Positions 1 to 64,000 of a DNA stretch of 64,000 nt are shown one piece after another. Both the position numbers and the translations under genes were made by a program. Position 1 is the first letter of the stretch; the number at the start of each line of letters is the position of its first letter. This DNA is from Siphonodentalium dalli (Eukaryota; Mollusca; Scaphopoda; Gadilida; Siphonodentaliidae), in assembly GCA_032622095.1 (NCBI GenBank), contig CP136068.1:57372025-57436024 (forward strand), in the 5' to 3' direction. The notes below the pieces were generated by a model. That model did not search any database and was not told the DNA's origin. It was given only the letters and a program-made list of their open reading frames with translations.

Positions 1-507
1 TGTCTAGTATATGAGTCATATATATATATATGCCCTAACGGAAACATGACTCCTATAATCGTTCCGCTGCATAAGCATTTCGGTGATGAAGAGCTCCAGC
101 TCAAAGCACAACCTAAGATTAGCAAACTTAAGATGAACAACTGTTTGGTCGACTCAACAAACCCATTGTATATATGCAGTTCATTGCTATATACAGCCTT
201 ATTCTCTCCTTCACCATACTCAACTCCTGGTATACCCTACTTGCTCACCCCCACTGGGAAAACTGTCTTCACCGAAACAAATGTAAAACACACTCATGAT
301 AAGTCTTTATTTCTATATGTTGCCAGAGTATGCTCAAATTATATGTTTGTTACTATGCACCGAGGAAGCCCTAATAATAGATGTTTTCGGAATTTGGATA
401 TGAACTTTAATGATGGATGATATAATGTTACACAGGGCAAGGATCGGTGCATTTCACAATTTTGCTGTCAGACTGTCAGCCTCTGTGCTAGACAATCAGA
501 AACATGC
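1..507. other. Upstream flank, no gene recognised
   Basis: AT-rich sequence with a short (TA)n tract near 20-30. A 124-codon open frame at 46-420 has no recognisable domain, composition bias or splice context. The promoter/5' UTR of the retrotransposon that follows may lie here, but its 5' boundary cannot be fixed because no target-site duplication was identified. Confidence 0.4.
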
Positions 508-2355
508 TTGTTTTATATCATGCTGCGCCTGCGTGGTCTTAATCTTACAACTGCCGTAAATATGACACTGTTGGTTTTCATTCTTTCCCCAATGGAACAA
601 CTATGTACTTTCAAATATATCATGACCCACAAGAAAATGTCATATGTAACAAATTCCGAAGAAAAGATGAGACTCAACGCTAAACATGCTATGTCATACA
701 CAACTGCATCTCTCTGCACGTGCGCGAGCATTCTAACCATACTAGCGGTATTTCTGACAAGGACTCTCCTGGTCCTCGCAGGAGACGTTGAGACTAACCC
801 AGGCCCATCTAACGAACAGCACAGTCACTCGGTACTTGTATTGAATACACAGAGTATCAGAAATAAATTAGATATACTTGCCGCCGAAACATCAAGTGGC
901 GAGTACGACGTATGCCTATTTACCGAAACATGGCTCGATCATTCTATCCCGGATTCAGAAATCCATCTTCCTGGTTACCACGATCCCGTCCGCAATGTCA
1001 GGAACGATGGAAGAACAGGAGGGGGTGTGTGCATTTACGTTCGCGACACTATACCATTCAAGATATGCGAAGATCTTTACAGTGACGAAATAGAAACTAT
1101 TTGGATAGAGATTACAATTAACACAAAACATTTTCTTGTTGGGTGCTTCTATCGCCCTCCTAACTCCCCCGCAAGCCTATGGACGAAAATTAATGATAAT
1201 ATATCCCTTGCGCGCGACAACGACCTGGATGTCATAATAGGTGGAGATTTCAATGAAAACTATGTACGCAATGGTCATGGCAAAATAAACGGCATATGTA
1301 GTGAACGAGGTCTGACTCAATTGGTCGCTGATAAAATGCATTTTACGGAAAACTCCTCATCTATTCTCGACTTGCTCATGACTAACAACCCTGATCTTGT
1401 TGATTCCCCGTGTGTTCTTAGCAACATATTCGACAACACAGTTAGGTATCACTGTCCAGTTGTTGCTCGGATAAAACTTTTGAAAAATAAATCGGCTACA
1501 ACGCTCACTAGACGTGTCTGGAATTATAATTTGGCTGACTTCGATACCATGAACGAAGACTTCTTGAGCTGGAACTATGATAATACACAATCTGAACTAT
1601 CAGCTCATGCAGATACCTTGACTGCAAAAATTGAGAAGGTATGCTGCGACAATATCCCCAATAAGATAGTACTGATCCGGAAAGGCAGTCCTCAGTGGCT
1701 TACATGTAATGTACGGAAGCTAATGAGGCAACGAAATCGATTACATAAGATAGCTAAAAAGCAAAACACACCAAAAACATGGGCAAATTTTCGATCTAAA
1801 CGTAATGAAACTACATCGGCTATTAGAAAAAGCAAACGTGATTATGACACCAATAATGAAAATACACTGAATAACCCATCAAATGACCAGTCATCTTGGT
1901 GGAAAACCCTTCAAAAAGTAGTATTTGCAACCAGTGATCGATCAATACCCCCCTTAAACATAAACGGCGATTTCCTGATCTCACCAACTGAAAAAGCAAA
2001 TGCATTCAATACCTATTTTTGTAATATTTCATCAGTTGATGATGTCGGGAAACGCCTACCAGTGATCGATCCTGATAACTCCATATCCACGTTAAGCGAT
2101 ATAAAAATCACAACCCCTGACATTTACAAAGCGTTAAAAGGTCTCAAAATATCTAAGTCAAGTGGACCTGACGGAATAAGTCCGAGAGTTTTGAAAAATT
2201 GCGCCTCCTCGCTCTGTGAACCTCTGGAATACTATTTTAAAATATTCACCGAAACAGCTACTACCCACCTCAGTGGAAGCGTTCCCATGTTACACCTATA
2301 TTCAAGAGCGGTGATCCCAGTCTTGTATAAACTTATCGACCAATTTCATTACTAA
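508..2355 (+). pseudogene. Retrotransposon ORF: 2A-like leader, APE endonuclease, start of RT
   Basis: This 615-codon frame is the intact 5' part of the element's polyprotein. Residues 62-91 are hydrophobic (signal-like) and are followed by the 2A motif at 92-100. The endonuclease spans about 108-325, with N113 in LNTQS, E140 in TETWL, FYRPP at 214-218, GDFN at 246-249, LDLLMT at 287-292 and H315 before CPVV. The usual SDH triplet reads RYH here, so the Asp next to the catalytic His is lost. After a basic linker, the RT start motif KSSGPDGIS lies at about 2155-2181. From about 2265 this frame diverges from the conserved RT, so its last 30 or so residues are out-of-frame. Any of several Met codons (residues 1, 5, 54, 62) could be the real start. 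Confidence 0.85.
781..807 (+). other. 2A-like ribosome-skipping motif GDVETNPGP
   Basis: Encodes G-D-V-E-T-N-P-G-P, an exact match to the consensus D-V/I-E-x-N-P-G-P in which the ribosome fails to form the Gly-Pro bond. It sits about 100 residues into the ORF, immediately after a hydrophobic stretch and before the endonuclease. Cleavage would therefore release the endonuclease-RT protein from a short leader. Activity is inferred from the consensus, not shown. Confidence 0.85.
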
Positions 2356-2746
2356 GCTGCGTCTCAAAGGTCTATGAAAAATGCATTTATAAATATCTAT
2401 GGGAATTTCTTGATAAAAACAAACTCCTATCCTTTTACCAAGCTGGTTTCATGCGCAATGACTCTACAGTTTTCCAACTTTCCGAAATATATGACAATAT
2501 ATGTCGATCACTAGACGACGGAAAAGAGGTCCGGTGTATATTCTGCGACATAAGTAAAGCATTCGATAAAGTCTGGCACCATGGCCTCTTGAACAAATGG
2601 GTATAAGAGGAAACTTGTATAACTTAATGAAATCGTATCTTGATTGTAGGCAACAACAAGTTGTCATAAACGGCACACATTCGGAATTACAAGATGTAAC
2701 AGCCGGTGTCCCACAAGGCTCAGTATTAGGCCCTCTTCTGTTTTTA
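2266..2746 (+). pseudogene. RT palm fragment, broken by frameshift and stop
   Basis: Read in the frame after about 2265, the sequence gives the RT motif around PIFKSGDPS, an in-frame TAA at 2328-2330, then YRPISLLS, FYQAGF and the motif A region CDISKAFDKVWH. The catalytic Asp is at 2547-2549. Another frame change near 2595 leads to motif B, PQGSVLGP, at 2711-2734. The coding sequence then stops dead at 2746, exactly where the nested element begins. The missing continuation resumes at 4078. Confidence 0.85.
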
Positions 2747-4077
2747 TGTTTACCCATACCATGTATGGTAAACATAGTGTCGTTGTCCGGATTGACCACT
2801 CGTCGTCCGTCCGTCCGTCCGTCCGTCTGTCTGTCTGTCCGTCCGTAGACACTTTACGTGTAATGCGATAACTCAAACATTTTTTACCTGATCAAAACCA
2901 AATTTTGTATATGGGGTTTTCAGCCCAAAATACAGATCGAGTTCGAATATGGGTTTGATCCGACTTGTTATTACGGAGTTATGGCCCTTTTTCGACTTAG
3001 AATTAATGAATTCTGCCGTAACTCAAACATTTTTTATCTGATCGGAACCAAATTTGGTATGTGAGTTTCTCGACCCAAAATACAGATCGAGTTCGAATAT
3101 GGGTTTGATCGGAGTTTTTTTTACGGAGTTATGGCCCTTTTTCGACTTAGAATTCATTAATTCTGCCATAACTCAAACATTTTTTATCTGATTGGAACCA
3201 AATTTGGTGTATGAGTTTCTCAGACCAACATACAGATTGATTTCGAATATGGGTTTGATCGGATTTTTTTTAATGGTGTTATGGTCCTTTGACATATGAT
3301 TCACACATACATGTACTTCGATAAATCAACCATTTTTCATCTGATAGGAACCAAATTTGGTATGTGAGTTTCTCAACTCAAAATACAGAACGAGTTTGAA
3401 TATGGGTTAGATCCAATTTGTTATACCAGAGATATGGCCCTTTTTAAACTAAGAATTATCCAGATTATAACCCAAGTAACTTACAATTAATGAATACCTG
3501 CTTCTCTGTGAGCAAGATAAAAGACAATATAGTTTATTGCTTTGAGAGTTATTTATAGCCCTCATATGTTAGGTCTGTATAAGAGACACAGTGAATTATT
3601 GGATAAATTGATTTAGCTATCTTTTTAACCACAACTTAGCCAGGTGAATTTATTTAACTAGACCAATGGAGCTCTCTAAGTCCTTGGATGATGGGACTAC
3701 ATTGGATCAAACAGGGCAGAGATAGGTGATTTAACCCCTTTTACCCATTCCATGTCTTTTAACCTTTTCCATTAAATAAATAATTATATTATTTTGATAT
3801 CTCACATGGCAATTTGCAACAACATGAATAGAACTGCTCACACTATGATAGTGGTGACAGGCTCTAGAGTTTAGATGTTATATTAACCCTTCTATATTGA
3901 CTCATACATTCCAATAATTTGTGTTATTACTGGTTATTATGTACATTTGTCATATACTACTTTAGATCATAACAGTATACTCTATAATTCAACATTAAAA
4001 GATTATGATTCTGATCTTAACAATTTACTATCGCCAAGGGATGGGTTAAACATCTGCCGATCGTGATCGGCCTCTCG
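2747..4077 (+). mobile_element. Nested tandem-repeat element, family A (interrupts the RT)
   Basis: The RT codons on each side (LLFL before, IYIND after) meet perfectly if 2747-4077 plus one TTA is removed, so the ends are fixed at a 3-bp TTA duplication (2744-2746 and 4078-4080). The 5' end begins TGTTTACCCATACC and forms a hairpin with TATGGTAAACA. A (TCCG/TCTG)n tract at 2807-2847 follows, then about four 145-bp monomers with 'accaaatttggtatg' and 'gttatggccctttttcgac' (2865-3480). The 3' end carries GGGTTAAACATC, inverted relative to the 5' end, then a GCCGATCGTGATCGGC hairpin and CTCTCG. It has no coding capacity. Subterminal inverted repeats plus a 3' hairpin suggest a Helentron-type non-autonomous element. 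Confidence 0.75.
2807..2847 (+). repeat. (TCCG)n/(TCTG)n microsatellite
   Basis: Tandem GTCC and GTCT tetramers directly behind the 5' hairpin of the nested family A element. Similar tracts occupy the same position in the other families in the window. Confidence 0.9.
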
Positions 4078-5282
4078 TTAATTTATATTAATGATATAAC
4101 CGAAAATATACGGTGCAACATTCGTCTATTTGCAGATGATACCTCTCTATTTCTCACTATCGAAGACCCCACTATGGCCGCAAAACTAATCAACGATGAC
4201 CTCGACACTCTCATGTGTTGGGCATCAGAATGGCTTGTAAAATTCAATCCCCTGAAAACTGAAGCTCTCTTAATATCCAGGAAAGAAACACCAGTATACC
4301 ACCCACCTCTGACCATGGGAGCCGCGACAATTGTTGAGGTTGACAGCCATAAACACCTGGGACTTACTTTCGACAACATGGGCTCATGGGGAATCCACAT
4401 CAAATCTATGCTTGATAAAGTGTGGAGTCGAGTAAACTTAGTACGTAAACATAGATACAGGCTAAGCAGAGTAACGCTTGAAAAAATACATTACACATTT
4501 GTCCGACCAATACGGAATATGCCTCCCCTGTTTGGGATAACTGCCCTAATTATCTTAGTGATGACATTGAAAAGGTTCAGTACGAAATGGCCCGAATAGT
4601 AACAGGTGCAACCATCAGTACGAGTAACGAGCGTCTTTTATCAGAAACTGGCTGGGAACTCCTCTCCTCACGTCGTAGAAAACACAAGCTATGTCAATTT
4701 TTTAAAATGATACGTGGAACTGCTCCATCAATTTTAAGAAATTATGTACGACCAATCCAGGCAAATAATTCCAGATACAACTTCAGATTTGAACATATAA
4801 GACTACCCTCGAATATTAACTATGACTATTATATGGAATCTTTCTTACCATCTGCAATTACTGAATGGAACAAACTGCCGGAAACTACAAAGGGCACCAG
4901 CACAATCGAAGATTTCAAAAAGAAACTCAACAGTGACAATATACGTCCACCTGCGTATTTTTATCATAGTAAAAGCCGTAAATCTCATATCCTTCATACC
5001 CGGTTAAGACTGAACTGCAGCCACCTGAGTTCTGACCTGACAGACAATCATGTAAAACAATTCCCCTTCTGTTTATGTGGGGAACTCGAGACAACTTACC
5101 ACTATCTCTTTGAGTGTACATTTTATCAAGAGGCCAGACGGGAACTATATGATTCACTACCCAATGTTGTCCTATCTGAGAATACTCTATTACGGGGATC
5201 AAGGGAGCTTAGTCTTCGTGAAAACAAACAAATATTTAATGCAGTACAGACATATATTATGAAAACAAAAAGATTCCCATGA
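4078..5282 (+). pseudogene. RT C-terminal half and Cys/His tail of the retrotransposon
   Basis: Coding resumes with IYINDI and reaches the catalytic motif C, FADD, at 4129-4140. This is followed by the KTEALL and HKHLGLTFD motifs typical of the RT thumb/connection. A frame change near 4510 shifts the reading to the frame of 4587-5282, so the two open frames overlap only by chance. The last part holds a CLCGE-x5-H-x5-C Cys/His cluster near 5071-5118, as in the C-terminal region of I/Jockey/CR1 elements. The stop codon is at 5280-5282. The segment is non-functional because of the frame break and the upstream insertion. Confidence 0.85.
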
Positions 5283-6112
5283 TTTGAACGAGTAACAAAT
5301 TGCTTTGGATTCCGGTCGCGTTATGCGGCAGCAAGATATTCCCCAGAATATATGTAGCACTAAATGCCTTCCGATAACGATTCCTTTGTATATTACTTAC
5401 TTGCTATTAGCCTGCACATACATGAAACGATTCCACATGAGGGATGCTCCGAAATTCACAGTGAACACCCTTGAAATGGGAATTGTCCTGTTTCGGGTTA
5501 GTGCTGCTGAATACGTACTTGTTCTCACGAAATATAGATATTCCACGACAATACTTTGATTATGAACACTCGTAGCCGTGTGTGTCTGTTCAATTGATTA
5601 CTTTTTGACGAATGGAACCAGTTAACAGCCAACGTGATTGACCCCCTCCCATGGCTTCTGACGCATGCAACTTACTATAGACGAGCATAAATGTAACCAC
5701 GCAACAACTCAATTATTCCCCACCGCTGTCATCATTTCACGATTCATCTGTCTTCTGCTCTCTCACCCTCTTGCTCTCTCTCTATTTTCTCTCTCTCTCT
5801 CTCTCTCCCCCCTCTCTCCCTACATCATGCTATTCCTAACACTATATTCTTCCTTTTTCCATCCCTAACTCAAATGTAGTTATATATCTCTACTCCTCCT
5901 AAACCATTATTTCATTCCCTTCCCGTCTGATCGATACCCTCCCTCACTTATTGAGGAAGGGACATGTCGCCAAAGAGGAGAAGACTTCATATAAGCCCTC
6001 GGGCTTGTTGTCTGATCCTCATTTCCAAAATTAACTCTTATATGTTGTATATTTATGTCATCTGTGTATTATGTCAATTATTTGGTTTGGAAATAAAAAT
6101 ATGTTTACACTA
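5283..6112 (+). other. 3' untranslated tail of the retrotransposon
   Basis: Non-coding sequence after the ORF stop. It contains a (CT)n tract at about 5764-5818, a GAGG-rich stretch and 'aataaaaatatg' at 6092-6103, which is a plausible 3' end. The exact end is inferred from where similarity to the next repeat begins at about 6118. Confidence 0.5.
5764..5818 (+). repeat. (CT)n microsatellite
   Basis: Nearly pure CT/CTCC dinucleotide run, interrupted by short T and C tracts. Confidence 0.85.
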
Positions 6113-6117
6113 ATTTA

Positions 6118-6446
6118 GTGATGCTACCCCGTATAGCAGGATAGCAACACCAAATACACCCTCCAGGGACCTAATTCTGCTTAGGTCTCATCTTCTGGGA
6201 AGTATCTAGAGTATCAAATTGACATTTCTTTAGTTACCTTTTCCCTTCTGTTTCTATATCCCCGCATAATTGAAGTGCCCAATGGGTGCATATCACCAAC
6301 TTCAACTGGAGAACTTCAATCTGTTTCAATGTTTCTCATGGCAGTTGAGGCCTAATCAGAATGAGGTCCACAGAGGGTGAATTCGGTGATGCTAGCCCAC
6401 CTTGCGGATTAGCTTATTAAATTCACCCTTGGGGACCTCATTCGGC
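6118..6446. repeat. Fold-back repeat with GAATGAGGTCC arms
   Basis: The arm at 6359-6383 (gaatgaggtccacagagggt...) pairs with 6420-6443 (...acccttggggacctcattc) around a 36-bp loop. A diverged second copy of the right half lies at 6118-6175 ('gtgatgctaccccg...ccctccagggacctaattc'). Small non-coding inverted repeat of MITE type. No target duplication identified. Confidence 0.6.
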
Positions 6447-6647
6447 AAATGTCAGACACAATAAATTCAGGCTTGGCTGTTCCCATATTATTTTCTTAAC
6501 ACCACTTATCTAGGTGAAATCCTACTTTGATTTTTCAAAGAAAAATTGGATGTTATATTGAATTGTAATACGACCTTGCCTAAACCTACATACAAGGCAC
6601 GTCCTGATTGGTCGGTATGCTGTATTCCTATGGAGACACGACCGTCC

Positions 6648-6689
6648 TTTTGTGGTACAATTCTAGATATTCTGAATTGTACCACAAAA
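6648..6689. repeat. Perfect 16-bp hairpin
   Basis: TTTTGTGGTACAATTC at 6648-6663 is followed, after a 10-nt loop, by its exact reverse complement at 6674-6689. Confidence 0.85.
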
Positions 6690-6839
6690 ATGTCAACGCA
6701 TCAAACTTTCAGAAGTCAAACCACAAGGGCATTGGTTAATGTCATGTTATAGACTGAAGAAAGAGACATATAATGACTACCTACTGTACATAGTATACTG
6801 AATTTTATTTAAGATAGAACAAAAATAAGTCTTAACTGA

Positions 6840-6998
6840 AATTGTTTTGCCAGAAAGGCAATGAAAAGGGGTCGCCGTTCAATAGTGACATCATGTTTGA
6901 CGTTACAGTTCTAACTGTTTGGTGGAAAATCATACCACGCAGAGCTAGAAACTGGGCTATTATATAGCAGGTCACTACAATTTCGACCAAAATATACA
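6840..6998 (+). repeat. Interspersed repeat, copy 1 (second copy at 37090-37290)
   Basis: Shares 'aatagtgac.tcatg.ttgacgtta', 'aatcataccacgcaga' and 'gctattatatagc...cactacaatttcga' with 37130-37262, in the same orientation. The shared block explains the short open frame at 37106-37294, so that frame is repeat-derived and not a gene. Confidence 0.65.
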
Positions 6999-7172
6999 GT
7001 CAAATTACAAAAGAAATAAATAAACTGCGCATCGGCGTGTTTAGTAGAATTTTACCACAGAAACTGATTGTAGGACTCCGCTTCACGTCATCCTACAATC
7101 AGTTTCTTTGTGGTCAAATTCTACTATACACACCGATGCGCAGTGTACTTATTTCTTAATTGAATTTGTCTG
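6999..7172. repeat. Large imperfect palindrome (fold-back element)
   Basis: Left arm at about 6999-7074 (…ctgcgcatcggcgtgt…accacagaaactgattgtagga). The right arm at 7091-7172 is its reverse complement with a few mismatches. The loop is about 16 nt. The arms are about 75 bp, long for a simple hairpin and typical of a fold-back MITE. Confidence 0.8.
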
Positions 7173-7239
7173 TCTGTCATTCCATATGTCTGTCTGTCGG
7201 GATGCCTATCCATCAACAATTGTTTTATTCTTCAGATCA

Positions 7240-7500
7240 ATATTAAAGATCGAATGGGTTGATATTTTTTGTGTGGATGTTCCCTTGGTGACTCACAATC
7301 AGATTTGTTCAAATAAGTTCATCAAATAGGTGTGAAGCCAGGGCTATAACTCTTTCCCTCCATAGTAATTCTTAAAACAATTTCTTCTCAAGAACCATTG
7401 GGCCTATTTAGCTTATATTTTGGTATGGAGGGTCCTTTTTTAGGAAACTTTTGAGGGAAATCAATTAACTTCAACTCTTAAATCAACCCTTTGAAATTAC
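7240..7500 (+). repeat. Interspersed repeat (second copy 47524-47770)
   Basis: Shares 'gatgttccc.tgg.tgactcac', 'gaagccagggc.ataactc' and 'atttagcttatatttt' with 47524-47690. Non-coding. The same phrase recurs in 47700-47765, so the family is itself tandemly built. Confidence 0.7.
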
Positions 7501-9764
7501 TAGATGAATGGATCTCGTAGATGGGGATTCACATTTGTTCAAAATAGAGGCAGCGATAAGAGACCCACCCACCCTACCTGTATCTATGCTGTTTGGTACT
7601 GGTATAATAATATATAGATTCCTAATTATTTATAAGCTGCCTGGGTGTGAGGCAATGTGTGAGGCAGTCGGGAGGGAGTGTAGAGGTGGTGGAGTTTTGA
7701 CCCCCTTCTTTGATAAAATTTTCAACAGTTTTTAAATTTCATGCCTGATACAACATTAGTTGTAGATTAGATTTTCATACCAAAAATAGGTTAGAATTGT
7801 TCTCATAGTTCGGTTTGATTTTCCAACCAGTATGTTTTAAAACCAACAGTCCATATATTCCTACTTCAGATTAAACTGTTGGACCGAAATGGCCACAAAT
7901 TTTAACTTTATGGGGGATGTCAAATTGGAAATATTCAAAAGTTTGAATACTGGTACCAGTTGTAAAAGAGGGATGTTCAAAAGAAATTTTGTGAAATTAG
8001 TACTGTGGTCTGGTTGTCTTGTTTAAAAAGGGTAAGGGTTTGGAGATTTGTCAGTGGTGTGCATTTATAAATTTCAAGATGAAGAGCCCTGCTCATCTGA
8101 GAACATCCAGCTATGTCCATGTTTAGAACTATTTGTCTTAAGTGATTTTTTCAATGTACTGACTGTTGTAGTCATCAGAGTCCCAGTCTTCTCAGTCTTT
8201 ACAGTCTGGTTGGCGACCCCAAAGTCATTGACTGTCTTGTATATTCTAACCTAAGACTAAGTTATCCAATAATAATTCACCATTTTGGTAACGGACGTAC
8301 CAACAAGGTGAGAAGTAATTGGAATAATTTACCCTGAATGAGGGGAGTTAATTCTCCAAACTGATATTAATTTACTTGTGATTGCCCACGCTTCATAATG
8401 AGACATGCATAGTTTAATTTGAAAAGTATACTAAGAATTATACCAACTACTGTGCCCATAAAGAAACCCTGTAGACATTGTTTTGAACTTTATGGATGAG
8501 CGCCTCAAACCAGATGGATTAAATTCAATTACCACAATATGGGAACTCATCCTGAAGTCAGTGAGGTGTCCCAGTGGGCAAGATAAACATGGGGCCTGTA
8601 AAATTACAAATCCAATCAGAGGATCTGCTAACAATAGTAAGATTATACAACAAATCAAAAACTGTTCACATCAAGAATGTAACAAAAATCGGTATGTGTT
8701 CCAAGCCATTTCCGTGGCTAATGAGAGGTTCAGTGAAGTTTACTTCATCCTTAAGTTTTACTACACCATTCCATTGTTGTCAGCATCCCGTGAACGTTCA
8801 TTCATTTTGATGGGACTTGTGAAAACTTTGTTGCGGTCATTAATTTTGTCTAAGATCTTAATGATACAGTGTTTGGAAATATCTACAAAATCTTATAAAT
8901 GTACAAATTTAACACTGTGTCTGTCACCAGAGATTTACAGAGATGCACGAATTTTGGAAATTCAGAGTTTAAGACATATGTGTAAGAACTCAAAGTGAAG
9001 TGGTGTGTATAGTGAATTCTTGGACTATGTTTCATAAGTATGCATGCGACCAAAAACTTATTATTACCCATTAAATTGATTGGAAGAAAGTGTTAATTAA
9101 GTGAATCAAATAATTTCATTCAATGGCTCAATTTTATTATTCAACAATTTCCCTCACTAAATGCTCCCACATCCTTTGCCCTTTTCATCTTTCAGCGTCC
9201 CTGGCCTGATGATTAGTGATTATAACACAACAGCTCTTCTGAGTTTCATCAGAATTGAATGGAAGAATAGAATGTCTCGCTGTCTCTACGAAGACCCTAT
9301 CTCTGTCATCCCTTAATTCCTGTCAACAATATAAACCCAACATTCGACCACCTCAGTTTCAACAATGACAATGCAACTATTGAGTCACTGGTATATACAA
9401 CCAGTAGACAGATAAACCAATATCGTAAGCCAACTACTGAGTTGTCTTCATGGGATTGTACGAGCAAATTGGAGTTTATGTTTCAACTACATTCATTCTC
9501 TAATTTGGTGTTTCTGCTGTTTATTTGTTATTCATCATTTTGTTACATGATTTACTGACTACCTATCATATTTTAAACATTCTTGTCCTTTATTCCCTTT
9601 TTTCAAACATTATTGGGTGCTGCATTATCCAAAGTGCCAAATAATCAGGTGCCCAAAAAAATCCAAGTGCCAAACAACAAGACCATATGCGAAATTGTCC
9701 AAGTGCTGAAATTTTTAGGTGTCGAAATGTGCTGATACATCAAACATTCTCCTTTTCTTCTCAG
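7500..9764. other. No gene recognised
   Basis: AT-rich sequence upstream of the first visible MIOS exon. The longest open frame (8483-8998, 171 codons) has no recognisable family. I looked for the MIOS coding sequence that should precede 9765 and saw none, so the preceding exon is probably left of the window. Confidence 0.4.
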
Positions 9765-9903
9765 GAATGACATTAGATGGTGTTGACTTGTTAGAGAAAT
9801 ACGTTGATCGCACTGGAGATGTTCAGAATGCCGCACTGGCCGCAGCTTATACCTTCCCGAATGACATTGCCAAGGACAAGAGAGTGAGAGAATGGATTGA
9901 CAG
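9765..9903 (+). CDS. MIOS: MIOS (GATOR2 subunit), first visible exon
   Basis: This is an internal exon of the WD-repeat/helical/zinc protein MIOS, a subunit of GATOR2. GATOR2 relays amino-acid sufficiency to mTORC1 at the lysosome by opposing GATOR1. The acceptor is tcttctcag|GA and the donor is GACAG|gtgagt. The frame begins with two bases of a split codon and reads MTLDGVDLLEKYVDRTGDVQ, which closely matches the vertebrate MIOS segment with YVDRTGDVQ followed by an acidic/basic helix ending in W-I-(D/E). The six exons 9765-9903, 14234-14275, 17253-17418, 25353-25461, 25793-25892 and 31099-31219 join without a frame break (225 codons including the stop). This is strong support for the model. 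The N-terminal WD40 exons are not in the window. Gene identity is from remembered family sequence, not a search. Confidence 0.9.
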
Positions 9904-10312
9904 GTGAGTCCAACCCAAACGCCTATCCACTGTGGTAATTATATGCAGGTTAGAAATACAGTCATGTGCATTCTTACATTACCAATTCTCATCACTTTAT
10001 TTGGCAACAATAATGGTATTCACAATTACTCTCTATGTATGTGAATTCATTCCTGGTCAAACTTGAGAACCATTGCATATTACCACTCGACACGTAATAC
10101 CGCCGAACACCTGTTGATGTAATTTGACATTGCCACCCTACTCCCAAATGTTTAAATTAAAAATATCATGTAAAATTCTTTAATAGGTCTCCTGCAACCA
10201 CGTTTTGCACAAAAAATCTCATTTGGGAGGAATTTTTAATTGTTGTTAAGTTCATACTTGTAGTCAGACAATCTTTTTATAGATCTGAATATGTGCGTCT
10301 TTGCTAATTACA

Positions 10313-10721
10313 CCCCCCCCCCGCAACGAAGTTAGGGGGGGGGGGGTATATTGGAGTCAGTTTGTCCGTCCATCGTTGTTCTCAGTCGTTTTTTGATCAA
10401 TTGTTGTGAAACTTGGCACAGACATCAACCACCATGGGAACCTGTGCACCTGCGATTATGACGTCTGTCAGACTTTTTTTCGTGGAGTTATCCATCCTTT
10501 TTTTTCGACTTAGAAACTTTTCGCAACATGTATACTTTTGTCCGAGCTTTTATTCCTACATTTTTCGGTCAATAGGTTTAAGATTAGGGTTATGGTTGTA
10601 TACCTGCAATGGGAACTGTTATTTTATTATTTTAACTAAATGTTTACTGACATGTGAAACATCTTAGTATTTTAAAAACAGGGGGGTATCCGTAGTCCCA
10701 TTGGGACAGTCACACCTCTAG
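10313..10721 (+). mobile_element. Tandem-repeat-type element, family B
   Basis: A C10 run at 10313-10322 and a G12 run at 10335-10346 form the 5' hairpin. TTTGTCCGTCCATC (10360-10373) follows, then a monomer with 'gtggagttatccatcctttt…cgacttag' at 10483-10515. Near the 3' end GGGGGGTAT (10681-10689) is inverted relative to the 5' poly-C, followed by the hairpin GTCCCATTGGGAC (10695-10707). Only one monomer is present. The layout matches families A and C, although the terminal sequences are unrelated. Confidence 0.6.
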
Positions 10722-10985
10722 TTTATACCTGGATTTTCCTGTGTTCTGATACTATCCTGTCGCAAATAATTTGTTATTTTAATGATAACAAACATGATAC
10801 TTACTCGAGTTTTGATGCCGTACACATCACGGCGATGCCTCATCATCATGTTAAAGAGATAATTAACTCTTTAACACTCAAATGGTTTTCTAGCGCAACG
10901 ACTCAATGACGTGATTTGACGTGTCCACCTATTCCTTAATGACGTGATTTGACGTGTTGGTTTTCATGGCAAGTTACCCATTTAT

Positions 10986-12048
10986 TAGCTCAACTTTACT
11001 TTGTAAAGTTTGAGCTATTGCCATGGCTTGGTATCCGTCGTGTGTGTGTGTGCGTGATTCGTCAACAATTTCCTTTAGCATGGGCTACAGTTCGTACCTT
11101 TGGTCCGATTATTATGAAATTTTTCATGGATGTTGACATTGACATATAGATGGGAACGAGTCATTTTGGGGTCATTCGGAAAAAAAACATGGCCACTGGC
11201 AGCCATCTTAGATTTTACTCTTTGCATGACTAAATCCTTTAGCACGGGCTACAGGTCATACCTTTGGTCAGATCATCATGAAATTTGTCATGGGAGATGG
11301 GAACGAGTCATTTTGGGGTCATTTGGCCAAAAAACATGGCCGCCAGCAGCCATCTTTGAATTACTCTTTGTATGACTAAATCCTTTAGCACAGGCTACAG
11401 ATTGTACCTTTAGTCTGATCATCATAAAATTTGTCATGGCTGTTGAAATTGGAATATAGATGGGAACGAGTCATTTTGGGGTCATTCTGACAAAAAACAT
11501 GGCTGCCAGCGGCCATCTTGGATTTCAAAATTCAATCCATTAGCACGGGCTACAGGTCGTACTGTTCATCTGATCATCATAAAATTTGTAGATGGGAACA
11601 AGTAATTTTGGGGTCATTCGGCCAAAAAACATGGCTGCCAGCAGCCATCTTGGATTTTACTCTTTGCATGACTAAATCCTTTGGCATGGGCTACAGGTCG
11701 TACCTTTGGTCAGATCATTATGAAATTTGTCTTGACTTTTGACATTGACATGTAGATGGGAACGAGTTATTTTGGGGTTATTCGGCATTAAAACATGGCT
11801 GCCAGTGGCCATCTTGGATTCTACTCTTTGCATGACTAAAGCTATCAAATGTTTTTGAATTGTTGGAAAACATAACCGCCAGCAACCATCTTAGATTTTA
11901 CTTTTATATACATGTATATATATATCTCTTCATGTTGATAAACTAGTATTAGACATTCAACTTTCCACATTCCTAATCACTCCATCGACAGTAACACATT
12001 AAATTATTCCCTTTCCAAGTTGAGCTACAGTGTCATTGACACTTTCAT
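10986..12048 (+). mobile_element. Tandem-repeat element, family C, copy 1
   Basis: The 5' hairpin is TAGCTCAACTTT-actttg-TAAAGTTTGAGCTA-like (10986-11017), followed by a (TG)n/GTCC-like tract. About six monomers of 150-190 bp follow, each with 'gggctacaggtcgtac', 'gatgggaacgagtcatttt' and 'agccatcttggatttt'. The 3' end has AAGTTGAGCTA (12017-12027), inverted relative to the start, then the hairpin AGTGTCATTGACACT (12029-12043). Short open frames inside are read-through of the repeat and are not genes. Confidence 0.75.
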
Positions 12049-12269
12049 ATAAGTTGTACTTTGGAAAGCCCAAAAGATTCCTCACCACATCAAAGAGAAT
12101 TTGTTGTGGCAAACTTTTATTATTTTGGTACGAAATGGCATAAGTAGCGCTTGGTCACATGCCATCTAGCTATATAATAGCCTGTTGGCATTGAGGCATT
12201 CTCTTTTCATCCTCTTACAAGATTCGAGGGGGGTGACCGAGCAGCGGGGAGGGAAATCTCAATTGGGAG

Positions 12270-12495
12270 GGACATGTGAGTTCACTGTGTAAGTATCTTA
12301 TTAGGGAATATGTATTTTCTATTTGAAAATGTTATATTCCCGGCAAAGATACGTTGACCCTGGTAAACTAAGTTTTATACGGGTTCTCATAGATCCCTCC
12401 TTTGTGAATAAAAATGAATATACCATGTAGTTCAGTGTGTAAGTATCTTATTAGGGTATATGTATTTTCTATTTGAAAATGTTATATTTTCTGTG
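12270..12495 (+). repeat. Direct repeat of about 70 bp
   Basis: The 'gtgtaagtatcttattaggg' block followed by 'atatgtattttctatttg' occurs at about 12286-12336 and 12440-12490, each preceded by 'gttca(c/g)t'. Related 'gttcagtgggcaagat' ends occur at 20745, 24968 and 25022, suggesting a short inverted-repeat family. Confidence 0.65.
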
Positions 12496-13439
12496 CAGTC
12501 TTAATATCTATATACCGGACATGTATTTTGTCTTATTAATATACCATGTTTTATTTCTTATTATTCTGTGTTTTATATATGTTATTTATATTTTATTCGG
12601 TACTTTATTGAATAAAGTTAAATTCGACAACTCTTAGTAACGATGTCAATACGGAATCCGATCGTAGTGAGATTTTCCATGAACAAAACACCTCTTTAAA
12701 CTGAACAGAAGGCCGGTCCAAAGGGTGTTCAGTTTGTAGAGGTTTTACTGTATCCTTCATCCTCTGCATTCACAGAAGAATTTTTTTTAAAGTCTGTACG
12801 AAATACCTAAAGTACGCGCACTGGCAAATGCATAGAATTATTTCCCATTCTCGATCTGACATCCGGCCACATGACCAGCCAATTTGTATAAATCAAGACG
12901 GATGGGACTATTATAATCTTATTATTTCTTCTTCCTGCAAGATAAGTCGTCATATTATTCACTTTCATTATACAATTATTCATTGTTTGCGCTATAGTTT
13001 AGGAACACATACCTTGGATGTAAACATTACTACGTTTGTGAGAATTAAAATGTCGCTTTTCTTGAAACAAAGCGGTTGACCTTTTTTTTTTAGCATCACA
13101 CTCAGAATAATACTTCGGATTCTTGTAGCATTTTTAACCCTGTACCAGGCATGGATTGCACTTGGTGACATGCAGCTTCGACTGGTCAACTATGCACCAT
13201 TTTGGGTGAAAAAAATTTGGAAGCTTAAAACCTTTCAGAATCAAATGGAAGGAATATTGTAGCAATATTTCTACTGCAGGGTACCAGATACAAGTTAGGC
13301 CGGTATGCACAACCAATCAATTCCTTTATTGGTCGTATAAACTAGCCAATGTGAGGCTTGGTATTGATTACAATTGATGGCCAAACTGGCAATATCATAT
13401 CTCCTAAAGACGATTAAATTCTTTTATTATTACAAAACT

Positions 13440-14075
13440 TCATTAGTGTTACTTTTTTCCTGCTGACGTGGCACCTTCTTCTGCCTCCTCTGCACAGCCT
13501 TGCAGGCTCTGAGGTCGTTTAGCTGGCAAGTACCAATCGTGTTGACACATTATCTGCCATCACAGTCCAATGTGTCACCTGCCACTGTCTCCATTCCAGG
13601 GGAATTTGCCACACAGGCTTCATCTGTCCTCCATTTGGGTCTCTTTTGGCTTCTGTCCCTCCAGGTTTTGAGGCAAGCAAGTATCTATGTTACCCACATG
13701 CGTTCTTCTCTCCATCTCCTGTGTGGACTTGGCCACGGTTCCTGGCCTTCTTTGGCTCCTTTGCCAGAAGCTCAACATGCTTATAACTTAAATATCGAGG
13801 CACAGGAATTTGTTCCTTGCAGAACCAGGCGACTGTGTCGGGATGTTTGCCTCGCTTCTCCATCCTCATTGACAGACGGTGCCTCAAATAGACCAGGACA
13901 TGCTGTCACTATATCCGCTGTATTCGGAAGCGATTGATGCATGTCCGAGTTCGTCTGTCCCATCCGAGGGTGCCTCCACAAGTGGAGACAGTTTCGGTTG
14001 GGTCGGTCTTTCAATTTCAAGGAGCACCATAGCACATGTGGAACCGAAACATTCGACCCTTGTCACTGGTTAGTA
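13440..14075 (+). pseudogene. Gag-like open frame with PAM2-type motif, locus 1
   Basis: A GC-richer island inside a MIOS intron with open frames on both strands (13500-13937, 13879-14073, 13941-14279). The + frame 13500-13937 contains LNIEAQEFVP at 13788-13817, followed by an Arg-rich stretch. This is very close to the motif LNLNAQEFVP at 22418-22447 in an unrelated transposon. PAM2 motifs (consensus L-N-x-x-A-x-x-F-x-P) bind the MLLE domain of poly(A)-binding protein. The flanking sequences show no introns or terminal repeats. It could be a decayed retroelement gag fragment or a retrocopy of a host gene. The protein family is not recognised. Confidence 0.4.
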
Positions 14076-14233
14076 TATATTGGGATATCTAGTATTTCCC
14101 CCCCAGGAGCTTGTGGTTCAATTCGGCACCACAGGGTTATGCAAGCAACCATGGCAACTTATTTTCATCTCCGTTTGTATTACCACACTACCCCCCCCCC
14201 ACATAATCCTTCTCTTTTTCTGCATCCTTTCAG

Positions 14234-14275
14234 CTATTCAGAGCTCCTTGACAGATGGAGATTATGGCCACAAAG
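14234..14275 (+). CDS. MIOS: MIOS exon of 42 nt
   Basis: Acceptor tcctttcag|C and donor CAAAG|gtaatg. It joins the AG of the previous exon and the A of the next to encode YSELLDRWRLWPQ. This corresponds to the short Tyr-x-x-Leu-Leu-Asp-x-Trp-Arg-x-Trp helix that links the helical region to the zinc module in other MIOS proteins. The exon is too short for ORF detection and was found by frame and homology. Both splice phases agree with the neighbours. Confidence 0.88.
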
Positions 14276-14383
14276 GTAATGTCTGATATATATATATTTA
14301 TTTATTTTTTAATTTATTCAATTTTCCCCTTACAATTTGTATGGTTACATATGAATTCCCTGAAATAAAAAGAGCATTTTAGT

Positions 14384-15490
14384 TAGGGTCCTGCGAATAT
14401 TCGATTCGAGATTCGACTCGAAAGTCAAATTCGATTCGAATTCGATTCGAAATTTCCAACTCAAATTTTTAATATACAAAAATATTAAAAGTAGGTTGAT
14501 TACGGACAAGTACACACGTCGATCTTAGCTGTTTCTGTGCCATATCATTCCGAAAATTATGAATATATGCAGCTTATAATTCTTATTGTACATCGCGAAC
14601 GTTCGCATGGTATTAAATATAAGTATAGCCAGTAATTAGCCACTATAGGACGACTAAATACATCTGAATTCTAGCTTTGAACATGGTAGCCAAAAGCTTG
14701 GAGATCGCCGATGGACCGACGACGCACGTAAATTATATTAGCGATGAGACTAAGCAACCGCTAGCGTTATCCGCCGACTATACGTCTCAGATTCCGCGTT
14801 ATGTAATATCGCCGAGAATGTATGGTAAACAACACGTGTTCCCGGCGTCGAAAAGTGCATGTGGGCGGTGTTTTCTTTTGAAGTTGACTTTCAGTTTCGG
14901 AGCGTTGCTTGAAACTTGACAATTTGTCGCCCGTTATTCATGTTTATTTTAAACATGATAAAAGCTGCATGCAGTGCTGGAACTTACACGTGTGATAAAT
15001 GCAACATGGTATATAAATCGCAAGCGTCTTGGACAGCGACCCATCTAAGCATTCAGCACTACATCAACAGGCTACCCTGCGACTGTTGTTGCATCTTCAA
15101 GTTTATAACAACGGGTGTTTCCCAGTGCCGATTTTCAATTGTGCATATACATGCAAACTCTAAAAATTGCGCGTGATTTTAATTCCGATAATCCGCTTAG
15201 TGGTTATATATTTAATCGTCGTGACGACCGCATGGACGTTTTAATGTTTTTTTCTCTCGACAATTCTCAATTGAAGTTAGTAGTATCAGGAACGACGGTT
15301 GATCGCCTCATAAGTTATGATGGAACTTCATGGAAGTTCATAGAACGTTTCACAAATCGTCTAATCATTGACATTAAATGCCTAATTGAGAATGCAACAC
15401 ACAGGTATTATTCGATTCGATATTCGATTCGATTTTGTCGACTCGATTCGATATTCGATTCGATCAAAATCTCCAATTCGCAGGACCCTA
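14384..15490. mobile_element. hAT-type element with exact 8-bp target duplication
   Basis: The terminal inverted repeats TAGGGTCCTGCGAAT (14384-14398) and its complement ending at 15490 are flanked by identical ATTTTAGT duplications (14376-14383 and 15491-15498). An 8-bp duplication is diagnostic of hAT elements. Both ends carry many TTCGA-type words ('attcgattcga') that extend the inverted repeat to about 80 bp. At 1107 bp it lacks the dimerisation/catalytic part of a hAT transposase, so it is non-autonomous. Confidence 0.85.
14916..15176 (+). pseudogene. Possible zinc-finger remnant inside the hAT element
   Basis: The open frame encodes CDKCNMVYK…HLSIQH, a C-x2-C…H-x4-H spacing compatible with a degenerate C2H2 or BED finger. 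hAT transposases usually carry an N-terminal BED finger, so this may be its remnant. No other transposase motifs are visible, and a chance match is possible. Confidence 0.3.
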
Positions 15491-15498
15491 ATTTTAGT

Positions 15499-16013
15499 AG
15501 AACATATATGTTGATATTTATCTATCAATTATCTGCCCTCATGAAAAATGTGTCATATATATTGGGACGGAGATCTTTTTATGAGCCAACTCTCCCTTCA
15601 TTATAGTCCACCATCTGTCCCATGCCCTCCAGTGTGAATTACAATGAAAGCTGGTTTTGTTTTATTTTGCAAGAACTTTTAGGTGAAAACTGCAGAGGTT
15701 GTATATCAAGCATATTTTTGGGGTTATTGTTTTCATAGGGAAATATTATGCTGATTACCAGTTTATGGAAGTCAATGTAATAATTTTTGGACACTGTCCC
15801 ACTTATAATCAAAGTTATTTTTTATAGAAGAATTCCATGTGCAAGATAATTTCTCCATTTTGGATTCTTTTTGTATAAACTGGATTTCTGCTTTGTATTT
15901 AGTTTGCCTTTATCACATCTGGTTATGTAAATATACCGCTTAATCAATAGTATCAAGTTGTTGATAGAGAAGGTTGGTTTGTTTTATCTGTGCCGAACAT
16001 TATCTCTTCTTGC
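15499..16013. other. Intronic sequence, no feature
   Basis: AT-rich sequence between the hAT element and the L1-like remnant. Nothing recognisable. Confidence 0.5.
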
Positions 16014-16985
16014 TTAATTGGGATATTTAACTGGCATTCCAGTGCTAAGATGGATTTCATATTTGTCCATAAGTTTTCCACCAAAGGACAGGTAGCTAAG
16101 AGTATCACTGTCCTGTTTACAGAAGGTACATAGATTGGATTTTAGGATTTTACATTTTTCTAAATAATGATTAGTAACTAACAAATTGTGATTTATTTGA
16201 TATTGAAAGGCCAGTAACTTTGGGTTTCTTGTAGTTTTAAAGGGTCTCTTATAGATGTCTTGTAATTGTTGGTTTGAAAGGTTAATTTTTAGTATATTGC
16301 ACCAACCTACTTGGGCACATGGTTTATTTGCAATAAGCGGTGATAGAAATTCATGGTACAGGAATTTATTCAGTTCCTCTTTTTGGATTATTTGTTTCAT
16401 GAGACTATTCTTTTCCATGGTTTCAATTTTGCTACCTGAGGCTTTTATTTCTATTTTCCATTTGGAAGGGATTGAGCTTATAACACTGTGCATGGTCAGA
16501 TAGTCTGTACTACATCAATATTTTTCAAATATTTCATCAGATTTCATGAAAGTGCCATCTTCTTTCAAGATATCATTAATAAATAGGATTTGTTTATTAA
16601 TCCATGTTTTGAATGACAGAGGTTTATGTTGTCTTAATATGTATATGTTGTGGAATATTTGTTGGGATTGTATTCCTCTACTGATGAGGGCTCTGATGGT
16701 AATAATGAATATGCCTTAAAAGCATCATTCCAAAAGGGATTGAGTACTTTAGCAATTCTCATTATACTAGTTCTGTTTAAATGCAATAATGAGTTGCTTC
16801 CATATTTCTCCATTTTATCTGATAGTAGTAGTTTCCATTCTGAATAGTTGACAGGATCAAATATTTTTTTAAACCAGGTTACTTTCAGTGACTTTGAATA
16901 ACAACATATGTCTGGGATCTTGAGTCTGATATTTTATATGGAGATTAACATTTTTATTTGGCTTAAAAGTTAAATCTTCCACACC
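16014..16985 (-). pseudogene. C-terminal part of an L1/Tx1-like non-LTR retrotransposon
   Basis: On the - strand the sequence first reads SLKVTWFKKIFDP, NPFW-x3-FKAY and similar motifs in broken frames (about 16900 down to 16500). A clean 159-codon frame (16493-16014) then ends with QYQINHNLLVTNHYLEKC and CTFC near the C-terminus. This 'LxxQYxInHxlLxTNxxL…CxFC' signature is the C-terminal Cys-containing region of L1/Tx1-type elements. The RT core and endonuclease are absent, which is the usual 5' truncation. It is inserted antisense in a MIOS intron. Confidence 0.7.
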
Positions 16986-17252
16986 TTGCTACTCATCAAA
17001 ATCAGTCTGTGATGGATGTAAGGCCTGAGTTTTGTAAACAAATATTGTTTAAGTCTGTATTGAAACAACAAGATGAGAACATGACATTAATTACACATAT
17101 AAATACAAAATTCAGTGACTTTTGAGCCGGAACCAATATAAGAAGCTCCTTTGAGTTCTTGTTTTTGTGTATCTTAATTAAAACATTTGATTAAATTCTT
17201 ATCTGTCATTTGTAACCATAGCCTGCCATAATATGTTCTTTCTATTTTTCAG

Positions 17253-17418
17253 AGCAAAGTTTGATATCATTAGATATGGTAATGATATCACAGCACGAGT
17301 TCCTAGTCAGGTGTTTGCTAGCTGCAATTTCTGTGGAAAGTCCATTGCACTTAACACTACAATTGCAGCCAGAAGTCGACAGATGGCTTCCCAAGGTCTT
17401 TCACCGCACAAGCCTAAG
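17253..17418 (+). CDS. MIOS: MIOS exon, first zinc-binding cysteines
   Basis: Acceptor ctatttttcag|AGC and donor CCTAAG|gttaga. The donor is acceptable GT but weak at the following positions. It encodes RAKFDIIR…QVFASCNFCGKSI and a Ser/Arg-rich stretch ending in HKPK. The C-x2-C pair matches the first metal ligands of the C-terminal zinc module (VSCNFCGKSI in vertebrates). The exon starts with the last base of a split codon and ends in phase 0. Confidence 0.9.
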
Positions 17419-20400
17419 GTTAGACTGAGAGATGCTACTTAAAGTTAGGTTGTAATCCATTCTCCATTCTATTCTGTCTGAAATATGTCCTCGGTAGAAT
17501 TTGCTTTGTAGAATTTGAGCTATACTGAAAAAATTACATTTCATTTCATTGATGTGCATGTTTTTGAATGGTTGAGAGGCTAGCGTTCGACTTGATCTAT
17601 CACTGTATAGAAGTTTCCATAGACGATTCACCCTCGTGCTTCTTCAATAAAAATGGGTGATTTAAAACATCTTCAGATGCATAGCAGAGCTAGTAGCATC
17701 TTGAGAGAAAGAAAAGCCACAATGAATAATCAAGATGTGGCATTTCAAATTCCATTCTCCAGTAAGTGTTGATAATGTCCATAACCATAGGTGTGGCAAA
17801 TTGTCATATTCTGACTTGCAAGATTCAGAAAAACTACCTGAGCTTATTCTGATTTGCCACTTTTAGGATTATCTGCACGAGTTTCCGTCTCTTTGTCGGA
17901 TAAAAATATATCGCGCACACCAACAAAGTATTCTACACTTCGTTGGAGAAGGTTCCCACTAATCACAAATTTCAAACAGTACAAATGTCAGTGTCCAGCT
18001 GACGATTTTGCTCCAAAAGCAGGGGAATTCTATTCTTATTCTTGGCCAGTTTCATTCATGGTAGACTATGGTATAATTCATCTGCTACATGGGATTTGAT
18101 CATCATCTTGCAAGATAAACTAGAAAAGCATGCTGTCAATGAGTATACTAGCTTTCAAAAAGTCCTCTCTATCTACATCTTTCTCAGCTTTGGTGACCTG
18201 ATGGGGATTACAATATATCGAACTAGTTAGCTATACACTTCTCGATATATGGTTAGTAATTTCACAAATTCAGTGAATGCATTGGTGTACCTGGACAACT
18301 TCTGTAGGGGTTCGAGGGTTGCTAACTTTCCCTTTGGCGGATTCCTCTCTGCTAAGGTCGTAGAAGACCATAATGTACCCACACTTCTTCACCATTATCC
18401 TATTAAATGGGGTCCAGCAGATGTCTCGTCGAGGAGCTCCCAGCAGATAATAATACATGACGTGCTAGTTTGTGGGAATGTGTCATGATAGTGGAAATGA
18501 AATGATATCATGAAGTGCATCGCCCCTACATCAGGAGTATGTTTCAAATACAGGCAGAATCCCATGCATGGCATTGCTAATATTGTATTTCCACAATCGT
18601 TTGGAAGCTGTTCTGAATCAAATGGATCAGGCATGTAACAAAGCCTTTGATAGTTTGTTGATATGTCATTCAAAGAAAGAAGGTATGCATCGTTATTCAC
18701 CTCACATTGGGTAGTGGTTGAATGACATCTTCAAAACGACAAACAGCTGAAGGAATGTTGCATTGATGAGATCTTAAAACCAGTTCAGCACATGTTGGTT
18801 ACATCGAGTGGTTTCTTGGCAACACCACCATTCCAAATAGGTGTCTGAGACATAATAACAATCTTCTAAGCAATCCTGCAGGATTATAATGGCACATCTC
18901 ACGTTCGACCTTCCCCCCAATGTTCGTTGCCATCAAGACTATAACTTGTTCTTGAAACAAATAGGGTAAAATAAATGCACCACATTTCCTGCCATTTTCT
19001 TGAATCATACCGCCCAAGCACTGACACTAACCCTGCGCAAAGATGATAACAATGCATACGTTCATTCGTTGAATGACATACCACCAAAGTACCAAAGACT
19101 GGGGGAAGGCTAGCATAGTATTTATACCCAGACAATGGTATAAACCTGATCCAGTTGATTCAGAATGGCTTCGAAAAAAGGATGTGGAAGTACAATCTTA
19201 CCACACCAATAAACACTGACATGCATGAGATTCTATATCTGAAACATACATCTGGTGTAGATTCTCATATAATTGTTCTATATCTTGCAAGTCAACCAAT
19301 ATCTTCTGGACTAGATGCTTTTATTTTATGGTTCTGGTTTCATGATCGAGGCGATTGTCATTTACGTTGTGTGACGTCAAGTCAGAAACAATGTGATTCT
19401 AGGAACAGGCATGTAATTAACTGCATGGTTCTATTCCTTATGAAGATTTTACTGTACTTCTGGCATTGAATATTGGCCATGCCCATGTTTTTGTATGCTC
19501 AAAATTTGTGCCGTGTTTTTTATTTTTGGAAAAATGTGCCACAAAAACAAATGAATCATCAGTGACCATCACTCTGTGAATTTGCTCACCTCTGGGGGTG
19601 TTGATAATTATAAAGGTGTTCCTGTATTAATTTAAATGTACAGATTGTATGCAAACAAGAATTGTTTTCGAATATATTTTCTTGGTTTATTGGTAGTTTT
19701 ATCACCGAAAATGGAAATTGAAGTGTAAATATTTTCTGAATGAATTACAACCAGTCAATTTCTGGTCGATCAACTATATTTGGAAATTTTGGAATGGCTA
19801 ATCCTGAAAGGAATTTACACTAGATAGATGAAAATTTATTATCTTTGTTGTAATTATAAGCAATCAATGTAATTTTTTGCCAGATCTATGAGTATATCAA
19901 AGTGTCAGTGGACGAATAAAATACAAAGTATAATTCAGCTTCCTAAATAGATACATAGCTTTTGCATTTACCTGTGGCTCATTGGGTTAAAGATTGAAAG
20001 AAGAAAAACTATAATGTCTGATAAACCAGATTTTAATTAAATCACTTGAAATTTCATAGAACTTTATATCTAAAATAATATAATAAAAATGTATATTGTA
20101 GTGGAAATTGTTTATCTTAGGACATTTTAACAGAAACAGTGAATTGGCGATATTATGTAGATATTATAAACTTAGCGCTGCACTCAAGTCGTTATTGGCT
20201 GATAATTTATTGCACTGATAAAATAATTCTATCTTTGTCATTCATGTTGTTAATTATATGTGGAAGCAGGGACGCCCGAAGCAACCAAGGACAAGGGTCA
20301 CAACTTCCAGAGAAGGGCACTTTTCTCATTCAGACATAAATGCATAAAGGCATAAACGCTGAAAAAGCACAAAAATAATTAATCGTAATTATACAGCATT

Positions 20401-20740
20401 GTAAAGAATTTCTCAGGACCAAGCTCATATTAAGCTAATGGAATGGTTTATATTCCTATTATAGTGAGCATGATCTAAGACTTTCAATATATGTTACAAA
20501 ATGGAGCAAAGAATAGGATCACAGTAATTAGTCACTGCTTGAAATAGAAGTTTTCTAAAAGTGGGAGGAGTAATAAATGAACATAGTAGTCTGAATTTAG
20601 GTATCTTATTATTTCATGTTCATAGCTGTTGAAAGTGACATTAAACCCCAATTAACAAACAAACTAACTTAGGACAATGCATGTATAACAATGCTGTAAC
20701 TCAAACTCGAGCTGATGAATGGGATATATCTCCGTCAAAG
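17419..20740. other. MIOS intron part without recognisable feature
   Basis: No conserved coding, terminal repeats or RNA gene seen. Open frames of 60-104 codons on both strands show no family signature. 'gacattaaaccccaattaac' at 20638-20657 resembles the tail of some invertebrate SINEs, but no tRNA-like head was found. Confidence 0.4.
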
Positions 20741-22276
20741 TCATCTAGCCCACTGAACTATATGGTATATTCCCAAATTAACTAGAAAGGGTTAACAAAC
20801 CCCTGAGTTGAAAACGGTACGAAAATTCTATGGTACATTTTATCATGTTCATGACGTCCTGTAATATCCTGGCCACGTGATTTCCGATCCCATAAAACCA
20901 AATTGCCCGGTCAATTCATTCTCTCTTTTTCTAGTTTGATTAGATGGGAACATCTCCTGAAAAATCGAAGCTAAGTGTTGACAGTTTTTTGTATTATACA
21001 AAAAACATTATGTCCTTTGATTATTATTATTGATATGTATGCAATTGACTACGTGGCATAATCGCGTTTCTTTAGCGTTTTAATATTTTTGTAATTGGCT
21101 TCTTCAGTTACGGATGGAAAAACTCGTTTCGTTTACAGAAATGTTGTTTTCCATATTGTTAACTCGCCGGAAGGCAGAAAAACAGCCGATAAAACAGGGC
21201 ATCTATAATAATGTTTGTCGCCGGAAGGCGGAATAATAGATGCACGTTTGGATATGACAAAAGACGCTCATCGTTGCTTTATAGCAAGAATATATTGCAT
21301 ACTTGTACGCTTAATTCTATGGTCGGAAGAATACCACGTGCTAGCGGTTTGTACAATAACGATATCCCGAAATTAGGTGACTTACTTTCGGCCGTTTGAC
21401 GGCTGTGTAGCTGCAATATTTATTTAGACTATGACAGTAGTAGTCTGGTGTACAACGGACGGAAGCAGTATTTAACTCATGTGAAATAAGATTGTAAATC
21501 CCGAGTGTAAATTTGCACTTGTTAAATTTTTTTTTCTTCAAATTAATAATAATAATATTGTGTTAAAAAATTGATTTCGTGCAAACCAAGGTTAGTGGAC
21601 AGACACAATCGATTCGCTTATTGCGGGTAGTCGCAACAGCCAAGGTGCTTATCAACATAACACAAAACAACAGGTGTATTTTTGATTGTTAGCAATTGTC
21701 AAACAGACTTGTCTGGTGTTGACAGTGCAATCACACTGCTCTCAGGTGCCTGATGATTGTGATGGCCTAGATTTAGGCTGAGATTAATAATAGTGATGGC
21801 AATTTCACTCTGTGTCTCAATTCCAAATAATAATCGTGCTGACACTATTATTTGGCACCTGAGAGTAAATACATTCTCAGGACAAGGACTGTTACATGAT
21901 GTAAGACCTGGTACAGAAGAACTCCTTCCCTGTAGCTCCCCTAGAGATGCTCTTCTCCTCGTTTTGAGGGTCCCGCTGCCTCTTGAGACCAGGACACTAG
22001 AGAATAGTGATCCCCTCTGTGGCTTAGCAACTCGGGGCGATAGTTACCTCAAACAAGGATCTGGAGGGGCACCCCATCCATCCACCAATGTGGGCTCCTT
22101 GGACTATCGTTCGGGACGTCAATCTGCTCCCTCGGGTCGACCATTGGCAGGTTGGCGTGCCCAGGTACGGCCGTGGCTTCTCATCTAACATTGGAACCAC
22201 GCCGTCCATCGCTACAAGTCACCATCTCGGGGTCAGCACCGCTGGGGGTGAGAACACCCTGTCCTTATAATCCTAT

Positions 22277-22546
22277 ATGCCTTCGGTCCCTGCTGGGCTT
22301 GGGCTGGGGCCGAAATTCCCAAGCATGCTTCCTCCTTGTTGGCCAACTCCATGTCTGTGGGCCTGGAATTCCAGTTACTGGCCTCCTTCTGATCAACAGC
22401 AGCCAGTACCTTCGGGTTTGAATCTCAATGCACAAGAATTTGTTCCCCAATGCCGTTCGAGTAGGAGGCATGCTTCCGATACTGCCCCTACTAACAACCC
22501 ATCGCCAGGTCGGATGGATGGAGATCGGGATCGGGACGAGCTGTAA
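22277..22546 (+). pseudogene. Pro-rich frame with PAM2-type motif, locus 2
   Basis: An 89-codon frame inside the TTAA-flanked element. It has a Pro/Trp-rich N-terminal part, SGLNLNAQEFVP at 22412-22447, and an Arg/Ser-rich and Asp/Arg-rich tail. The motif fits PAM2 (L-N-x-x-A-x-x-F-x-P) and is nearly identical to that at 13788-13817. It may be part of a larger gag-like protein broken by frameshifts. Overlapping frames on both strands (21793-22188, 22265-22591) reflect the GC-rich composition. Confidence 0.4.
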
Positions 22547-24952
22547 TTCCACCCCGAGGTGAAAAGGCTTTGGACATTCCTTTGGGGTCACCCATACATG
22601 GACATGCGCTCAGTATTACAAAATGAGGGAGCTCAGATAGTTGTTCGGGGTTCTCTGATGCAGACAAGCGTCTCCGTTACCGAGTGGTTATGCCATCGGA
22701 TAGCAAACTTGGCGCCATGGGATCGGACCAGCTGAGAAGTATTCCAAAGTTTTATGGTTCAGATTGCAGAGGTTGTTGCTTCTTTCAATTTGCCATCCAG
22801 CTCCTGCGAGGTCATGGTCATTGCGGGATTAGAGTGTCGATAGTCTTCAGGAATAATCGTTGGATGATGGGTCACTATATGAACCGCGACCGTTAATATT
22901 ATTGATTTTAATACCGCCTATGGCTGAAAAATACCCATATATAGGTATAAAAAATATCTTGTAAATATGTTACATGTGGGTTAATTATATAGTTTACGAG
23001 GGTGCATCCGTATATTTTTATCTGCAGGTTGAATTCAATTCTAACTAAAATTCAGTTTCATAGTTCATAATAAATATGAGTCCATTATACATACTAGACA
23101 TATGCTCATCTTCAGAACGCAACTGATTTCCACTCATCCCGATTCACATTACTCAATGCAATGTACATTCTCATAATCGGGACGTTATCCGTGATCAGCC
23201 TGTTGGGACGAATATTGGATTTAATTACATGATTTTGTGACATGGTCTCAGCAGTTGAAGTGAGGTCTATATCAGCCATTCCGCTCGGGCTTAATGGGTG
23301 ACACAACGGGTCAGACCTCTGTGATATCGGCCTTTGGTTCTAATATGTAATTCTTCTTATTGGCACTGTTGTCAGTACACAATGGTTTTGTTTTTCCTGA
23401 TAGTGCTTGGTTCGCATAGTGGACTCATTCAATGTACAAAGTAAGGTCCATTGCTGACCTCTGAGATCGCCACTGACAGGATATACTGTTGCGTATATGG
23501 GGCAACATATTAATAACGTTGTGCACACTTCATACAGACTGAAGAAGATCCTTGCCAGAAGCTTCCCCTCGTGCGAGATATTCACTAGCATTGGGTGTAG
23601 GATGCCAGATCTTATGATCTGCCCACTTGATTCGCGCTTCGGGCGATGGTTATCTCAAGAACAAGGTGCTATCGGAGGGACAGCCCATCAGTCCCAGAAG
23701 GGGTACCTTGAACGATCGACCTGTCGGGGGTCAGCCAGAAGAGCACGAATGGTTGGGGGCACACTGCGCCTGGGTCTCTGTATTTTACTAATCCAAACTT
23801 TCATCTGTTTCTGCTGGGTTTGGACTGGTTTCACTTTGGAGCTGGCCAGTATTTCAACAGCGAATATCGTCATGTGAGGAATGGAAAGCCTTATTGAAAC
23901 CGCGAAACATCAACGCCAGGCTCCAAATGTGAGAATCGAATGCTGAATCAAGTTCATCATACAGCACTGAACTTTGAAAAGTTTCGCGAGAATCATTACG
24001 AGAATAGTTTTGGTGATTCTCACTGAATCTCAAGGCTTGCAACCACTTGTTGAATACTTTCGTGGACAGTTGACTAGAAGTAGTCTTTTTCTGATTTCTT
24101 CTCGTCCCATTCTCTTATCTTCTTATCAATGACATGAGACACATTGACAGCGACGGTTGTATTTTGGGGCTTCATTTAGACCAACAGATTTTGAATGCCT
24201 GCTCATGGTCCATAATGTTCAGCGATTCATCAGGATTCTCTTGTTCTCATATTCAATGGTTCATTACAAATGTTCCGTAATTGTTTGTATGCGCGAGCTA
24301 ATGGCCACGCGTTGGGGTCTCCATTGGTAATCACGGCAGCATTATAGTGTGCTCTGTCATCAAAGGGACTCTAGGTTTTCTACAAATTTTCCTACATTGG
24401 TAAAGATTATCGGTCCATGATATTTCAATCCTTACAGCCAATGGCATACCATGGATTAATGGGTGTCTCAGCCCTATTTGAGCTTGCAGCCGTTTTTTCA
24501 TCAGGCTAGATCGCCTACTAGTACACTGCCCCCCCTCAAGAATTGGCTTTGGGAGTGGTTATATTGTTTTTATAGGGGTCGCTTTTATAATTTGCGGCCT
24601 TTGCTTCTGGTTGTTTCTTCATGTCCCTTATAAGGCTGTTTTTTTCCTTATTGTCTTCGTTTGCGCATGGGTTAGCCTGTTAAATGCATTATTGCGATAT
24701 CCCCCTCAGTTTTCATTTTCTATTCCATCAGGAAATAAATATTTCTTCCCTTTTGGGGGGTTACACATTCCTTGTCCAGCAAGTACTCAATAGCTGGCCA
24801 ACATGTATTAGTCTTATTGTGTAATTACATACATGGCTTTTGGTGATATTGTATTTATTGTAGGTTATTGGGTCAATCCAGTTCTTTGATTGAGTTGCAT
24901 AGAGGTGTTTTATTTTTCCTCGTGGCCTCCACCTGCCAGAAAATTCTATATT

Positions 24953-25036
24953 ATACCATATAGTTCAGTGGGCAAGATGACAATATTTTCCAAAAAAGTA
25001 AAATATATATCTCCTAGAAGTATCTTGCCCACTGAA
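24953..25036. repeat. Short fold-back repeat, GTTCAGTGGGCAAGAT ends
   Basis: 'gttcagtgggcaagat' at 24964-24979 pairs with 'tatcttgcccactgaac' at 25020-25036. The spacer is AT-rich. A diverged single end is at 20741-20763 on the opposite side of the long element. Insertion into, or hitch-hiking with, the TTAA element is possible. Confidence 0.65.
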
Positions 25037-25352
25037 CTCTGAGCTCCCTCCCAGGGCTTCGCACCCACCCCGCTCACAATGAATGTCCTAATGGGGAAAA
25101 AGAGAGAACGAATTGACTGGGCAATTTGGTTTTATGGGATCGGAGATCACGTGGCCAAGATATCACAGGATATCATGAACATGATCAAATGTACCATAGA
25201 ATTTTCGTTCCGTTTTCAACTCAGCGGTTTGTTAAACCTTTCTAGTTAATTATTTAGCCAATATTTGAGAATAACCATTCGCCCAATGTTTTGGGTTTAA
25301 TCATTGGTAGTGATTAGTTATGCTTATAATGTTATGTTGTTCTTCTCTTCAG

Positions 25353-25461
25353 GTAACAAGCTGTCCCAGCTGCCGAAAGGCTTTACCAAGGTGCTCACTG
25401 TGTCTCACGCATTTAGGAACAGCTTCAACGAGCAGCCCTTATCCTCACAAGGAAAGAGCAG
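25353..25461 (+). CDS. MIOS: MIOS exon, zinc module (CPSC…CSLC)
   Basis: Acceptor ttctcttcag|GTAAC and donor AGCAG|gtatca. It reads VTSCPSCRKALPRCSLCLTH, with four Cys in two C-x2-C pairs that match the MIOS motif SCPGCRKPLPRCALCL. The exon begins in phase 0 and ends one base into a Gly codon completed by the next exon. It starts 108 bp after the right end of the 4.46 kb transposon, so the insertion left the acceptor intact. Confidence 0.92.
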
Positions 25462-25792
25462 GTATCACGTTAGACTACTAAAGTAATACAAATCTATCTA
25501 AATCATCTGATGGGAAACATTAATGTGTTACTTATGTCAACAGTGTACTCGCTATGTGTTTCTATGATTCCAAATGAAATTTGATGCTTGAGATTCTGAA
25601 TGAATTCAGTCTGAATGATTGTTAAATCTTTGAGTGGCAGGCTCTCGACACATCTGTATATTGTACATTTTGTGTGTGGTGGCCTTACTCGTTAGCTTGT
25701 CTCTATTGAAACTCACTATATTACAATGGACTGTGTTCAGTGCCTCACCATTTCAGAGGTTCTGGTTCAACAGTAAATCATTCATATTTCAG

Positions 25793-25892
25793 GGCCTGAA
25801 CACAAGAAGGTGGCCAGCATATGTGACTGGTTCACTTGGTGCCAGACCTGCCGGCATGGTGGGCATACAGCTCACATCATACAGTGGTTCCA
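25793..25892 (+). CDS. MIOS: MIOS exon, RING-like centre (WFTWCQTCRHGGH)
   Basis: Acceptor tcatatttcag|GGCC and donor TTCCA|gtaagt. It encodes KKVASICDWFTWCQTCRHGGH…IIQWFQ, with the C-x2-C…H-x2-H metal ligands and the almost invariant WFTWC-x2-CRHGGH core of MIOS. It follows the previous exon after an intron of only 331 bp. Confidence 0.93.
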
Positions 25893-26078
25893 GTAAGTAG
25901 ACTTACAGCACTCACGATTTAGAATGGTAGGTAGCCATTGCTAGCATCACTTCATTTGAAATAATTCACCTCTTTTAACTAGCAGTTAAAACCCATCTCA
26001 CTAAGTCTACAGCACTATCTAGTATCTCATATCTCCATATCAACTGGCTATATCTCCATATCAACTGGCTAGTAAGAT

Positions 26079-26256
26079 TGCATCTTGTCTAGATCAACTA
26101 ATGTGCCTGAAGTACCAACTTGACAGAAAAATCATTGAAATTATCTATAAAACATATATATTACCCCTATTTGATTACTCAGACGTAATGTGGGACAGCG
26201 CACCACAATATCTCCCAGATAAGCTTGATTGACTACATATAGAAGCTGGGCTGGTT
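26079..26256 (+). pseudogene. Non-LTR reverse transcriptase scrap (thumb region)
   Basis: Translates as LKYQLDRKIIEIIYKTYILP followed by DYSDVMWDSAPQ and a stop at 26230-26232. This is the conserved post-palm segment (LD…T…YKtfIrPilEYa…WD) of CR1/Jockey RTs. It is only about 55 codons, with no flanking RT motifs. Confidence 0.65.
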
Positions 26257-26384
26257 GTCAGTGTTAGTGGTGGTATACCAGAGACTTACTGATATTAACA
26301 AACCCCCTTCTTCTTTTTCTTTAGGAATGAAATTTTTATTTTTCATGCCTGTCATCACTAACATGTTTTCTTATTTTTTATATA

Positions 26385-26738
26385 TACACCCGTTTGAAAA
26401 AACGGTCGTATTATGTAAATGGGTTGTCCGTCCATCTGTCGTCCGTCCACTTTTGGTTTCCGGATGATAACTTTAGATTGAAACGAGTGAACTGAACCAA
26501 ATTTGGTATGTTAGTTTACCACCCCAAAATACAGATCAAGTTCATGGGTTTCGTCCGCATGATTTTGACTGAGTTATGCCCCTTTTTCGATTTTCGATTT
26601 TACCTGATTTGTGGTTTCCAGATGATAACTTTAGATTGAATCAAGTGAACTGAACCAAATTTGGTATATTAGTTTACCACCCCAAAATACAGATCAAGTT
26701 CGAATATGGGTTTCGTCCGCATGATTTTGACTGAGTTA
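26385..26738 (+). mobile_element. Tandem-repeat element, family D, 5' part
   Basis: Hairpin CCCGTTT-gaaaa-AACGG (26385-26411), then TTGTCCGTCC and GTCGTCCGTCC, then two monomers of about 125 bp with 'gaaccaaatttggtat', 'caccccaaaatacagatcaag' and 'gagttatgcccctttttcg'. The Harbinger-like element splits it at 26739. The remaining fragment continues at 30313-30357 ('tgtccctttttcgacttag…'). A second copy, inverted, is at 61015-61535. Confidence 0.75.
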
Positions 26739-27156
26739 GGGGTCATCTCAAAACTACTATCGGGATCCCGATAGATTTCCCGATAGGATACTGATAGTTA
26801 TATATACAGTTATCGGGAAATTATCGGGAAATGACGCAACGTTTTTCGGGAAAGTTTCTGTATCGGGATTACTCCGGACTTTATCGCGATTTTATGTTTT
26901 ATAGGCCTATCTTTATTATTGATTTAATAGTTTCCTAATATGATAAATCGTTAGTATAAAGTTTTAAAGTATCAGGGGACACGTGTCGTAGAACTATTAT
27001 ATGTTATACTGTGGTGATCAGTGGGTGCTACGTACAATATCGGTATTTTACCTGGACAATACACCCCACCCATCGATCATGCACGCCATGAATATCTACT
27101 CGGTTCTCTACCCTTTAGTCAAGAGTAGGCTATAGAAATTTGAAACATGACATATG

Positions 27157-27174
27157 GGGGGGGGGGGGGGGGGG
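27157..27174 (+). repeat. Poly-G tract
   Basis: About 18 G residues in a row followed by C. Similar long G or C tracts occur at 36999-37020 and 47878-47897. Confidence 0.9.
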
Positions 27175-28507
27175 CGGTGTCCTGCTGTACATGTAAAGTT
27201 TTAGCAACATTTAGCAGTAATATTCCATACTTTTTCATGAATCGTAATATGGTAAATAAAGAGCGTGTGAAAATATGAATGGAAAATTCCATGCAAATCT
27301 GCAGTGCAAAGGTTATAAATACGCGAAGTAATCATAACATTTAACTGACAATTAAATGTGTGCATGGGCTGCTTTTCATATTCTAAATTAATTTCGTTTT
27401 CTGTAATTACTACTAATTATAATGCTGCATTGATTATTTCGATAAGTTGAACATAGCCTAATTATGTTGACAGTGTCGAATTTCACGATTGCATCATCAA
27501 GGTCAAGGTAACACGATGCGATTTATTTGTAGTAGGCCTGCTCCTATATTTCGTCATTTTTTTCTTTCAAAAAGATGTCTTTCTAACTTTTATTTAGTTT
27601 ACTTTCGATATTAACAATTTACCCAACAGTAATATTACCTCCAGCCAACAGAACTTTCTGGTGACGTCAAAGTTTTTGGGGAAAAACATGTATTATTACT
27701 AAATGTTATGTGGCTCCTGATTTATGAAATTATGTTCATCTGTATGGATGGGGACTGGGAGTAAAAAAAAAATCAGAGTTGTGAATCCCCCTCCCCAAGC
27801 ATGATAGTATGGTGAATATTTAGTAGGTTTTATATTTATATTTTATAACAATAAATGTAATAAACAAACGAAAGGTAAGTTTTGTTTTATCAACAGATCA
27901 ATGTGACTTTCAGTTTCAATTTCTCTGTCGGAAAACCATATCACGAAATTGAGTGATTTATTAATGTTTTAAGCCATGGCTACGTGGTGAAATGAAACAT
28001 AAAATAAATCATCAAGTGGCCTATCAACTCTTGGATAGTTAAGTGTAAATTCAGTTACAATTGACTGCATTATTAGTCCAAACTAGTCAACATTGTGCCA
28101 TCGATTACAACGCACGTGTTTTTTTGTTTACTTCAATTTACAACGCACCGGTTTTTGACCTTGACATTACAGTCAATACATTCGCACCGCACATATCTTG
28201 TGCAATTAATAAATTAAACAATTCTTTCGTGCCTACATTGTATCTTACGATCGAGAAAGTGCTTTCTCTTAGTGAAATTTTGAGCAATCATATTCAATAT
28301 AAAATGACAATGACAATGATAAGTAATTCGTGGTATTTATTTAATGCAGCACTATTCGGAATTGATTTGCGCACTTTCAATTTAAAAATAGCCGCGTTTG
28401 TCTCGTGAACTCTTGTGTTCAAATAAAAGTAACTAATGTTATACAATGTCATTTCTTTGATTTTTCACATCATGATATGGCCAATTTACTTGAGTATTTG
28501 GCAGTGT

Positions 28508-29457
28508 TAATGCGCGGAGAATAATAATTTTATTAATCAAACGAGAGAACAAAACGGCCGATCGATGCACATTTGTGCTATACAGTATTTTATTATTGTT
28601 GCGCTGACGTCGGTAATTAGGTTCCGATGTGTTTTCATCGTCATCAGCTGATCAATAAGTTCAATGGAAACACTCGATAAATGGTCAATTGATACTAACA
28701 CTAAATCTAAGATATATTATGTTTGAATTTGCAATGAATGTCATTTATTTATTACCGAATGACTAATAGATAACATGATAGATGACAGTCCCCGTTGTGC
28801 GCCCCACATTCCAACACCACGTGTTTTCGCAGGTACAAATTTCTGCGCTCGTTATCAGTGGGCGTTTCTTGATCTTTTTTGGCGGGAGTGTTTTTTAAAT
28901 AAACCATTTGGATTGAATCGTGTGTCCATTCCTTTGTATTTTTAGATTACATTGTGGAGAATATACTCAAGATTATGTAATTGTCAATGCGCGCAGAATA
29001 ATAATGTTATTAATCAAACGAGAGAACAAAACGGCCGATGCACATTAAATTTGTGCTACAGTATTTTATCATTGCTGCTATGACGTCGACAAGGTTCCTA
29101 GATTTGTTCATCGTCATCAGCTGATCAATAATTTCAATGACAACATTCGATAAATGGTCAATTGATACTAATACTAAATCTAAGATATATTCTGTTTGAA
29201 TTTGCAATGAATGTCATTTATGAATTACCGAATGGGTAATAGATATAGCCATGATAAATGAGTCCCCATTGTGCGCCCCAATTTCCAACAACACGTGTTT
29301 ACTGTTGGTACATATTTTTTGCGCACGTCATCAGTGGGGGTTTCTTAGCGGGAGTGTGTTTTAAATAAACAATTTTGATTGAATCATGTGTCCATTCCTT
29401 TGTATTTTTCGATTATAGTGTGGAGAATATACTCAAGATTATGTATTTGTCAATGCG
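28508..29457 (+). repeat. Tandem duplication of about 475 bp inside the Harbinger-like element
   Basis: 28508-28984 and 28985-29457 are about 90% alike. Both start 'aatgcgcg.agaataataat' and share 'gagagaacaaaacggccgat', 'catcgtcatcagctgatcaa', 'gtcaattgatactaa' and 'gtgtccattcctttgtattt'. The start of a third unit ('caatgcgc') follows at 29450. Non-coding. Confidence 0.85.
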
Positions 29458-31098
29458 CTTTAACAACATAATTTATTTGGGTACTAATCCAGGCAATCCC
29501 CGTGTCCACAATATTGGGCTGAATTGGCGTGATGTTGGGACGTGTAACTGAAGAGAAAATCGAAAATGTTGTCGAACTTTTCGATCAAAACTTTATTTAA
29601 TTCTCAAAATTGCTCACTCAGTGTATTAAAATAAAATATTATTCATATGATCTTGTGATGAATGAGGGAAAAAATCAAATCAAATGACAGTTTTATATGA
29701 GAACATTTCTAGGGCCGAAAGAGTTTTATCAAATATATATTTCAATTTTTTATCACGTTCACTTTGGAACAGTCTATTGCTAGTGTTGAAGGGATACTAC
29801 CTGTATGAAACCATTTCTTTTTATGTTTCCTTCAGAGCGTTTCTAGGAGATATGTGCTGTATGAATAATATGCATAAAGAATTCAATGGACAATTTAATA
29901 ACTTGGAATCAAAACTTGAGAAACGTGTAGAGTTTTAATTCTTTTAAACAAGCTTCCACCCCAATGAAAATATGCTTACGAAGGAGGCTGTGGACGAATC
30001 CAAAAGTAATGACAACAAATAGAACCGGAAACATAAACAAACATGCTCGATTCGTCGATTATCAAAACAGACATAGGCCTAATTGTTCTTGAAATAAATG
30101 GGTAAATTATCGGAAAGTTGGTAATACGCTACGTTACTTTCGGAAAGTTTTCGGGAAATTTTCGGGAAATCAGCGCGTTATCGGAATATTTTCGGGAAAT
30201 GGTGACCGCTCTATCGGAATCTATCGGGAAATTTAGAAGATAGTTTTGAGTTATCGGAATCCTATCGGGATATCTATCGGGATCCCGATAGTAGTTTTGA
30301 GATGACCCCTTATGTCCCTTTTTCGACTTAGATTTTACCTGATTTGCAGTTTCCGGAAATCTGTGCTAAAAATAGCCCCTCCCCTGACACCAATAACATC
30401 ACTTTAGAAAATTTTAACCCGCACCATTATCTTACTCGTAAAAAGTTACCCCTGTTAGACCGCCTTGGTGCCATCTCGATTGTACCCTTAAAGTTATATA
30501 TAGAACACAGACAGATATTCGCAAATATTTGATTCATTGTATCCTTTGAGAAGAACGTGTATGAATTTGATGGTAATTGGCACTAAACATATTTTTATAA
30601 GTTTTTGGTGACCCTCCCGTCCCTATTTCGGACTCAAGCGGCGCCACTTTTGACATCATTAAACCACACACTTAGACTCATTATAGAGATGAATATTTGA
30701 TACTATCAATGCGTTGTTTTAGCTATAAACGTTTGGCAACAATGGGTTAAATTGGTATAAATAGTATTCCGGATGCCACCCTCTGTTATGGAGTATTCCA
30801 GATGCCACCTCCCATTTTAGGCCGGATGCCATGGGGGGGTGGGATGTGGTCCCCCTCTATTATACCATCTTACTTAGTCTAGCACTATCTAATATCTCTC
30901 CCTATTTTACCATCTCACTAAGTCTAGCACTATCTAATATCTCACCTTTTATACACTGAAAGCCTCTAACTTATCCCTGTGAGATGACTATAACTGGGAA
31001 ATGTGTATTTCAAACACTGCTCATACCACATTCCTACCTTTTGCCATTGAGCAAATTTTCATTGTTGTTGATTTTATCCCAATCTTGATACCTTTCAG

Positions 31099-31219
31099 AC
31101 AACACACAGAATGTCCAGTTACCGGATGCAATTGTAGTTGTATGAAGATAGATCCAGTAAGCAAGGTGCAATCAGACGACGAATTGATCACACCAACAGA
31201 CAAGCTCCGAGTGACGTGA
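31099..31219 (+). CDS. MIOS: MIOS terminal exon
   Basis: Acceptor atacctttcag|ACAAC, stop TGA at 31217-31219. It reads HTECPVTGCNCSC, matching HAECPVSACTCKC of vertebrate MIOS and completing the zinc module, then a divergent acidic tail DPVSKVQSDDELITPTDKLR. The stop is about 20 codons after the last Cys, as in the family. The 3' UTR probably ends before the mariner-like element at 31564. 'attaaa' at 31347-31352 is a possible polyadenylation signal. Confidence 0.92.
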
Positions 31220-31563
31220 CATACAAGCAATACAATTTTATTATTATATTTTCGTCAATTTTAGAAGCCTGAAATGTTCCAATACTGTCAGGATGTTATT
31301 ACACATTGAGTAATGGCATTCTGAGTAGAACTCACTGAGAACATGTTCTGAGTATTAAACTGGTGCCCCTTTGATTGTGCATTTTGGATAGGATCTGCGA
31401 AGCTTCAATTTTCCTGATATTTCAAAATGTGTAATCTCAAAGTCTGTCTGGAATTTCTTTTTGAAATTTGGTACAAGCGATTATTGTGACACAATTTAAG
31501 AACTGTCAATTTAGTATACTTTTATAGCATGAAAAATATGTAAATATTTGCTGTTTTCTGGTA

Positions 31564-34433
31564 CCGTAAACCGGGGTAACTTGAGACACCGGGGTGACTT
31601 GAGACAAAACAGGATGGTGCCATATTTCAGGCACTATAATCATTCTCTATTGTTCTTACATTCAAATAAATCTTATTTATTCTGATGACAGGTATATTTA
31701 TTTGATAATAATCTATAAATAATGAGATGCAATTGAAAAAGAATGGAGCAACTGGTCTGAGAATTTCATTGATTTTTTTTCGCAAAAAATTTACCACTTG
31801 CAACCTTCCACTGCACCGCATACACCATGCGGATTATATGGAGATGAATATGACCAAGACTCCAGAAATATATATCTGATGTGTCAACAGATTGTCATTT
31901 TATGTATGTAGTTACATATTTTATGCTTTCTAAGAAAAACATGATTTTCGACATACTCGGGGTGACTTGAGACAGTCACCCGGATATGACCTATACATGC
32001 TATATATGGCTACATGTGCTATTTAGTTGCTAACTACTACAGTATATCTCACTTAATGCACATGATAAGTTGCACAAGTAAAATTGAATGATAATCTACA
32101 TGTAGCTGACTGACTGCAAGTACTACGATCACATGTTTAGGGTTAGGGCTCATGTTGAATTAGGGTTAGAGCACCCTTTAGGGTCAAAGCCCACCCCCTC
32201 GATCACAGGTTTAGGGTTAGGGCTCATCTTTTATGGGCAAAGCGTATCCCCTCGATCACAGGATTAGGATATAACAGAGATACGAGTCTTGCATTGAGCC
32301 ATGGAGCCATGTATCCATAACGGAGATATGCGTCATGGAGCCATGGGGCCATAAAGCCACGAAGCAACAGCTACACGAATACATACCGGTACATCACCGT
32401 TATGGCGCCATTACATAAACTTTCCTATGGCTCCAAGACTCGTATCTTCATTATGGAGCCATTGCTCTGAGACTCGTGGCTCCCATATGGCTCCATATGT
32501 CCATAAGGAGGAATCAAGTCTTTGAGCCATGGCTCCATAATGAAGATACGAGTCTCTGAGCCATGGAGCCACACGAAAGTATGTCATGGTTCCAAACCTC
32601 GTATCTTCGTTATGGCCCCAAGACTTGTTATGGAGCCATGGCTCCACGACTCGAAGAATTGTGTCTCCGATATGGCTCCATAGCTCCATAACGAGGATAC
32701 AAGTCTTTTAGCCATGGAGCCATGGCTCCATAATGAAGATACGAGTCTAGGAGCCATGGAGCCTAAGTGTATGTCATAGCTCCAAACGAGATCTTCGTTA
32801 TGGAGCCATGGCTCCAAGAATTGTATCTCCGTTATGGAGCCATGGCTCCAAGACTCGTATCTTTGTTATGGAGACATGGCTCCAAGAACCGTATCTCCTT
32901 TATGGAGCCATGGCTCCACGGATACAAGACTCGTATCTTCGTTGTGTACCGTAGCCACGGACCATGGCTCCAAGACTCGTATCTCCGATAACCCTAACCC
33001 TAACCATGTGATTGAGGTGGTGGGCATTGACCCTAAAGGGTGCCCTAACCCAAAAGGAAACCCTAAGCCTTTACCTAGTTCAAGATGAGCCCTAAACCTA
33101 AACCTGTGATCGAGGGGATACGATTTGTCCATAAAGGATGAGCCATAGCCTTTAATCGAGGGATGGAATTTGCCCATAAGGGGTGAATCCAAACCCTAAA
33201 CCTGTGATCGAGGGGATGGGATTTGACCCTAAAGGGTGCCCTAACCCTAAAGCAAACCCTAACTCTTTCACTAGATCAACATGAGCCCTAACCATAAACC
33301 AGTGATCGAGGGGATACGCTTTGCACATAAAGGATGAGCCCCTTTCCCTAAACCTGTGATTGCGGGGTTGGATTTGCCCTTACAGTGTGAGCTCTAAGAG
33401 TCTAACCCTAAACCTGTGATCGAGAGGATACGCTTTGTCCATAAAGGATGAACCCTAACCCTAAACATGTGGTCGAGGGGGTGAGATTTGACCCTAAAGG
33501 GTGCCCTAACGGTTAACCCTAAAGCAAACCATAACCCTTTCACTAGTTCAACATGAGTCCTATATTATAACCCTAAGCCTAAATTATTTGATGTAGCAAT
33601 ATGGAATTCATGAATATTTAAAAGAATGCTACTCCAGACAGAACTTTGACCTGTAGCACTGAATGCACGGAACGGGCTGGATGGATCTAATACGGTAGCG
33701 AATCAGTGATCTCGCTTATTGCAATGATGGGGAAGCGTTCAGACAATAAGTTATACAAATGGTCTATGTCTGTTTGTTGAAGTTGTTATCTGAGCATTTT
33801 CTTTGGCCACTACTCGGCAATGAGTATTCAGTAAAGAAAGTGTTATTAAAAGCCACTTAAGCGCCATCCAGTTTGTTCTTTTATATATTTCTTGAAGTGT
33901 TTATAATAATCCTGAAATAATAGGTAAGGTATACTATTTGTTTTCTAAGATGACAAGTAGTACGAACATGCCGATCCATTAAATTATTGCTGTGCCTATT
34001 TCAGCATCACATGATACAATGGCATTGCATTCTAATATCGACACATGATTATTATTATACAGCCTGGATAGTGGAGAATAGCAAATATAGATTGCTAATA
34101 TCTAAATTATAATTCTTATTAAAGTAATCTTTCTCTGTTGCATCATTATCGGTCTGTCCTACTACTGGAGTCAAATTGGGGCAGTGGAACAAGATGTTAT
34201 ATGAGTTTAGGAGGCATCTGTCTCAAGTCACCCCATTGCCGGGGTGACTTGAGACACCCGTTCAGGCCACTATTTTTGCCATATACAATGCTACAACAGG
34301 TTAGAACTATTAGAGATCAATAGCTGAGAGGTTGTTTGAGAAGTGTCAAGTGATGTGGCTAGGGTCCAAAACATTTATTTCAAGTTAGCTTTAAAATACC
34401 CTCAAAACTGTCTCAAGTTACCCCGGTTTACGG
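31564..34433. mobile_element. 2.87 kb mariner-like element with TA duplication and satellite core
   Basis: TA (31562-31563, 34434-34435) flanks 25-bp inverted ends starting CCGTAAACCGGGGTAACTTG. The related phrase GGGGTGACTTGAGACA recurs inside at about 31581, 31960 and 34240 and inverted at about 34211, as repeated subterminal ends. TA targets are the rule for Tc1/mariner. There is no transposase. The interior (32110-33560) is a satellite palindrome described separately. It lies just 3' of MIOS. Confidence 0.75.
32110..33560. repeat. Satellite palindrome: CCCTAA-rich arms around a GAGCCATGGCTCC core
   Basis: The left arm (32130-32275) reads 'gtttagggttagggctcat' and 'ccctcgatcacagg'. The right arm (32985-33560) carries the same words inverted ('gagccctaaaccta', 'cctgtgatcgaggggat', 'gaccctaaagggtgccc') in about 220-bp units. 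Between them (32280-32985) are about fifteen 36-45 bp units of the self-palindromic word GGAGCCATGGCTCC followed by 'aagactcgtatcttcgttat' in both orientations. Perfect CCCTAACCCTAACC occurs only at 32991-33004, so this is telomere-like but not a telomere. Short open frames here are repeat read-through. Confidence 0.8.
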
Positions 34434-34941
34434 TACCAAGATCTTCTCTAAGATATAACTTTTTCAAAATCCATGATATCATATCTGAAGATCATGAGAG
34501 GAGACTTAATTTTTCAGAAATTTTCATGTAGAAAGACAACCACCCATAAATAATTTTCTATGTTTGAGAATTATCATGTCATGCCTGCTGATCAATAAAA
34601 CTTTGGACTGAGATGAGTTTTAGGTCATAGGTCCATAGCCAAATCTCCAGTTGATCAGGTATCTCTAACATGGCCTATTTCCAGTTGATTGCTTCCTGCT
34701 TGAGTGGACCAGCCTGCATACCAACATTTGTTTTCATTGGGCTGAAATAATTGAGGCTGCTTTATTTTCTTTGTGATATATGGGGGTATGATGTTATATC
34801 ATGCAATTAAAAATTTAACTCAACATTATGAAGCAAATGAAGAATCTTCTCATAGAGCCAAGATAATAAGCTATTTGGTGATTGGATTTTTGTTTGAATT
34901 TATTATTTTAACAGTTCTTGGAACCTAAAGGGACAAATGAA

Positions 34942-35500
34942 CGAGAGGGCGATCACGATCGGCAGATGTTTAACCCATACCTTGGAGATACCGATTAGCT
35001 ATTTTAATAAATCCTTACACCAACCTTTTCATGAGTGCACTAAAGTTTCAACAATTCACACCTAATACTATTGAGGTCACAAGTGGAATCAGACTTACTG
35101 GGCACCTTGCTCACATAAGCACAATAGGAACATGGATGTGGCATTCAATTTCAACCAGATATGTCTTATAGAGTGATAAAGCTAATTAGAGCTATTATAT
35201 ATATAAAATCCATAGTCAGAAAGATGCACCATAGCAGTTAAAGACAAAATAGTTTGAGATATTAAGTAGATAAACATCATAGCAATTCCATTTATTTGCT
35301 TATCACATTGGAATGTGAGACATAACATATTATGTTTTTTTATTATTGTTATTTTTTTATTATGTTTTGTGTTAGCTGCATATTAAAAATTCATGGGATC
35401 ATTTAGATGGGAGAAAATGGTTAATATTTCCCATTAAAAAAACAATCAATACCAGAACAACTATACAAGTGAGGGATGTATAGACCTGGATATAAAATGA
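34942..35500 (-). repeat. Family A-type element end, fragment
   Basis: 'cgagagggcgatcacgatcg' then GCAGATGTTTAACCCATACC (34942-34980) is the inverted 3' terminus seen at 4038-4077. The 'acaagtgagggatgtatagacctggatataaaatga' phrase (35465-35500) matches the degenerate monomers at 52905-52945. The 5' end is not present. Confidence 0.65.
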
Positions 35501-35509
35501 TTGATAAGG

Positions 35510-35815
35510 GACCTTGTCAAATTGCAAGCGGTAAATCCGCCGAGTATTTTTCTCCGCTCTCCGCTAAAAACTCCGCTTTCCGGTCAGGTAAATAGCGTAA
35601 AACACGGCGGAGTTTATCGTGACGTTGAGCGGGGTTATAACGGAGTTTCCAATGGGAGTTTTTATTACGTTCATCGAGTTTTTGGCGGAGTTTCAAGCGG
35701 AGTTTTCTTCCGATGTTCATCGGAGTTTTTGGTCGAGTTTCAACCGGAGTTTTCTTCCAATGTATCCGCTAATGTTTGAGTTTCCCCTAAAACTCCGCTT
35801 AAGTTTATATTAAAT
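35510..35815. repeat. Array of the words CTCCGCTaaAACTCCGC / GCGGAGTTT
   Basis: The left half is rich in 'ctccgc' (35535-35580), the right half in 'cggagttt' (35604-35760), and the end returns to 'aaactccgctt' (35790-35803). Ends of opposite sense, separated by degenerate short words, recall the ends of the Harbinger-like element. Frames read across it are repetitive and not genes. Confidence 0.55.
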
Positions 35816-36998
35816 AGGAAACACGGCAGATTTTGTTTTTGTTTCGTTCAAAGCCCCGGTTGACGGCGTACAATAATTTCATTCTTAATATTGAAAGATG
35901 TAGGCAATTGTATGTGCACACGATTTGGGATTTTGTACATGAGTGTTTTACATGAAATCACCATAGAAAACCAATCTTCGGCCAATCCGTCTGATGATCA
36001 CTGCGATCAATACCCACAATTACAGATTGCGTTCGACTAATTATAGCCGGTAGGGCGTTGTTATTAATATTTACGCCCTGTATCGCCTACGATATATATG
36101 ACAGAGTTCAGCCCCCTGCTACAACAGTCTGACTATTGCCATAGCGTGCATACTCAACTTGTAAGGGAAATATAATAATATTCTGAGAATTTGAAGGTAT
36201 CACTCGATCTTTTTTTGTCAGATATAGGCACATATATGTATAATATACCAGTAAGTACATATGTTTAATAAAGTAATTTATAGTATTATATGATATACAT
36301 ATATATATATGTACCAACATATGTGTGCACACACAACTTGACAAGATTTGCAGTTGACAAGATCAGGTTGTGTCAAAAAATCTCCAATGCGTATATCAAC
36401 TCGCTATTGCGTCACCGTCTAATTATAAAGTAACAGGTGGGGGTTTAAATTTGTTGTGCACGGGAACCCTCCATAACACGTGCTTCGATTCCAACTTGGA
36501 CACGGATTATTGACTTGATCGAGTTGCCCACGCAAATTCCTGTTTGCGCGGATGCCGAAATTGACACCTAACGCTCAAACGTAGTCAAACGTCATGTTAG
36601 TTGCATTGTCATTACGATGTCGTAAAGTTCAAAGATGCTGCCGGTCAGCTGTGACCTTGATGTAACAACGCTACAATAGACTGATACATATATAGTAACG
36701 ACTTGTTACACCGAGTTATCATAATTATATTCTCGTTGCTTGCGGTTAACCAGTCATACAATTCGTGTCACGGCCGCGGTGACAAGGTTACACACATAGG
36801 CTACATGTAAGCTGACACATGAATAATTTCATTACCGAAAATACAGTATAACTATAAATAATTTGTTTATGCCGAATCGTTGAGCTTGTCGAACACGCAA
36901 CAGGTATTAATAGGCCTATATATCAACGAATCTGCATAAATTTGTTCAGCCGATCAGACTGACTAAACAGTGGTGATTATGGAGCTAATTTATTTGGC
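35816..36998. other. No gene recognised
   Basis: AT-rich intergenic DNA with a (TA)n run at 36297-36311. No conserved coding or terminal repeats identified. Confidence 0.4.
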
Positions 36999-37020
36999 GG
37001 GGGGGGGGGGGGGGGGGGGG
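36999..37020 (+). repeat. Poly-G tract
   Basis: An uninterrupted run of about 22 G residues. Confidence 0.9.
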
Positions 37021-37089
37021 TAAATATATACATATATAATATAGACTGAAGAGAGCAAAATATAATATATATTTATGGAATAAAAAAAT

Positions 37090-37290
37090 TCTTATCTGCA
37101 AAATTTTGCCACAGGAAGTTTTAGTGCAACTCTTCGATAGTGACGTCATGGTTGACGTTACTGTTAGAGAAAAACTGTTTACTTGGGGAATCATACCATG
37201 CAGATTTAAAAACAAAATGGGTTATTATATAGCCGTTTCACGTATATCACTACAATTTCGATCAACACAGACTCAGTCTAATTTCACGAT
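37090..37290 (+). repeat. Interspersed repeat, copy 2 (first copy 6840-6998)
   Basis: Shares about 160 bp with 6840-6998, including 'gtgacgtcatggttgacgtt' and 'tcataccatgcaga'. The 62-codon frame 37106-37294 lies wholly within it. Confidence 0.65.
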
Positions 37291-38393
37291 TTAAGTGACT
37301 GGGAGATTTTTCTTTGTGACGTTTACAATTGCATGTGGGATTTCTACTGGGTAATTATTAAATGTTTATTGCGATATCCACTCACAATAGCATGCAAATT
37401 CGAGTTAGGATCTTCAACTACAGTGCAGTGCATTAAGGAACAGATAACTACAGTAAATTTATACCGGTACTGTCTTCCTGCTATTAATAACCCCACATCT
37501 GGAAATTATATAGTGTAATACTCGTTTTGTTTGTTTGATTTGAGGGGTTGAGGGCAGCAGCAGCATGTCAATTTTGAAGTACTTCTGAATAAATGTGCCA
37601 AGAATATAACACCTTCAGGAGAAAGTCTTAGTTAAGTAATACCGAACGTACCAAAATCGGACACCCAGTACCGATCACATGTGTAGCTTTGTGTGACCCA
37701 CATTATGTGAGTAGAGGGAGATGCCCTGTAGCAGAAGAGTCCACCGATAGAGGAACCATGTCTTACGCACCGGAAGCTGACATGAGCTAATGATAGGTAG
37801 AGGAATCACTGAACTAAATGGTTTCCCATATGCGACAGTGTTATTCGTTTCGGCCAAATTCACTGAATTGAAGCCTGCAGGCCATACCAGTGATGTTTAC
37901 CCAGCTAGATTAACACCAGTTGATCACGAAATTGCATGAAAAATCATAGGTCATGTGTTTACTTTTTAAAATAAATCCCCAAGTTGTGTACGACAGGGCT
38001 ATCACATAGCCAAATTTGATCTGGAAAAACCCAGACCAACAGCAGCTAGTTAAATAAATTCCCCGCTCATAAAAATCCATTCCCCCATTCATTCACCAGT
38101 TTAAATTATTAAGATATGATGTGCAAATCAAATAAACGCGATGTCATCCTTTAATAACGTGTCGCATGTATCAGGTGAAGGTCATTCTTCAGTTACCTTC
38201 ACCTTTAGCATTCCACTGTGTACTCGCTCCCGACTCTAGAACACATTTAGCTCCCTGATTCCTAGAGCACTCTGCTGTATAGTCAGTTTCTGATATGGTC
38301 ATAAAGAGTAGGAAAATAAAAGATGGCAGAAACCCAAAGAACACATACAAATTTTATGTTATGATTTATGTTTCATAATAAGATTTAATTTAA

Positions 38394-38864
38394 AGGTACT
38401 CAATTCGATCAGAGGGTCCCCATCTCAACATATTCCAACAACAACAATCCGATCAGAGGGTCCTATATTACTATTTCTTTGTCTTTTAGGGTAAAAAATA
38501 TTTGATTCGAGTCGAGGAACCTATCAAACAAAGCTCAGAGTTATTAGATATTGAAATTTGTTATTTTCTCGAGATGAGTACTAATAATTGCCTTCAACTT
38601 CGTAATATGCTCGAGATGTGTACACCAAAACACTATTCAAACAGACAAGGATGGATAACTCTAAAATCAAGTGGTAATAATAACGCAATTTTGACTGTTC
38701 TGGGCCAGAAAGTATTCCCGATAATGAAAAATAATAGATTTCTAAAATCGATATCTAAAAAATCTGAGCTTTGATGGGTGGCTTCCTCGACTCGAATCAA
38801 ATATTTTTGACCCCCGAAGCCATTGAAATAGTAATTGAGAGGAGTTTTATCGGATTGAGTACCT
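38394..38864. mobile_element. 471-bp TTAA-flanked MITE, AGGTACTC ends
   Basis: TTAA at 38390-38393 and 38865-38868. The ends are AGGTACTCAAT and its complement. Longer inner inverted arms ('atatttgattcgagtcgagg' at 38498-38517 and its complement at 38785-38808) also face each other. Overlapping 90- and 83-codon frames on the two strands come from this symmetry. A decayed relative starts at 43257. TTAA targets fit Kolobok or piggyBac families. Confidence 0.75.
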
Positions 38865-38916
38865 TTAAGCTTTGTATGATTCACGTTATGTGAAAAGAAA
38901 TAATCAATAAAGCGAG

Positions 38917-39050
38917 GTCCCCGGTCATTTCTGTAAATTTAGTACCCACGAGGACCCCATGTCGTTACTGTACATTTATTAACCACGAGGTCCCCGGGTC
39001 ATTACTGCACATCCACCACCCACGAGGTCCCCGGGTCATTACTGCACGGG
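38917..39050 (+). repeat. Three-copy minisatellite, CACGAGG(T/A)CCCC
   Basis: About 50-bp units with 'cacgaggtccccgggtcatt' and 'actgcac' at about 38948, 38982 and 39014, the first diverged. Confidence 0.75.
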
Positions 39051-39272
39051 CCATTGTCGCATGGCTTCGTGCAGACACCTAGAATCTCCTAAATGTGCAG
39101 ACACAAATGTGCAAAAAGTAACCCAGAATTTCAAAGACACAAATAAAAAGATCGATTTAGAATTATTAACATGTTATTATTATTATAATAAATTAAATAA
39201 TTATTTGTTTATGATTTACCGAGGTAAATTTCGTAGGAATTTTAATGGGTAGTCCCCCAACATTGAGTTAAA

Positions 39273-39575
39273 TTGTCGCAGAAAAACGATCCTTGGGGTC
39301 TTTACACAGTTTGGAAGATCCTGAGTGTCTTTTGCTTGAAACCATGTGACAAAAACCAATTCAGTGTCACTACTGGTACTGGGACAACAAATAATTCAAA
39401 AGGGAAACAATATCTGAATACATATTTCAGCGCGGGATACATCAATGCCCTGAATGATCGACTCCTTAAGCATAGCAGAATCATGGGCAACTTTTCAGGA
39501 TTTAGTCGGAAATATGGATTGTTGCCATTCATCAGAAAGCTCAGTGAGTATGAAATTCGAAAAATTTACCCATAA
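39273..39575 (+). CDS. Unrecognised 100-codon open frame
   Basis: The frame reads …NTYFSAGYINALNDRLL…IMGNFSGFSRKYG and ends IRKLSEYEIRKIYP. The composition is protein-like (few low-complexity stretches). An in-frame GTGAGT at 39552-39557 (CTCA|gtgagt) could be a splice donor, which would make this an internal exon ending in KLS. No family recognised. The last part was copied in inverted form 290 bp downstream (39811-39879). It may be a transposon fragment or an exon of an unseen gene. Confidence 0.25.
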   Translation: MSQKNDPWGLYTVWKILSVFCLKPCDKNQFSVTTGTGTTNNSKGKQYLNTYFSAGYINALNDRLLKHSRIMGNFSGFSRKYGLLPFIRKLSEYEIRKIYP

Positions 39576-39810
39576 TTGTGTTGTTGTTAAGGAGTCCATT
39601 ATTTAGGGCATCACTAGTTCTAAAAAGACTAATTAAATTTGTCATTTTATTGACAATAAAAGATACTTGTAGTTTAAATTGAACCTAATTATAACTGACA
39701 CTGTCATAGTGTAGCTGAAGGGGTCACTCTTACCAAAAAAGTGCTGAAGGTTACACAGGGTTTGTGATCCGCACGAACACCATTACTTAAATTGTGTTTA
39801 TGAAAGTCTG

Positions 39811-39879
39811 ATATGGGTTGATGCCATTCATCGGAAAGCTCTCGGTGAGAGCTTTCCGATGAATGGCAACAAGCCATAT
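39811..39879. repeat. Near-perfect palindrome with 3-nt loop
   Basis: 21 bp perfect arms (39823-39843 and 39847-39867) around GGT, extending to about 33 bp with three mismatches. The right arm read backwards resembles 39515-39549 ('atatggattgttgccattcatcagaaagctc'), so the palindrome may derive from that stretch. Confidence 0.85.
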
Positions 39880-40004
39880 TTGTTTTGTTTTCAGTACATT
39901 TTAATATTCATTGTCCAGAACGTAAACAATTATTCTGTAACGTTGAAATACCAAATACCAAGCAGACCAAGCTGAAGAAAACTAAGGCGGAAAATGACAC
40001 TTAA

Positions 40005-40484
40005 AGGGGTAGTGTACCCCCAAGATGTTGTTGTTGTTTTCTATAATCCCCGAATCGGAGAATAAGGTAACAACTTTTCCATTCGTTGAAAGTCTGTTGA
40101 GTACGAAGTAGTGTTACGGATGGCAAATTTACCGGAATGCAAAAATACAAATTGTCGTTGTCGAGTAATTTTTGTACAGTTTTCAACCAAAACAAAACGA
40201 TCGTGTGTGCAATGGGTTTACTAATCCAGTATCCCTCAATTATAATTTGATTACGTTTTGTACACGGAAATTCGTATTTTAATTTACGCCATTTTATGGC
40301 TTCAGCCATAAATTCAATTTATATTAAATTATTAACTTTTAAATTATTAAATTTTAAGATAGCCTATTAACCTGAGCGTTTACAGAATACATCTTCGACT
40401 CAAATTACTTATGTTTCTATATAGTATAGATAATAGATCGTTGTTATCACCGGAAATTTATTGAAAATGGCGTACAGTACCCCT
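40005..40484. mobile_element. 480-bp TTAA-flanked MITE, AGGGGTA ends
   Basis: TTAA at 40001-40004 and 40485-40488. Ends AGGGGTAGTGTAC and GTACAGTACCCCT are inverted with one or two mismatches. A 102-codon - strand frame (40309-40001) begins MAEAIKWRKLKYE and runs the length of the element. It has no transposase motif. Confidence 0.75.
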
Positions 40485-40914
40485 TTAAAGCACGTTTTGT
40501 GGTGTATGATGAAGAAATAAACAATAATAATGCAACATGACGTGATTTTATTTGAGTTTTGATGACACAGCGATGATAAACTATAGAAACCAGTGTGGCG
40601 TAAACTATAGAAAACAGTGCGGCGATCGCGAAAACCTCAGCTTGGTGTTTCGTCATTTACAGCTACTGCTTGGTTCATCAGCGATATATAGATGATAATT
40701 AATTTTCGTGAAACATATGGCACTGCGCGATAGAGCCTTTGTTAATGATTAATTACCGATGTACGATCGCGGATTACTCTGGCTTACCGAAAAGATTTCA
40801 GGGGTGTTTTGAGAGTGATATTCAAGCAAGGTTTCACAGAAAGGTTTCATAGAAACCAAAATGATTCAATAAACAAAACCCCGGTGATGATGATTTAACA
40901 TTTGGAATAATCAA

Positions 40915-41125
40915 ACAGGGCCCAAAATTATTGTTCGACAGACTAGAACTTATATACAACAAATGTTTACAACACGGCTACTTCCCCAAATCGTGGAAAT
41001 CCGCTAAAGAGGTTATGATTCAAAAACCAGGCAAAGAGCCAAAGACCACAAAATAGCTACCAATTTTAGACCCATCAGGTTACTTCAATGTTTGGGAAAA
41101 CTTTTCGAACGAATAAACACTTTTT
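40915..41125 (+). pseudogene. Non-LTR RT fragment (fingers region)
   Basis: Reads LELIYNKCLQHGYFPKSWKS and MIQKPGKEPK, then in another frame NFRPIRLLQCLGKLFERIN. This is the segment before RT motif A (W-K-x-A…KPGK…YRPIsLL…GK-x-fE). The break lies near 41050. The fragment ends abruptly. Confidence 0.75.
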
Positions 41126-41139
41126 CAATAAATTTTAAC

Positions 41140-41285
41140 GTGCTTATCGTATGTTTTTGAAGAATTTACGTTTAGTTTCCACGACGATGTCTAGTCCCCA
41201 AACGCATCGAGTGCCCTTTGCATACTGACCTGGTTGTCGGCAAACAAAACGCTATCATCCGCATACAACAAACACGTGATTCTAA
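41140..41285 (-). pseudogene. Non-LTR RT fragment with YADD motif, opposite strand
   Basis: On the - strand it reads ITCLLYADDSVLFADN…ALDAFGD, then a stop, then WKLNVNSSKT. This is the catalytic motif C (YADD) and the following K-x-N-x-x-K-T region of a non-LTR RT. It lies tail-to-tail with the + strand RT fragment just upstream. Confidence 0.75.
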
Positions 41286-41944
41286 TATATATACTCATAT
41301 TATTTGTGTGAATTGGTCGCCAAGGATGATTCAGTACTCCATTTCAACCAATTTTCTAATATCACTCAATTTCAACAATTAAACAATTTCAATTTTACTC
41401 AATGATGATACGAAACGCTCTTTATTCTGCCATATCAGACATTTGTTTTCAAATTAACTGGTAACAAGAAACGCTCTTTATTTCTACCATATAAGGCAAT
41501 AATAATAAGTCGCATAACTCCCATTTAAATGTGGGTAAATGCGCCGAGAAAACTGACCTCGATTGTAAAATAAGCGCCAAGAAGGCACAGCACTATATAT
41601 GAAGTTTTCGCGATCGCCGCACTGTTTTCTAGTTTTACGCTCGTTATGTCATCAAATATTTTTGACCCCCGCTAGGGTCTAAATGTAGGGTACATAGGAC
41701 CTACGATAGGATGGGCCCATCGTAGGCGAATTTTTAAATTTTGTATCCGAAAACCCCCGTTTCCTTTCACCTGAAAAGATCCAAATAAGTTTCTAGTGAA
41801 GTATATTCACTGGAATTTTATATTAACAAATTGAAATCATTGAATCCCATAAGATATGCCGGCATTGCTTATATGTATAAACAGCGAGTGTGATATGCAT
41901 TTCGAACTTCACCATTTTAATAATAAACCAACTAACTATAGAGG

Positions 41945-42066
41945 GAAACAAGACGATTGGTAACTTGGACGATTGGTACCTGGACGTTTTGTACCCACGG
42001 GACAATCGGTACCAGTCTGGTTTGGACGGTTGGTACCAAGTCAGGGAAGACGATTTGTACCAGATA
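41945..42066 (+). repeat. Degenerate minisatellite, GACGATTGGTACC
   Basis: Six imperfect 15-25 bp units built on GGACGATTGGTACC (41951, 41968, 41984, 42001, 42025, 42049). Two short frames cross it as read-through. Confidence 0.7.
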
Positions 42067-42216
42067 ATTTATTTAATGTTTTACGAATATATATGTATAT
42101 ATTATGGTGGTGTATCAGTAGTTTGACTTACTGTAGACAATTGGACCAACACATCGAACTTCCATATCGACGAATCATTCCGTCGACCCTCCGATCCCAT
42201 CGAACTTTCTATTAGA

Positions 42217-42468
42217 ATGGAGCCAAGTTCGCCAACAGTGACTGACGAGAACGACGACACACCTCCGTTCACTGTGATTGACAGAGGCACGAAGAGAGGA
42301 AAACCCATGTTATTATCATCCGACGGATACAGTTATACGATGAAACGACAGAAAACGGCATCGAAATATTGGTGGTGCTCCCATCATTCTAACAGTGATC
42401 CATGTCGAGCAAGAAATACTTTGAATTCTGTTAAAGTTAAAGATCGTATTCATATATTGATTCCCTGA
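42217..42468 (+). CDS. Orphan FLYWCH-type zinc finger open frame
   Basis: An 83-codon frame beginning MEPSSPTVTDEND, then FTVIDRGTKRGKPMLLSSDG, YSYTMKRQK, YWWCSHHS and PCRAR, then KDRIHILIP and stop. This matches the FLYWCH pattern (F…GkP.L…dGy.Y…..YWrC……C.Ar……H.H). The last His pair is not clearly present, so the finger may be truncated or end in an unseen exon. FLYWCH domains occur in MULE-type transposases and in host factors that descend from them. No MULE transposase is adjacent. Confidence 0.55.
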   Translation: MEPSSPTVTDENDDTPPFTVIDRGTKRGKPMLLSSDGYSYTMKRQKTASKYWWCSHHSNSDPCRARNTLNSVKVKDRIHILIP

Positions 42469-42469
42469 A

Positions 42470-43252
42470 TATACTCATTATTTCGGAAAGCTTTTTTTTT
42501 ATCCACATCAGGATAGAAAATAGATCACACAGACATCGACAAAATCTTGGCCTTGACGAGAACGAGACTTACAAAATGTAATGACTTCCTTGTTACCAAT
42601 TTGTGAAATAAATGTTTGTCTTTACGTGTACATGTATTTGCATAAACCGTTAGATTAGATGAGGGTTGTGGGGTGTACTAGTAGGTGGGTGTTAGTGATC
42701 AAATCAACCGACTCATGTACACAGCGGGAGATTAAACGTGTTTGTTGGCATGATAATTTACCGGTACCGTACTAGGAAATATTGATTCAAAATAAAAAAA
42801 ATTGGTCATCATGGACGGAGCCATGTCCCTGTAGTACTGTGAGCTGTACAATGTATATTGACATTACGATAGGGCCAAGTCAGCACGTCTGGCCCGACGC
42901 TGTTTTATATGACGTGCCAGACACGGGTCACGCTAGGACAACTCGGAGATGAGGTAATGAGTCCAAAGACTTCAAATTGCGCATGCTGTCTTCCAAAGGG
43001 GTCCTAAATGGGGAGTGATTTTCCCTTAATATTATGGACTTGTTCGGGTGCGTGAAATTGATAAGTTAGTACTTGGGCGCTATGCCAACCTTGGGAATGT
43101 AGCATTCTATTAACATCACCGAAAATTTCAAAGAAATCGACCATACCACTCAATAGAAAACCTCGTCTGAACTACACCCAATTGTAAATCTCGATTCAGG
43201 ACACAACTATCGGTGACAATCTAAAGAGTCATTGCATTTACAAAGCGGTAGA
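42470..43252. other. No gene recognised
   Basis: GC-mixed intergenic DNA. 'gccagacacgggtcacgc' at 42923-42940 faces an inverted look-alike ('ggcgcgacctgtgtctggcc') at 43983-44002, possibly the ends of an old element. No clear target duplication. Confidence 0.35.
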
Positions 43253-43256
43253 TTAA

Positions 43257-43710
43257 AGGTACTCAATCCGATTAGACGGTCTCCATACCATCAAGATACA
43301 ACAACAACAATATTTCTTCAAAATCCACTTTTATATATTTATCAGAATCGATTTATTGCAACAAAATAATGCTAACCACTGTCAACTATGGTATCATATT
43401 TCCCAAAACTTGTTTTTTATCAACATTTTGTTCAACAAAATGTGGCCGTATTATCACTAAAGTATCACAAAATTTGACCGTATTACCACCTGATTTTAGA
43501 GTTATCCATCTTCATCCGCAATTTTGTCCGAGAACCTCCATTTGAGCACGTATTTCTGGGCCACATATTATTACAAATCTCGAGAAATAACAAACTTCAA
43601 AAAACGATATCTGATCACTCTGAGCGTTGATGGGTGGGTTTGAATAAAATATGTTTTTTACCCCAAAGCCAAAGAAATATTAATTTAGGAGCGTCCGATC
43701 AGATTTAAGA
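43257..43710. repeat. Decayed relative of the AGGTACTC MITE
   Basis: Starts with TTAA|AGGTACTCAATCCGATTAG and shares internal phrases with 38394-38864 ('gggtggg…', 'ttttt(g)acccc', 'gaaata'). The right end is eroded near 43700. Confidence 0.55.
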
Positions 43711-44051
43711 ATGAAGGTGTGTATCGTCAATTTAGATTAATAAACAAATAACCACTTTGACCATGATTATACTCAATTTCTATTGATCACTCTATTGCAG
43801 TGTTTCACATCACTTTAATCATCTTAGCACCACCCGATTAGCACATATAAAACAGTGTCAAGCCACAGACATGCAGCACCAGACGTCTAGCACGTTGGGG
43901 TCGTGCCAGAGAAATTCTGATGCGCCAGTTGGTTTTATACGTCGTGCTATCTTGGACTTGGTCATTTTCACACTGATTAGGCTGGCGCGACCTGTGTCTG
44001 GCCTTAAAAACTCACCTTATCAACTATTTTCTGTGCCGCATCTCATGTTTT

Positions 44052-45600
44052 TAGCTCAACTTACTTTGTAAGTTTGAGCTATTGCCATGGTTTGGCGTCC
44101 GTCGTCCGTGTGTCCGTCAACAATTTTCTTTGGCGCGGGCTACAGGTCGTACCTTTGGTCTGATCTTTATGAGATTTGTCATGAATGTTGACATTGACAT
44201 GTAGATGTGAACGAGTCATTTTGGTGTCATTCGGTCAATAAACATGGCTGCTGGCGGCCATCTTGGATTTCAAAATTCAATCCATTGGCGCGGGCTACAG
44301 GTCGTACTGTTCGTCTGATCATCATGAAATTTGTCATGGATGTTAATATTGACATGTAGATGGGAACGAGTCATTTTGGTGTCATTCGGCCAATAAACAT
44401 GGCCGCTGGTGGCCATCTTTGATTTCAAAATTCAATCCATTGGCGCGGGCTACAGGTCGTACTGAAATTTGTCATGGATGTTAATATTGACATGTAGATG
44501 GGAACCAGAGATTTTGGGGTCGTTCGGCCAAAAAACATGGCTGCCAGCAGCCATCTTGGATTTTACTCTTTGCATGACTAAATCCTTTGGCGCGGGCTAC
44601 AGGTCATACCTTTGTTCCGATGTTTATGAAATTTGTCATGAATGTTGCCATTGACATGTAGATGGGAACGAGTCATTTTGGGGTCATTCGGCAAAAATCA
44701 TGGCTGCTGGCGGCCATCTTGGATTTCAAAATTCAATCCATTGGCGCGGGCTACAGGTCTGATCATCATGAAATATGTCAAAGATGTTAATATTGACATG
44801 TAGATGGGAACGAGTTATTTTGGGGTCGTTCGGCCAAAAATACATGGCCGCCAGCAGCCATCTTGGATTTTACTCTTTGCATGACTAAATCCTTTGGCAC
44901 AGGCTACAGGTCGTAACTTTGGTCGGAACTTCATGAAATTTGTCATGGATGTTAACAATGACATGTAGATGGGAACAAGTCCTTTTGGGGTCAATTGGCC
45001 AAAAAAACATGGCCGCCAGCAGCCATCTTGGATTTTACTCTTTGCATGACTAAATCCTTTAGGCACAGGTTAGACATTTCAATTACCACCTTTCCTATTC
45101 GGGTCATTCGGCAAAAATCATGGCTGCTGGCGGCCATCTTGGATTTCAAAATTCAATCCATTGGCGCGGGCTACAGGTCGTACTGTTCGTCTGATCATCA
45201 TGAAATATGTCAAAGATGTTAATATTGACATGTAGATGGGAACGAGTGATTTTGGGGTCGTTCGGCTGTAAAACATGGCTGCCAGCAGCCATCTTGGATT
45301 TTACTCTTTGCATGACTATATCCTTTGCGCGGGCTACAGGTCGTAGCTTTGGTCAGATCTTCATGAAATTTGTCACGGATGTTAACAATGACACGTAGAT
45401 GGGAACGAGTCCTTTTGGGGTCAATTGGCCAAAAAAACATGGCCGCCAGCAGCCATCTTGGATTTTACTCTTTGCATGACTAAATCCTTTAGGCACAGGT
45501 TAGACATTTCAATTACCACCTTTCCTATTCCTCCATTTACTGTCAACCATTAAATTATTCCCCTACCTAAGTTGAGCTACAGTGTCATTGACACTTTCAT
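44052..45600 (+). mobile_element. Tandem-repeat element, family C, copy 2
   Basis: The 5' hairpin TAGCTCAACTT…AAGTTTGAGCTA (44052-44081) is followed by GTCCGTCGTCCGTGTGTCCGTC and about nine 150-185 bp monomers. The 3' AAGTTGAGCTA is at 45569-45579 and the hairpin AGTGTCATTGACACT at 45581-45595. Two monomer types alternate, one with 'ggattttactctttgcatga' and the other with 'ggatttcaaaattcaatcca'. All carry 'gccatctt'. Confidence 0.8.
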
Positions 45601-45629
45601 TTGAGGTTGCAGTCGAGTCTTTGGCATAA

Positions 45630-46493
45630 GGCCTAAAAAAAAAAAGATGTTTGTTTCCGCTAACAAGCTGGGAAAAAATAGGGACGGCAGGCAGGCAAAA
45701 CTTTTTTTTTATTAAATATTTTTATTTTTCTACATTTTTAACAATACGTGTATAATACTTGATATGAGCCGACATTATGGACTTCTTAGTCTCAAGGTGG
45801 TCAACCCATGAGATAATATAGAAACAAGAAACTCAGATTCAAAGTTAAAGATGATATATATTTCTTTCTTCATAAGAATATCAAATGCATTCTGCTGTGT
45901 GGTGATTTCCCTAGTTCCATACAGTATTATGTTCGATCTGTTGTTCCACAATCTCTCTATCACCGCAAACAAACTCGATATGGTTTATGTTGAATACTGA
46001 CAACTCCTTAACTTTCATTTCAACATTTATGTTGAATGGCGCCGACTCGGCCGATGTACAACACCTCACTTTAACCTTACTGAAGTCAGTCTTATCCGGG
46101 TGGATTAAAAAGAAGAGTTCTTCAATTTTGGCTTCGTTGTCTATCGATCTGATCTCTTTTTTGCTTCCACCATGGACACATTCATCCAGATAGATAGCCA
46201 CAACAACGTGCTGGCCTACGGAGGTAGCCATTGTTGCTGTGTGAATTCTGTTTACTTTCTAAAGCACCGGCTGTTTTCAATGGGAGATACGTATCTATTT
46301 ATAGTATGTGGGTATTTCCACTGGAAGCGACCGCCGTACTTTTATCTCTGTTAAATGTGTGAAACATTCACAGATACCATCATTTTCTAAAAGTCAGCAG
46401 TCAGTTTTTCTATCGCAATAAAAAGTTTAGACTCGGTGCTTTTAAATAGGGTCGGTCGGGTTAGCGGAAACAAACGTCTTTTTTTTTTAGGCC
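45630..46493. mobile_element. 864-bp TAA-flanked inverted-repeat element carrying an ORF
   Basis: TAA at 45627-45629 and 46494-46496 flanks ends beginning GGCCTAAAAAAAAA and continuing GTTTGTTTCCGCTAAC, inverted at 46457-46493 (…gttagcggaaacaaac…). A TAA target suggests PIF/Harbinger or ISL2EU. It sits between two family C arrays. Confidence 0.7.
45911..46231 (-). CDS. 106-codon ORF inside the TAA-flanked element
   Basis: Begins MATSVGQHVVVAIYLDECVH about 260 bp inside the element's right end and reads with protein-like composition through FFLIHPDKTDFSKVKVRC and ending in NHIEFVCGDREIVEQQ. Not recognised. It could be the first exon of a transposase-associated protein or a captured host exon. 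The stop comes within the element. Confidence 0.35.
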   Translation of the reverse strand: MATSVGQHVVVAIYLDECVHGGSKKEIRSIDNEAKIEELFFLIHPDKTDFSKVKVRCCTSAESAPFNINVEMKVKELSVFNINHIEFVCGDREIVEQQIEHNTVWN

Positions 46494-46639
46494 TAAGGAT
46501 GGAAATGACTACACCCATGTTCATGTAGCTTCCACTTCCAAACATGTAGCTACCACGACCACTCTTGTAGCCTCCAATGCTCCATGATGTCCTGTTGGAA
46601 GCGAAGGTGAGGAAAGACCACAAAACTTGTCATAAATAT

Positions 46640-47522
46640 CTGGACGGTGCAATTCTTTACACGGGCTACAGGTCGTACCTTTAGTCTGATCATCATAGAA
46701 TTTGTCATGGGTGTTAATATTGACATGTAGATGGGAATGAGTCATTTTGGGGTCATTCGGCCAAAAAACATAGCTGCTGGTGGCCATCTTGGATTTCAAA
46801 TTTGAATCCATTGGCGCGGTCTGCAGACCGCACTGTTTGTCTGATCATCATAAAATTTGTCATGAATGTTGACATGGCCACCAGCAGTCATCTTGGATTT
46901 TACTCTTTGTATGACTAAATCCTTTAGCACGGGCTACAGGTCGTACCTTTAGTCTGATCATCATCAAATTTGTCATGGATGTTAATATTGACATGTAGAT
47001 GGGAACGAGTCATTTTGGGGTCATTCGTCATGAAATTTGTTATGGCTGTTGAAATTGGAATGTAGATGGGAAAGAGTCATTTTGGGGCCTCTTTGATTTC
47101 AAAATTCAATGCATTAGCACGGGCTACATGTCGTACTGTTCGTCTGATCATCATAAAATTTGTCATCGATGTTAATAATGACATATAGATGGGAACGAGT
47201 CATTTTGGGGTCATTCGGCCAAAATACTTGGCCGCCAGCAGCCATCTTGGATTTTACTCTTTGTATGACTAAATTCAATGCATTAGCATGGGGCTACAGG
47301 TCGTACCTTTAGTTTGATCATCATAAAATTTGTCATGGATGTTAATAATGACATATAGATGAGAACGAGTGATTTGGCCAAAAAACATGACCGCCAGCAG
47401 CCATCTTGGATTTTACTCTGTTTGACTAAATCCTTTACTGCTCATTTTTTACACTCCTTTTTAATCTCTCTATTCATTGCTCATCACAAAAAAATTACCT
47501 TCTTGTCATTGACACTTTCATA
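46640..47522 (+). mobile_element. Tandem-repeat element, family C, copy 3 (5'-truncated)
   Basis: About five monomers starting mid-unit, with 'ggctacaggtcgtacctttag' and 'gccatcttggatttt'. The 3' end is a partial hairpin (TGTCATTGACACTTTCA, 47503-47520). No 5' hairpin. Confidence 0.7.
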
Positions 47523-47523
47523 T

Positions 47524-47770
47524 TTGGTGTGGATGTTCCCTGGGTGACTCACGTTCAGATTTGTTAAAATAAGGTCACCGACTCAAATAGTTGTGAAGCC
47601 AGGGCCATAACTCTTTCCCTCCGTAGGAATTCTTAAAACAACTTCTCAAGAATCACCAGGTATATTTAGCTTATATTTTGTATGGATGGTGACTGGAGTT
47701 CAGATCTGTTCAAATGGGGTCACTGGGTCAAATAGGAGCAAAGCCAGGGACATAACTCTTTAAAAAAAAA
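47524..47770 (+). repeat. Interspersed repeat, copy 2 of the 7240-7500 family
   Basis: Directly follows the family C 3' end, as does 7240-7500 in its phrase order. Contains 'gaagccagggccataactct' twice, the second time diverged (47738-47760). Confidence 0.7.
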
Positions 47771-47877
47771 ATTGATTGAAAACCTTGCTGAATTAAAAGA
47801 AAATATATATTTTATCAATTTTCATTTTAACTTTTGATTTAAAAAAAAAAAATTTAATTCTTTGACACATCACATCA

Positions 47878-47897
47878 CCCCCCCCCCCCCCCCCCCC
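47878..47897 (+). repeat. Poly-C tract
   Basis: An uninterrupted run of about 19 C residues. Confidence 0.9.
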
Positions 47898-47951
47898 ACC
47901 TTTCCAATCCCCCACTCAACTAAATAGCTGTAGTGGCTATTTGACATGCCA

Positions 47952-48090
47952 ATGTGGACTGTTTTTATGGAGATGTAATTGTGAGTTAACTCAGGTAAGT
48001 GGTCATAACTTGTGTAAAACCCGAAGGGTTTTACATACAAGTTATGACCACTTACCTCACGGTTACATCTCCATAAAAACAGTCCACATG
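47952..48090. repeat. Fold-back element, about 65-bp arms
   Basis: 'atgtggactgtttttatgga' and 'gtggtcataacttgtgtaaaacc' (47952-48022) face their complement at 48027-48090, with a loop of a few bases (cgaa). One arm has a 7-nt extra stretch. Confidence 0.85.
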
Positions 48091-48099
48091 ACAGTTAAT

Positions 48100-51000
48100 C
48101 CTTATATTTATATACATTTAGCGAAAAAGCCACTTTTGTAAATGTATTTAAATCGAAAAGTGTGTCGTGACAAAACCAGCCCAAAATATCCCATAGCACC
48201 CTTGGCAAAAGTTAACAGGAACAATTTCTCTTTATATTGAAACCCGATGATTTATTAAGTCAATCCTGCGCGACTCCAAATGCGCCCAAAACATTACGCG
48301 TTCGTCTTTCCAAAACCAATGACACGTCGATGTAATTATGAGGCTGCAGTTATGACCTCTTGCGCGTTGACCGAGAAATAATTGCAACTAGCCACGTGGG
48401 CGCCGACCAATCGGAATGCTGGAACAGTATACACAAATAAAACATCAATACAACATAACTTAATTGCCTTTCTGGTCGACTCGTGGAAGTTTTACAGAAC
48501 TTATTTTATTATGCAAACTTTAGTCTCACCCATTTGCAGGAATAAAACCATGGCGTTAAATAAGTTATTATATATTATTATCAGAGCTGTTATGCTGTTA
48601 TGTTATTTTTGCAACTCTAAATTTTGTTTGGGACTAGACCTGGTGAGAAACACAAATTTATTTAGTAATATCTCAAGTGTATTTATAAGTCCACTCCATT
48701 GTAAGGATAACAACGCACTGACGAGATCACTATGGTTGCGCGCACATCCTGTTTGACGCTTGCATCTTGGTATTTGTAATTTTGAATAAAATTTTGAATA
48801 ACTTATAGTCACTGAAAGACGTGAATCCTCAGTTGTCTCGATTTGATATTTTAAGCTCAAGAGCGTTCCAGTTTGTGTTTGTAAACATCAGGACATGCTG
48901 TGTCATTCATCTTGAGCTTTCACGATCAAAATTGTGATAAAATGCTTTTAAGACGACTGGTTACTCTATGGAGAAGGTAACTGAACAAAAGAGTAGAATA
49001 TTTAACTAGTTGTTTTGCAATTATTTCCATGTTAGACCAGGCACATTAAGTTTCACTAGGGAAAAAATTGGGGAAAGCTGATTTTTTCAGGGATCAATAA
49101 GAACATGTTTATGAACAACATGGCAAAAATCCCCTAAAATCTGACTTGAGCTTTTTGAGATATCTTGATTTTTCGGAGTGGTTCAAATTCTGAACCATTT
49201 CCATCTGGCCATATGCAAATGCAGTCATGTGTAGAACAATGCTTAGTCGTGAACCATATAAGTATAATGTGTGTCCCAAAATGGCCAACATATAATGAAA
49301 GTTACATTTTTTTATGCAAAACTGAATATTTAGTCCCACAAGAGTGACAACACAAGTTAGTACTAATTTTTCTAGATTTACCTCATAATCAAGTCTCAAT
49401 AGCCAGACTATAAACAGGTTTACAAATCCAGGTTGGTAGTAACTTACCAACCTGACCAAGCCTTTTATTGACCTGTTTACATTACTCTAATTGATGCCAA
49501 ACAATGCTCAGGAATGATGCAACAATGAACGAAGTACTAAACCAAGTGATATAAATCCAAATATCTTGATCTGACCTGGATACCTGGAATTATTTTCCCC
49601 AGTCCCCCTGAAAATAATGGAGAATAATGCACAAGTTTATTGTCTAACAGAGTTTTCAGGACAGTTTATTATTTTTAAAATGATCAGACAAGTCTGTTTC
49701 AACATCACTGAAACTAAAAGAAGGGAGCCCTTTGTAAATGTGGGTAGAAATGATGTACAGATTGTGTATTTTGACATTTTATTTCCTCGCGTAATGGATA
49801 CGTTTCACATTTGGTGTACCAATCATGTGACTCGTGCTACACTGGCTGTAAGTCTGCATTTTAGTAAAATGTTATGATGATGGATGATTCCATGTACATG
49901 GCAAGCTTCAATGGATCATTGTACTATCAGTTAACTGAACACCTTAAAAATAAAGTCCCCCCCCCCCATACAAAAACGCAGAACATTAAAGGGGTTAATT
50001 AACCAGGTGGTTTTTTAACCTTCTTTTGAATCACTTGGGACGTTTACCTTCAATAAACCTATAGCAATATCCTTGCTTGGTCCATCATACAGGCTGGGGT
50101 AGGTTTCCTTTCTATTAAATGCAGTGGATCAGATATGGGGGTGGTTCAAAATCATGCCACTGAAGTCCAACAGCATGACACCAGTTTCATGACAATCTCA
50201 CACAGTAAAAGTTGGTGACACCTAACCAACACTGATTACCAAGTTAACCCATCAAGGTTCGGTTCTGTTGAGCATCAAAGTTGAAATTGTTATTTTTGAA
50301 AATGGTAATTTTCAGAATAATGTTAGAAAACCACAATGTGCCTCATTTACCATGTTCTCAATTTATTAAATATTTGAATGTGCCTCATTTACCATGTTCT
50401 CAATTTATTAAATATTTGAATATGATTAGATGAATAACATAGGCGAAACACTATATTATAAGAGGGGGGACTTAATATTTTGAGGTGTTTATTTCGGCTG
50501 CTTGATTGCCAAAACATAGCCGCCATAAATTACTTCACCTGTTCCCTGGATCACTTTACACTTGCTATTGGTCAGTTATGAAAGTGTGCACTAAAATCAA
50601 ACTGGTGAATATTAGTTCATCAAAATCTCTTTCCATGCAGTTCTTATTTGCTGTCAATGAATGCACCAGTAGGCTCAGCATAATGTAACAGTTTTTAAGT
50701 AACAATGGCGATTCACACAATCATTGTTCACTGAATTTTGGTTATCATCATTGGAACTGTGATCAATTTAACACCATGTGTTACTGTGGTGGTAATACAG
50801 CCTTCGATCTTTACACATATTTACACATGAACATGCAAGGTAACAAACTTAATATTATATTATACGGAAATCAATTCTGGCAGATAAAGGGTCCCAGGAA
50901 TGGTCAACCAGAATTTGAACTTTAATAGCCTACATTTAATTTTTGAAAACATGCTAGTTAAATGGATAATTTACTTCAACTATCAACCAAAAATATGCAG

Positions 51001-51700
51001 ATTGTTATTGAAATACTAGTAGTGTAATAATATATGTATGTTTAGGTGTTCTTTTACAATGAGAAGCATGACAGATAAGTCATACAAACCTATTCACATA
51101 TCTGGTATGTTGATTACATGCTATTGACATTTCATCTAGTGAGATTCATCTTACAAATACTACAACTGATTTAAACCAGTTGTCTTTACAGCCTGGTTTA
51201 AAATTAGGTAACAGAAACAGTCTTTATAGCAATAGGATAGAGAATTTATGCTAAACACTGGCATATTCAGCAGTAATTTGTGTAATAAGAATCTAAAAAA
51301 TGTAAAAAAAAAAAAATAGACTTTGAAATTGTTTTACACATATAAAACTATATATATGGTAGCTGCAACTCACAGCAGTCATTACTTCACAGCCAGGTAG
51401 CACAGCGACATGTGTTCATGATTTATCACAGTTAATAGAGAAAAATATCAACTTCATCCAACAATTGTCATATGAATTGGAATGGGAAGGGGTAATTTAT
51501 ACAATGATCTTGACTGATCTGTCTCCATTATGCTACATTTTTTCATTGACTGAATATACTGTTATTAAAGCAGGAAATTGGACAGTAACTCACGCCACAC
51601 TTATTACATGCTCAAATGGAAAGACTCACTTTTTCCAATGTGAGCCTTATTTTACCAAGAAAAAATACAAAAGTTGTGCCTTTCTAACATTCCCATGCAT
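48100..51700. other. No gene recognised
   Basis: AT-rich intergenic DNA. Frames of 80-124 codons (48382-48756 +, 49109-49459 -, 49617-49877 +) show no family signature. A short hairpin lies at about 49428-49456 ('aggttggtagtaacttaccaacct'). Confidence 0.4.
50334..50421 (+). repeat. Exact 2x tandem repeat of about 43 bp
   Basis: 'aatgtgcctcatttaccatg' and 'ttctcaatttattaaatatttg' twice in a row without visible mismatch, a recent slippage or duplication. Confidence 0.9.
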
Positions 51701-51710
51701 GCTGGAATAA

Positions 51711-53045
51711 CGAGAGGCTGATCATGATTGTCAAATGTTTAACCCATACCTTCGACTACAACAATCGAAACCATCTGGCGAGGGGACTATTCCTCCACTG
51801 AGGACCACTATTTTGGCATTTTCAACTCCGAGCCATGCAATGTTTATATAATAGAGAATTGGTTATATTTGACATATTTTTGAGGTGTTTACAGATATAT
51901 ATAGGTGATGTAAGGTTACCCTTATATAACATAGCCTGGTTTGCTAACAATTGGGTTGGGGAAAAAAGTAGATGCAGGATGGGCAAAAATAAAAACATGC
52001 ATCAAACAATATGTTTAACTCAAATTATAAAAATAATCTGAGGTATTTCTTAATAAAGAATAACATTGCCTGCTATGTGTGTTCCTGGCTATCATTTTCT
52101 CACACCAGTGCAATGGCATTAGGATAATACCAGCAAAGATTACTGTTTACATTTTTCTCTGTGACTAGCCTTAAACCAGTCAGAGTTGATTTATGAGCTT
52201 CACAATATATATAGTTTTTTTTGGGGATTTTCCATTCTAGAGCTATTCATCTTTGTTTATCTGGAAATGTTTTTTTTTTGTCCGTCCAAGCAGATATCTC
52301 CACCACCTGTTAACGAATCTCAATGAAATGGTGTATATGTTCACAACTATGAGGGCAATCATAGTTGGGTGTTCAATCGTTTTGTTGAGTGATCAATCAT
52401 TTTTTTCCGTTCTAGAGTTATTCATCTTCGTTGATTTTGGAAGTGTTGGTTTTTTGTCTGTATCTCCACCACTGGTTGATGGATTTAAATGATGGGATGG
52501 ATGTTCACTATTATGATGGCAATCAATTTAGTGTTCAATTGTTTTGTTTATGTTTTCCATTCCACAGTTATTTATCTTTATGTGAAAATGTTGGGGTTTT
52601 TTCCCCCGTCCAAGCAGATATCTCACCCATACTTTGTCAGTTCAAATTTGCCATTTTGGGGTATGCTAGCAGCGCCGGTGCATTTTCTTGTTCGATACAG
52701 GTATATTTATCTGTTTATTGCATATTGAACAGATAATTCAATTTGGCTAGCTGGCAATAATTGTGATAGCATATGTCTATGGGATAGACGGAAAGTGCTA
52801 AAGTTTTCTAAACCGATCAACTGATCGTTACCAAAAACTATATCGCGTCAGATAGCATATGTCTATGGGTGGATGGAATCAACCGATTGATACCAAAAAC
52901 TATACAGGTGAGGGATGTGTCATCATAAACCTGCACATAAAATATGAACACGATCCAATAGAAAAATACTTGAGTCATCGCTTTGGATAGCATGTGTCTA
53001 TGCACAGCATGATTGAACCGGTCATCGGCATTATGTGTACCATAA
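51711..53045 (-). mobile_element. Family A-type element, copy 2
   Basis: Begins at 51711 with 'cgagaggctgatcatgattg' and ATGTTTAACCCATACC, the inverted 3' end of the 2747-4077 element. It ends near 53045 with 'ggcattatgtgtaccat', half of its 5' hairpin. The inside is different: monomers with 'gtccgtccaagcagatatct' and 'ccattctagagttattcatc' (52240-52640), then 'acaggtgagggatgtgtcat' units (52740-53000). The ends are shared but the core has been exchanged. Confidence 0.65.
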
Positions 53046-54180
53046 AAAAACTAAACTGGAAAAATAAAGACTCTTATGTCGAACTAGCTGAAACAGGCTC
53101 CTTTCGAGAGCCTTTATGGAGCGTTGGAGGGGCTTGTGACCCCCTTTGTGCATTAGGGCCTGTGGTCCCTGTGTGCACTTTGCGCACATGACAAACAAAC
53201 CCTACTCTTATATATATAGATAATATCTGTTATGCTACTTCAATATATCCTCGTGCAAATAGGTTCATATTGGACCTAAACATTGGCATTGGTTCATATT
53301 GGACTTATTTGGTTCTGGAATAAGCCGATTGTGGACTTATACCAGTTATTCAGTTGGATGGTGGGGGCTACAGTGAAAACAAATATATATAAAGAGTGTA
53401 CATCTGGTGCTGAAATAGGTTTGTTTGTTTCTGTTTTATTTATTTAATTGAATTTTTTTAGATCAAAATTTTGAAAAAATTAACACCATCATAACCTCTG
53501 AGTGACTGCACAAAATTTGGTTGAAATCAAACCAGTCTGGGAGAAAAATCCAGACAGATAGACAGATCCAACTCTTTTATATATATAGCTTATTTAATAA
53601 CTTGTAGCCTTGGAAGTACTGTGGGAGCCTTGGAAGTTTTGTGTTAAGTTTATGAAAATAATCCACAACACTTATTAACACAGCCAATTCATGAGGGAAG
53701 TTTCATTGACTACATTAGGGCATGTTCCGTACTGTGAGAGTGCTCATAAAATAATCATGTTCATGGAAGAGGCTGCTCTCAAATCTTTGTTTCTAATGAT
53801 TTCCTGTTGCTAACGAATGTTCCTAAGACATTTTTTTCAGATATCAGCTGATATTGTCACAAGTTACTCTTGAACTAGACTTCTTTTTGAGTAGCTATTG
53901 TTACAAAAAGCAATCAGCCCACTGACCTGTGGAGACCTCATTTTGCCAGCATATTCAGTCAATAAAATTGTAGTGATGGAGGGGATCAGATGAGAATGAT
54001 CATGCGTCCAGACATTCATCACACAATTCTAACATTCACAAAATATATATATTAAAGGAAGTCAGAGCAGACAATATCATAAGTGCATGTTAACTGTTCA
54101 CCACCCTGTAGGTTATTGATATAAAATGTGCTACAATTGTCACTGTTATTATGCATGTTAGCGACACAGGGACATATCGT
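53046..54180. other. No gene recognised
   Basis: Low-complexity intergenic DNA with 'tatatatatag' tracts (53210-53220, 53578-53588) bracketing about 370 bp. No coding signature. Confidence 0.4.
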
Positions 54181-54242
54181 TATAACAAGTAAAATTATAA
54201 ATAAAAAATATTTTAAATCAAAACGAGCACGCCACTTTTTAA

Positions 54243-56961
54243 CGAGAGGGGCCGATCACAATCGGCAGATGTTTAACCCATACCTTCTACCATACCAACT
54301 CAATCTGGACTGAATATACGCCTGTACACATCATGTGGAGATGATTGGAAAGATATATTAAGGGGTTTCCATCATTTGCTTGTATACGTATAAATATGAG
54401 ACTGATCAAATACAAGTATTGCTTTGGATAGAATGTTTTCATGTTAAGGTTATAGGTAGGGTTAAAACCGATAAATCAATACCAAGGTCTCTACAGGTGA
54501 AAAGTGTGTCATGATTAATCTGGATGTGAATTGTGAGAGTGATCAGGTGAAAAATATTTGACTTATCACATTGAATAGTATGGGTCTTCGGAACAGGGTT
54601 AATATGTGTGTTTAATATTTTGAGGCAAATCAACCAGCTATACAGGTCAGGAGTGTGTCATCATAAACTTTGCCATGAATTATAAACACAATCTGATGGC
54701 AACTATTTGAGTTATCAAATCAGATATCAAGTGTATGGTCGCTGGAATGGGTTAATATTCACAAAAATATTAAATCCACTGATCAATACAAAATAGTTCT
54801 TAAAAAGCATGTGACTGGTCCCGTGTGATAAGTCAATGCCATAGAATACCCTGTGTTTACAAAAGAGGTCAAAATGTACTGCTACAAATATGGTCCATCC
54901 CTTGTCCAAACACAAGGTTGCAAGCTTATTCATTTATTGACATTAAAGCATGTGCACTTGAGTGATTTTCAAAACAAGGCATCACCTATAATCTATAAGA
55001 ATATTCAATTAGTGTCTTTAAAAATTGAGTGTTCATTAACTAATGAACCTGATTCAACAAGAGGGTTCATTTAATATTGTTCCGCTCAACTCAAACAATA
55101 GTCATGTCGATTAATCTGCCTGTTACCCATTGCATAGATAAATCATATTGGCTACCCATTGCATAGATAAATCATTTTGGCTATCAGCCATTATTTTAAT
55201 TTAATATTCAATACAAAAACCATACAAGTGAATAGTGTGCAAAGATAACCCTAGATATGAGATATGAGGAAGAACCCAAGTACATTATAACATGTGTCTA
55301 TGGGAACCTTGGAAAGGGTTAATTATTATATAGGTGAGGGGTCCCTTATCCAAAACCCTGTAATGAAATTTCAAGAGAATAGGAGAAACAAGAGTCTCAT
55401 GCCATTAATCAAATTTGACATATATCATAAACAATTAGCCAGCCACCAGTGCTGTTTATCTTTTTCTCCATCTAGACAGTGGCCAGAGCTCTGTGCCATA
55501 TGCATTACTCATTTAATAACAGATTTCATGTGGAATGACAACATGTATAAAATGTACTCTCATATACTCTGGATATTGGATGTTCACATGATAATTTATT
55601 GAGATCATTATATTACAATGCAACTATTGCAGAGTGTTCATTTATAACCCTGGTTCAAGAGTATAAGGGTTAATTAATCAAAACCAAAATCCTTACAGAT
55701 GAATGGTGCTATAAGGAAAACCTAGGTAAAAATTATGAGGTAATTAATCAAAAGAAAAGTATTTGACTTATTGAATCGGATCAATGTGTGTGAAAGGGTA
55801 AATTATACCCTCATCCAATACAAGAGATGGACTGTCGTCCGGTGCATACCCCCTTGTGGCATACCGCCTAGTGTGGGCATATCTATAACTTATGACTGCT
55901 ATACTCAGACAGATGGACCCAAAAATCAGCATTTTCATATAAAAAAAAATGAATAACTATAGAACAAAAAACCAAAACAAAACAGTTGAATGTGCCATTA
56001 AATTTCCTCATAGTGGTGAACATCCATACAAAATTTCATTGAGATCTGAGCATTACTGTTCAAGTTATGACCTGAACAGACATCGGATGGACCAAACAGC
56101 AAACATTTCCAGATAAACAAAGATCAATAACTCTAGAATGGAAAAGCCAAACAGAACAATGGAACCCTCTATTGAATGTCCTCATAGTAGTAAACATCCA
56201 TACCAAATTTCATTGAGATCCCAGCACAACTGTTGAAGTTTCGACATGAACAGACACCAGACGGACCAAAAAGCCAACATTTCCAGATAAACAAAGATGT
56301 ACAACTCTAGAATGGAAAATCCGAACAAAACGATGGAACCCTCTATTTAATGTCCTCATAGTAGTGAACATCCATACCTAATTTCATTGAGATCCGAGCA
56401 CTACTGTTCAAGTTATGACATGAACAGACATCGGACGGATGGACGCACAGGCGGACGGACGCACAGACAGGTGCAAAACAGTATACCCCCCTTTTAAAAC
56501 TTTTTTTTAAAAAGGGGGTATAATAAATAGGTATGGTGGATTACATGTGTCGTCTGTCATGCGTCTGTTCATATACCTCAGCCATGGTTTATTGGATATC
56601 GATGAAATTTGGTATGCAGGTTTGTCATCACAATTTCCTCTCAAGAGTTATCCCTCTTTGTTTATCTGAAAATATTGGATTTCCATCCATCCGCTCAAAA
56701 ATCTCAATGATGGGTTATCGGATCTCAATGAAATTTAATATGCAGAATTGGAATCAGGAGGGCTTTCAAGAGAGTATTCATTGACATTGTTCCCCTTTTC
56801 TGTTCAAGAGTTATCCCACTTTGTTTATCTGAAAATGATCCATCTGATCCGATAAAAAATACTTGAGTTATTGCGTCGGATAGCAAGTGTCTACAGACAG
56901 ACGAACGATAGATGATTGATCGGACATCGGCATTATGTGTACCATACATGGTATAGGTACA
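54243..56961 (-). mobile_element. Family A-type element, copy 3, with degenerate monomers
   Basis: Starts CGAGAGGGGCCGATCACAAT and GCAGATGTTTAACCCATACC. It ends at 56936-56961 with the hairpin 'tgtaccatacatggtataggtaca', equivalent to the 5' hairpin at 2749-2772. The interior (54430-55760) is made of highly diverged about 170-bp units with 'acaggtga…gtgtcat' and 'aaaatatttgacttat'. At 55846-56522 it is interrupted by a family E array. Confidence 0.6.
55846..56522 (-). mobile_element. Tandem-repeat element, family E
   Basis: Read on the - strand, the 5' hairpin TATACCCCC-tttt…aaaa-GGGGGGTATA (56522-56482) is followed by a GCGTCCGTCC tract (56470-56435) and three about 175-bp monomers with 'tctcaatgaaat(t/a)(a/t)ggtatg' and 'attctagagttgt(a/t)catcttt' (56430-55970). 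'aagggggtat' (55856-55846) is an inverted copy of the start. Further E-type monomers in the opposite sense (56535-56850) make the locus head-to-head about the hairpin. Confidence 0.65.
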
Positions 56962-56980
56962 TATAAAAATCCATCGCTAT

Positions 56981-57168
56981 AGATATCTTATGTTACAAGG
57001 GAGATCACAGAATCAAATAGTTTATCCTAGAATTGTATTATAATTGGAAATTATAGCTTTTACTCGATCGAGTTTTAAGAATCGGTTCAGGTGTTTGTGA
57101 ATTATGACTGTTAGTAGTGAGGAGGTATTTGATTATGTGATCTCCCTTGTAACGTATGATATCTACAG
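56981..57168. repeat. Fold-back MITE, 38-bp arms
   Basis: 'tagatatcttatgttacaag' plus 'ggagatcacagaatcaaata' (56981-57020) and the complement at 57127-57168, with three mismatches. The spacer is about 107 bp. The end word 'tagatatc' suggests a TA target. Confidence 0.8.
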
Positions 57169-57245
57169 CAATGCATTTTTTAAAGTGGCACGCTCGTTTT
57201 AAAGTTAAATATTTTTTTATTTATATTTTTACTCGTTTTAAATGC

Positions 57246-59425
57246 ATGCCCCCATGGTTGGCGATGAAAATATAGTCATGTTAGATATGACCTGAAACAG
57301 TTAATTATGTCTTGGAATTCACTTCGAAGACAGTCTTGTTATATTCAGCAAGTAAACTTCCATCATTCATCGTAACCCTTCCATGACTGGAGCTTCCTGA
57401 AATTTTGCGAAAACCCTATGCCAAAGAATTCTCTTATATATGCGAGTCTCCCATAGGGAGCTCCCATCATGACAGGGTTATATACCACCAAAGTGTAGAT
57501 AATTATCACTTTATTTATCTCATTTATTCTTTCCCAGGTTGTGATTATGAGGAATCTCCATATCTCAAAAACTAATGTTAGTTATAAATCATTTTTGTAT
57601 ATTTCTTCGACCAACATTTACCAAGGAAATAAATGTTATGCTATATTTCAGTTCATATTGTGTTCTACCAATTCTAAGATTTCAAAATTCAAATTGTGCT
57701 GAGAGTTCTGAAGAATTCAATTCATGGAGTTCTTATATAAATATTTGGTATCAAATCAAATTTTCACAACCTTGTGGAAAAATCTGTGTTATGAACCCTG
57801 TTGGGTGGGGCACAGCAAACATCATCTCATGGTCAATAAGTCTTATTGATCTTCCATGTTAATTCAAACTCTAACAGTCACCATGTACACAAACAATAAA
57901 CTTAACAATTAACATTAGTTCAGACCAAGTCTAACACCAGTTATACAAAAGTAAACTTCATGCTGAGATTACAATATAGCCAGCTATAACCGACATATAA
58001 ACAGTAACCATGTAGGTCGACAAATCATTATAGTCCACCTGATAACCCTCCAATAATTATATCCAGTTCCTTTCTAGAATATTTTATTACTGGGTTCCAA
58101 AAGCTAATATGTTTAGATTTGATAATTACGTCGGAATTTAACGGTTTGTGCAGGAAATTCGTCAGAGCAGCACACAATGTTGTGGTAACATCGTTATTAA
58201 GTTCAATAAAATTAATGATATTTCCAAATTCCAAACTACATGCTTTGTCTTGTTTATATACGGAATAATCTCCATTTCCTGATATGGTTAAACATGATAA
58301 ACTGAATAGGGCTGAGCACAAACATATATAAATTTATTTGTTTTTATCTGCACAATCGTATCTATACTGTGTAATAATATCAGGAAATGATGAGTATTTC
58401 TTAAATGAACAAGACCAAGTATTTTGACTAAATGACTATCAATGTGGTTCACCTGATAACCCTATAATAAACAGTAACTACATAGATGTGATATCATTAA
58501 AAAGAATTGTTAATTTGTAAGATTTCCACTTAATAGTCTCTGCAGATTGAGACAGAAAGCTGAGAATGCTACTTAGATATGAAAGACAATTATTCCCTGC
58601 TTTAGCATCAGTGATCAACTAGTATGGGAACTATCAACTAGTATGGGAACCATCACCAGCTATTTTGGTAGTTTCCCTTGTTAACATGTGCGCATTATGT
58701 AGCATGAGATGTCAGTTTTTATATCAATTTATTTTGGTAATGTTGGTAGATTGGCTTTTTCAGCCGAGTTTTCCATCAACATGTTACCTGTCTTATACAT
58801 CGCCTCCATCAGGGGTCACTCTATAATCACTGGACTCGACATTAGTACATGTCCAACATGTATATTTGTTGTGGATGACATATGAAATGGGACAACATGC
58901 CAAGGACAATTCTATTTTTTTTGTCACTTTTCAAGTGGATTACATACGGAATGTGTGTTTTCTGATGTACATTTTATGATAAATAGATCACACTTGGTGC
59001 TGAATTGTGTTTCATAAAAAATTTGAGATTGAAATATACAGGTAATGAACCCTGATAGTATTTTTAACTGTAATAAATATTCATCTGGAAATTAATTTGG
59101 TACCAAAGTGTCACTGTTTAGCACCAATTCCAAAGCAATGAGAACACGGATTTCTATCAATCATTATTGATACTATCTTATTACATATTCAGTTAAAGAT
59201 ACAGGAAATATGAGCGTGGTCTCAAAATTTTCAAGTTATTTCCTGGTCACCGAAAGTCTAATCTCAAATTAAAAAATAAGATAGATCCAAACTGAGAGGA
59301 TCAACCTCTCTTCAAGAGATAAAACAAAACAAGGTGCTCATCACAGCTGACTTGATAGGATTCAGACTCACACAGACACACACACACATCAACAAATGTG
59401 CATCATTAGCGACACACAACACTTA
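57246..59425. other. Intergenic DNA and likely 3' UTR of the kinase gene
   Basis: Nothing recognisable at 57246-58700. Two frames (57575-57862 + and 58321-58028 -) have no known family. Sequence just below 59426 is the 3' side of the - strand kinase gene. TTTATT at 58728-58733 (AATAAA on the - strand) is a possible polyadenylation signal about 690 bp after the stop. (CA)n at 59372-59388. Confidence 0.4.
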
Positions 59426-60607
59426 TCACAAGTTGATACAGGACAGTAAATCATCACACAACTTTGTGTAATGCGTAGCGTCCCCCGATACACGCCGCAC
59501 CTGCAAACCGTTGTAACTCTCTGCTTCACAAACTTCCATCTCCATTTCTACATCACATTTCTGCAACCGAAACATCCTTTCAGAATACTGATAAACTAAT
59601 TCCGAGCTCCGATTGTCCAAAATCCTTTTAATTTCGTTCATAATTTCCTCGACTTTCTTTGATGAAGACAAGTTCACACACAATCCACCAGGTGAAGCAT
59701 TATCTTTGTTTCTGATAGCATCTATGTCTATATTCTCTGGGCATGTTATTTTTGAGAAGTCTATCACATTACTATTGCTATCATCTGTCGTTGGGCAATC
59801 TCTGCTACTATAACCATTAAGTCCGCTGTAGGCATGATTATAATGAACAGAATCATCAACACTTTGAGCACTAGGATGATCATACTGAAGCCCATCAGTT
59901 ATTGTTTCTTTAGATGTGGGATGATTGGGAATTGTGTAATAAAACTGTTGCTGGTCATATGTATCACCTGCAGTGGTTGAAGGAATGTTTGTAAGATTAG
60001 TACAGATTTGATTTCCATAAAAATATAAATTTTGGTTAATACTTTGCTTCGTCGACTGGAATGTGTTGACACTCTTTTGTTTCTTTGGGCTCGGCTTCTC
60101 CGATGATGGCGATGAGTTCCTCTGCTCCGGCGTGAGATCAGTAACATGTCCATGAGCATCAGTAATGCTTATTTGCGGATTTGTGTTGAAATATTTTCCC
60201 TGATTTGTAGCATCACTGACTTCATGCTGTACTTGCATACTATCGTCTTCTCCATCGCTTGACATTATGTCACCCGTGTCACGAGAATCTTCACGAATCA
60301 TATGCAAGTTTTGGAAATTTGGCGGTGAGCTACTCCGTTGAGATTGGATATTTTGATAGAGAGGTGAGAATGGATGTGTTGGCGACTCCTTCTGTTGTGG
60401 TGAGAGGGATGCACCAGATCCTGTCGGACTGACACGCTGGAATGGTGGTGACGGGCTGTTACTGCTACATGGTATTTGCTGCTGTAAGTGAAGCCGCTGC
60501 AGCTGCTGATATAAGTTTCCGGAGTGGATGTCGGGATTACTGGTCGGTGTTTGTGGAGAGTTCGTCAGAGGAGGGGAAGGCACTGGTGAACAAGGCAACT
60601 GAGATTT
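59426..60607 (-). CDS. Terminal exon of an AMPK-related kinase, probably SIK-type, with KA1-like C-terminus
   Basis: The acceptor on the - strand is ttaattttcag|AAATCT (exon from 60607), phase 0. The stop TGA is at 59428-59426. It encodes about 393 residues. The start is Pro/Ser/Gln-rich with LYQQLQRLHLQQQ and SSPPNFQNL, reminiscent of the LLQRLRLQ…SPP linker of SIK3. A low-complexity Ser/Asp region follows. The last about 75 residues, from EEIMNEIKRILDN through VEMEMEVCEAESYNGLQVRR to GDATHYTKLCDDLLSCINL, form a KA1 domain (MARK/MELK/Kin1 type E-x-E-V-C…G-x-R-x-x-x-x-G…Y-x-x-L…L). KA1 domains bind acidic membrane lipids or autoinhibit the kinase. The kinase domain must lie upstream, beyond 64000. 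MARK or MELK relatives are alternatives, since human SIKs are not known to end this way. Confidence 0.75.
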   Translation of the reverse strand, partial: KSQLPCSPVPSPPLTNSPQTPTSNPDIHSGNLYQQLQRLHLQQQIPCSSNSPSPPFQRVSPTGSGASLSPQQKESPTHPFSPLYQNIQSQRSSSPPNFQNLHMIREDSRDTGDIMSSDGEDDSMQVQHEVSDATNQGKYFNTNPQISITDAHGHVTDLTPEQRNSSPSSEKPSPKKQKSVNTFQSTKQSINQNLYFYGNQICTNLTNIPSTTAGDTYDQQQFYYTIPNHPTSKETITDGLQYDHPSAQSVDDSVHYNHAYSGLNGYSSRDCPTTDDSNSNVIDFSKITCPENIDIDAIRNKDNASPGGLCVNLSSSKKVEEIMNEIKRILDNRSSELVYQYSERMFRLQKCDVEMEMEVCEAESYNGLQVRRVSGDATHYTKLCDDLLSCINL

Positions 60608-61014
60608 CTGAAAATTAAATCAGAGAATGATCTTATTCACATCAATTTAATTGTTTGATGATGTATTCCTTGTTCATAAAACATTGCTGTACATTGTTAA
60701 TTAGTTCCTCTCCAGGAAATTAAGTAAACAACATATAGTCGTCAATCACCTCTTTACAGTTGCAAACCAACAAGGGGCATGGCATAATACGCCCATTTCT
60801 GGAGTAGAGTGGGGCAAGGTTTAATTCATTTGTTTGAAACCTTTGACTTAAGACGAAATAATAACAAAAATAAAACACAATAACTTCAAGTGTGGTATTT
60901 TTGACTGAAAAATTCACATACCAATTTTTTTTATCAATCATAAACCTCAAAATATAAACATTTTAAGTTGAAATTAATATACCTTGTTACCAGTGAGAAA
61001 TAACCACATCAACA
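60608..61014 (-). other. Last intron of the kinase gene, unannotated part
   Basis: AT-rich. A 76-codon - strand frame (60950-60720) has no signature. The intron continues at least to the window end through the repeats that follow. Confidence 0.4.
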
Positions 61015-61535
61015 ATCATTAAAATCTAAGTCGAAAAAGGGGCATAACTCAGTCAAAATCATGCAGACGAAACCCATATTTGAACTTGATCTGTATTTTG
61101 GGGTGGTAAACTAATATACCAAATTTGGTTCAGTTCACTTGATTCAATCTAAAGTTATCATCTGGAAACTGCAAATCAGGTAAAATCGAAAATCGAAAAA
61201 GGGACATAACACAGTCAAAATCATGCGGACGAAACCGATATTCGAACTTGATCTGTATTTTAGGGTGGTAAACTAATATACCAAATTTGGTTCAGTTCAT
61301 TTGATTCAATCTAAAGTTATCATCCGGAATCCGCAAATCAGGTAAAATCTAAGTCGAAAAAGGGGCATAACTCAGTCAAAATCATGCGGACAAAACCCAT
61401 ATTCGAACATGATCTGTATTTTGGTTCAGTTCACTCGATTCAATCTAAAGTTATCATCCGGAAACCAAAAGCAACGGACGGACGGACAACTCATTTACAT
61501 AAATACGACCGTTTTTTCAAACGGGCGTATAATAA
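61015..61535 (-). mobile_element. Tandem-repeat element, family D, copy 2
   Basis: Inverted relative to 26385. From high to low coordinates: hairpin 'tacgcccgtttgaaaaaacgg' (61535-61505), TTGTCCGTCCGTCCG (61485-61470) and three about 145-bp monomers with 'gaaccaaatttggtatatta', 'caaaatacagatcaagttcg' and 'gagttatgcccctttttcga'. The last monomer is shortened. Confidence 0.8.
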
Positions 61536-62029
61536 GCGATTGTTATTAAACAACTAGAAAGAATTTGTCATTATTAGACAAAATAAAAGTGTATTCGATA
61601 ATAAATGCATTCAGTTCATCATCTATAGTACCCTTTGGTTTCCAAATTGCTAACGTATTTAAATAGGATAATCACATTAAAGCGGAAGTGAAAGTTTAGT
61701 GTTGGAATTTTGTCGCAGCTACATGTGATTTCGTGGCAACCTCACTATTAAGTTCCCAACAATGAACGATATCTCCAACTGCATATGCACTTTCAGATTG
61801 ATATTTTTCACTGACATGTAATTATGAATAGTACTCTTGGTTTTCTAATAAGATTAATACATAGATTAAAGGCAAACTGTTCATGAATCTTCTTAACATT
61901 TATAAGTTTATGATTCAATTTAATGCCTTTAAACTCTGTAATTACGTTAGGAAACTGAGATTATTCTTTGATCAATCATTTGAATTTATCCATCTCTTGT
62001 AAGCGGAGTATGACTATAATACTAGCAAC
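61536..62029. other. No feature recognised
   Basis: AT-rich intronic DNA between the family D copy and the minisatellite. Confidence 0.5.
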
Positions 62030-63103
62030 CACTATAATCTAACCTACATGGTGAGAATCACCTTAATAAACACAGAGAGATGACTACAGTGTTTAACCAG
62101 TATAACTAACCTTCATGGTGATAATCACCTTAATAAACACCGAGAGATGACTACAGTGTTTAACCAGTATAACTAACCTTCATGGTGATAATCACCTTAA
62201 TAAACACCGAGAGATGACTACAGTGTTTAACCACTATAATCTAACCTACATGGTGAGAATCACCTTAATAAACACCGAGAGATGACTACAGTGTTTAACC
62301 AGTATAACTAACCTTCATGGTGATAATCACCTTAATAAACACCGAGAGATGACTACAGTGTTTAACCAGTATAACTAACCTTCATGGTGATAATCACCTT
62401 AATAAACACCGAGAGATGACTACAGTGTTTAACCACTATAATCTAACCTACATGGTGAGAATCACCTTAATAAACACCGAGAGATGACTACAGTGTTTAA
62501 CCACTATAATCTAACCTACATGGTGAGAATCACCTTAATAAACACCGAGAGATGACTACAGTGTTTAACCAGTATAATCTAACCTACATGGTGAGAATCA
62601 CCTTAATAAACACCGAGAGATGACTACAGTGTTTAACCAGTATAATCTAACCTACATGGTGAGAATCACCTTAATAAACACCGAGAGATGACTACAGTGT
62701 TTAACCACTATAATCTAACCTACATGGTGAGAATCACCTTAATAAACACCGAGAGATGACTACAGTGTTTAACCACTATAATCTAACCTTCATGGTGAGA
62801 ATCACCTTAATAAACACCGAGAGATGACTACAGTGTTTAACCAGTATAATCTAACCTACATGGTGAGAATCACCTTAATAAACACCGAGAGATGACTACA
62901 GTGTTTAACCAGTATAACTAACCTTCATGGTGATAATCACCTTAATAAACACCGAGAGATGACTACAGTGTTTAACCAGTATAACTAACCTTCATGGTGA
63001 TAATCACCTTAATAAACACCGAGAGATGACTACAGTGTTTAACCAGTATAACTAACCTTCATGGTGATAATCACCTTAATAAACACCGAGAGATGACTAC
63101 AGT
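62030..63103 (+). repeat. 67/68-bp minisatellite, 16 copies
   Basis: The unit contains 'taataaacaccgagagatga' and 'ctacagtgtttaacca', with two main versions. Version A reads 'gtataactaaccttcatggt' then 'gataatcacc' (67 bp), version B reads 'ctataatctaacctacatgg' then 'tgagaatcacc' (68 bp). Hybrids (gtataatct…) also occur. The order from 62030 is B A A B A A B B b b B b b A A A, where b are hybrids. Conservation between units is near complete, so the array is young or homogenised. It is not a CRISPR: no unique spacers. Confidence 0.95.
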
Positions 63104-63167
63104 GACATTTACTTGGCATAAGCTGGTTAAAGTGGCATTAATTCACATTGACTTCAAGAAGAATGAA

Positions 63168-64000
63168 AGTGTCAATGACACTGTAGCACAACTTCGAGAG
63201 GTGTTAATGCTATGCTTGTGCAATCATTGGAATGATAAAAGAAGAAGGAAAGTAAATGAAAGTGTCAATGACACTGTAGCTCAACTTAGGAAGGGGAATA
63301 ATTTAATGGTTGACAGTAAATGGAGGAATTAGGAAAGGAGCTAATTGAAATGTCTAAGTAAGACAAAATGTAAATGTGAAGAGAGACCAATACCCCCAAA
63401 ATGACTCGTTCCCATCTACATGTCAATGTCAACATCCATGACAAATTTCATGAAGATCAAACAAACAGATCGGTCTATAACCCATGCTAATGGATTTTGT
63501 AGAAATATTTAGTCATACAAAGAGTAAAATCCAAAATGGCCATTGGTGACCATATTTTTTGGCTGAATGACCCCAAAATGACTCTTTCCCATCATGAGGT
63601 CACCCCAATGATCCATATGAAGTTTGGTGATGATCAGATCAGGGATGTGGTATGACTATGTAGGGTGTGTGAAAGTATTTAGTGATGCAAAGAGTAAAAT
63701 CCAAAATGGCTGACGGCGGCCATGTTTTTTGTTTGGCCAGATGACCCCAAAATGACTCGTTCCCATCTAGAGGTCACCCCGATGATCCATGTGAAGTTTG
63801 GTGATGATCGGATCAGAGATGTGGTCTGTAGGATGTGTCAAAGGATTTAGTGATGCAAAGAGTAAAATCCAAGATGGCCACCAGCGGCCATGTTTTTTGG
63901 CCGAATGATCCTAAAATTACTCGTTCCTATCTACATGTAAATGTTAACATTCATGACAAATTTTATGATGATCAGACGAACAGTACGGCCTGTAGCCCGC
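63168..64000 (-). mobile_element. Tandem-repeat element, family C, copy 4, runs off the window
   Basis: Inverted copy. The 3' hairpin AGTGTCAATGACACT with TGTAGC(T/A)CAACTT occurs twice in tandem (63168-63193 and 63261-63286). Monomers then follow from about 63395 to 64000 with 'atgactcgttcccatctaca' and 'aaaatccaa(a/g)atggcc'. The 5' hairpin lies beyond the window. Confidence 0.75.

Follow-up and report, generated by a model that had tools for sequence, protein, structure and literature searches.

A 64,000-nucleotide stretch of the genome of the scaphopod Siphonodentalium dalli (G000:C8:57372025-57436024, here called the window; the genome comprises 2.2 Gb in 9 contigs) contains five families of structured repeats, A to E, and raises the question of what kind of mobile element they represent, which protein moves them and whether they share one repeat core. 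The initial annotation had proposed a single architecture with unrelated ends, one common monomer core and a possible origin from Helentrons. We read the repeats directly in the window and measured their tandem arrays; the ends of each family were searched genome-wide, and junctions were compared across copies or in small slices of copies. Because these searches score only the best candidates, the resulting copy lists are samples. Monomer similarity was judged against 300 dinucleotide shuffles, and hairpins were judged by the z score of the single-strand DNA fold relative to shuffled sequence.

The repeats were found where the initial annotation had placed them, and the parts followed the same order in all five families: the element opens with a 5' hairpin and a GTCC tract, continues with monomers of about 145-175 bp, in tandem or partial, and closes with the 5' tip repeated in inverted orientation, a second hairpin and a short 3' tip (Table 1). 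The 5' ends start with TATGTTTACCCATACCATGTATGGTAAACATA in A, TATACCCCCC..GCAACGAAGTTA..GGGGGGTATA in B, TTAGCTCAACTTACTTTGTAAGTTTGAGCTA in C, TATACGCCCGTTTGAAAAAACGGTCGTAT in D and TATTATACCCCCTTTTTAAAAAAAAAGGGGGGTATA in E. The annotated 5' hairpin was strong in every family (z of -4.5 in A, -3.9 in B, -5.6 in C, -3.8 in D and -3.4 in E, all far better than shuffles), and the GTCC tracts reported downstream of it were present. Subterminal inverted repeats (subTIRs) of the kind that defines HINEs, with an inverted match to the 5' tip close to the 3' end, were identified as GGTTAAACAT in A, GGGGGGTAT in B, AAGTTGAGCTA in C, GGGCGTATTATG in D and GGGGGTAT in E. For A, B, C and E this agrees with the inverted arm described earlier, with the ends now fixed by genome copies.

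The further 3' hairpins of A, B and C were located at the letters quoted for them (A 4056-4071, B 10695-10707), but such structures are not limited to those families: E also has one (GGACgacaGTCC), and D, for which no 3' structures had been listed, has both an inverted arm and a hairpin (CACGCCccgacGGCGTG). The 3' hairpins are short when taken alone, and only that of A clearly beats shuffles (z -2.95, against -0.4 to -1.7 in B to E); they are supported by their position and by conservation across copies. The 3' tips read CTCTCG in A, CTCTAG in B, CTCTTG in D and E, and CACTTTCA in C, with TT next in nearly all copies read. The description of the ends as unrelated therefore fits C, whose 3' end TTTCA|TT departs from the others, but A, B, D and E share CTCTNG|TT, and the 5' ends of B, D and E all begin TATAC(C/G)CCC.

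Table 1 Elements read as HINEs, and their parts, in the window.
Feature	Position	Strand	Remarks
Family A HINE	2745..4078	+	Genome copies with identical ends; inside a non-LTR retrotransposon reverse-transcriptase frame
A 5' terminal hairpin ATGTTTACCCATACCATGTATGGTAAACAT	2746..2775	+	z -4.5; conserved in 19 copies
A GTCC/GTCT microsatellite	2801..2847	+	Tandem-array measurement
A tandem monomers, about 150 bp x 3.9	2864..3458	+	Homology with D monomers and with the one monomer of the autonomous Helentron
A 3' end	4044..4077	+	Inverted 5' tip GGTTAAACAT; hairpin GCCGATCGTGATCGGC (4056-4071); tip CTCTCG
Family B HINE	10309..10722	+	5' hairpin, GTCC, one core-like unit
B 3' parts	10681-10689; 10695-10707; 10716-10721	+	Inverted 5' tip; hairpin GTCCCATTGGGAC; tip CTCTAG
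Family C HINE, copy 1	10986..12048	+	3' hairpin; tip ends at 12047
Family D HINE, 3'-truncated	26383..26739	+	
Family C HINE, copy 2	44052..45600	+	About 155-bp monomers x 6; 3' tip ends at 45599
Family C copy without 5' end	46650..47520	+	3' tip 47505-47520
Family E HINE	55821..56525	-	5' hairpin 56484-56522; GTCC tract; 174-bp monomers x 3
E 3' parts	55829-55840 (hairpin)	-	Hairpin GGACGACAGTCC; tip CTCTTG
Composite adjoining E	56526..56968	-	5' hairpin resembling that of A, minus strand, tip near 56965
Family D HINE	60771..61531	-	162-bp monomers; inverted 5' tip GGGCGTATTATG 60780-60794; right arm of 3' hairpin lost
Second C 3'-end stub	63164-63189		
Family C copy, 3' part	63257..64000	-	Continues past the window edge

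Family E had been read rightwards from 56522, but it lies on the minus strand, from 56525 to 55821; the earlier reading had followed the near-symmetric 5' hairpin rightwards into the adjoining composite element. Within this composite, E-like monomers run opposite to its A-like 5' hairpin. Array orientation relative to the flanks is reported to be constant in oyster HINEs, so the composite is either a nested insertion or an inverted array. Other features were also observed in the window. A 68-bp tandem array (62027-63104; 16 copies, 97% matches) that is not a HINE monomer stops shortly before the C-family 3'-end stub, and two 29-bp inverted repeats, nearly perfect (97%) and separated by 795 bp, at 45636-46488 beside C copy 2 possibly mark a separate transposon.

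The junctions point to insertion between two Ts. T preceded the 5' tip in 19 of 19 copies of A, 24 of 24 of B, 16 of 16 of C and 19 of 20 of D, against a background T content of 31%. The exact 3' end of A was followed by T at 6030 places in the genome and by another base at 28, and a reversed-pattern control for this end gave zero matches; for the exact 3' end of B the counts were 3265 with TT next and 65 with a non-T base next. These exact-match counts are unaffected by a bias in the C 3' slices, whose T content is skewed toward TTT because the query that selected them extended into the flank. Empty sites of A were recovered within other repeats. One, in many C-like monomers, reads ...GGATTTTA|CTCTTTG..., compared with ...GTATTTTT[A]TTCTCTTTG... 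when filled, and another reads CATTTTT|CAAATT. Essentially only the number of Ts differs between empty and filled sites, and one or two of the Ts at A junctions may be part of the element. The check for insertion-site duplications that had been suggested for these families thus returned T|T junctions in all five and, in A, from which the clear empty sites come, no target duplication, as in HINEs. In the window, A splits the retrotransposon reverse-transcriptase frame, which on reading the sequence resumes beyond the element (GPLLF|LIYINDI).

Full-length copies of A elsewhere in the genome are 95-99% identical with like ends, and identities of 97-99% among copies of A suggest that the family spread recently. 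Exact A 3' ends also occur as pairs on one strand, 112 bp apart (G000:C1:46496239/46496351 and C1:47983208/47983320), which suggests either duplication of 3' ends or A derivatives of very small size. Elements of family B are additionally found head to tail with their tips joined as CTCTAG|TTATACCCC (L068 450-1830; L040 near 1505). Such tip-to-tip arrangements are known of rolling-circle transposons.

Matches to Helitron_like_N are abundant in the genome, and a search with the pre-Rep region of one endonuclease-bearing element returned several divergent Helentron protein lineages, many of whose frames are open over about 2300-2860 aa. Several Helentron lineages thus coexist in this genome. Ends were sought for three of them, H1, H3 and H5, and clear termini matching a family were obtained from H5 only. 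The H5 element at C3:145049687 opens with the 5' tip of A (G000:C3:145044372) and closes with its 3' tip (C3:145056246), 11.9 kb from tip to tip. Its open frame of 2589 aa encodes a Rep-helicase-endonuclease: the frame pieces read matched the Pfam families DUF6570 (2.6e-15), Helitron_like_N (2.1e-12) and Exo_endo_phos (1.1e-7), and the end of the helicase region was identified by eye (L154), so that Rep, helicase and an AP-like endonuclease are joined in one protein, the first and last by Pfam and the helicase end by eye.

When A was aligned with H5, 77 of 81 columns agreed at the 5' end; at the 3' end the two elements were identical in 57 of the last 58 bases and, when the last 80 bases were compared, in 68 of 81 columns. 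By the thresholds used for HINEs (a subTIR of 11 bp or more, and 80% or more over the last 60 bp), the two elements share termini. The 5' hairpin of A is also present in H5, with one inserted base. H5 copies on C1 and C4 match the C3 copy starting exactly at the 5' tip, with unrelated flanks, and the C4 copy is 100% alike until exactly the 3' tip and unrelated past it. A fourth copy, on C6, has the 3' tip of A, and the 3' flanks of H5 start with T. The slices examined of a fifth locus (C8:59266194), of the 5' side of the C6 copy and of the 3' side of the C1 copy contained no ends. The search for a Rep/helicase element with the same ends, proposed in the initial annotation, was therefore successful for family A, with boundaries confirmed by copy comparison, and the H5 protein would be the one that moves A.

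After its GTCC tract, H5 carries one monomer of the A/D type, and this monomer is single in the three copies read at the 5' end. The array of A therefore probably grew from the Helentron's own single unit. Taken together, A and H5 are most simply explained by growth from one monomer to an array, and we infer the direction of the change, from one to many rather than from many to one. The interior of A between the monomers and the 3' end had no clear counterpart in the parts of H5 read.

No Helentron with the termini of B, C, D or E was located among the three lineages examined. The H1 Helentrons (C8:82475900 and C3:300743481) contain A-, C- and D-like HINE remnants in their 5' region, but they yielded no clear ends of their own, and their last shared 3' sequence, CTCAGTTTGTTAA, resembles no family. 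The 5' untranslated region of both H1 copies (L137/L135 and L138/L136) contains D-like pieces together with 3' and 5' ends of the A type, one of these 3' ends being about 200 bp upstream of the start codon. Likewise, H3 has a 3' end of the C type about 16 bp upstream of its start codon (L143:3210-3242). A terminator inside a Helentron could yield short HINE-like copies. The H3 Helentrons (C1:214417332 and C1:169484227) are adjoined by E and C sequences. Their ends could not be defined, because the copies are 98-99.8% alike through the 3' flanks read, probably as a segmental duplication, and the 5' parts read give no clean match. A further class of Helitron_like_N loci, whose frames are open over 1600-1700 aa (L001-L008), contained no HINE sequence in the 3.5 kb examined. 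Such loci are many, and several have identical scores, so this second Helitron group looks recently active too.

Comparison of the monomers did not bear out one core for all the families. Similarity was far above shuffled sequence for A-H5 (z 56), A-D (40) and D-H5 (27), lower for A-B (6.3, with one shuffle tying), C-E (5.1) and B-D (4.4), marginal for A-E and D-E, and at chance for A-C, B-C and C-D. This pairwise pattern indicates two monomer groups, A/D (with B weakly attached) and C/E, rather than one core common to five families. The main likeness across the groups is the block ATGAAATTTGGTATG/CAAATTTGGTATG, which alone does not beat shuffles for most pairs. The initial annotation had held that monomers no more alike than shuffled sequence would refute its proposal; this was the outcome for A-C, B-C and C-D, but not for A-D, A-B, B-D and C-E.

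Taken together, structure and T|T junctions in five families, and for A an autonomous Helentron with matching ends, support the derivation from Helentrons proposed earlier. We consider it very probable that all five are HINEs, non-autonomous Helentrons from the rolling-circle Helitron2/Helentron class that insert between two Ts and on which a Rep-helicase-endonuclease would act. Canonical Helitrons (Helitron1) have 5' TC and 3' CTRR ends and insert at A|T, and were rejected on the ends CTCTNG|TT or TTTCA|TT and the T|T insertion seen here. Inverted repeats near both ends and AT-rich targets would also suit MITEs, short-inverted-repeat elements mobilised by a cut-and-paste (DDE) transposase, the class to which Pearl was first assigned, but the repeats are not symmetric (terminal on the 5' side, subterminal on the 3' side), A leaves clean T|T empty sites without target duplication, and its ends bracket a Rep-helicase-endonuclease gene and not a DDE gene; a MITE origin is contradicted on these grounds and hardly credible. 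Nor is it at all probable that H5 is a stranger to A, flanked by two unrelated A HINEs by chance. Fragments of HINEs are common near or inside other Helentrons in this genome, but the 5' boundary of three H5 copies falls precisely on the A tip and the 3' tip is common to three loci, the sequence beyond being unrelated, and on these copy-against-copy boundaries chance flanking was rejected.

Within the HINE reading, the initial annotation offered two accounts of the differing termini. One autonomous lineage that mobilises all five families through a common 3' tip would explain why A, B, D and E all end in CTCTNG|TT, but several divergent Helentron protein lineages have long open frames, only A was matched to a lineage and the tip of C differs, so that a single source appears improbable. 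The other account, which would add to the HINE reading, has termini exchanged between families by recombination in the GTCC tract or the monomers. It is compatible with A and D, whose monomers of about 160 bp are homologous but whose 5' tips cannot be aligned, as well as with the weak tie of B to that core and the different core of C and E, and some published HINEs pair related flanks with unrelated repeats (PMC7492417). The conserved core that it assumed is, however, two groups, and rapid divergence of tips without exchange fits equally well; TATAC(C/G)CCC and CTCTNG are still shared by three and four families, respectively, and no element with a left end of A and a right end of D was present among the copies read. 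Swapping of termini is therefore a somewhat unlikely addition.

In the accepted model of Helitron transposition, Rep makes a nick at the 5' tip, after which unwinding and copying of the strand proceed until the 3' hairpin, with the tip, brings them to an end; the joined product enters at T|T. From the ends and T|T junctions observed in all families, the empty sites of A and the domains of its partner, a corresponding route can be proposed for the HINEs. A Rep-helicase-endonuclease supplied by autonomous Helentrons would nick the 5' tip, one strand would be displaced or copied through the tandem monomers until the process halted at the 3' hairpin and the tip, which reads CTCTNG in every family but C, and the ends would be joined between two Ts of a T-rich target without duplication. 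As a more tentative extension, it is possible that Helentrons of different protein lineages generally terminate at their 3' end on CTCTNG followed by T, and that the satellite-like arrays of molluscan-type HINEs arise when one unit from the 5' untranslated region of the autonomous Helentron is amplified and retained, with the end modules diverging or being exchanged around it.

The overall plan of these elements is already known from HINEs, including Cg_HINE and Pearl of oysters. Cg_HINE of Crassostrea gigas has a 5' subTIR with its complement, a GTCY/GTCC/GTCK microsatellite, short satellite-like arrays, a 3' subTIR with a palindrome, oligo-T targets, no target duplication and unique pairings of flank and repeat (PMC7492417). 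Likened by description, it differs from family A in that no autonomous partner could be related to it (PMC7492417), whereas A has one with a single monomer. Pearl (Crassostrea virginica, Anadara), DTC84 (Donax) and MgE (Mytilus) are likewise described as central repeats between structured ends; those of Pearl, now regarded as a non-autonomous Helentron, are about 160 bp and number up to six (PMC7492417). The association of HINEs with satellites is also reported in later work on oyster satellites (PMC8268682).

Helentrons with their HINEs and DINE-1 share with the window families subTIRs, a 3' stem-loop, T-flanked insertion, a Rep-helicase fused to an endonuclease and non-autonomous copies with autonomous termini, but the window families additionally have satellite-like arrays and a GTCC tract (PMC4067079). 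The Helitron2-type elements FoHeli3-5 of Fusarium oxysporum, in the parts of the source consulted, have asymmetric inverted repeats, a 5' hairpin and a 3' terminus, CTCCTGT, close to the CTCTNGT found here, and unlike the present families that group is without an endonuclease domain and a 3' hairpin; those parts contain no description of satellite arrays for them (PMC5148889).

The authors of the oyster study considered module exchange, described unique combinations of flank and repeat without a link to an autonomous Helentron, and left the origin of the repeats open between capture from outside and growth from the element's own sequence (PMC7492417). No HINE with such a matched autonomous partner was reported in the later openly accessible literature searched; the matched partner of A with its one monomer and the shared CTCTNG tip are new here. 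Family A and H5 form a matched pair, with thousands of exact 3' ends on one side and an open-frame Helentron with one monomer on the other. Because the two share ends and H5 has a single monomer, the pair favours growth of the array from an intrinsic unit over capture from outside, and it provides a concrete element and partner usable in a transposition assay.
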